Position numbers and translations under genes: made by a program
The notes under the pieces: generated by a model
Database searches by the model: none
The model's input: the letters and a program-made list of their open reading frames with translations, nothing else
What the model was told of the DNA's origin: nothing
Part shown: positions 1-64,000 of the stretch, one piece after another
How the letters are laid out: each line of letters begins with the position of its first letter
Position numbering within the stretch: position 1 is the stretch's first letter
DNA from: Tribonema minus
Taxonomy: Eukaryota; Sar; Xanthophyceae; Tribonematales; Tribonemataceae
Direction of reading: 5' to 3'
Length of the DNA: 64,000 nucleotides
NCBI GenBank assembly: GCA_017506865.1
Contig: JAFCMP010000557.1
Coordinates: forward strand, 372,001 to 436,000

Positions 1-609
1 TTGGACACCGCAACCGGCGCTGCTTAGCGTACGTCGGCCACGTCTTGCGCAGCACGCGGGCCGGCGGTCGTTCAAGCACAGATCTCAATGCTCCCGCATA
101 TACGCACAGTTCAGAGCCGGCAAGCACTGATTACAATGACGCCATCATCTGAGCAGCGGCAGCGCAACTGGTTCTGCTGAGAGAGCGTTGCTGTGACGGG
201 CGCTGGCTGCGGCTTGCGCAGCACGTGCGGACCGGCACGCCGCGCGCCGCCGTCGCTCGCACCGCGGCCCAGCTGCACGCGGACGCGTCAGCAGCGCTCC
301 GCGTGTTCGAAAGGCGTCACGCCGCGCGGTGCTGATGCGTTTGCGTGTTCCTTTCCAAGCGCACTTGCTCATGGGGTGCTGTGTCACGACCATCGCTCGT
401 TCATGCTCACGTTTTGCAACCATTATAAACCTCGTATACAGACAAGTCATGTTATTTGAATGCGGAAGGATCCAAGTCCACCGTCTGTTTCTCCCGCTCA
501 AGGTTTCCGATTCTTGAAATCACCCCATTATGTACACGGTGTATCACGTCCTTGAACATTTCACACCTCAACCGAACCGCCCACCCGCCGCATTCGCGCG
601 CACTCACAG
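1..609. other. 5' flank or upstream intron of the aminotransferase gene
   Basis: No exon can be assigned with confidence. The 13-mer cttgcgcagcacg occurs twice (44-56 and 213-225) in similar GC-rich surroundings, so a local duplication like those in the downstream introns is likely. The stretch about 205-325 is open on the + strand and Ala/Arg-rich and could be an earlier exon of the aminotransferase, but no family motif is visible. The N-terminal third of that enzyme must lie here or before the window. Confidence 0.3.
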
Positions 610-3600
610 GCAAGTGGCGCCCAGGCCCGCAGCGCACACAGTACAAGGAGTACGCACGCTCGGCGCAGGCCGCGGGCTTCTCGACGACGGACGCAGCGGA
701 TCGCTCCGCGATGCTCCTGTGCATGGTCAACCCCACCAACCCCACGGGTGACTACTGGCCGGTGGACCAGGCCAAGAAGTACATTGAGGAGACGTGCGCG
801 CGCGGGACGACGGTGATCGTAGGTGAGCGCGGTAGGGGTGCACTTCAACTTGACGTTACAACTACTGGCCGGTGGACCAGGCCAAGAAGTACATTGAGGA
901 GACGTGCACGCGAGGGACGCCGGTGATTGTAGGTGAGTGCTGGGGGGTTCGCCTCAAGTTGCAGTTAGAGTTCAGGCAAACACACACACACGTACACACA
1001 CGCTCACACACTTTTTCCATGTCAGGTGTACCGTTAAGCGGGCAACGGCCTCCTTTGATTGCACAGCGTGCTCCATGAGGTTCGTGGTTGCTGCTGGAGG
1101 CGCGGCCGCGGGAAGTGCGCCAAGGAGTCGAGCGAGCGCCTGGGGGCGGGATGACACTGACTGTCCGATGGCAGACAAGTGGCCTGCGTACGCACGAGCG
1201 CACTTGGCGCCCTCGCTTGCTGAGTGACGCGTGCAGTGCACGCGCGCCGTGAGCGCAGCCACTTCGGAGCTCTGTGCACCGGCGGACGATACTGAGAGGC
1301 ACATATGTGTTGCCGTGACCTTACCCACCCTAATCTGCACGGCTGAGGGGGCGATGGGTGCCATGGGGACCCCTGGAGTGAGTGAGAGCCCCTGGGGGGG
1401 GCAAGTGCACGGGTGTGAACCCGTGACGGTGATCACTTTGGCTTTCTTTTTCATGTGCGCCATCGTTCTCAACGGGGGTCATCACGCTTTGCTCCGACAG
1501 CACGCGCACTGCACGCGACGTCAGAACAACTGCGGACGCGCGCCAACGCGCTGTCGGTGTGCGCCCTCCACCCCAGACCCCTTCCCGCTTGTACACGAGA
1601 GCCACCACCCCTCACCATCCCCCCCCCCCCCCCGCATCCCCGCGCCCCCCCACCCCCGCATCACACACGCAACCGTCACTGCCGCAGACGCAGACGAGAG
1701 CATGCAGCCGTGGCTGGCCCGCGGTGGCACAAGGCCAGCCTTATTTGTGCCGCCGCCGCCGCCCCCTCCCCCCGCCCCCGCCAACATCATGCAACACACC
1801 ACCATTCTCACAAACCATCGCCACTGCTGCGGCCGCCCCTCCCGCGCCGCAGACGAGAGCATGCAGCCGTGGCTAGGCCATCCCTGGCGCAATGTCAGCC
1901 CCATTCGCAATCACGCCATCCCCTATCCTTCCCCCGCGCCCCCTACCACATCGCACATTCTCACCGCCACGCGCAGCACCCCTCATCGCCGCCCCTCTAC
2001 CCCTCCCTCGCGCCACCGCACCACCGCGCCTCGCCGCAGACGACAGCATGCAGCCGTGGCTCTCGTGGCGCGAGGACAGCCTCATTTGCAATTGCGCGTG
2101 TGCATCCCCTATCGTCATCGCCCCCGCCCCCCACATCACATAGACACACCAGGTGCAGCAGCCCTCACCGCCAGCGCCGCCCCTCTCGCCCTTGCGCCAC
2201 CACGCGCTGCAGACGACAGCATGCAGCCGTGGCTCGGGCCGCGCTGGCGCGAGGACAGCCTCGTCTGCGAGCGCGCGTGTGAATCCTGTACCCCCCCCCC
2301 ACACACACACACATACTGCGTACACCAGCACCCCTCACCGCCGCCCCTCTCCCCCCTCCCCCTCCTTCTCGCACCTCGCCGCAGACGAGAGCATGCAGCC
2401 GTGGCTCGGGCCGCGCTGGCGCGAGGACAGCCTCATCCGCGAGCGCGCGTGGGCGCGCGCTCTGAGCGAGGACGCGGGCATACACGTCTGGGTCATGACG
2501 TCGTGGACCAAGATCTGGTCGTGCACGGGGGTGCGCCTCGGCTCCGTCGTCGCGCCGACGCGCGCGCTGCGCGACGCCGTCAAGGCCAAGCAGGTGAGGC
2601 GCGCGGCGCCATTGTGGGGGGGGGGTCATATGAAGAATACTTGGTTTGTTTGAGAGATGTACTTAATTTGCAGTGTTGTACAACTCCAATTTAAATCCCA
2701 CAGGGGGGGGGGGGTTCGGGATCTGCGTGACGCCGTCAAGGCCAAGCAGGTGAGGCGTGCGCGCTCGCCGCTGCGCAGTCACCGCCGCTCTGCGCGCTGC
2801 GCCGAGGGCCCCGGCACAGTTAATTTGAAGCACTTGATTTGCATTAGAAGCACTGTATAGTTGGTTTGTCAAGCTGTACACGACTCGTACCTGAAACTCA
2901 CGAGGGGAGGGCTATGCCTCGGGTCCGTCGTCGCGCCGACGCGCGCGCCGCGCGACGCCGTCAAGGCCAAGCAGGTGAGGCATGCAGCGCGCCGAGCCGG
3001 GGAGGGTTTATCCCGAGAAGTTGGGTCTGTATCGGAAGTACTGTTGTACTTGGCTTGTAGTGTTGTACGACTCATTGGGGGGGGGATTCAGGCTCTGTGC
3101 GACGCCATCAAGGCCAAGCAGGTGAGGCACGCGCTCCGCTGCGCGCTCGCTGCTCCGCGCCAAACCTGGGGGAGTTCGTCCGAAGAAACTTGGTCTGTAT
3201 CGGAAGTCCTGCTCCTGGTTTGTGGTGTTGTACGACTCAAACTTGAACCTCACAGGGGGGGAGGGGGAATCGCGCTCTCTGTGCGCGCTGCGCGGGACGA
3301 CGCTATATCTCCTGCGCATGCTGTCGAGGATCAAACAGGTGTTATGCGCGGCATTAACTCATGCAAGACTGTGATGTGCCCACTGCTCGCACACACGCCC
3401 CCTCCTCCCCCCCCCCCCCCCCCCCGCGCCCAGGTGTCGTGCAGCGTCATCACCATGGCGCTCGACTTCCTCTCCGCCGCATGCCGCGATGCGCAATGCC
3501 GCTTCGAAGCGAAAAATAGAGACTTGCGCCAGATACACCCGCTGCACACAGGAGCGCGAATCTCCCGCTCACTCGTGATGCCCCCCCCCCCCCCGCGCGC

Positions 3601-4318
3601 GCAGGTGTCGTGGAGCGTCAACACCATGGCGCTCGACTTCCTATCCGCCGTGTGCCGCACTGTGCAGTGCTGCATGAAGGCGCTGAGATAAATGCGCACC
3701 GTCGCAAAGCTTTCGTCGCCGTGTGTGTCCGCAGCTCACGCCCCCCCCCCCCCCCCCCCTCATTCTAAAGGTGCCGTGGAGCGTCAACACCATGGCGCTC
3801 CACTTCCTGTCCGCCGCGCGCCGTGACGTTCAATGCTGCTTTTAACCAAGGAGATGCGCATCAACTCCGCCGCTGTGTAGAAAAAGCCCTCTTTCCCAGT
3901 GGTCGGTAGCTCACCCCCCCCTCCCCCCCCCCCCCCCGGCCCCCCCCTCATCTTCAAGGTGCCGTGGAGCGTCAACACCATGGCGCTCGACTTCCTCTCC
4001 GCGGCGTGCGCGGACGCCGACTACCTCGCGCGCACGTGGGACGTCACACCGCGCTGGAACGCCGAGACGCGCGCCGACCTCGCCGCCGCGCACCCCCGCT
4101 GGACCGTTCACGGCGCGCCCTTCCTCTCGTGGCTCTGGATAGACACGGGCGACGCGGCGACGTGCGCCGCGGCGGTGGCACGTGCAAAGGCCGCCGGCGT
4201 CCCCGTGCGCAGCGGCGCGCCGGGGTACAACCTGCCGACGTTCTTCCGCGCGGCCGTGCGCCCCGCGGAGACGCGCCGCGTGCTGCTCGCCGCGCTCGCG
4301 CCGCTCGCGCACAAGTAG
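610..4318 (+). CDS. PLP-dependent aminotransferase, class I/II (3' part of gene)
   Basis: Three exons join in phase: 610-822, 2385-2593 and 3959-4318 (stop TAG 4316-4318). The product has the fold-type I aminotransferase landmarks: NPTNPTG (cofactor/substrate loop, exon 1), VDESMQPW split across the first junction (the D-E/Y strand before the PLP lysine), SWTK with the probable Schiff-base lysine at 2510-2512 followed by GVRLGSVV, and a C-terminal small domain with an Arg-rich RAAVRP segment. It most resembles histidinol-phosphate or threonine-phosphate type enzymes; the substrate cannot be told. The N-terminal exons are missing or outside the window. Both internal introns are filled with tandem copies of the adjoining exon edges (separate entries). 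The last acceptor is AAG rather than CAG, whereas two upstream decoy copies have CAG. The stop codon is the start of a telomere-like repeat. Confidence 0.82.
751..945 (+). repeat. Donor-side exon-edge tandem duplication, 2 copies, 110-bp period
   Basis: The last ~72 nt of the NPTNPTG exon plus donor and ~38 nt of intron (from actactggcc at 751) are repeated from 861. The second copy keeps the reading frame and a good donor (aggtgagt at about 931), with a few substitutions. The intronic piece with cttcaactt also recurs in altered form (cctcaagtt). Which copy supplies the donor in mRNA is not fixed by the sequence, but only the first is continuous with the upstream exon. Confidence 0.88.
1690..2460 (+). 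repeat. Acceptor-side exon-edge tandem duplication, 5 copies, ~160-187 bp period
   Basis: The first bases of exon 2 (acgagagcatgcagccgtgg) recur with a preceding cgcag/tgcag acceptor at 1694, 1853, 2040, 2213 and 2385. Copies carry 40-70 nt of exon-like sequence, C-rich tracts before the acceptor, and growing similarity to the functional last copy. Only the copy at 2385 continues into the SWTK exon; the others run into intron. Confidence 0.92.
2525..3130 (+). repeat. Donor-side exon-edge tandem duplication, at least 4 copies
   Basis: The end of exon 2 (gacgccgtcaaggccaagcag before gtgag) is repeated with the exon end at 2593 (functional), 2749, 2974 and 3121; a very decayed fifth may end at about 3340. 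All four retain CAG|gtgagg. The copy ending at 2974 also carries the preceding cctcgggtccgtcgtcgcgc segment. Confidence 0.9.
3400..4020 (+). repeat. Acceptor-side exon-edge tandem duplication, 4 copies, ~166-188 bp period
   Basis: The start of exon 3 (encoding V-P/S-W-S-V-N-T-M-A-L-D-F) recurs at 3434, 3605, 3771 and 3959, each preceded by a homopolymeric C run of roughly 10-19 nt and an acceptor (CAG, CAG, AAG, AAG). The copies diverge into junk after ~65 nt; only the last encodes the rest of the domain. Confidence 0.92.
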
Positions 4319-4333
4319 GGTTAGGGTTAGGGG
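4316..4333 (+). repeat. Interstitial telomere-like repeat starting at the stop codon
   Basis: TAG GGTTAGGGTTAGGGG: the aminotransferase stop codon is the first triplet of about three TTAGGG units. Similar short arrays occur elsewhere in the window. Confidence 0.85.
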
Positions 4334-5429
4334 CGCCGGCGGCGCTGAGACGCGTTTGAAGTTATTGTAGCGGCTTTCCGCGGGGGCGGGGAGGGGGTGG
4401 GCACTTCAGGTTATGTAGGTGGAAGCTGGGGGGCACCTTGGAGTCATGCAACTTTGGTGGTCACTTCAAGTTGTGTAGGTTGAAGTTCAGGGGACGCATT
4501 GCGTGCTGTCGGGCGCCCTCGCGCCTCTCGCGCAGCAGCAGCAGCGGAAGAGTAGTGGTAGTAGCGCCTTAAAGTTGTTGCGCAACTTCTTCTGGTGCGT
4601 CTGGGTAGTCACTTGACGTTGCGAAATGTAGCCGCGCGGCGGATGCGCTGCGCACTCTTCGCGCCGCTTGAGCGGAGTGAAGTCGCAGGTTCAAGTGGCG
4701 TTTGTTTCGAGACGGGTGCTGCACCGGGTACGCTGCACCGGTTCTCACTGTGTGACCCACCCAGATCCTACCCCTCTCCCCCTGTCCCCTGGCTGGTGAT
4801 GTTCTGTCACGCAGCCAGCGGCGCGCGCTCTTGCGCCACGAGATGCAGTAAGTTCAAGCTGTAACTTCCGACGGTAGGGGCATTGGTGTCCCCCCAGTGC
4901 TTGCAACATTAGACCAGGCAGCGTGTTTGTAAGCGGCGGCGTGCGCGGCGCCTTCGCGCGCCGACGACGTGTGTCGCTGATCCGTGGTACTTTGTGTCCT
5001 GTTCCAACACACATGAATTCACGGGGATACACGCTGCGCGAGGCACGCATCTCTTCCCTTTGTGTGCGCGGCTGCCCGTGCGCGTAGCCGTTTGCTGCTG
5101 CTTCGCTCTGCTGCGTACCACGTATGCGCTCATGCACTGCTGTTAGATGTCGCCGCTTCGTCAGTCGTGAGTATTGGTCAGTCACTCTGCAAGACGGAGT
5201 CCAGAACCGCAATTACACCCAGAGCCAGTGGCAAACGACCACAGGACGTGCACCGTCAGAGAGCGAGCCTGCGCGTGCAATGTGCACGTGTACGGTATGT
5301 ATGTTTGTATGCTTGCTGCGCGCGACTGTGGCCACCTTTTGCGCCCCCATCATGCCACATTTATCCACAATGGTGTGCATGACCTTGTGAGGCATTTGCG
5401 CACAGAAACCTGCAATATGCATGTTGCAG
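4334..5429. other. Intergenic region, no gene recognised
   Basis: Probably the aminotransferase 3' region and spacer. It contains two similar ~60-bp units around 4402 and 4463 (cacttcaggttatgtagg / cacttcaagttgtgtagg), carrying the recurrent cttcaagtt motif. No ORF with family resemblance was seen on either strand. Confidence 0.5.
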
Positions 5430-5632
5430 TGCAGAATCCAGGGAGGGGGGACATGTGGACGAGGTCGTAGGGGGGGATCTCGAGATGCCATTTGGCAGCG
5501 GCGGCGTTTGAGTGGGTGTCATCGAGACACTTTCAGACTGTGTCACACGACATGTAGATTCCGTACAGCAAGCTTTGATACCTTTCACCTAAACTTTTCC
5601 GCGCCCTGAGCGAGAAAAATAAAGAGTATAAA
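5430..5632 (+). mobile_element. 3' fragment of RLE-type non-LTR retrotransposon
   Basis: This matches the last ~200 bp of the element at 46499-48372: gcagaatccaggg, the Gly-rich C-terminal codons ending in TTTGA, cactttcagactg, gacatgtagattcc and the terminal gcgccctgagcgag followed by an A/T-rich tail. It is 5' truncated, as expected for target-primed reverse transcription, and its 3' end abuts gtac like the other copies. Confidence 0.8.
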
Positions 5633-5907
5633 GTACACTGCACACCTGATATTACAAGAATGATCAACCCTAAGGAAGTTGTGTCATGGAGACCCAGGCA
5701 GTCTGGTCAACATTGAAAAACCTGCATTGCAGTTCCAGATGTTTCTTTTCATTGTTTCTTGTTGCATGCTGTTGATGCTGCACAGCCCATCTGCAAAAAA
5801 TCAATTGCAGGAGTGGGGTGAGGGCATTGCAGTCTGCCTAAACTTCAGTGAATTACAAAAACTTGTCCAATAGCATACCCCGTAGATCCTGCGATGTAAT
5901 CATCCCG

Positions 5908-7423
5908 TCAGTCCACTCTGCACAATGTGCGAGTGCTGGGTGTTGGCAATTTGGCAAGGTCAAAGTCTACTACAACCGGCCAATGGTCACTCACGTAACT
6001 AGGATCGTCCTTGCACATCTTCTGGCCTCCCTGAACAGGCCCGTAAAACAGCGGAATGTCGGCTGCCGCTACTGCACCCACAAGCCCCTCTGTCACCAGC
6101 ACATGATCGACCAAGGACAGCTCCGCCCCCCCGCTTATGACGCAATCTTTGTTGAGATCGCTCCACACGCTGTGCCGCCTGCTGAAGTCGACCTTTCCCA
6201 TCACGCTCTGGAGAACGAGTTCGGAGCACGGCCACCCCGGCGCGCTACGCTGCAGCCGCGGCAGCGCGTCGTACGGGTTCACGCTGACGTCGCCCGTCTG
6301 CATCAGGTGCAGCGCCTGCGAGTGCGGCGCGTTGGACGTGGAGTCCGGCACGAAGCGGTCGAAGTCGTTGAAGTCGCCGAGCACGACGACGTGCGCGCCG
6401 TGCGAGGCCAGCCCGGTGACCGTGCCGCGGATCACCGCCGCCTGCGCCTCGCGCTGCGCGCAGCGGCTGCGGCTGCGCGCGTCTGCGCCCCTGGTGCCCG
6501 CCAGAAAGTGCGCCCCGACCAGAGCCACCTTGTGCTCGCCGAGCTGCAGCTCCGCCACGTAGTGCTTGCTCACGCCCTGCGTGCCCGCGGCGCCGTCGCT
6601 TTCGGGGCCGCAGGCGCTGCTGGGGAGCGGCCACGTGGCACGCGCGTCTGAGCGCCAGAGGTCGGTAACGGGGTCGACGCGGCTGAGAAGGCCCATGTTC
6701 TGGTGCGTGTACGTGTCGCTCCCTTGCACCATGTACGGCGCGTAATCGCTGCCCAGCAGACTGGCGAGGGTGCGCAGCTCATCGCAGGACCGCACCTGCG
6801 GCCATCAGGACAGAGGCGGGGAGGAGTACGGTGGGCGCTGCGTTGCGCATCAAGCCGAAATGCAGTCATGATATACCTAGCGGTGCGCAGAAACAGCGAT
6901 TCGTGGCGTTGCTCACCTCCGACAGACTTATCACATCCGCATTCAATCGCGCCAGCGCTATGGCCACGTTTAGCAAGTGGCGGTGAGCAGCAGCAGCGGT
7001 GCTCCAGGGACACCCATGCCACTGCTGCTTGCAGCCTTCTGAGGCGTCGAACATCAGGTATTCCGCGTTCAGCGCAACAATGCGTAGACGACCTGGGTCA
7101 GGGCGTCGGTCTTGCCCCCACAGCGGCGCATGTGGGCAGTAGAGGCCGCCATTGTACTGTGGAAGCACAGCAGACCAGATTTTGCTGGCAGTGCCAGCAT
7201 CTCCCAAAAGCAGGAGGGCACACAGAGCTGCTACTAGCCCCAGAACCCTAGCCGGTGAAGACAGCACCGCCTGCCAATCGATGTCGTCAAGATGATGGTT
7301 ATCTAGAAGCGGATCGCGTTGTTGTTCCTGGCTTTCTTCGTCAGACCCTTCGCGAGGGCCCTCCTCAGAGTCTGCCGAAGGCATGTCGACACCGCTCAAG
7401 TCTGGGGTGGTGGAGGCTGGCAT
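5908..7423 (-). CDS. Membrane-anchored endonuclease/exonuclease/phosphatase (DNase I-like) protein
   Basis: Two exons, complement(5908-6795, 6917-7423), join in phase 0 at LSE|VRSC (donor gtgagc, acceptor gccgcag) and give 464 residues. An acidic cytosolic N-terminus (~1-50) is followed by one hydrophobic segment (VLGLVAALCALLLLG, ~58-74) with no cleavage motif, suggesting a type II anchor. The EEP fold follows: LRIVALNAEYLMFD, LSEV (catalytic Glu region), GAHF, VVVLGDFNDFD (Asp-x-Asn), LVDHVLV and the closing SDHWPVVVDF with the catalytic His. All key EEP positions are present, so it should be an active metal-dependent phosphodiesterase or nuclease; substrate unknown. The start ATG at 7423 begins the only long ORF with the anchor. 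Confidence 0.83.
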
Positions 7424-8765
7424 GTTAGCATCGGGTGTACCTCGCGCGCTTTGACGCTAGCTCAGGACTTATCATGAAGAGACCGGCAAAAATTATCGAG
7501 GGGCAGCGGCAACTTGTGAGAGCGCTGGCTCTCAGGCAGGGCAGGCGTGCGCTGGCTCTGGACTGCTGTTGAAGTTGAAGCGGAAAGAAAGCGAGCGCGC
7601 GCGGAAGCTCGAAACCTCTGAGCGATGCCGTGATCTCGGCCGTCAGCGAATGCGCGCGTAGCCATGATCCACTTGCACAACACCAGTAACGGCCCAGTTT
7701 TTCCTTGATCCGGTGACCCCCTTGACAGCCGTTGTGCGTCATCCCAAAACTCGCCGGTGATCAGACAGTCTCGTCAGTATCAGACATTACCAAAAATAAC
7801 ACCTCACTTTCAGGCAAGACCAGACATAGAAGGAAAACGTGACAAAACTTCCAGGATAATAATTCGAGTCGCCATGCAAACGCAAAAGCCCTGTCATGCA
7901 AGAGGCTGGCCGCGTGACTCCGAAACGGATAAGTAATGCTGCTGCTGTGACAGCTGCGCACGCTATATGTGTAGTATCCAGCACCGCTGCGAGATGAGCT
8001 GCAGAAGAGAATAGCACATCAGAACGTGTCAAAGGCAAGAGGCAACGTAGATAACCTGTGGTGCTGTCGTACTGCCTGAGTGCTGCAGAGAATTAACAGC
8101 AGGCAGAGAGTATGAGAAAGCAGTATTTGATGCAACGTAAAAGTCCATTGTCAACACGACAGGGGCAGATCCTCCTAATTTCTCGTGCACACTTGCAAAG
8201 CTGCCTGCAGCGCTCCAGCTGTGTGAAAATATCAAAACGGACTCACATGACAGCACCCTGACTACTGTAAGGAAAATACTGTAAGGAAAAGTAGTGGAGT
8301 ACACACAAACAACGCATCCTATTGCTACGGGGCAAAGGGGAGTGTGCGGCCTGTCATTCAGGCGCTGCAGAGCGTCTGCGGTGTAGTATACCCAGACGTG
8401 CGCATGGGCCAACAAGCCCGAGAAAACCAGCTAGTCTCAGGTACACCGGTCTAAAGCGCTCTCTGGTTCGATGTGCGCCAATAAACCCCTCTGCGTTTGC
8501 AACACATACGTAAGGAGCCTACGAGTGGTACACAGGCGCATCACGACCAGTATTCCTGCCAAAGAAATCCTGCAAAAAACCTATGGAGCCACCAAGCATT
8601 GCTCAGCCACGGAATAAGCGGCAGCGGCAGCAGCAGCGGCAGCAGCAGCAGCAGCAGCGGCAGCAGCAGCAGCAGCAGCAGCTTTGCAGCAGCGCTCAGT
8701 CTCCACACAGCAGCAGCACTCAGCCTCATGCGCTGCAGCGCTCAGCTCTGCAGCAGCAGCAGCGC
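7424..8765. other. Spacer between two minus-strand genes
   Basis: Holds the promoter side of the EEP gene and the 3' side of the zinc-finger gene. There are several short ORFs on both strands but none has recognisable motifs. From about 8620 the sequence becomes a CAG/CGG trinucleotide tract that continues into the 3' end of the zinc-finger gene. Confidence 0.5.
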
Positions 8766-9740
8766 TCAGTCCCACGGCAGCCGCTCCGGCAGGCCCTCCG
8801 CCGCCGTCGCCGCAACCATGACGGCGCAGCAGTCGAGCGGCGCTGCGCCGCTGCCGCCGGTCCAACACGGCAGCTGCGTAACGGCGCCGTCCTGCGGCGC
8901 CGCCGCCGCTGCCGCCGCGCCGCCACTCGGTGCGTTGAGACGCTGCAGCTGCGACATGAAGGCGGCGCTGCCCGTGGAGCCGCAGCGCAGCAGCGGCGGC
9001 GGCGGCGGCGGCGTGCTGCTGCACGCGGCGGTCGCTGCTGCCGCTGTGCTAGCGTGGAAGGCGTTGTCGACGCCGCCGTCGCTGACATAGCTGTCGCCGC
9101 CGCTGCTGCTGCGGCAGATGGTGGCGGCGGCGTCGCTGCTGCCGTAGAGGCCGCCGCCGCTGCTGCTGCTGCCGTTGGTGAACGCGCCGGAGTGCACAGG
9201 CACGGTGAAGGTGACAGTGCCACTGCCGTAGGACTGCTCGCCGTAGCCGGCGCCCTGCAAACAGGTATCACCGCTGGTGCTACAGCTGCTGCCGCTGCTC
9301 GTGTAACTGCTTCGCGTAGGTCGATCGCAGGGGATGCTGACGCTTGTGCTGCCGCTGATGTCGTAAACTTGCTGCGGCTGGTGCGGGTGGTCCTGCTGCT
9401 GGTGCTGGTGCTGCTGCTGGTGGTGCTGCTGCTGGTGCTGCTGGTGCTGCTGGTGCTGCTGCTGTTCCCAGTGGTGATCATAATGATGGGCCTGCTGCTG
9501 TTGCTGCTGGGAGTTGTCCTGGTGCTGCTGCATCTCGTGTTGCGGCGCCTGCGGCTGCTGATTGTGATACATGTGCTGCTGGGGCTGCTGGTGATGCTGG
9601 TGGTGCTGAGCAAATTGTGGTTGAGCGAGCTGCTGCTGCGGGATACCGTGCTGCTGGTACTGCTGCAGCGGCGGTGGCCGCAGCGGCTGGTGGTGGTGGT
9701 GCAGGTGCTGAAGCTGCTGCGGGTGCTGCTGCTGCTGCTG

Positions 9741-9771
<31 letters not shown>

Positions 9772-12700
9772 GCACTGTGCCCGTGCGCGTCGTTGAAGTA
9801 GCTGCCGTTGAGGTTGCTGTCCGTGTCGTCGACGTCCATCGCTGAGCCGCTGCTGCCTCGCCTAGCGCTGATGACGTTGTGCGTGCGCTCCGCGCGGCGC
9901 GCCGACCCGCGCGCCATTGCCGTCAGCGGCACCACCACCTGCGCACGAGAGTACGGCGGTTACACAGCGACAGCTACAGAGAGGAAAATGACACCTTCCG
10001 CGCTTGACGGCTGCCGGTGTACGAGCATGAACACCGCATCGTTAAAGGTGCCGAGCCGTGGGTGGCACCACCGCCTAAGGACGACAGCGACAGTCATAGC
10101 ATGACAGTTGTAAACTGAGCAGCACCTGCACTCAACAACAGTGCCGCGCTTGGGCAACGGCTAAGAAACACGTTCAACTTTGCCAGTGCACTCAACGCTG
10201 CTCAAGTTGCGATGAGATGGCTGCGGCCAGTAGGTCTTGACTAGCGCGTTTTGGACACTCCTAAAGTATTTTGAACTCCTGACGGCACGTATCATACAAG
10301 TGTTCACATTCAAGTATACTGGCGTCCTGCTATCGCTATGGATACAGAGTGCTCTTTGTCACGGCCTGGGATCCGAGAGCAGGCGCAGTACGAGAAATGT
10401 GTGTTGCGCGCTTAAACTTCAACCTACGGCAGGGCACACTTCAAGCGCTTCAAGCACATCACATCAGCAAACAAAGTCTTTCACGTTTCATTCATGAAAC
10501 TTCAATAAACTTCTGAAAACTTTGATCAACTGCTTGATAGTTTTCTCCCACCGCGCTCATCTCGTCATAGGGCACTGGGTCAAAGCCCTCATCCGAATCG
10601 TTAGGTTCACCGTCGACAGCAAACTGCAGTCATTCATTCATGAATCATCAACTCTCTTCTTGATTCTATTCTTACCACTGTGCTCACCTCGTCATAGGGC
10701 ACGGGGTCGAGGTCCTCCTCCGAATCGTTCGCCTCGCCGCCGATGCCGCGGCCGCTGCTGCCGCCGCCGCGGCCCTCCGACTCCGACTCAGAGTCGGTCG
10801 CCAGGTACTCGGAGCGTATGATGCGCGCGAGCGTCGCGTCCACGCCGTCGACGTAGAGGCCGCTGTCGAAGGACGAGAAGTCGAGGGGGTCGAGGTTCAT
10901 GGCATCCACATCCGCCTGGTGATGGGGGTGGTGGTGATGGTGGTGGTGATGGTGTTGGTGGTGGCTGGCGTCGGCGTGGCTGCGCGCGCGTGGAAGCAAG
11001 GGGGGGAGGAGGGGGGGGGACGTGCGGCAGCAGGGCTCAGCGACGATTGCACGCAACTGTGAATGGCGCACTTTTCATGAGCAACGGATGGTTTTTTTTA
11101 CCGTGTCTCTGCGAGGAAGCATGATGTGCGGGGCAGCCATGGGGGGGGGGGGGGGGGGGGGCTAGACATGGCCCGCGTGGCCTCGCATGGAAACCGCATT
11201 GCAGTGCGTAGAAGGGGGGCGTGCGAGGGTCATGAGGGGGCGGCCGCAGCCGGCGTGGGGGCAGTGAGCCTGCTGAGCCATGCTGTACGTGCGCTGATGC
11301 AGAGATCCAACGCAGCATTGCATCGCCGGCGGCCCTGGACGCCTTCGCGGGATCAAGACGGCCGAACGGCGACGGCCGTGCGGGGAGCTCGCGCATGAAG
11401 GGGAACTTGCAAAAGCAAAACGAAAGCCCTGAGGCAGCAAAGCGCAGCCAATGCGCACACGCACGCGCGCCCGCGATGATGGCCTCGACACAACGGAAAT
11501 CTCTTTCAAATCAGCGCACTTTCTGCGAGCAACAAACAAAAAAAACAGCAGCGGCCTCACCTGACGGGCGCGTCGAAGCCAGCGGCGCCCCAGCTCAGCG
11601 GCAGCGGCGCCACGCCGCCGTCGCCGCCGCCGCCGCTGTGCAGGCCGCGGTCCCGCCGCGCGAACGCGCCGCGGATGCCGTTCCCCGCGCTCGCGCGCCG
11701 CGTGAGCGCCGCGCGGCGCAGCGAGTCGACGTGCGGCACGACGGCGCCGGGGCCCGAGGGGCGCCGCACGTGTTGGTTGAAGTTGACGGAAATAGCCAGC
11801 GGCACCAAATGGCCGCAGTCCTGAGCGCTGCTGCTGCCGCTGTCGGCGGCGCCGCCGCTGCTGCCGGCGGCGGCGGCGGCGGCGGGGGCGGCGGCGAACT
11901 CCGGGTGCTTGAGCTTGACGTGGAGGTTGAGCGACGACGCGTTGCCGTAGCCCTTGAAGCAGTGCGGACACGTGTACTTGCGGTCGACCTCGTAGGCGCG
12001 CCTGCGGATGGTGGCGGCAGCGGCGGAGGGGGCGTGTCTGAGTGAACGCTGCGCGGTGAGGCGCTTGACGTGCGCGTCTGCTGATGTTTTCGAGTCGGTC
12101 GGTTCGGATCCCCGCGTGATGCATCTGTGGTCTGGCCGTGCATAGAGAATTCCCAGATCACGGCTCCAACGTACAGTTTCTCTGGCAGGATCCCGCTGTG
12201 TCTCAATGATGACGCATGCGGCATGTCTATCACTTCCACGTTGTGCTCCGTGCAGAGCGCGCATGCATAGCAGCAACGGCTGCACGTGCGGGCGGCTGCA
12301 CTGCACTTCAGCTGGGGGTCCATGCAGCAAAGCATCGCTGTGTACGGACCGAGCTAGGAGGACCCCAAGGGATGTTAGCTCGTCCCAATCAGCAGGCCTA
12401 GTCATGGACTGTGCCTGTGGTACAGGCATTGGTGCTTTTGGTGGTTTGTTCTAATATGGTCAGCGCGTCGTACATGTGCTGCCACGTGTGCTCGCTCGAC
12501 GGGAGTCTGAGCTGCAGCTCAGTCCCATGCCGGCAGCGGGGACCGTGCGTATGGTAACATTTGATCAGACATGCTGTGGCAACTGTGCACAGGTGCCATG
12601 TCTTTGCACTTTTGGTATCATCGTGTACTTCAAGAGGTACTTCTAAGCATGTGCTCTGTTGACAACAATGAAAGTCTGTGTCTGTTCAAAGTTTGAACTC

Positions 12701-13448
12701 AAGCTCAATCAGGCGAATGTGCAAGGCAAAATTAGCAGTAGCCTTGACCAGCTCTAGCAGCTGGCCAGATGGATCAGCTGAGTCCTTGGCTGCATGCTGA
12801 TGCTAACAGGCAGATCGATGGCAAAGCTCGGATCCTGCTGGGCTGTTAATCTCGCTGATGGCGACCCATGGCACCATCCGTTTGCACGTGTGCTACTGTA
12901 CTGCACACATTGATTCATGTCATAGATGGATGTGACTGGCGGCGCACTCACTTTCTTGGTCTCTTGTATAGCTTCTTCCTCAGCGGCACGCGCGACGCCA
13001 CCTTGCCCGTGTCTCCACCCTGCGCCGCCTGCACAACGAATACCCGCCAAAACACGTAGTGGAACGTGAAGATCCCGCCTGGCGCTCTCAAAGATCTGCT
13101 GAAGCGTAGGGACTCGTAGATTCTGCGCTCGTCACAACTGCAAGCTCACACCGCTCGCATGACACAAAGCGTAGCTACGGGCTGGTACGCATTAGGAGCT
13201 GCATAATAAGGTCACCGCGGACGTTGCCCGCGCTGCGCACGCTGCGTAGGCTGGCTTGAACGCTAGTAGTAAGGCGAATTTCAGCGCATGTTGTCGAGGG
13301 ACTTGCTTTTGCTGTGTTTGTGCCTGCCGCGCTGTGTTCCTATTTCGATGGAGTGGGCAACTCTACTCTCGGAAGCACTCACCGAGTTCTCAGAGCTTGG
13401 CTGTAGCGGATGCGGCGCTGGCAATGCCTGCAATGCAATGATATCCAT
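8766..13448 (-). CDS. C2H2 zinc-finger protein with Gln/His-rich C-terminus
   Basis: Five exons, complement(8766-9938, 10688-10979, 11561-12001, 12952-13127, 13383-13448), close in phase for 715 residues. The start of exon 2 is the least certain (13127 fits phase; 13137 is the stronger acceptor). Exon 2 encodes IYESLRFSRS, FTFHYVFW and a basic LYKRPRK stretch; its last two bases complete a codon with exon 3, giving KRAYEVDRKYTC. The single finger is C-P-H-C-x12-H-x4-H with the segment NASSLNLH. A short His run, an acidic DSESESEG/NDSEEDLDP segment, then polyQ interrupted by His/Pro, a Ser/Gly-rich part and an Ala-rich tail follow. This is the composition of a transcription regulator. A decayed copy of the exon 4 end lies in the following intron. 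Confidence 0.75.
10561..10612 (-). repeat. Decayed copy of zinc-finger exon 4 end
   Basis: Read on the minus strand it repeats the functional exon end (NDSEEDLDPVPYDE) as NDSDEGFDPVPYDE, 127 bp downstream of the real boundary at 10688. Its donor is ATgagc where the real one is GTgagc, so this copy cannot act as a normal 5' splice site. Confidence 0.88.
11138..11160 (+). repeat. Poly-G tract in zinc-finger intron
   Basis: About 20 consecutive G on the + strand (C on the transcribed sense strand), inside the intron between exons 3 and 4. It parallels the poly-C runs in the aminotransferase and GST-HIT introns. Confidence 0.9.
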
Positions 13449-14902
13449 GGTTGTCACCTCCCGCCCGCTGCTAACACACACACACACACACTGCCCTCCC
13501 TCCTTCCCTCCTCGCGTAGTGACGCGTGCACCCGATTTCACGCCTTAAATCAGGCAGCGGCGGCACCCCGCGTGAGCGGTTTGCTGGCAGGCTGGTGGAG
13601 AGCCAGTCCGTGCGTCGGCATCGGCTCAACCTCGCTGGAACAGCTCGTGGCACGGCCTCGGAGAGCTGGTCGCAGGCCACCACCGAGGAGTTCGATTCTT
13701 CCAGTTTCACTTGGTGTAACCGGCAAACGGAGCTGATCTGCGCTGACGTGGGGTCGCCGCTCTGCTCTGTACAGCCTCTGCGCTTTCCAGGAACCTCAAT
13801 GCCATTGTGCGCCTGCAAACACCGTACTCTTGTCTTTGCCATGATCTGCGGAGGGCACGCGCATTGTGCGCTGCACGCCGCCCAATGCTCGTTGATCTGC
13901 TCCACTGGCGCTAGACGCTGACGCATCCGTGTCTAACACGCATTCAATTTGAAGGCATTGATATAGTGAAAGGCTGGTGGCAACATTTGCATGCATCAAC
14001 CTTCGTATGCAGCTATGCAGTAGTGTCTGATGGTGTTTTGCATGCTCTGTCATGCACCACGCCGGAGCAATCAAACCGCACCCTATAATGAGGGTTAGGG
14101 CTAGGGGTAGAACATTGCAGCAACTACGGTTTGCCTTCACGAGCCGTCAAGAATCCTTCCTGTATGTATACCTACGCAAAAAAGTGTCACGGTGACCTCT
14201 GAATCTCAGACACAGCAGCATCATCAATGCACTGCACCACGAGTGAATCGGATGGCAGCAACAAAGCAGTCAGCAAGGCACCATAACATTGCCAATCGAA
14301 TGCGTGCAGAAGCTGCAAGTCGCCAGTTGTACAAGACAAACGTGCCAAACAGAAAGTAAGCACCCAAAAAGAGCAGAGCAAGACCACGCGTTCTGCAACC
14401 GATTGTCAAAATCTTGTTGTATATATGAGATCGTGTACATTGCACTTTGTGCCGGTTGTCATTGGGCTACACCGCTCATCAAACCCACAACTTCCAAGGC
14501 CAAAGGATGTGTACATTTTTTACATACTCTGACAAGCTCTGCCGCCTGCAGATCATTAGGCAGGCGCTGTCAGGCAGCAAACGTTCCCGCATTCTCTCGT
14601 GACCACAGCCCGCCAACAACGCATTACGAACCTTCTTGCTGTGTTCGCCTGTTACTGCCAAGGTGGGAGTGTACCGACACAGTGCGGTACGGAGGCAACA
14701 ACAGTCACTAGCTGCCCCTGCTTGCACCACGCCTATCCTGAAGGCCAGACACGGATACATCGCGCGCCTGCGACGCGGTCACACCCCGCCCCCGAGCCGC
14801 GACAGACGCCGCAGTACCCGCGCGCGCCACGGCAGCAGCGCGCAGCGGCACACACGCCGCAGCAACGCTCAGCCGCAGCGCCACGTCGCCAGCGCGCCGC
14901 AA
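13449..14902. other. Spacer between zinc-finger and DsbA-like genes
   Basis: Contains a (CA)n run at about 13477-13493 just upstream of the zinc-finger start, a telomere-like gggttagggctagggg at about 14093-14109, and GC-rich 3' flank of the DsbA-like gene. No gene recognised. Confidence 0.5.
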
Positions 14903-17020
14903 TCATTTGAGCGCGTCAAACGCCTCGTCAAACACGTCCACGGGCTGCGCGCCCGATAGCGTGAGGCGCTCCTTGTTGCCGTCGCGCGCGATGACGAAGA
15001 ACGGCACGCCCGTGATGCCGAGGCGCCGCGCGCTGTCGAACGCCTCGCGCATCACTACATCTTCATCCTCGCCGCTCTCGAGGTACGCGCGCACGTCGCC
15101 GGAAATGCCTGCGGTTTCCGCGATGCGCACCAGCGTGTCGACGCTCGACAGCTTGGCGCCCTGCTCAAAGTACCCGCTGAAGAGGGCTTCTATGACGGCG
15201 TCCTGCGTGATGCGCGCGCGTGCGGGGCAGCGGAGGAGAGATCAGCTCTGGCTGCTTGACGATCATCAATGATTGGCGCATGCTGCAGGTGGACTCTATG
15301 GTCGTGGATGGGTGCGTGTGCGTTGGAGGCACAGCTGGTGCGTATGCAGGCTGCATGACAGTGGTGCTGTTGGCATGCGCATTGGAAGTAAGCTCTGACA
15401 ATGTGATGATGATCGCTGATGATTGCAGCTGCATGTGCACAACTAAGACCGAAGCAATTTTCCTTGGGGTCATGCAAAAACAGGAATACTGGCTTCAATC
15501 TGTTGTGCTGGCCTCTGCACCACCAACTCCCCGCACCCTGCAACTTCAGCTCTCTGGTACCACTGACAGTTGCGTGATGCACTGAATCTGAACCACGAGC
15601 ACTAGCAGAACATGTTGCTGAATTACTACTTCAGAATTAGCATCAAGAACCTGCCTGTTTTCCCTGTTTTCCCGCCAAGTGCACCAGCCGGTGGCTCATG
15701 ATCGTGTTCTGGACTGTCCGGTCCTCCTTGAACTTGATGCCATTCTCCTCCCCAGCAGCAGCCTTTGTCGGACAGAAAAAATGGCACAACAAAAAGTGAG
15801 ACGCAATGGCCTGCATGAAGTGGACACAGCGACATTCTCTCTGCAAGCTGACAACCTGCGGTTTGGGTAATGTAGGGCTGAACATGCAGCATCAATCAGC
15901 CCAGGGGCTCCAACAGAAAACCGCACCACCACAGTGGGACTAACATTATTCACAAGTGCAGACATCATGTGCATGCGCGCCGCAGTCTCCCCTGCAGGCA
16001 CGACTTGCGTTGATACAGCGTCCGTCTCTGCAGTGCCAGGGGGGTAAGGCAACGATCTGTTGTCAACAACGCGCAGCGCGTGTACGCGCAGTGTCGCCCT
16101 GTGCATGCGCACAACAACATGCGCTGCTGCCGCGCACAAAGGCCGAGCAGATGGCGCCAGTCGATCAGACAGCTGTTGCTACCATAGGTGTGTCATTTGC
16201 CAGCATGCCACTTGACAGCACTTGCCCTTGGCAGGCAAAAACAGGGACCCTGTCCAGCGGGACATGTATGCTTGAATTGCACATCTGCGGAGTATGGTAG
16301 CGGACGTGCTCTGCGAAAACAACCTCGAGACTTGCGCTGTTCGCTGGCTAGCTACTGAGCTTTGAGCTTCTGATACCTCTTGATGGCACCATCCATTCTT
16401 CATGCTACCGCTTCTTGCAACCCGTGCAACTGATACTTCATCAGATCTCACCGGGTGTACTGGCTCTGTGAGTCGCTGTCTCAATCCCTGTTGTGGTCTC
16501 AAGCAATCACAGGACACTGTGAACTAGCCGCACATACCAAAACAACTCAAAACGGCCCTGTTCCCACAGCATCCGCTGATGCGAAGTCTATTTCCGCATT
16601 CCGCACCTGCGCTTGATGTGTTGCAGTCGGTATGAGCGCCCTTGCCCATTGTACCGCCTCGGGAAGCCGTGTCTCAAGTATCATCCTGATCAGTCACCCA
16701 TACCAAGTCACCAAGACGGAACTCACCAACGAAGCTGCCATGCGCGCGCCCGCCTGCGCCCCATACTTCTGCCTGAGATGCACGCCTATAGGGATGCCGC
16801 TGTCCTTTGGTGAATTGGCGTCCAGAAAAAATGGCTTCCATGTGGTCTGCACATCCTTGGGGCCAAGCCCCCGTTCGCGTATCGCCGCCTCCAAACGCCG
16901 CTTGCCGATGAAGCACCACGGGCAGACTGGCGGGGACAGGGCGTACGGTGCAGCGGCGGGCGGATAGATTGAAACGGCGCGCATGTGCAGCTTACTGTGT
17001 TCAAGGATGTCTAGGCTCAC
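14903..17020 (-). CDS. DsbA/FrnE-family thioredoxin-fold oxidoreductase
   Basis: Exons complement(14903-15202, 15655-15762, 16727-16926 or longer). The first shown exon carries the redox motif VCPWCFIGKRRLEAAI and the WKPFFLD strand typical of FrnE/HCCA-isomerase-like DsbA proteins; the middle exon reads GEENGIKF...NTIMSHRLVHLAGKQGKQ; the last has DAVIEALFSGYFEQG, an acidic helix and the cis-Pro loop GITGVPFFVI. Junctions MAASL|AAAG and GKQ|DAVI are phase 0. The second intron needs a GC donor (CAG|gcaggt), a GC-AG intron. The 5' end is uncertain: the ORF stays open to an ATG at 17020 or 16984, but residues before VCPWC do not look like the family and a good acceptor (ccgccag) sits at 16927, so a short upstream exon may exist. 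The unspliced version is 233 residues, normal for the family. Confidence 0.82.
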
Positions 17021-17592
17021 ACTTCGTTAAGCAGGCGTCCAGTTAAGCCTATGTTTGACAGCACGTGGCAACGTGCAAATTATTGCCAACATCGCCAAGG
17101 CAGGGGGCTAAGGGCATGCATAAGATCAACTGCACAGCTACGGGTGCATGTTCTCGGCAAAGGCAGCATGTAGAAGGGGCCGACTGGCCGACCTTGATAC
17201 ATATGCTTGGCAACTCTTGCATCATCCTCGCAGATCAATCAACTGTGCAAGGCCTGAAGTCACGTCATTGCTACGTCATTTCTCACAGAGAGCGAGCCAT
17301 CTCCATGATGAAAGCACTGTGGAGGTCAGGCATGAGAGATCTTCGGAATCTTTGACCAAAAATGAGCGCGATGTTCTCACTCACCATTGTCGCTGTAGAC
17401 CGTAATTTTGTACATGCTGCGCCAGGCCGAGGTTGCAATGATTGATGTGTGTGTGGTGGTGCACTGGCTGGCTGGTGCTGGTGTTTTTAAAATCTGTTGT
17501 TTTATCTTCTGCGACGGCGAAGTTGAAGTTGACCAGGTCTCCTGACCCGTCGCTCTGGGGTTCTTTTCCTAACTCTCTCACGGTTGTGACCT
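17021..17592. other. Head-to-head spacer between DsbA-like and GST-HIT genes
   Basis: Should contain both promoters. An open stretch on the minus strand near 17400-17581 is of unknown meaning and could hold the missing first exon of the DsbA-like gene. No TATA-like element stands out. Confidence 0.4.
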
Positions 17593-24778
<7,186 letters not shown>

Positions 24779-25482
24779 ATGCGTATCGCCGCACTGTGAC
24801 ACCGCTCAGTGCGTCCAGTTTCTGGGCTGGGTTGAAACCGACGTTTCAGAGTTGTGTCTGCCGCGCAGAGAGCCGGTGGCGGTTGCAGACAGGGGTGCCA
24901 GGCGTTGCAGCCGGTTACACCGCTGTAGTCGCGTCCGCTGCGCGGCTCGCGCTCTAGAGAGTGGCCGTTGTATCCGTAGATCACAGCGCATCAAGGTGCC
25001 CCTCCCCCTCAGAGGGGTGCGGTTGAGGCGCAGTTTACCTTGGCTACATTGACATGTGAAAGAGAGATGTGTGCATCTGATGTTTTGTGGGTACCACGCT
25101 CCGCCTCGCCTTGTGATGCGCTGCTGGCTGCCTTGCTGTGGGGCTCCGTGATACACGATGCAAGCTGGCAACTGCACAACGCGCGCGCGCTCATGGGATG
25201 GTTGCAACTCGCTGTTTCGCCCAGTTGCAATCATGTTGCAGGCGCAGTATACTGTACAAGAGCCGGCAAACAAGGCAAAAGTCTGCACACTGTCCCCTGG
25301 GCTTAAATGATATTGACAGCCTTCATCTGAACCACTGCAGGACGCACGTAGATGAAAGAGGCCATCGTGGTATCGTGCAGCCATAGCTGGTGACACACAA
25401 GCTCCACGCCTACATAGAAGAGCCATACTTTGGACACACAATATGAGGGGCCACTCTGAGGTCTGCCGTGCCTCGACGTCTA

Positions 25483-25507
25483 TAACCCTAACCCTAACCC
25501 TAACCCT
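25483..25507 (-). repeat. Interstitial telomere-like repeat
   Basis: Four perfect CCCTAA units on the + strand, between the 3' ends of the convergent GST-HIT and SnoaL-like genes. It is one of the longest clean arrays in the window. Confidence 0.92.
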
Positions 25508-25559
25508 GCTACTCTGAAGCATGTACAACTGGAGGTGAAATGCGCCGCCGCCGTGCAGC

Positions 25560-26974
25560 TCAACTCCCCGCCACCGCGGGATCGGTCGCGAGCAGCAGCC
25601 CGTGCGTGTCCATGGCGTGCGTGAACCGGACCACTTTTCCCTCGTCGTTGAACTCAAACACGTTCATCACATACTTGTCCGTGAACCGCCGCCCCGTCGC
25701 CTTCCACGTCAGCGACACCTCCGCCCACGATACCACCGTGTCGCCGCCGTCGAGAAACTTGACAATGCGTGAGGAGTCGTGCATGACGGCCTGCGCGCGG
25801 AACGCCGGGAACGATCCTGCGGCCTCTTCCGGGCCGCGGCGCGTCGCGAGAATGGGGATGCCGTAGCTCTCGCGCCCGTCCCACATGATGTCGTCCGCAA
25901 AGAAGGTCTTGAGTGTCTGCATAGGGGCAAGTGGCGGCGCAGGGAAAGCATGGTGATGTCGATGTCTCAACACTTAAAATGCCCTGCGATAATGAGCTTG
26001 GGAGATGCCGTAGCTCTCGCGCCCGTCCCACACGATGTCGTCTGCAAAGAAGGTCTTGAGCGTCTGCAGAGCAGGGGCAGTGGCGGCACGATGATGTCAT
26101 TTGGCAAGTCTGAAATGCCTTGTAATTTTGAGAATGGGGATGCCGTAGCTCTCGCGCCCGTCCCACACGATGTTGTCCGCAAAGGTCTTGAGCGTAGGCG
26201 CAGTGGCGGCGCAGGGGAAGTGTGCGCACCACGTCAAAGCATGACGATGTCAATTGTTCAACATTTGAAATGCCTTGTAATTAAAAAGCATGGGGATGCC
26301 GTAGTTCTTACGCCCGTCCCACACGATGTCGTCCGCAATGAAGGTCTTGAGCGTCTGCTTAGCACAGAGGCGGTGGTGAGGAAATGGTGGCACAGGGAGG
26401 AGACGTGCGCGCACCATACATCAGGGCATGGTGATGTCAAACTTGATTCAGCCTTGTAATTACATTACGATGTTGCATGAAAACAGAGTGTGTGGTGCTC
26501 TGTTGCTATGTCGCACATGACGGTGTGGCAACCTGTCTGCTGCCCCACTGCATGCCCTCCACAGAGGCGCTGTCTGAAAAGACACTCTAACTTGGCGGAC
26601 CTCTTGGTCTCATGTACAGGTCACAAAGTTCTGCAGTGATGGCGCGCAGCGACTGCACTAGGTATGACACTCCTTGCTGTATATTAACACGTGCAGTTAC
26701 TTTTGAGGTCGATAAACATAGCCTTGCTGACAAATACACTGACCTCGAGGTCCCCGCGGCCAAGCGCCTCATACATCGCGCGTAACCGTTTGACGTTGCT
26801 GGACACTGGGCCATCTGCCAGTGGTAACTGGACATTAAGCTTCGCAGCGTCGTTGCTGCTGCTCATGCTGCAGGTGAGCTTCGTGACACCGCCTCTTAGC
26901 GTGGCCGTGTAGCCGCGAGAAACGAAGGAGGCAGCCGGTGACAAAGCCGCAAGCGCCAGCAGAGAGTGACGCAT
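25560..26974 (-). CDS. SnoaL/NTF2-like protein with signal-type N-terminus (minus copy)
   Basis: Two exons, complement(25560-25916, 26744-26974), phase 0 at GRGDLE|TLKTFF, 195 residues. The N-terminus MRHSLLALAALSPAASFVSRG is a signal-like sequence with an AASF motif, consistent with secondary-plastid or secretory targeting. The SnoaL-like alpha+beta barrel follows: YEALGRGDLE, FADDIMWDGRESYGIP, RIVKFLDGGDTVVSW, WKATGRRFTDKY, VFEFNDEGKVV and THGLLLATDP. This family includes polyketide cyclases, ketosteroid isomerases and binding-only members; no function can be assigned. It is a divergent paralogue of the gene at 27736-28767, sharing the intron position. Its intron holds three decayed copies of the exon 2 start. 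Confidence 0.85.
25850..26370 (-). repeat. Acceptor-side exon-edge ladder, 4 copies, 132-159 bp period
   Basis: The exon 2 start (acgctcaagacctt... through the DGRESYGIP codons) recurs with its first base at 25916 (functional), 26063, 26195 and 26354. Each copy carries ~65-75 nt of exon-like sequence plus an intron piece with a gcgcaggggaag-type segment. The 26195 copy has lost its acceptor AG; 26063 and 26354 keep tgcag/agcag. Confidence 0.93.
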
Positions 26975-27735
26975 ACACTCTCGCGGCGAGACCTGTGTGT
27001 TGGAGACCTCAAGTAACTCGCTGAAGGTACCTCTCTGCGGATAACATGAAGCAGCAAGCAAAGCAGCAGCACTCGTGTACAAGCCTCTGGAGGATTTTGG
27101 GCAAGCTGGCCAATTCTGAGCTAGTGTGGTAGAAGGATGGCGTCTAAGCATGAGTTTGGGCGTGCCATGTAAATATGCCGCCAGGCATCACCAACGCTAA
27201 AGCAGCTATAGCAGCAGTAGGTCAGTCGTGCAGCGACGAGCGAGAGGAGAAGCAAATATTTGCAAGCACAGGCTGTGACCGCAGCGTCAGCGTCACAGCA
27301 AGTCAGCCGATGAACGTTCTATGCGTACCTGTAGAATCAGAGTCGTCAAGTTGCCTGCAAGGAAAGCCAAGGCTTTGCTGTATCCTGCTATCGATCCACA
27401 TCGAAACAGAGGGATTTTCTTGGGGCCTAAAAATAAATTCTCAGACAAGAATCGAAGCTTTGATTGTCAGTGACCACACAGGTGCTAGCTCGCCCTCAGA
27501 GCCAAGGCAGGGCTAGGAGCACGGTGAGTGTAGCTTCTAGCGTGGTCGCATCAAATTGACAGCAGAAACGGTAGTGTTCTTGTACCTTCCACACTGAGTT
27601 GAACTTGTGGAAAACTTGATCAATTGAGGTTAACGTTGCTTTCGGTGTTTGTATCACACACAGCTTCCCTTCAAGTGTTTCACAGCTTTACGTCTGGCCT
27701 CTCCCGAGCAGCGCAGCCGTACCAATCGATCCTGC

Positions 27736-28767
27736 ATGCGACCCGCCATCCTGGCGCTGGCGGCCCTCACGCCTGCAGCATCGCTCGTCTCACGTGGAAC
27801 GCCAGCGTTGGCGCGAGCCTGTGGAGCCTTTGTGACCAGCAGTCGTAGCAGCATGAGCAGCAGCAGCAGCGGCGGCAGCACTGGTCAAGGCGGCACTGGC
27901 AATCTGAATGTCACTGTTCCGGCAGCAGAAGCCGGCATGTCAAAAAACGTGGCCACGATTCAGGCCATCTACGCGGCGTTTGCACGTGGCGATCTAGAGG
28001 TCAGTTGCTGCGGCTTGTACAGCTCACCGGTGCCAGGTAACATGATTGAATACCATGGACATCGGCCATTGGTGTTGCCGCTAATGGTGTGCAAAGGAGA
28101 TGGCGTGTCAGACATGCAGGATTGTCCCTTCTGCGTTGGTCGCTACCATCCCTCGTGCAGCGACAATGCAGTGTCACCTTTCAAGCTGGCAGCAGATGTG
28201 CCTACGTGCGGCTGCTACTTGCCAACAGACACGCGCTGGCATGCACATGCGTGGAGGATACGCGGCTTTGCTGTAATGAACCGTACTGTCTTGCGCGTGC
28301 TCTGACCATCACAGTGCGATTTGACACATCTGCACGTCAGCACAGCGTAGGACGGCAACTACTAGTAGTACATGCACAGCGACAGCACTTCGCGCTGTCT
28401 GACCTCTCTCTTCCCCCCCCCCTGCGCGCAGACGCTCAAATCGCACCTCGCGGACGACGTCACCTTCGACGACAGGGAGAGCTACGGCATACCGCTCATC
28501 GCGCCGCGCCGTGGCCCCGACGAGGCCGTCGCGGCCTTCACGACGTTCCGCGACAACGTCGACATCGTCAGCTCGCGCATCGTCAAGTTCCTCGAGGGCG
28601 GCGACACGGTGATTGCGTGGGCGGACTCGACGTTTGTGTGGCGCGCGACGGGGCGGCGCTTCTCCGACGCCTACAACATGAACGTGTTCGAGTTTAACGC
28701 GGACGGCAAGGTGGCGCTCGACACGCACGGGTTGCTGCTCGCGACGGACCCCAGCATCGGCAAGTAG
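27736..28767 (+). CDS. SnoaL/NTF2-like protein with signal-type N-terminus (plus copy)
   Basis: Exons 27736-27999 and 28432-28767, phase 0 at ARGDLE|TLKSHL, 199 residues. MRPAILALAALTPAASLVSRG is a signal-like N-terminus with AASL; a Ser/Gly linker follows, then IQAIYAAFARGDLE, LADDVTFDDRESYGIP, RIVKFLEGGDTVIAW, WRATGRRFSDAYNMN and DTHGLLLATDP. It is a clear paralogue of the divergent gene at 25560-26974 (same intron site, shared ESYGIP and HGLLLATD blocks). The ~0.76 kb between the starts may be a shared promoter. Unlike its partner, its 432-nt intron shows no exon-edge copies. Confidence 0.86.
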
Positions 28768-29806
28768 GCCCCCTGCCGTTACTCTGGTGGTGTTGCTTTC
28801 TTTCCTCATTGACACCCCAGGAATCACAAGTGCACCTTAGCGGGTTAGGGTCAGGGGAAGGGTTAGGGTTGGGGTCAGCAGCGGATACCTTTCAATGCCC
28901 TCTCCACGTACATCGGCGCACCACCCCAGCTAGCAGTGCTGGATGTGTCAGCCTGCCAGCTGCTGGGACCGAAGAGGATGAGCAACTACTGGCAGAGCCT
29001 GATCTGGTTGTGTCAAACCCTAGCGTCTGCAGGAGGTGTGCTGACAAGGTTTTGGAAGTCCACTCAGGCACTTGGTAGGCACCGCATTGAGCGTATGTAA
29101 TAGGTAGACAGGGACACGCTGATGGGGTGTGGGGTTGTGGAGGTCTGCCGTTGTTGTTTCAATATATATTTTGTTTGACCACCAATGCAGCATGCGTCAA
29201 GTGCATGACAACACACCATGCGGCACGCAAGGCCCTGCTTCTGCCGTGTACCACTTGTATAAGCCTGGGGGATCTACCAGAAATTGACAATGTATTGTAC
29301 AAATTTCGTGCAATGCACGTGAACCTCACAACAACAACGACTTGCCTTGTCTCGCATTTACATGCACCAGCAGTGGGACGCCTACAAATGCCACATGCAT
29401 ATTTCCACTTGTGATGACAACATGTCCATGTGTATGACATGTCATGGCACCCAATACGCGCAGCCCCACGGTACCATGGCCTCAACACCAGCAAACTGCA
29501 ACTCATTGGCATGACCCTCTCACCCCATGTCAAAGCATCACTGTCCAGACATCACCTGAAGTAGGTGACAAGCTCATGAATGGTGCCAGTGTCAGCTCAC
29601 TAGTACAGCACCGGGTGCCAGTCGCTACCGGTATGGTGTCGATACTGCACATACTCTCATGCTCTATATCCTGCAGGGTTCGAAAAGCGGCCTCAGCAGC
29701 AGTACTGACATATGGGTGCCACCAACCGGCCACAGCGCACAAGAATGCGTGTGCAGAGGGACACCCATACAAAGCACACAAACATTGTCGCAGGTTGTGT
29801 GATTTA
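28768..29806. other. Convergent spacer, SnoaL-like / RUVBL2
   Basis: Telomere-like units with variants (gggttagggtcaggggaagggttagggttgggg) lie at 28841-28877. No coding sequence recognised. Confidence 0.6.
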
Positions 29807-38262
<8,456 letters not shown>

Positions 38263-39480
38263 GGTCGGTGAGCCTTGGCCGTGCAAAAGCTGTGGCAATG
38301 GGTTACCGGATGTTGATGCTTCAAAAGGCCTTCACCAAGTCCGCTGTGCGCTTCTTCTGCCTCAAGCAAGTCAACGGATCCAGATCCGTGGGTCACCAGA
38401 AATATCTTATTAAGCCCCGTTCGAAAAACGGTCATACTCGAGTCTACACGGAGGCCGCACACGGACGCCCATGCGCTCCGCAAAGAAGCAGAGGGTCAAG
38501 GGTGGAGAGTTTGTGTGGAATGCATCATGGGTTCAGGCTGACAAGCTGACTAAAAGGCCCCCAGAATGTGTAGGTCATATAGCTGACGCGCCTCAGAGCA
38601 TTTGCCCATGCATTTATGAACAAGATGCTGTTGGCCTGTCAGCACACAAGAAGAAGTCATTTACAATGACTGAACCTAATGCACAAGAGGCGTCAATCCG
38701 AACAAGCATCATTGTTTACCAACTGGGTAACACCATGGATTGCAGTTCCTTGAAGCAGATGTGACAAGTGCGCTTGGCCGCTGCTCGGTGACGGCATCAT
38801 CAACAGATGACAGCAACCATACTGTAGCAACACCATCAATTACACAGCAACACATGGCATCAACGCCAGAGACGATAAGCTGAGTGTATGTGCAATGCCA
38901 AGCGTCAATTATCGGTGTATGCTGTCTCTCTGTGCCTGTGGTGCGTCTATGATTTCTATGTATGCAGGAGCAAGTCAGAGCAGGGACGTATCTCCTGCGC
39001 TGCTGCCGTGTACGCCTTCTAGACACACATAGATACACATCGAGATCGCAAGCAGGAGCCGGGGAGCAGAGCGTCGCCGTGGCGACAACAGCCCGCAAAT
39101 CCGCTGCGGCCGACGCGCGAGTGACATGACTGCCAAAACTAAACGACGAATGGATGCACAGCCAGCGTGGGGTCAGCTGGTGTCACACTGTACTTGCGAC
39201 AGCCCGCCGTAGCCGCGCTGACTGAAGAAACGTGATGGAATGGTGCGAAGCTCCGCTGCTACGGGCGCGGTCCCCGCGCTCCCCCCACACACTGAGGAGC
39301 TCTATGATTTAATGGACCGCCTGACAGCTGCTGCGCACAGCTGCCACCGGTGCTTCGCCGTCACGAAAGCGCGCCGCCGCTCCGCGTCGCTTACTGTCCG
39401 TACGCGCCACAACGGTGCCGAAAAGGAATGCGTGAGGAGGCGCTCACAAGAGAGGCGCCGCGGCCCCACGGTGACTGCCG
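38263..39480. other. Upstream of RUVBL2; unassigned ORFs
   Basis: Contains the RUVBL2 promoter. On the + strand 38268-38766 carries open stretches in several frames (for example CKSCGNGL... near 38288 and KKQRVKGGEFVWNASW near 38477) that look coding-like but are broken and match nothing I recognise; a decayed gene or element is possible. Confidence 0.35.
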
Positions 39481-40533
39481 TTATACATACAGGAACACGT
39501 CCTGCAGCTGCGCGCCATTCTCGCCAAAGCGTATGCCGACCTCGTCGAGCGTCTTGGAGTCGTCGCACAGCAGCGCGCCGCCGCTGCTCAGCTGCAGGCA
39601 CGACGGCTCGATCGCAAACGCCTTGAGGTGCTCGTCCTGCGCCAGCAGCTGCTTCAGGTCGCGCACCGTGGCACCGCCGCACCCGCTGCAGCCGCCGCCG
39701 CAGCCACTGCCACCGACGGTGCACCCAGGCAGCGGCACGCGGTAGTTGACGGCCGCGCTGAACGTCTCCACGATGAGGCACCGCGGGGACCCGGGAATGG
39801 GCGGCGTAGGGGGGCGCCACGCGTGCCGCGTCGCCAGCAGCGACGGTATGTGGCCTGGCAGCGCTCCGCGAGAGCGCGGCGCGCGCACGGCGACGCGCTC
39901 GCCCGTGACGCTGGGTATGATGACTATCGGGTACAGGCCGCCGCCGCCGCGGCCGCGCGCAGAGGCGGCAGCGGCGGCGCGAACCTGGTGGTGCGCCACG
40001 CCCATGCACACGCCGTCGCAGAAGAAGGTGAGCGTCGCGGCGCGCGCGTTGAACAGCACGCCGACCACCGCACCCGCGGGCAGGCTGGCGCCGTACGCCT
40101 TGGTGACGGCGCCATGGCGCGCGCGGCCGGCGCAGTCAAAGGTCCAGGTGTGCGCGCGGTCAACGCAGCCGCTGTCGCCGCTGCTGCCGCCAAGGCCGCC
40201 GTCGGGCACTGCCGCCGCGCTGCAGACGCCGATCTCCAAGCGCAGCCCCGTGAAGTGCTGCAGTTCAACTTCCCAGTAGCAGCTGAGGCCATCGACGCGG
40301 TCACGGCCTGTGATGACGCCGCTGCCGGGGCGGCTGGCGCGGCTCAGCTTGCCGCGGTCGGTCTTGAGCAGGCCGGAGCTGACGCGTATGCGCATGCTGG
40401 GGCGGTGGGGCATGCAGTAGTCGTCGAGCAGTGTCTGTGTGCTTTTGCTCGCCAGAAGCAGGGACCCCGCATCCCGAAGAGAGAGCATCGCGAGGATGCT
40501 CCGCAACACCTGCAGAAATGTAGGTAGTGGCAT
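39481..40533 (-). CDS. F-box-like / SPRY / ubiquitin-like domain protein
   Basis: Single ORF of 350 residues. Residues ~5-40 (FLQVLRSILAMLSLRDAGSL) resemble an F-box-type helical start. The SPRY/B30.2 core follows: SCYWEVELQHFTGLRLEIGV, HTWTFDCAG, YGASLPAGAVVGVLFN, ATLTFFCDGVCMGVAHH and LYPIVIIPSV. The C-terminal ~90 residues look like a ubiquitin-like fold (LIVETFSAAVNYRVPLPG, VRDLKQLLAQDE, LSSGGALLCDDSKTLDEVGI). Such a combination suggests a substrate adaptor or ubiquitin-pathway protein. The start is the ATG at 40533; an acceptor (ttctgcag) at 40512 allows an upstream exon instead, but the ATG gives a better F-box-like start. GGC/GCC-rich coding without introns. Confidence 0.75.
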   Translation of the reverse strand: MPLPTFLQVLRSILAMLSLRDAGSLLLASKSTQTLLDDYCMPHRPSMRIRVSSGLLKTDRGKLSRASRPGSGVITGRDRVDGLSCYWEVELQHFTGLRLEIGVCSAAAVPDGGLGGSSGDSGCVDRAHTWTFDCAGRARHGAVTKAYGASLPAGAVVGVLFNARAATLTFFCDGVCMGVAHHQVRAAAAASARGRGGGGLYPIVIIPSVTGERVAVRAPRSRGALPGHIPSLLATRHAWRPPTPPIPGSPRCLIVETFSAAVNYRVPLPGCTVGGSGCGGGCSGCGGATVRDLKQLLAQDEHLKAFAIEPSCLQLSSGGALLCDDSKTLDEVGIRFGENGAQLQDVFLYV

Positions 40534-41200
40534 TGAGAAGGGTAAGAACGACGAATTCGTGTGGATACAGCGTGACAGTTTTTGTGCGTGATGCAGTTGT
40601 CAGGTGTACACAGATTATACATCAGCTACAGTTGCAGTTTGTGCAGATCTATCCACCCTTGACGACAGTCGGTGTGGACCGCAAGGAACGTTTGGCCGGC
40701 GAGCGGACCGAAATTTCGATGCAGGGTTGCCAACAAGACGAACACCATCGAGAGCTAGCTGCACATGCTCTAGCGACGGAAAGAGATGAGTTCGCTAGCA
40801 GCAGCTGGCTCTAGCGACGGAAAGAGATGAGTTCGCTAGCAGCAGCTGCTGTCGAAAAACCAAGGCGATAACCTGGCGGACAAAACTGATCAGGTCTACA
40901 AGCACAATCACGACCAGATGCGGCCCTGGATCGTGCAGCGGGCTCTCTGCTGAGGTACCGGAGCACTCTGCAAACATAAATTTGGATTCTTTAGCCACTT
41001 CAACCGCGGCTCTGCACAGGGCACACCGCACACCCGTACGCTTTCTGCTCCTTCCTTACGGCCCGAGAACTGCCACGAATGAGGTTCTCAAGTAGCGAGC
41101 TCAGCGGTGTGCTGCAAGACCTCAGAGCTACAACATTCAAGCAAACATACGCTTGTTGAACCCGCACACGCACCTCCTGTGGAAGTTCTGCCATGGTGTC
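40534..41200. other. Spacer with a short tandem repeat
   Basis: ctagcgacggaaagagatga...agcagctg occurs twice at 40770-40807 and 40811-40848 (41-bp period). No gene recognised. Confidence 0.6.
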
Positions 41201-42330
41201 GGGCTGCCTCTGCCAGCGGATGTGCCTCCAGCGCCTCAGATCCGTGCCACAGCTGCTGCCAGATGCTTTGGTCCCTCTTCGATCGCCGGTCAGGCTCGCA
41301 GCCATATGCTCCTCGCTGCGTTGCAATCCCATACCCAGCTGGTCTCTGCGCAGCGGGCATTGGCTGCTAAACCAGACTTCTTCCGGTGGTCGTTCTTCTG
41401 CAAGTGCACAAACAGAACAAAACGGCAACTGCAACTGCAAGTGTGAAGCGCGGTGGGCCAGACCTGTGGGTCGACATGTTATGCTCCACATGACAACGTG
41501 CAGGGGTATGTTTGCTTCACACTGATCATGTGACTGAAGTGTCGCGATGCAGTGTTTGGCAGGGACTATCCACGAGCCCAATACGCAGATGCATCAGAAG
41601 TAAGCATTGGAAACAGAGACACCTTATGCAAAACTTTCACAAGCAGCTGGGTGCACAGCTGGGGGGGGAGAGCTTGCAACAGGGCATGTGCCATGTCACG
41701 AGTGGTCAAATTACGGACTTGCAGTTCAATCAAGGCATCAACCATCACACCTACAACACTGCCGCTGGAGCTTTCACAAGCAGCTGGGTGCACAGCTGGC
41801 GTAAGAGGGCTTGCAACAGGGCACAGCTGGCGTAAGAGGGCTTGCAACAGGGCATGTGCCATGTCACTAGTGGTCAAATTACGGACTTGCAGTTCAATGC
41901 AAGGCATCGACCATCACACCCACACAACACTGCAGCTGGAGCTTTCACAAGCAGCTGGGTGCACAGCTGGCGTAAGAGGGCTTGCAACAGTGCTTTGTGC
42001 TATGTCTCTACATAGTGGGTATCTTTAGGGTTAGGGTTAGGAGTAGGGTTAGGGTTAGGGTAGCCCTAACCTAACCCTAACCCCCATCAAATTACGGACT
42101 TTTGCAGTTACATCCACAACACTGGTTTCACGAACAGCTAGGTGCACAGCTGGCGCAAGAGGGCTTGTAACAGTGCACGTGCCATGTCTCTGGCGGTACC
42201 AATTCAGGGATTTGCAGTGTAATGCAAGGCACCAACAATCACACCCACGACACTTTCACTGTGTTGCAAAGTTGTGATGTACTCTGTGAAGTCGCGCTAA
42301 GTAGTGGCGTGTATTACGAAGCATGTACAT
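41201..42330 (+). repeat. Segmental duplication, copy A (uninterrupted)
   Basis: ~1.13 kb nearly identical to 45416-46498 plus 48373-48422. It contains an open stretch of unknown family (ending in KPDFFRWSFFCKC...), then tandem units of a satellite-like sequence (aattacggacttgcagttcaat ... ctttcacaagcagctgggtgcacagctgg), then an inverted telomeric repeat, then more satellite. Copy A lacks the retrotransposon found in copy B and so is the empty site. It differs from copy B by a missing 24-bp segment near 41562 and an extra short unit near 41805-41840. Confidence 0.93.
42025..42085. repeat. Head-to-head telomeric repeat (copy A)
   Basis: TTAGGG units (with one ggagtaggg variant) run directly into CCCTAA units, forming a near-palindrome. 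This is the orientation expected at a fused pair of chromosome ends or a fold-back hairpin. Confidence 0.93.
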
Positions 42331-42951
42331 ATATCTGCGAGCTAAGGTCGCAGCAGGTCCCCTGGCCTTGCCTTGGAGAGCGAGAATCCAGGCCGCATGC
42401 ATGCGCGTACATATGTGCTGAGAAGCGACCAGAGTCTGTTGCCTTGTATTGTCTTCGACGGCGGGCGTCATGCTCAACTGAAACCCTAATCTAAGCAGGG
42501 CAAGCTGCGGTGAATGCTGCAGGGTGTAGACGGCAATGGTGTCGGGTGTGGAGGGCACGAGGTCATGACCTACGGTCAATGACAGTGACTGACAGGCAGA
42601 ATTTGATGTAGGTCATGCACCACTAGTGCCAAGTCAGCAAGCATGCAAGACCCAGATCATTGCAGTCAAGCACAGGCAGTGCAGCATTGTGGTTTGTAAC
42701 GAAGGACACAAGGTGTGTGAGAGCGTATGGCACAGCAGTGAGCAGGCCACAGCGGCACAATCATTGGTGCAAAGCATCTCGAGGCACACAATCATGCCAT
42801 GTACGCAAAATCATTGATGGCGGGGCAGAGACTGAGCCATCTGTTGCACTGCATTGGTATTGTCCAGCGTCGTCAAATGCCCTGCATAACCTACTTGTCC
42901 ACCAGGAAGACGATACACTTTCACCATGGGCAAATACATGCATATGCGTAC
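42331..42951. other. Accessory spacer
   Basis: No gene recognised. aaaccctaatctaag near 42480 is a weak telomere-like remnant. Confidence 0.5.
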
Positions 42952-43340
42952 TTTTTATTGATTCTCGCTCAGGGCGCGAAAAAGCCCAGATGATGGTATA
43001 ACTTGATGCTGCTGTACGGAATCTGCATGTCGTGTGACTTCTGAAAGTGTCTCAACGACAACCACTCAAACGCCGCCGCCGCCAAATGGCATCTCGGGAT
43101 CCTCCCCTACGTCCTCCTCCATGTGCCCCCCCCCCCTGGATTCTGCCATGTGTGTCATGACACGGCCAGAGTACGCCATGTGGAGCGCTGCCGACAGTGC
43201 CGAGCGTAAGCGCGCCAGGGCGATGCCCTTAAGAGCTTCAGGGCGCGCTCCTCCGGGCACTGACATCCTGCTGGCATACTCCGTCGCCACAGCCTCCAGC
43301 AGCTTCCGCCCCTGCTCCCCGATGCTGCCAAATGCGTACT
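42952..43340 (-). mobile_element. 5'-truncated RLE-type retrotransposon copy
   Basis: Minus-strand copy of the last ~390 bp of the 46499-48372 element: RKLLEAVATEYASRMSVPGG, ARLRSALSAALHMAYSG, the Gly-rich C-terminus and the gcgccctgagcgag terminus with A-rich tail. The C-terminal ORF is intact here. The 3' end abuts gtac. Confidence 0.9.
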
Positions 43341-43399
43341 ACTAGTAGCCAATCCAGACATGTGAGCTCGGACAGTTCAGGGGGACATGGTTCAAGGAC

Positions 43400-44560
43400 C
43401 ATATGATTCTCAACGTTGAAGACTCAGTCTGGTGGCATGACAGCACTGGATGTGCGTTGTCGGTAGGCATTGTATGGACCTATGCATTCGCTACCTGCAG
43501 GACGGACGAAAGAAGCATTGTTGTGCATAGCTTGCTGGCGCTCGTCATAGGTCTGCTGCGGCCAACCCTCACGACACACGTGGCAAGACTTGACTTCGTA
43601 GGAATACAAACGATCACAGAACTCCTTTGCCAACCCTAGAACATGAGGACTCTCGAGCAAATCCATCCGGTGATCCTCCCGTAGCTGATTGCCCATGTGG
43701 CAACTGCACATGTGCAATTTGAGGCTCCGCATGTGATGAAGCACCACGACCGAATGCGGCCTTGGGTGAGGAATTCACTGATGAAATCATGGCATCTATG
43801 TTGCAACGACTTGCAATGGTTGCAGCTCTTTGATTGGATTGCCTCCCGCGTTCAGCCGCCACCCTCTGTGGGCGTTGGTTTAGAGAAGCATTGTTGTCTC
43901 TACGAGCAGCCGTACTGGCACGATCCGCCGTAAGTCGCTGCTCACGTTGTTGAGGTGTCTCTCGCGCACGAGCATCAGACTGCCTAGCACGATGCGCAAC
44001 GCGACGTTGCTCACGCTGCTCTGGTGTCTCTCGTGCAGACCGCCTACATGGCACGGTCAACAGCAAGCCATTGCTCACGCTGCTCTGGAGTTTCTCTGGC
44101 ACGATCAAATAGTCGCATCGATGAACACTCCACTCACCGCGCTAAAAATACGTCCAAATCATGCGGCCGCAAGGAGGCGCCCCTATCGCAGTTGTCCACG
44201 ACATAGCCACTCTTTCACCTCTGCGTTTGCGACCTTGCTGCTCTAATGTGACGGCCCATAAAGCGCTGCTGATGCTCTCTGCGGCTGCTGTTACTGCTGC
44301 TTGTCGTCGACCGCCTCGCTCGCTTTCAGGCGTGGCTTCGAAGTTCAACCCCCCAGACTTGAACTTTGTTCACTCCCGCAAAGGTAGAAGGCGTGCGCCC
44401 GGCTCAGCGCTCCTGAGTAAAGATCTAGCAGCTTCGCAGCCATGGCGACGATGTCTCCATCGTGCCGTCGCAGTTTGTTTCCTGTGTGTTTCCTCTCAGC
44501 GTTGCGAAGTAAGGCGCGCTGCTGGCGCTCCTGCACTAGCTACACTTGCAGCCATGGTGG
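43400..44560 (-). mobile_element. Helitron/PIF1-type transposon remnant
   Basis: Minus-strand open stretches contain repeated RETPEQREQR and RETPQQREQR blocks, the kind of Arg/Glu-rich repeat seen at the N-terminus of Helitron-associated helicase proteins, followed in a shifted frame by LAKEFCDRLYSYEV-x3-C-x2-C, like the Cys-containing domain after these repeats. Upstream (44150-44540) similar but frame-broken Gln/Arg-rich pieces extend it. No helicase or Rep motif is present; the downstream side ends close to the retrotransposon at 42952-43340. Assignment rests on motif style only. Confidence 0.45.
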
Positions 44561-45415
44561 TGCCAGCTGTGACCCTCCCGCCCAGTCTCGTGCCATGCGA
44601 GCTGCATTTGAACGGCAACCTTGGGTATGTCTAGCGACGCTTCACTGCACCTGCCAAGCGAAGCTTCACTGCCTCCCTTTGCCTGGCGCGACCCATCTCG
44701 CTTCAGAAACCAGTGACCGACCGCATGCCATGGCACACCTTTCGGCGGTCGCTACTAGCGTTCAGCTGGCTGCGGAGCGAGTGTGCTGCCGCACATAGCG
44801 TTGTGTCCTGTGGTCGACGAGGTATTGCGCTATCTTGGAGGCAAGAAGCAGCAGTGCCAAGAATCAGGGAGAATGGAGGAGGTAAAAATATGCAGAGAGC
44901 ACTGGAGTAATTGAAGTGGGCCTCAGCATGATCCCTTAAGGCTGCCATACTAGGCACCACTGTGCAGGTATGCATAAGGTCCGGTTGGGCTTCATTGCAT
45001 CGTCGGTGTATGGCATGGCAGACACATGCATACTACAGTATCATGGGCAGCAGCTTGAGCAGCACGTACGTGTACTACAATTGTGCGGCACTAGGCATTC
45101 TGTCAATGAGAGTTTACGAAGCACTGGACTGTCGTGTTTTCTACACTGGGTAGAGTAAACACTTCTTCCCGCAAGACTACTGTAACAAGTGAAACCTACT
45201 ACTGTAGTCTACTAGCCTAGTAGTACCTTCAGTTAGTTGCAGAATGATCATCCATTGAATAGTAGTACCTGAAGTTGGTTGCAGGATCATCATCTATTGA
45301 AATAGTAAGTTCAAAGTATTACCCAGCCTACATCAGAGCAAGATTAACCGGAGGTTACGAGCCTGCAACTGAACATAGCAATAGCAGCATAGCCATAGCC
45401 ATAGGCTTTGCCTAC
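44560..45415. other. Accessory spacer with a short tandem repeat
   Basis: agtagtaccttcagttagttgcagaatgatcatc and agtagtacctgaagttggttgcaggatcatcatc (about 45220 and 45262) form a ~45-bp tandem pair. No gene recognised. Confidence 0.55.
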
Positions 45416-46232
45416 GGGCTGCCTCTGCCAGCGGATGTGCCTCCAGCGCCTCAGATCCGTGCCACAGCTGCTGCCAGATGCTTCGGTCCCTCTTCGATCG
45501 CCGGTCAGGCTCGCAGCCATATGCTCCTCGCTGCGTTGCACTCCCATACCCAGCTGGTCTCTGCGCAGCGGGCATTGGCTGCTAAACCAGACTTCTTCCG
45601 GTGGTCGTTCTTCTGCAAGTGCACAAACAGAACAAAACGGCAACTGCAACTGCAAGTGTGAAGCGCGGTGGGCCAGACCTGTGGGTCGACATGTTATGCT
45701 CCACATGACAACGTGCAGGGGTATGTTTGCTTCACACTGATCATGTGACTGAAGTGTCGCGATGCAGTGTTTGGCCATGGTTTTGCAGTGCAAAGTGGCA
45801 GGGACTATCCACGAGCCCAATACGCAGATGCATCAGAAGTAAGCATTGGAAACAGAGACACCTTATGCAAAACTTTCACAAGCAGCTGGGTGCACAGCTG
45901 GGGGGGGAGAGCTTGCAACAGGGCATGTGCCATGTCACGAGTGGTCAAATTACGGACTTGCAGTTCAATCAAGGCATCAACCATCACACCTACAACACTG
46001 CCGCTGGAGCTTTCACAAGCAGCTGGGTGCACAGCTGGCGTAAGAGGGCTTGCAACAGGGCATGTGCCATGTCACTAGTGGTCAAATTACGGACTTGCAG
46101 TTCAATGCAAGGCATCAACCACCACACCCACACAACACTGCAGCTGGAGCTTTCACAAGCAGCTGGGTGCACAGCTGGCGTAAGAGGGCTTGCAACAGTG
46201 CATTGTGCTATGTCTCTACATAGTGGGTATCT

Positions 46233-46293
46233 TTAGGGTTAGGGTTAGGAGTAGGGTTGGGGTTAGGGTATCCCTAACCTAACCCTAACCCCC
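46233..46293. repeat. Head-to-head telomeric repeat (copy B)
   Basis: Same arrangement as in copy A with one substitution (gggttgggg) and tatccctaa at the centre. Confidence 0.92.
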
Positions 46294-46498
46294 ATCAAAT
46301 TACGGACTTTTGCAGTTACACCCACAACACTGGTTTCACGAACAGCTAGGTGCACAGCTGGCGCAAGAGGGCTTGTAACAGTGCACGTGCCATGTCTCTG
46401 GCGGTACCAATTCAGGGATTTGCAGTGTAATGCAAGGCACCAACCATCACACCCACGACACTTTCACTGTGTTGCAAAGTTGTGATGTACTTTGTGAG

Positions 46499-48372
46499 GC
46501 GCGACCGCTCCGGCAGCGGCAACTGCATCAGCGGCTGGCCGCGCTTATGGCGCAGCCATTCCGGCAACACACGACGCAGCTGCCGCTGGATCAGGGGCCG
46601 CGGCGGCAGCACAGGCGGCACCAGCGGCAGCAGCAGCAGCGGCGGCGCACGGCGCAACTACTCCGGCGGCAGCAGCAGCGGCGGCAGCAGCAGCTGCTCC
46701 AGCATCAGAGGCTGCTGCAGCAGCGGCAGCACATGTTGCACCTCAAGTGGCCTCGGCGGCATCACTAACTGCAGCATCAACAGCAGCGGCTGCGGGCATA
46801 GGCAACACAGCTGCTACAGGCCCTACTAGCCTAAGGGCTGCTGCAGCACCTGCAACAGGAGCAGCGTCGGCAGGCGGCGCCGCAACCGTGCCGGCTGCGA
46901 CAGCGGCAATGGCGGTGGCAGCGGCCAATGCGGCAGGTGTTGCACCAACACCTGCGGCAGCAGCAACACCACTGGCAGCAGCAGCAACGGCAGGCGGCGC
47001 AGCTGCAGCACCAGCGCACGCAGCAGCGGCAGCCGTCAATGCAGGCGCTGCGCGTTCCACACCAGCAATGCTACAAGGCGCAGCAGCAGCAGAGGTGGCG
47101 CGCCTGCCCCTCATGCGGACGATCGCCACAGCTGCCACATCTCTACGTGCAGCAACAGGTGACAAGCTGGAACATATACTGCCACCAGCGCTACCGCCAC
47201 TGCAGCAGCAACCACCTACGCAGCAGCCGCTGCTGCGGCCGACAGCAGGTGGTGGCACTGGTGCGGATGCTGCTTGCGTACACCCTTCACCAGTGCTCTG
47301 CAGTTGCAGTGTAGCCTGAAGCGCCCCAATCAGAGTGCGCTTGCAGATGCCGTCGCTACCGAGCTTGCAGATAAGGTGGAGGCGGACCTGCAACAGCTGC
47401 CGCAGGGCACGCAACGCACGCAAGCACTTGCTCGATTCCGGTCGCAGCGCCACATGCACTCGATCGGCATGGCATTCCTCAACGAGCCCATGTACTCCAC
47501 AACGGCTTCGTTCGATGGCCTATCCTGGCAGCTGGCCGTCAAACGCGCAATCGGAGTAGAGGAGCAGACGGCAGGCTGCAAGCTGTGCGGGAAGTCGCCG
47601 GGCGGCACCCTGCATGCACGGCTGTGTCAAGCGCCACGCGTCAAGGCGCACACACCATCGTCCACAATAGCTTCAAGAGGGCCACGCAGCGCATCCTGCG
47701 GCAATACCTCAAAACGGGACTGGTGGACGAGGACTACACGCCGTTTCTGGGGTCCGCCGGGCCGCCGGGGAGTCGCAGGATGGACATCGTGCTGCCTGCC
47801 GACGCCTTCCCGGTGACCGGCTACGACGACCCGACACGCCACCTACCGCTCATGGTGGACGTTACCTGCTTCGAGGCACAGGTGGTGTCGCGGGCGGCGA
47901 AGACTGCAGCAGACCCCGAGCGATGCTGCCGCGACCAAGAGGCCGCCAAGACTACCCACTATTCTGGTCATTATGATCAGAATTGCTACAAACTTGCCAC
48001 TTTGGCAATAGGGTCATGGGGCGGAAGCTGCTGGAGGCTGTGGCGACGGAGTATGCCAGCAGGATGTCAGTGCCCGGAGGAGCGCGCACTCAAGCTCTTA
48101 AGGGCATCGCCCTGGCGCGCTTACGCTCGGCACTGTCGGCAGCGCTCCACATGGCGTACTCTGGCCGTGTCATGACACACATGGCAGAATCCAGGGGGGG
48201 GGGGCACATGGAGGAGGACGTAGGGGAGGACCCCGAGATGCCATTTGGCGGCGGCGGCGTTTGAGTGGTTGTCGTTGCGACACTTTCAGACTGTCATACG
48301 ACATGTAGATTCCTTACAGCTAGATGCCAATCATCTGGGCTTTTTCGCGCCCTGAGCGAGAATTAATAAAAA
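46499..48372 (+). mobile_element. RLE-type non-LTR retrotransposon, 5'-truncated, with target-site duplication
   Basis: Boundaries come from the empty site in copy A. Left flank gtactttgtgag and right flank gtactctctgtgaag are both versions of the single gtactctgtgaag in copy A, indicating a ~12-14 bp duplication. The interior starts with a GCN-repeat region coding for Ala/Gln/Gly-rich sequence (46500-47270), then a CCHC-like finger C-K-L-C-x8-H-x3-C (about 47579-47628), an R-x-M-D-I ... LMVDVTC block like the PD-(D/E)xK restriction-like endonuclease of R2/CRE/NeSL-type elements, and a helical C-terminus ending before 48264. At least two frame changes (about 47640 and 48010) break the ORF. 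No reverse transcriptase remains. The 3' end is gcgccctgagcgag plus A/T-rich tail. Confidence 0.82.
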
Positions 48373-48422
48373 GTACTCTCTGTGAAGTCGCGCTAAGTAG
48401 TGGCGTGTATTACGAAGTATGT

Positions 48423-50550
48423 ACTACATGTGCAAACCTCCTGTATGTGCACGCCATGATGTACATTGCATGATGTGGCTCACTTGCTGTCACAATGACA
48501 CCATGTACGCAAAGCGACGCTATCCCGGCAGCGTTCGGGAATGCATGTGCATGATATTACTGCAAAGATTTAGTAGAATGGCAAATGCGAAAATGAGTGA
48601 ATACGCACAATATGGTCATGCGCGCCTAGCAGCTGCGGAAGCTACGAGCGCTGCTTGCTTGAGTGCATGAACATGCACACACGCATCCTGTTGTAGTAAA
48701 GTATCCATGGCATTCATGATCGTGCAGTCCATGGTATTCAAGGATGCGGATGCAAAGTACGCAGTACTGTGGCAGGCCAGCAGCGCACTAAGTAGCGTAC
48801 AACTGTCTTGTGCGTAATTCGTCTTTGCAAATCCACTACGCTTCTTTGTCGGCGTCAAGCCGCCGAGACTATTTTATGTGTGCTGTTGTCAGCACCGTGT
48901 GCGATATGTATATGTCTGGAGTTGAGTGTGTGCAACAGACAAAACCCGGCCTCAATGTGCAGCCATCCCATCGGAGGCATGTACTCACTAACAGTGACCT
49001 TCGGTCGAGGTCGTTAAGGTCATTGGAGCACAAACGAGTATATGCGCAATCGTCGACACCACCTGGGCGCATGTAAACAACAATTCTGCCATGTGCACAG
49101 CGACGTGCTAAACTTCAAGGCCAAATGTTTGGCGTCACACTGATGTGTGATCGTCAGCAGAGTGGAATAAGTGAAGCCATCAGACCTCGTGCAAAGTGCA
49201 CTCAGAGATGGCCATCAAAGCATCTGTTATGCACGGACGCCTGTAGGACCATACTGTTGTCGCAGCGGGCATCAGCAGCACTAAGCTTTCACCGATGCCT
49301 ATCGTGTGCAGGAGCGGCGCTGGGCCGTCAGGCGACTATGTCGATACATCCCTCAGCAGACTGTGACGCAAGCACCAATCGCCTGCATGCCACATATCTG
49401 GTATGTTTGAAAGCCAAATTGAGGATTCAACCAATACATGGGCACCACAACGCCAAACGCACTGCTAGAATCCTGGCCTGCAGTTCGGAGTCTACGAGTC
49501 GGACGTCATGTATGCAGGACGCAAGGTGGCAGCAATATCTCCCCATCAGGAAAATCCGATTTGATGATCTTCTGCAGCAGACATCACAAGAAAAGAATGG
49601 CCTGCCTTTTGGACTAAATACATGCATGTAAATCATTTACAGGTCCCAAGGTCGCAGCCATTGTCGGCAACGTCCGACGGTGTTTCCGGAGTGTTGCGTC
49701 GTTACGCAGTCATCAGCTGCAAGGCGCGCAGTCTCTACATGATTACTTTTTGACTGCCAAAAAGTAGTACAATAGCCCTCCTGCGATCAAGGTATTTGCA
49801 ATCAAAACAGGGGCTATGTACTGAGAGTATCACTTGATTTCCTCAATACAGCAGACAAGACTGCACTCACGCACATCGTACTCCACTCCAGGCTGCAACT
49901 CTTGCTCCAAGTCTTGATATCCTCCGTCATCCGCGGACCGCTTTGACTGGTGCACCCCCATCCCTCGAGCTGTCAAGGATTGAAAAAAGAACATCAGATT
50001 TAAGTTGGTTCTCAACTTCAATTCCTCTGCTCATGGGACCTCCGTGCTCGAGAGAGAGAAGCGCAACAACACGCACGCAGGCGCACAGTGTCAAACAGGA
50101 GGTCCATCAACTTCACAAGGTCAGCATTGTGCTTTGCGACACGCTCGTTCGCGCACCAGCTACTGGTGCTTGGTGCTGTATACGGGTTGCTAGCACATTC
50201 AACTTTTCAAACGTGCTGACTCTGGTTACAAAGAGAGGGGTTATCGACATTGCAGGATCGGAGTGCATGCTTCGCGATATCGTGTGCGCAACAGCTGATA
50301 CTGGTGTCATGGTGGCTTGTCTACCGCAATGTAGGGCTGATTGACAGGACTTGACAGGAGCAGATGACGGAAGTGCAAATATGGTAGTCTTGACGGAAGT
50401 GCAACGATGGTAGTCTTGGACTTGACACAAAGCGTTCGGCTCTGTCAGGAACTGCTAATGTATGTGCTGAGCGCATCTGCTGCTTTCGTTAATGACAGTG
50501 TGCTGAGCATCTGTTGCTCTTGTTGCGAAGAAAACTTTGCTTCAGAAGGC
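48423..50550. other. Accessory spacer upstream of RDR
   Basis: No gene recognised apart from the candidate exon listed separately. A + strand open frame at 49125-49631 has no motif I can name. Confidence 0.5.
49871..49961 (-). CDS. Candidate first exon with N-myristoylation-type start
   Basis: ATG at 49961 opens MGVHQSKRSADDGGYQDLEQ and ends at a good donor (C|gtgagtgc) at 49871. MG-x3-S-K is a typical N-myristoylation start and the composition is hydrophilic and coding-like, but I could not find the next exon on the minus strand. It may be a gene fragment. Confidence 0.3.
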
Positions 50551-53500
50551 ATGGCACGCAAGCGGCGAGGCCGCCGCCGCGGACGCTGGTCTCAGCACCC
50601 CGACTGGCACGTGTACTACCGGCAGGCAAATGAAGAAGATGCCAAACAGGTGCCTGCCAGACACCTACTCCCACTGCTACTCAAAGTCAGGTTACAGCCT
50701 CTGTCTCCACCCAGATTTCACATGCAGTGGTGGACACGATGCCAGAGCACATTCATTCCCCCATGGATTCGGCGCATGATCATGTTCGAGCTATAAAGTA
50801 TTTGGCGGGAGGCACAACGCACCAACACATGCGCTTCTGCAAATTAGCCTGGCTAATGGCAATCTGTGAGTGAAGAGCGTTTCGTACTGCATCTCTCTGG
50901 AAGGTGGGGTAACTTTGCTCAAGCGGGAATGCTGCAAGCCAGTGAATGCGAACCCTCTGATGCCATGCATGCACATGTGGGGAGGGAAGCACGCAACGGA
51001 AACGCTGCGTTGCCAATCCACTGACTTTGCAATGGAGATCGGCTGCACAACTACATCTACTCCACACCTGTGTGTGTGCTGCAATAATTTGTGGGTGTAC
51101 TTTTTATTAATTCCCGCTCAGGGCGCGAAACAGCCCAGTGAATGGCATCTAATGTGAAGCTTGCTGTACGGAATCTACATGTTGTCTGACATTTTGAAAG
51201 TGTCTCAACGACAACCACTCAAACGCCGCCGCCGTGGTGTACCTGCGCAGGCTGAGATGGAGAGGGAGATCGAGGAGCAAGACGCACAGCACCAAGCCGA
51301 CCTGGCCGAACGCGGATCTCAGCTTGAATGCAGAGTCGCCTTTGTGGGCAACCTGCCATATAGTGCCACAGCGGCGCAACTGCAGGTGAATTTGCTGTCG
51401 AGATCAAGATGCTAGTAGGTAAGGGGCTCGCTGGTGGTGCGCGTCTGAACTGCAGTGCCATGCCGGTGGTGCAGCTGTGGTCAGCAACAAGGCACTGCAA
51501 ACATTCAGGGCTTGGCAATGAACTGAAGAGTTTGTTTTTGTGTAGGGCCTACAGCAATCAGCTGTTCCGCGTTTGTATGCAGCTCATGTTGGTTGACAGG
51601 TCAGATGCTGGCAGCTCAATGCATCACAGCATCCCTGCCTCTACATAAAACACCATCAGGACTTTAGCATTCAAGCCATGGCCCATGGCCAAAGCTTGTT
51701 TTGATTCAATGATCTTGTCGGTCGTTCCAGCTGTGGCTTCCGAGCCTAGGCTACCATTGCCAGTGTGCTGACCTGACATGTTTGTCGAAAAAGCCGGTCA
51801 TATGCGGCTCTTGCGAAGTGAGCATGCTCATGGTAGCAACGTTAGCATTCTATTGCAGACCTAGTCATGCAGGCTCTTGTATGCTATGAACAATGTCAGC
51901 CTGCAATTATATGCTAAAGTACTGGTGCTTGTGCACATTTTATTGATACTTGTGCACATTGATGGTTGTGCAGAGTCCACCCAGCGTGAATCTAGGTTAA
52001 AATTGGCTCAAGATGGCGTTGAGACTTGCTTAATGCCCTGATGCAATCTGCTCCATCTGACTTTGCTCTCAAGCGCATGACTTGTTGCACCTTGCGGTGC
52101 CTGATCATGATGCTACAGCTTTTCCTGGAGCAGCGGCTGCAGGCCAGCACCATACCTCGCATGAGCGGAGAGGTAAGCCGGGAGTAAAGAATTCAAATGC
52201 ACAGGCATATGCACAATCGCTGTGAGTAACTTTCAAATCACTGAGCCGATACTGCCTGCAGACCTCAAGCTGGGGAAAAAGATGTGGTGTTGTCGCTAAC
52301 ACACAAAAGAGGCTCATGAGACTTGCCGTTGTCGACTGCAGGGGGGTAGTAGAATTCTTAAGCTGCAAGTAAAGCAACTCGTAGATAGAACCCCAGAGAT
52401 GTATTTCCCCACCCCTGCAGCATGCACTGAGAACTGCACCTCATCACAGTGCAAATAGCTGGCATTGTCATCAGTATCGCATTGCAAAGGCTTTTATGAA
52501 TGTACGCTCATCATGATATCAGCACAGGTTTGGGGTACATGGCGTGTCGAACTTGCACCAGCTACTGTAGTTACTGGTCTGCTGCACAAGCCAGCAATGC
52601 CGACTTGCGAGCATCAACAATGCATGTACAAGGAGTATCGACAAACATCCTCGCCTGAATCATTGCTATTTTGCCAATCACATTCATGCTTGGCAGATGG
52701 TCATCCCGTAGCAGCCATGAGGGTTGTGCAACATTGAGTGTAGCTCGAATGCGTTTCATGAGTGTGGGCGTGACACGGCGTGTGGACCGCCTGCTACAGA
52801 CTGTGCATCAACATGCCACCTGCCAAGCATAAATGTCCCCCGGCTGTGCCTGACGTGGGCGCCGCTGCCAAGGTCATCTCTCATATGGCCTTGGTCATGC
52901 AACGCGGGCTTGCTGCTGTTGCCAATATGTGCTCCCTGCGCTGCACCGTGTCACGATAGGCCCTGGTGGTGCACGTGGACCTGAAGATGTCAAAGGGGTT
53001 TGCCTTTGTCGGATTTGCCAGCACAGAGTGCAAGGAGTATCTGAAGCTGGCCGCAGCGCGCATTCCGGGCCTTCTCTTCTTGGGCCGACGGATGAGAGTG
53101 AACGACTCGAAGGGAAGGCCCCATTCAAAAATGGCCCGAGCGTTGCTTGCGCGCTCTTTCCAAGGCGTTGAGGCGCCTGATGAAAAAGTGGCCTGCTCAG
53201 GGCTGCAGCTGTGTACGCATTGGCCGCATCAGGTATGTCCAAATTGCTGTCAGTGTTGGCTTGTGATGCTGTGTGCCTGGTTCAGTATGTAGGTACAACA
53301 ATGCATTAGCGCAAGATCAGTTTGATGCAGTATGGGGAGGTCCGAGCGGAAAGTCGAGAGGGTGCACAAGCAAGCGCAATTGGCATGAGCATGTGTGACA
53401 CCAATGCCGCATCACCATATGCTTCTGCAGCGTGCGTGCAGTGCTTTTACCGCTCGTGCTGACGTTCATATCGGAAGGATCCGATGCCCAGCTATGAGCT

Positions 53501-56500
53501 GTGCTTCACCCATCTCCTGGCCAGTGCGCATGGCAACGTGATGATCACTCTATGACATGCTCAACCAACCTCAACGAGTGGATACGCAGCAGGCACTGTA
53601 GCGCTGTTGCAGGCATCAAAAGGCGCTGTTCCACTCGTCATGCGGTGATCCCGTTCTCAGTACCAATGCGGTACGCCAATGAGTGTGTCTTCTGCAATGG
53701 CCGCCGTGTGTGTACACAGATGACGGCGCTGCTGCAACTCCGTGAAGCGGACAATGTGTGCATCTACATTGATGGCATCACCCGCACCTTGAATGTGGAG
53801 TTTAGTCCACTTGCGTCACGATACTGCACGACGCTGGCAAGCCTAGGTCAGTCCTGCACATGACTTGACACGAAACTGCAACTTAATGATCGTGCGCTAC
53901 ATAATGTCATATGACAACCGAACGGTCAACGGCTGGGCCTTAAAGGCACCATATACTGGTGTTGCAGGCGCTGTGTGCAATGCAAGCATTTGTTGAGCTG
54001 CTCATTCGGATGCTACTGCTCTGCCTTGTGTGCAGCCGTGTCATTTGTGCGCAAGTCTAGACAGCTGAATGCTCTGAAATACATGACGTCCTGTACAGCA
54101 GCTGCCAGTGCTGCAGTGCTCCTCCAAAGAGCAGTGTGATTCAAGGAACATGGCTTTACACAGATCATAAATGTTGTAACTTTTCTCATGCCCCCTCACA
54201 GAGCATATAGAAACAGCGCACAACTGTATGCCAGAGAGCGGAAGCTAGCTGGAGCACAATGGCATTGTGCTAGGTTGCCCATGCTCATGCACGCATTGCT
54301 CAGCAGATGCACGTGTATTGTCTGAGTCGCAACCATATATGCCATGGTATGCCCCGCGACACTGCCATCAACTTGTACGGATGTCGCTCTGCAGGCCTGG
54401 CTTAGGGAATTATCTATTGCAAGACTCAATCGGCACAGCCAGCCAGCCTGAAAAAATAAGCCTACGACAAAATCACATTATGTAAGCATGGCGCCGGCGG
54501 TGATCCCTTGGCTTTCGCGCACGCGCATGCAGGCTACAGCTTGGACGGTCTCATCGATGATTTCTTTGACTCGGAGACCGAGACGAAGTACAAGGCGCAG
54601 CTGCGGTTTTCCGATATCATGAGCCGCAGGGGCGTCGAGCTCAAGAAAGGGCCTGATGACAGCATGGCGCTGGTGCTGACGCTGCGGAGGCCACCGCACC
54701 TGTACCAGATGAAGTGAGCGGCTGCGGAGGTCATGCGATGTGTGTGCAACTTTGCAACGTGTGCAACTGTGCAATGTCACCTGTTCAAGGCATGCCACGC
54801 TCTTGGTTGAGCCTCACAAGGTCAAGCTTGAGCTTGTCAACAAAGGACACGGCAAACCTCACAGCAATGCCATGTGGGAGTGTCAATCGCAGTCTTTACG
54901 TGTATAAGCGTATATGAACAGGCCAAAGGTATGAAAGCTTGAGTAAAGGCATTGTACTATGTAGTACTTCGAAGTAGTACTTCTGTGTATGCCAACGAAG
55001 CCATGGTGATGTCACGTACTTCAAGTATGTCATGCCTGACTATGCTTGAACGCCATCTGGCCCTCGTTTGCTATGAGAGAGGACCCAGAATCATGCCCAC
55101 GTACGTGCCCGCATATGCGATGTGCGTGTGCATGGGTGTACGCGATGGGATGCACGTCTGCAGTTACGTCATTGGATTTCTTGATTGGGCTGAGGGGCAA
55201 CAGAACCCATTTCACCATGATGAATCCACATGATTCTTGCCCGTGACAAATGCGCGCGATTTGATACGACGCTTTGTAGTATGTATATACATAGATGTAC
55301 TCTGCAATACTTCAACAAGCCAGTGACTCTGCGCACGCTCCGGCGCTGCTGCAGGCCACCAAACGCTTTGCAGAAAATGGGCTTGGAGCCTTATGATGAG
55401 CGCGACGACCGCACCTGGACGAGAACTTCTGAGCAGCATGGCGCACAGGTAGGAGTCCCCCAATGATCATCTCAGTGTCGAGAGTCCATAGTGCACGCGC
55501 CGCAAGCGCGGATTCCGTATACTGAGCTGTGCCTGAAGGCCAAACCCTCCTGATGTCTTCAAGTAACACGCGGTCGCATGGTGTTACGCCACTCTGCACT
55601 GCACGAGATGTATTCAGTCGTGTCGTATCTGGTGGGTCGCCCCATATGTATGTACTTTTAGAAAATTCTCGCTCAGGGCGCGAAATAGCCTAGATGATGT
55701 ATCTAGTTCCAACAGTTGCACCATATCTCAGCACCTTATTAGGTTGTGTCACCACGCTCGAAGCATAGTGACACTTCAGAACTGGCGTTTTGCACCTGCC
55801 ACCAGGCGGGGGCCATGCGGCACGCTCACTACTTGCTGCTTATGTTATCATGTTTGTGTACATCTGCTGTGTACTTGACTGGTTTTAAAAAAGAGGTCGT
55901 GAACCCGACAGTTGTGCTTGTGACGAGGCCGCCTGACTTTGTGGACAGTGTGTATTTGCAGTTGAGCTTCATTGTGCTCAGTGTCCACTGCTGACGAACA
56001 TGCAGCATGCATATGGCGATGGCACAGAACGGCCAGCACCCGAGCAGGCAGTGCTCAGCTGGTGATGCCAGTTTCAATTGCGCACAGGCACCATAGTATC
56101 ACACAGGCAGTGTCTGCACAAGTAGCGCATGCTTCTGTCTTAAGTGGGGTTTTTTCTTGTCCGTGAGGCTACTTGCATTTACATAGTGCACTAGCTGCGT
56201 ACATTTTATTACTTCTCGCTCAGGGCGCAAAAAAGCCCTGATGCATAGTGGATGTCCAGCTTGCAACCAGAATCGACATGTGTCTTTGTGAACACCTTGA
56301 AAGTGCCTCAATGCGCATGTACTTATTTATTCAGCCTGCAGATGGTACATGTAGGCGATTTACACACAGCAGTGGCATTGCTCTGAGAGCCCACGGCTCA
56401 TGCTTGAACTGCAAATGTTCAGCTTCAAGCGCTGCTCACACCGTTTCTTCTCTCCTGGTCAGGAAGCATTTGGGCGGTGTCTCGTGTGGCACCTACCAGT

Positions 56501-58522
56501 GCGTGATGGTCACTCAGCAGCGCTCACCAGACTCGTGCAGCTCGCGCACGCGGCGCGCCTGTGCCGGACGCGCGAGGTGTACCTGAACACCATGGACAAG
56601 CTCGACCCCGTTTTTGCTGCGCCAGTGCTCGCGGAGTCTCCCTTTGGCGCCTGCGCGCCAGCCGCCCTACAGGCGCGTAAGCGTGCCGAGCACTCGCAAA
56701 CAGTACTTCAAGTTGCTGAGTTCCGGTACCGTAGCAGCGGTACTAACCCAAGAGCGTTGCCGAGATGTAACAAAGACAGTTCTGGGAGGCGAAAGCACTT
56801 CAGAGGAGGTGCAGCTAGCCTGTTCCGGAATGGGTGCAAATCTCCTGCCTCGCTGTCGCTATGGTGCCGGCATGCTGATTGCATCTCCACTGGCGCGTCT
56901 GCCGAGCACTGGTGCGTCTGCCAGGCGTCGCTGAGCGCTGCTGCTCGCTGACTAGCACACACTGCGCTGCGCAGCAATGGCGTGTGTAGATGCACTTCAA
57001 GACTCGCCATCAGATGGGTACTACTATTAGCTGACTGTGAACGAGACATTGGAGGCACTACCAATGCCGACGACGTACCGCCGCATTGCCTATGGTGATA
57101 TCAACGCTAGCACACCTGTAGCGCCGGTGGTCAATGCTTGGTAAACAGCACCGCCAGTGAGACGATTGTGTTGCGCATGCATGCAGCGCACAGGGCGCGG
57201 CTTGTCACAGCGTTCACATTACAGCGCGCGCTGAGGGCACTGCATGCGCGGCCGCTGGCTTGCCCGCAGCGAGCAACGCTCAGCAAGGCCATGCGCACCA
57301 AGCTCATGCCTATGTACTGCAGAACCGCTGCAACATCAACACCAGAACTCATCCATTGTTATGGCCACCAGTCTCACCTGCAGTGCGTGTGCACCAGTGA
57401 GCAGCAACGCCAACACTAGAGCCCCCCCATAATCATAATTATCATGGCCACCTGTCTCACCTGCGTATGCACCAATGACCAGCCCATGCGTCCAACAGAG
57501 CGTCTGCTGCTTGTCGCATGCAGCTGAGCGCGCGCGCGGCGAGGCTGCCGTTCGCGCTCCAGTACGCACTGTGCTGCGCCGTGTTGGCGTACAAGATGGA
57601 CGTCCTGGCCGTCGGCACCGCGCTGAGCGCTGCCCTGGAGGAGGCGCCCGAGGCAGACGCCGTGCTGGCGCTGCTCGACATGGCCAACCACGCCCGGCAG
57701 CGCTTTCAAGGTACGCATGTATTGACTGTTCACAATGCTGCAGGCACTCAGTCTGCTGCTCTTTCAAGGTCGGTGCCGGCTGGTCACAGTGCTGCAGGGC
57801 ACTCGGTCTGCTGAAAGTGCTGAAGATTTTGTTCGATCGTGGCCTGAAAGCATTTGGAGGTGACATGCTGTCAAACTTGCATGCAGATGCAACCCACAGG
57901 CGCAACTGCGCGTGTCCTGGTCACCTCGGTCATTGTTTTTGGAGGGTGGTGTGTCGCATATGTGTAGTGAAGCCGTACAATCGACCGCAGTCAGAGCCAC
58001 ACCTTGCCTGCAGAATGAGGTCGCCATGGCTGGAACACCTTGCACGCTTGCATACGGTCTGCGAACCGCCGTGCTCTGGTGCACCGGCTGTGCCACCAGT
58101 GGGGCTTAGCGACGGCATCGCACATGATCACGGTGCAGGCATATCGCTGCGGCTGTGCCTGCTGGAGTAATCAAAGACGCCTCGGCATTCTGCCGCGCAC
58201 CACATGTAACTGCCGCTGCAGACCCGCTCGCCTTCGTCGCCGCCGCGCTGGCGCGCACCTACGCCGCGCCGCCCTCCGCGACGAACGACTCCGACTCCGA
58301 CTCGGACGGCGACAGCGCCGCCGCCGCAGCAGCAGCAGCGCTCAACCTGGACCCCGACGACCCGCTCTTTGGCGTCGACCGGCCGCAGTCGCTCATCATG
58401 GTGCCGCGCGCGTTTGTCACGCCGCTGCGCGTCATCGTGCTGCCGCCGGAGCAGGAGGGCCTCAACCGCGTGCTGCGGCACTACCGCGAGTTCGGGCACC
58501 GCTTCCTGAGGGTCGCGTTCAG
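50551..58522 (+). CDS. Eukaryotic RNA-dependent RNA polymerase (RDR), 5' part
   Basis: Exons 50551-50649, 51251-51385, 52119-52172, 52960-53232, about 53661-53846, 54533-54713, 55355-55448, 56463-56576, 57524-57710 and 58222-58522; all phases agree except the 53232/53661 step, where an exon or another start is missing. A basic N-terminus (MARKRRGRRRGRW) precedes an RRM with RNP2 VAFVGNLP and RNP1 KGFAFVGF, as in plant-type RDRs. RDR-like blocks follow: FSDIMSRRGVEL, ALVLTLRRPPHLYQ, DRTWTRTSEQHG, GRCLVWHLPV, ARLPFALQYAL and VPRAFVTPLRVIVLPPE...LNRVLRHYREFGHRFLRVAFR, the last being the entry to the polymerase core. The catalytic DxDGD region is not in the window. RDRs make dsRNA in RNA silencing. 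Several introns carry antisense retrotransposon 3' ends. Confidence 0.82.
51102..51235 (-). mobile_element. Short retrotransposon 3' end in RDR intron 1
   Basis: Minus-strand copy of the last ~130 bp of the 46499-48372 element (tttttattaattcccgctcagggcg ... cgacaaccactcaaacgccgcc). Its truncated 5' end lies only ~15 nt before the RDR exon 2 acceptor (gtacctgcgcag, exon from 51251), so the polypyrimidine/branch region is built from the insertion. Confidence 0.85.
55656..55705 (-). mobile_element. Very short retrotransposon 3' end in RDR intron
   Basis: About 50 bp: tacttttagaaaattctcgctcagggcgcgaaatagcc, matching the element terminus in antisense. Confidence 0.7.
56200..56312 (-). mobile_element. 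Retrotransposon 3' end in RDR intron
   Basis: tttattacttctcgctcagggcg ... cttgaaagtgcctcaatgcg matches the terminal ~110 bp of the element in antisense, ~150 bp before the exon at 56463. Confidence 0.78.
57335..57480. repeat. Tandem pair before RDR exon 9
   Basis: tatggccaccagtctcacctgcagtgcgtgtgcaccagtgagcag (57360) and catggccacctgtctcacctgcgtatgcaccaatgaccag (57443) are two copies with ~83-bp period just upstream of the exon at 57524. A weaker donor-side pair, ctttcaaggtacgc / ctttcaaggtcggt, follows that exon at 57703 and 57763. Confidence 0.75.
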
Positions 58523-59035
58523 GTAGAGCGCGGCTGGGGGCTGAACGGCGCTGGCATGCGCGGTGCCTCGTCGTGACTCATTCTGGCCTGTCACCCAACT
58601 ATTCTTTTTCTCAAAGTATTATAGAGGGCCCCGACCGCGTGCTGCGGCACTACCGCGCGTTCGGGCACCGCTTCCTGTGGGTCGTGTTCAGGTACCGTGC
58701 GGCTTGGCTCTGTAAGGGCGTGTGCAGTGATCCGTGGCGACTCATTCTGGCCTGTCCCCCAACTATTCTTTTTCTCAAAGTATTATAGAGGGCCCCAATC
58801 GCGTGCTGCGGCACTACCGCGCGTTCGGGCACCGCTTCCTGAGGGTCGCGTTCAGGTACCGTGCGGCTTGGCTCTGTACGGGCGTGTGCAGTGATCCGTG
58901 GCGACTCATTCTGGCCTGTCACCCAACTTTTCTTTTTCTCAAAATACTATAGAGGGCCCCAACCGCGTGCTGCGGCGCTACCGGGGGGGGGGTTCGGGCA
59001 CCGATTCCTGCGCGTCGCGTTCAGGTATAGCGCGC
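58455..59035 (+). repeat. Donor-side exon-edge ladder in RDR, 4 copies, ~166 bp period
   Basis: The exon end encoding NRVLRHYREFGHRFLRVAF (boundary 58522) recurs with boundaries at 58691, 58855 and 59024. Copies 2-4 are each preceded by ttctttttctcaaa.ta.tatag, a good 3' splice site, so they look like cassette mini-exons (67 nt for copy 2, which would shift the frame). The real exon has donor gtagag, copies 2 and 3 gtaccg and copy 4 gtatag, so splice choice is open. Confidence 0.95.
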
Positions 59036-59124
59036 GGCTTGGCCTGAGCGGTACTGGCTGAACTGGTAGGTATATACCTACCAGTTCATGCTACCATGCC
59101 ATGTCTCCAGCTCATACTTGGCAG

Positions 59125-59240
59125 TCGTACTTGTGGGTCATATTTGGGGGCCATACTTAGGGGGTCATACTTGGGGGTCATACTTAGGGGGTCGTACTTG
59201 GGGGTAAATCTCAGGGGTCATACTTAGGGGCTATACCCGC
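59125..59240 (+). repeat. ~18-bp tandem repeat
   Basis: gtcatacttgggg / gtcatacttaggggg / gtcgtacttgggg variants, about six units, after the last RDR exon copy. Confidence 0.85.
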
Positions 59241-60590
59241 GGGCGGTGTCACACTGATCATGTGAGGGATTGTATGTTCAAGTTGAATGACTATTTTGGC
59301 TCTCTTTCTGGTATGCAGTCCATAATTAGGAAACAGGGGTGGTCTCATTTACTTGCGAGACGCCACGTTTGCCGGCAAACCATCCGCCGTTTGCCGTCGC
59401 CCGTCGGTTTGCCAGCGACTTGCCAGAATGTTCTGCGGCAAGCGTGCGGCGATCGTAGTGAAAGCCACTTGAGCCTGTGAACGCTGGCTGACTTCCGAGG
59501 TCTCGCCATTTGCATTTGCCGGCTGATGGGGATGAGAAATTGCCAGATCATTGCTAAAAAAAGGTTAACGGATGTTGAGCACCTGACAGCTGTGACTTGA
59601 GCTGAACTGTACACAAAGCAAGAGTGCGCCTGGGCTGGAGCGGTGCAGTGACGCTGGCGCATGTGGCCTTGGGCTTCTTAAAAGTTTAAAAGTTAAAAGT
59701 GCTGCATGCAGTCCGCCAATCGCTGGACTCCACAGCTTAAGTTCTCCAACGGCCGGTCGATTGCCACCCCCTAGGGTACTGCTGCTGCAGCTTGCAGCAG
59801 CACAACGAGCAGAAATGGCGCACTTATTAATCTCAGAGGCTACTAAGTGGGCACCTTCAAGCTAAGGCCAGGGACGCTGGCGTGCAGATCATTTGTGTTT
59901 CAGATGCAGCACTTGTGTTTTGCACCAGCTGTTGAGAGGACAACTACAACAAGCCTTGGGGTGTTGAACAAAGTCCAGAAGCAGTGAAACAAAGCAGCAT
60001 GCTGCAACTTAAACAAAACACAGTTGACATGATGGGTTTGAGCCAGACCAACTTGTGTGGTACTGGTGAGTGAAGCATCACAGACCTGAAAGCGTCACAG
60101 GGTCGACACTAGGAGATTTACAGCATTGTGGTCCATCCCGTGGTCTGTCACATTCTGGTATGTGATCCATTCTAGTGCAGTTCATTCCTGCATCTGTACC
60201 TATTCTGCGCTACTGTGCGCTGGCACCAGAACAGACCGAAACTACACACAGAACTCTAGAGGACAAGAGTCACAGCACCGTAATCGGCGAGTTCTGGTGC
60301 TACTAAACAGCCTGGTGTCACTGGCCACTGCCAGAGTGCTATGGCAGTCATTGCTTCATGGTGTTTGCATTCCCGTGGCAGTCATTGGTTTCTGATGAAT
60401 GAAGGAAAGGGTTTGGCTGTGAACGGCTTAGCTGTGGCATTCACTGCAGTGGCATGGCAGGCAAATCCGTTATATGGTATATCCTTATCTAATAGCATAC
60501 TTGAAGCACCAACAAAGTGGAGGTGATGGCCACTGCAGCCTCCATTGTCAAACCGCCTTTTGAGTTGAGATTAACCATTGTCCTTCTTCC
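59240..60590. other. Non-coding stretch after the last visible RDR exon
   Basis: No coding exon, RNA gene or element recognised. It may be RDR intron. Confidence 0.5.
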
Positions 60591-61880
60591 TGTTCTGTGT
60601 GTGACCATGTCGTGACAAGCGGTAATCGGAAGTGAACGCGCAGTTTGTGCAAGCAACGAGATGGTCATTCGGGACACTTGTCCCTGTAACGTGTGCGGCA
60701 ACTTTCGGCGGCGCAGAGGCTCCAGCGCCGGGTGCCATTGGCTCAGCTGAGCGCCTGTTCGCCATACCACTTCGACCTCGCAACTTGAAGCTGTCATGAT
60801 TGGCGGATGCCACTGGTGAACACGCCGCCTGTACCACCAACGAGCAAATCTTGCATGTACATGTAGCTGTAATTCATGCAGCAAATGGCTGGCGGCACAG
60901 GCAGTCAGGCGTGCCCCATTGGCTCAGCTGAGAGCTTGTCCAACAGATTCTGAGTCTGGAGTACCACTTCAAGCCCGCAAGCTGTCATGACCGGCGGTTG
61001 CCGCTGATAGCCGCAGCCTGCACAAGCAATGAGCTGGTCATTCATGGGGCCTACATGCGTCTGCAACCTGCGCGACCGCTGGCGGTGTTGCAGCAGCGTG
61101 GGGCGGATGCCATTGACCCAGCTGGGTGCTTGTTTGGCATAGTCAATCAACCTGACGGGCTGTCATGGTTGGCGGGGCAGATTATGAACGCGCAGCTCGT
61201 GGAAGCGGAGGACCAGCAATTTTTAAAGCCCAGATGTGTTGTAAATTGCATGACAGCTGACGGATTTTCAGCAGATCAGTGCCAGGTGCCACTGGCTCAG
61301 GCGAAGACTCATCTTGCCGGACACTCAAATCCTGCGAGCTGTCATGACCGGCAGATGCCACTGGTGAAAAGTGCAGCTTGTTGCAAGTGATGAGTAGCAA
61401 GGTTTGGAAGCCTTTGTGCGTCTGTGACATGTGCAGCAACTAGCGGCCGCGCGGAGGCTCGGTTCGGGTGGCACAGGCTGGCTCAGTCGCTTGTCTGACG
61501 CACCACTTCAACACACGAACTTTCATCATTGGCGGTCGCCGCTGGTGAAGGCGCAGCCTGCGCAAGCGATGAGCTAGCAAGTCATCAAGCCAATACGTGT
61601 TTGTATCTTGAGTGGCAGCTGGCGACGTTGCAGCAGATCAGGGCGGGTGCCGCTGGCTCCGTCGAGTGCCGCCTTGTCTGACACTTCACTTAGTCTATTC
61701 CATTTGTCATGAGTGGTGGACCCCGATGGTTAACGCGCAGCTTGTGCAAGCGATGCGTTGGTGGCTTGTGAAGCCTGCATGTGTCTATAACCTGCAGGGC
61801 AGCTGACGGCGTCACAGCAGCTCCAAGTCACGTGTCACTGGTTCAGCTGAGCGCCAGTGCGGCATAACACTTCAATCCTG
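60590..61880. repeat. ~180-bp diverged satellite, about 7 units
   Basis: The core gcgcagcctgtgcaagcgatgagctgg recurs at about 60634, 60825, 61011, 61188, 61368, 61548 and 61731, with gtgccactggctcagctgagcgc and gctgtcatgaccggcgg.tgccactgg between cores. Units differ by many substitutions, so the array is old. No ORF is conserved through it. Confidence 0.88.
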
Positions 61881-62870
61881 CATGCTATCATGACATATGC
61901 ATCCTGGATCTGGAGCAGTGCTGCTGTCTGTTGCCAACCCCGAACCCTCATGCTGCCTTGCTCGCCTCAGCTGATGGTGTATGCGCGCGCTGCGTCGCCG
62001 AAGTTAGCGTTAGGATCAGGAGTACTACTAGCAGAGGTCAGGGGCAGGACAGGACTGCGCCTAGCCTAAGGGTTAATATTATACAAAGGCCCCCTGGGGC
62101 AGAATCAGGGTTCACCGCGTGCTGATGTCGCCAGCCTGCAAGTGATCAGTGAATCTCAAACTGGCGTTAACTTATTGAATCATTATTCATATCTAGCAAG
62201 TTGATGCCTGTGCAGGTTGCATGCTCTCATGACTGCAGTAACCGCTTATGCCTGCAGTAACCGCTTCACCGTTGTGCACATGTGCGCACCAAATGAGACA
62301 GTTCCAAATGTCAGAGCGAAGGAGTCAGGATGGCAGATGCCAAGCTTGCTGTTGAAATAAGAACATAGTACCACGCAGCTGCGCACTTGGAGGGCAAGGG
62401 TGTCCCAGGTGACCGTGAGATCGCAGGGCCCGGTGATCTGAGCGGAGCTGCATCTCTCTCGATCAGCTGAAACCAGACACTCGCTGATGAGAACGTGGCG
62501 ATACCGTAATTATCTTGATACTGCTGCAGAGCGCACCTAATCATCTCTGCGCCGCCATCAAAGCTGCCTCCACCCAGCCACACGTTCCAAGCACAGGTCA
62601 CCCGCACTTGTTGAACTGATTACCGCAGTTTGTTTGCCGCTGATGCACCGTAAAGCGATGTTACCGCCGCAGCGTACCGTTGTTGTCATTCCAAGGCTGG
62701 TCCGCTTACACGCTGTGCAGCCAACATGCCTGTGTGCGAGGCTTTGGACTAAGGACAGTAGACGGCGGAACATCCGGGGAACCCCATGAACACCCGGCAT
62801 ACTTTCTTGCTTCCGAATCTGCGCTGTTATTAGAGCAGCACTATATATATCTGCACTGTATTAGAGCAGC
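61880..62870. other. Non-coding stretch between two satellite arrays
   Basis: A minus-strand open frame at 62311-62607 has no recognisable motif. A telomere-like cctaagggttaat occurs near 62065. Otherwise nothing supported. Confidence 0.45.
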
Positions 62871-64000
62871 ACGATAAGCGCCTTGCGATTTGCGATGAGG
62901 CTTAAGTGATAGGACAGCAAGGCACTACACGTCGTTTGCGGTGTGCGTTTTGCAATGAGACCTCGTTCTGAATATCTGATTGGAACAGCAAGCACTATAC
63001 GTCGTTTGCGGTTTGCGGTTTGCGATTAGACCTGAGTCCTGCAACCTGCTTGAACAGCAAAGCGCTACACGTCGTTTGCGGTTTGCGATTTGCGATCAAA
63101 ACTTGAGTCCTGAACATCTGCAGCAGGGCAGCAAAGCGGTAGACTCGTTTGCGGTTTGCGATTTGCGATTAGACCTGAGTCCTGAACATCTGCAGCATGG
63201 CAGCAAAGCGGTATACTCGTTTGCGGATTGCGATTTGCGATTAGACCTGAGTCCTGGAACCTGCGGAGACAGCAAAGCGCTGTTCGTCGTTTGCGGTATG
63301 CAATTTGCGATTAGACCTGAGTCCTGAACATCTGCTGCAGGGCAGCAAAGCGGTAGACTCGTTTGCGGTTTGCGATTTGCGGTTAGACCTGAGGCTGTCA
63401 GTGAGCCCTGAACATCTGCTATTTGTCGCTTGCGGTTAGCGGCAATGCGATTTGCGAGTAGCGGCTTGCGGCAATGCAATTTGCGAGTAGAACTTGGAGT
63501 CCTGAACGTCTGCTTCAGGGCAGCGTAGCACTATATGTTGTTTGCGGTTTGCGATTTGCAATTAGACCTGAGTCCTGGACATCTGCAGCAGGGCAGCAAA
63601 GCGGTAGACACGTTTGCGGTTTGCGATTTGCGATTAGACCTGAGTCCTGGAACCTGCGGAGACAGCAAAGCGCTGTTCGTCGTTTGCGGTATGCAATTTG
63701 CGATTAGACCTGAGTCCTGAACATCTGCAGCAGGGCAGCAAAGCGGTAGACTCGTTTGCGGAGACCTGAGTCCTGAACATCTGCAGCAGGGCAGCAAAGC
63801 GGTAGACTCGTTTGCGGTTTGCGATTTGCGGTTAGACCTGAGGCTGTCAGTGAGCCCTGAACATCTGCTATTCGTCGCTTGCGGTTAGCGGCAATGCGAT
63901 TTGCGAGTAGCGGTTTGCGGCAATGCAATTTGCGAGTAGAACTTGGAGTCCTGAACGTCTGCTTCAGGACAGCGTAGCACTATATGTCGTTGGCGGTTTG
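62870..64000 (+). repeat. ~72-bp satellite with ~449-bp higher-order period, runs to window end
   Basis: Units contain acctgagtcctgaacatctg, cagcagggcagcaaagcg, and gtttgcggtttgcgatttgcg built from TTTGCG(G/A) heptamers. Starts fall at about 63025, 63096, 63168, 63240, 63310, 63383, 63485, 63562, 63634, 63703, 63760, 63832 and 63934. The variants acctgaggctgtcagtgagccc (63383, 63832) and gaacttggagtcctgaacgtc (63485, 63934) repeat at 449 bp, giving a higher-order repeat. Confidence 0.93.

What the first reader, a model, noticed from the sequence alone, without database searches (positions are those of the whole stretch)
751..59035. Introns of unrelated genes contain ladders of tandem copies of their own exon edges
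Seen directly: at 14 or more splice boundaries in five clear genes (aminotransferase, zinc finger, SnoaL-like, RUVBL2, RDR), the last or first 30-80 nt of an exon, with its splice site and some intron, are repeated 2-7 times at ~75-220 bp spacing (two wider, up to 451 bp) inside the intron. Copies decay with distance, and only one per boundary fits the protein phase. Unlike introners, the repeated unit is different at every boundary, so it cannot be one mobile element. Inference: a recurrent duplication process acting across exon-intron junctions (replication slippage, R-loop or repair at splice-site-proximal DNA) that lengthens introns. It predicts abundant decoy splice sites genome-wide.
Basis: partly seen in the sequence, partly recalled or inferred. 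Interest (0 to 1): 0.93.

Follow-up and report, generated by a model that had tools for sequence, protein, structure and literature searches.

The report
Exon-edge duplication ladders in algal introns
In the yellow-green alga Tribonema minus many introns have grown by repeated tandem copying of their own exon-intron borders, leaving rows of decoy splice sites that the cell must pass over to splice correctly.

Summary
The window lies in the Tribonema minus genome. With gene models anchored on transcript, annotated or homologous proteins, RUVBL2, an aminotransferase and a SnoaL-like gene carry tandem copies of their own exon edges, splice site included. Two genes outside the window, a calcium-dependent kinase and RUVBL1, do too. 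In all, 22 of 52 junctions (26 introns) have copies, against 0 of 1040 shuffled tests. Repeats prefer junctions: 17 of 23 families span one where random placement gives 2.9. With exons removed, 10 of 21 families still reach an intron end, 1.4 expected, so slow decay of conserved exons is not the cause. Neighbouring SnoaL paralogs share an intron of 827 bp with three copies and of 432 bp with none: the ladder lengthened it. Units are unrelated between junctions. Of 43 decoys, 41 keep their splice dinucleotide and 40 would cause a stop or frameshift if used, which suggests exon definition. Thirteen of 26 introns lack copies. Molecular cause and genome-wide frequency remain open. Ten paper searches showed no precedent.

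The parts
751..967 (+). Aminotransferase donor ladder: true edge 822|823 (copy 751-858), one decoy at 861-967
823..2384 (+). Aminotransferase intron (1562 bp) whose two ends both carry ladders
   Evidence: EukProt protein P0241
1625..2454 (+). Aminotransferase acceptor ladder: true edge 2384|2385, decoys starting near 2156, 1974, 1799, 1625, all four keep AG
2535..3266 (+). Aminotransferase donor ladder: true edge 2593|2594, decoys near 2723, 2909, 3092
3389..4009 (+). Aminotransferase acceptor ladder: true edge 3958|3959, decoys near 3735, 3581, 3389
10530..10743 (-). Zinc-finger gene, predicted donor 10688|10687 with one copy; weaker, exon edge from ab initio model only
   Evidence: zf-C2H2 match 2.8e-4, below cut-off
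25848..26376 (-). SnoaL-1 acceptor ladder, edge 25917|25916 (inferred from the paralog), three decoys
25917..26743 (-). SnoaL-1 intron, 827 bp, with ladder
28000..28431 (+). Paralogous SnoaL-2 intron at same position and phase, 432 bp, no ladder (built-in control)
30026..31750 (-). RUVBL2 intron 5 (1725 bp): donor ladder 31378-31786, acceptor-side copy at about 30228-30297 (19 nt of exon)
31849..32229 (-). RUVBL2 intron 4 acceptor ladder: true edge 31890|31889, one decoy
32227..32787 (-). RUVBL2 intron 4 donor ladder: true edge 32673|32672
32905..33549 (-). RUVBL2 intron 3 acceptor ladder: true edge 32946|32945, decoys starting near 33424 (AG kept) and 33522 (AG lost)
34139..34455 (-). RUVBL2 intron 2 acceptor: true edge 34174|34173, one decoy
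35026..35925 (-). RUVBL2 intron 2 donor ladder: true edge 35866|35865 and six decoys; four show GTATG, one GTTTC, one GC
36054..37608 (-). RUVBL2 intron 1 (1555 bp): no edge copies, one internal tandem repeat 36282-36443 (contrast)
58455..59058 (+). RDR donor ladder: edge 58522|58523, three decoys at about 164-169 bp spacing; downstream exon not identified

Best explanation
Introns of Tribonema minus grow by local tandem duplications, mostly of about 75-225 bp, with one breakpoint roughly 20-115 nt inside an exon and the other in the adjoining intron. Repeated events at the same junction push older copies deeper into the intron, where they decay (shown: anatomy, junction preference, decay, lengthening). 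They survive because these genes (internal exons median 180 nt, introns median 941 nt) are most likely spliced by exon definition: each exon pairs its own closest 3' and 5' sites, so inner decoys are ignored (inferred). The excess at junctions most likely reflects a duplication process that begins preferentially at or in exons, perhaps replication slippage or misprocessing of fragments one nucleosome or Okazaki unit long. Exon-internal products would be purged by selection, and products with one end in the intron would be kept (inferred, not tested).
For: 17 of 23 families span a junction against 2.9 expected, P 2e-12; with four-fold odds for slower decay P 3e-5. Intron-only comparison: 10 of 21 families reach within 20 nt of an intron end against 1.4, P 1.7e-7. 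True junctions of introns of 500 bp or more: 22 of 40; interior pseudo-junctions: 39 of 772 outside ladders, 285 of 1308 over all. At 10-50 nt from the edge, exon parts are 89-91% identical to the true exon and intron parts 77-82%, as expected if one partner is constrained and the decoys decay freely. SnoaL-1 intron minus ladder reach is 389 bp and the paralog intron 432 bp. Spacing median 165 bp. The transcript proteins of RUVBL2 and the aminotransferase and the annotated kinase contain each edge once.
Against: Thirteen of 26 introns have no copies, and RUVBL1 has them at only 2 of 14 junctions. The sample is small, and ladders cluster in certain genes, so families are not fully independent. 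No recurrent motif was seen at the exon-side breakpoints. GC at edges is only slightly higher (medians 0.585 against 0.55). No recent polymorphic ladder unit was seen; the one haplotype difference looked at was a duplication inside an exon. Decoy splice dinucleotides are kept in 41 of 43, somewhat more than about 90% identity per site would give, which could mean function instead.
Confidence: 0.6

Rival explanations
1. Ordinary tandem duplication everywhere in introns; edge copies are only seen more often because the exon partner is conserved and the pair stays recognisable longer.
For: Exon parts are 89-91% and intron parts 77-82% identical, so the longer-detection effect is real. Interior-only repeats exist, e.g. 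36282-36443.
Against: The intron-only test, which never uses exon sequence, still gives 10 of 21 at intron ends against 1.4. Raising the odds four-fold leaves P 3e-5 for the whole set and 0.01 for the independent loci.
Confidence: 0.15
2. The decoys are functional: extra splice sites kept by selection to slow or regulate splicing, or steps of recursive splicing.
For: 41 of 43 decoys keep GT/GC or AG. Donor +1, +2, +5 and acceptor -2, -1 match in 89 of 90 cells, while other intron positions within 12 nt range from 54 to 100%. Decoy scores (donor median 7.1, acceptor 6.7) lie far above other intronic GT/AG (-3.1, -1.8), on matrices made from the same 19 introns.
Against: Copies are related by descent and the alignments were required to cross the junction, so the excess is soft. 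Decoys decay with distance (32 pairs to 9). Paralog SnoaL-2 does without them.
Confidence: 0.12
3. Assembly or sequencing artefact.
For: One RUVBL2 pair is nearly identical (137-bp unit, 99%).
Against: Exon parts of the 43 copies are 70-98% identical and form series in several genes on C554, C135 and C90, with a likely further case on C113; assembly errors would give identical copies.
Confidence: 0.03
4. Intron gain by tandem duplication of an AGGT-bearing exon piece (Rogers model), or introner insertion.
For: Both involve duplicated or spreading splice signals.
Against: Donor and acceptor edges of the same intron do not match each other, and edges of different introns match only between homologous exons or over 16-20 nt (7 cross matches among 54 edges at E 0.01, same strand).
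Confidence: 0.03

Closest known systems
[quoted passage not shown] potato RdRp case PMC4974935 and Drosophila PMC2891723, passages read)
   Same: Local tandem duplication includes splice signals of a protein gene; the potato case duplicated an existing intron-exon structure.
   Different: There a new intron or exon arises. Here an existing intron is lengthened, the protein is unchanged, and donor and acceptor edges are duplicated separately, in several genes and several times over.
Introners / introner-like elements (PMC4457414, start of abstract in a listing only)
   Same: Many introns of one genome affected.
   Different: No shared unit between the introns compared.
Minisatellites / VNTRs in introns (recalled)
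   Same: Tandem arrays with diverging copies.
   Different: Placement is tied to the exon edge far more often than chance.
Multiple 24-bp exonic duplicates around introns in fission yeasts (told in PMC4974935, passages read)
   Same: Several tandem copies of an exon piece with splice motif in one gene.
   Different: Short exonic unit that creates an intron; no separate ladders at both ends are described in the passages seen.

Membership tests
Intron gain by tandem duplication (Rogers) | Donor region and acceptor region of the intron are copies of one another | tested here: not met
   No donor-acceptor match within any of the 26 introns; 54 edges compared
Intron gain by tandem duplication (Rogers) | A new intron appears | tested here: inconclusive
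   SnoaL paralogs share the intron, so there it predates the ladder; other introns were not compared with relatives
Introners | Same or similar sequence in many introns | tested here: not met
   Across introns only homologous exons or 16-20 nt match
Ordinary intronic minisatellite | Tandem array with diverging copies | tested here: met
Ordinary intronic minisatellite | Position independent of exon borders | tested here: not met
   17 of 23 at junctions against 2.9 expected; 10 of 21 against 1.4 intron-only
Recursive splicing sites | Decoys used as intermediate splice steps | not testable with these tools
   No RNA reads available
Exon-definition splicing | Short exons, long introns, nearest sites across the exon chosen | tested here: inconclusive
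   Architecture fits (15 internal exons median 180 nt, 19 introns median 941 nt) and transcript proteins use the outer sites; pairing itself not tested

The most novel reading that the evidence does not exclude
A mutational process directed at exon-intron junctions (coupled to transcription, splicing or exon nucleosomes) keeps stamping nucleosome-sized copies of exon edges into introns and is a main source of intron length in this alga, while exon definition makes the resulting decoy splice sites harmless.
Probability: 0.3. Interest if true: 0.9.

Novelty: new variant of a known kind. Interest (0 to 1): 0.72.

Why it matters
Where intron length comes from is an old question. Transposons and neutral growth are the usual answers (recalled); a junction-anchored duplication route would be a further one, with a readable order of events. 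In the 11 introns with copies outside RUVBL1, the ladders reach over 41-77% of the intron. The ladders are also natural competition experiments: up to six decoy donors or four decoy acceptors stand in a row and the outermost, true site is used. One RNA-seq data set could therefore test exon against intron definition in a group for which my one search on that point found no paper.

Tried and rejected
Ab initio gene finding: the first version fell apart into tiny introns. The second recovered 21-23 of 24 known junctions but called ladder copies exons. Its repeat coverage (0.16-0.22 of positions within 50 nt of a junction, 0.06-0.08 of intron positions beyond 100 nt, 0.11 of intergenic positions) is therefore circular and not used as proof. 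Haplotype comparison: contig pairs C90/C179 and C144/C223 look like diverged haplotypes, but the one apparent junction case was a 72-bp duplication inside a predicted exon. Breakpoint motifs: none seen by eye; that run also missed the nearest copies because its probe took 150 nt of intron, so its counts are not used. GC content as the driver: difference too small. In one search the aligner also set a 30-bp intron in SnoaL-2 (27813-27842), taken as an alignment artefact. In one search the ladder limits that divide 'inside' from 'outside' were typed by hand, for three introns somewhat wider than the reach. Literature: ten searches showed no description of junction ladders in what they listed; the Tribonema genome paper, whose DOI I recalled, is not held. 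Settled differently on checking: the RDR edge is weaker than I first wrote, because the RdRP match ends where my query was cut; odds left unchanged, since no statistic used that gene.
Full report
What the sequence is. The window is C554:372001-436000 of a 158-Mb, 554-contig genome. A query with the calcium-dependent kinase from contig C135 (1,271,169 bases) returned a 100% identical NCBI protein named Tribonema minus on a contig of exactly that length, so the organism is this xanthophyte. For RUVBL2 the most identical listed proteins were a EukProt Trinity transcript at 100% (organism not named, presumably the same or a close species), an unnamed JGI protein at 92%, the brown alga Ascophyllum at 91% and Chrysoparadoxa at 90%; two longer records with 74-75% identity scored higher.

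Gene models. A spliced-alignment script was run with P0003 (EukProt transcript, RUVBL2), P0241 (EukProt transcript, aminotransferase), P0121 (NCBI, kinase in locus L036) and a recalled human RUVBL1 for locus L019. It gave 5, 2, 5 and 7 introns; two introns begin with GC, the others with GT. P0003, P0241 and P0121 contain each duplicated edge once. SnoaL-1 and SnoaL-2 were modelled against each other. Five kinase introns flanked by consecutive Pfam hits took their splice sites from the ab initio model. This makes 26 introns and 52 junctions.

Copies. Searching 80 nt of exon plus up to 60 nt of intron against the rest of the intron finds copies at 22 of 52 junctions and at 0 of 1040 tests on dinucleotide-shuffled introns. 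One of the 22, kinase intron 4 donor, is a weak match in a CTG run without GT. By gene: aminotransferase 4 of 4, RUVBL2 7 of 10, kinase L036 8 of 10 (7 without the weak one), RUVBL1 2 of 14, SnoaL-1 1 of 2, SnoaL-2 0 of 2, five other kinase introns 0 of 10. Donor and acceptor sides are equally affected (11 and 11).

Is it specific to junctions? Families of repeats within each of 24 introns (without SnoaL) plus up to 150 nt of exon: 17 of 23 span a junction, against 2.9 if the same units were placed at random (P 2e-12; with odds multiplied by 2 or 4 to allow for slower decay, P 2e-8 and 3e-5). The two kinase families counted as internal there are exon-edge copies with only 5 and 6 nt of intron. 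With exons left out altogether and the SnoaL introns added, 10 of 21 families reach within 20 nt of an intron end against 1.4 (P 1.7e-7); 8 reach within 10 nt against 0.7; at a laxer E-value it is 14 of 26 against 1.6. Interior pseudo-junctions give 39 of 772 outside ladders, 246 of 536 inside ladders and 285 of 1308 in all, against 22 of 40 true junctions of introns of 500 bp or more. Leaving out ladder interiors favours the contrast, so both figures are given. The P values treat families as independent, which clustering by gene makes optimistic.

Breadth. In the chaperonin family search, 4 of 56 hits are extra partial exon copies lying in the intron beside the exon that shares their edge, in three genes on C51, C5 and C135 (read by hand; no DNA could be fetched to confirm). 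In the kinase list I found none among 131 hits (read by hand), but only 123 of 905 candidates were scored there, and the L036 copies are themselves not in that list. Of six distinct RRM loci, L007 has one tandem repeat across a predicted exon edge (1780-1953 with 1949-2120, edge 1811), L001 has one outside its predicted gene besides its coding repeats, and four have none. The 140 kb of C90, C179, C144 and C223 gave no confirmed ladder. Repeats at predicted junctions in L034, L035 and L037 were not followed up.

How it evolves. At 10-50 nt from the edge, exon parts of copies are 89-91% identical to the true exon and intron parts 77-82%. This fits free decay of the decoy against a constrained partner in the exon, and decay on both sides in the intron. 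Nearer copies are more alike in 32 of 41 untied pairs, which suggests that new copies are born next to the exon. The SnoaL paralogs give direction: same intron position and phase, 827 bp with three acceptor copies against 432 bp with none, and 389 bp is left when the ladder reach is subtracted. Introns with copies are longer (median 1091 against 615 bp, P 0.0066), though longer introns also offer more room for hits.

Splicing. Of 43 decoys, 41 keep GT/GC or AG. Median decoy scores are 7.1 (donor) and 6.7 (acceptor), against 10.3 and 11.9 for true sites and -3.1 and -1.8 for other intronic GT and AG, on matrices made from the same 19 introns. Using a decoy would bring a stop in 34, a frameshift in 6 and an in-frame insertion in 3. 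In the models the true site is the outermost one on both sides. Pairing across the exon explains that; pairing across the intron would favour the innermost decoys. This step is inference from architecture (15 internal exons of 117-294 nt, 19 introns with median 941 nt). The high retention of splice dinucleotides leaves room for a function.

What it is not. Edges of different introns match only between homologous exons, or over 16-20 nt, and the two ends of one intron do not match at E 0.01. It is therefore neither an introner nor the Rogers type of intron gain in the introns tested. The diverged copies speak against an assembly artefact. Ten literature searches showed no precedent in their listings; the closest are single cases of intron gain by tandem duplication (passages read).

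Verdict. A real, junction-biased duplication pattern that lengthens introns in at least some genes, with the cause open.

Noticed in passing
window 46485-48256, about 43000, and L037 1-2534: Closely similar predicted coding sequence recurs in the window and on another contig, with TTAGGG runs nearby in the window (42025-42063, 46233-46269); may be a dispersed mobile element. A 130-aa piece had no Pfam match.
   Followed up: partly
window 41634-42254 and 45873-46462: Two tandem arrays about 4 kb apart beside the TTAGGG runs; both contain the 31-base unit GCACAGCTGG... and look related by eye.
   Followed up: no
window 62911-64000: Satellite-like array of 70-72 bp units with 142 and 449 bp longer periods, reaching the window end.
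   Followed up: no
L020-L024 against L025-L029; L030-L031 against L032-L033: Contig pairs C90/C179 and C144/C223 are colinear, long blocks mostly 92-97% identical: probably diverged haplotypes kept apart in the assembly.
   Followed up: partly
L021, about position 2590-2660 (C90 near 767600): 72-bp tandem duplication present on C90 and absent on C179, inside an exon predicted on C179: local duplications segregate in this genome if the contigs are haplotypes.
   Followed up: partly
L036 5296-6536 and L019 7796-8697: Two introns with GC instead of GT donors; the L036 decoy also shows GC.
   Followed up: no
L036 7400-7799: Tandem repeat at the start of the first coding exon of the kinase; could be a ladder at a 5' UTR intron.
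   Followed up: no
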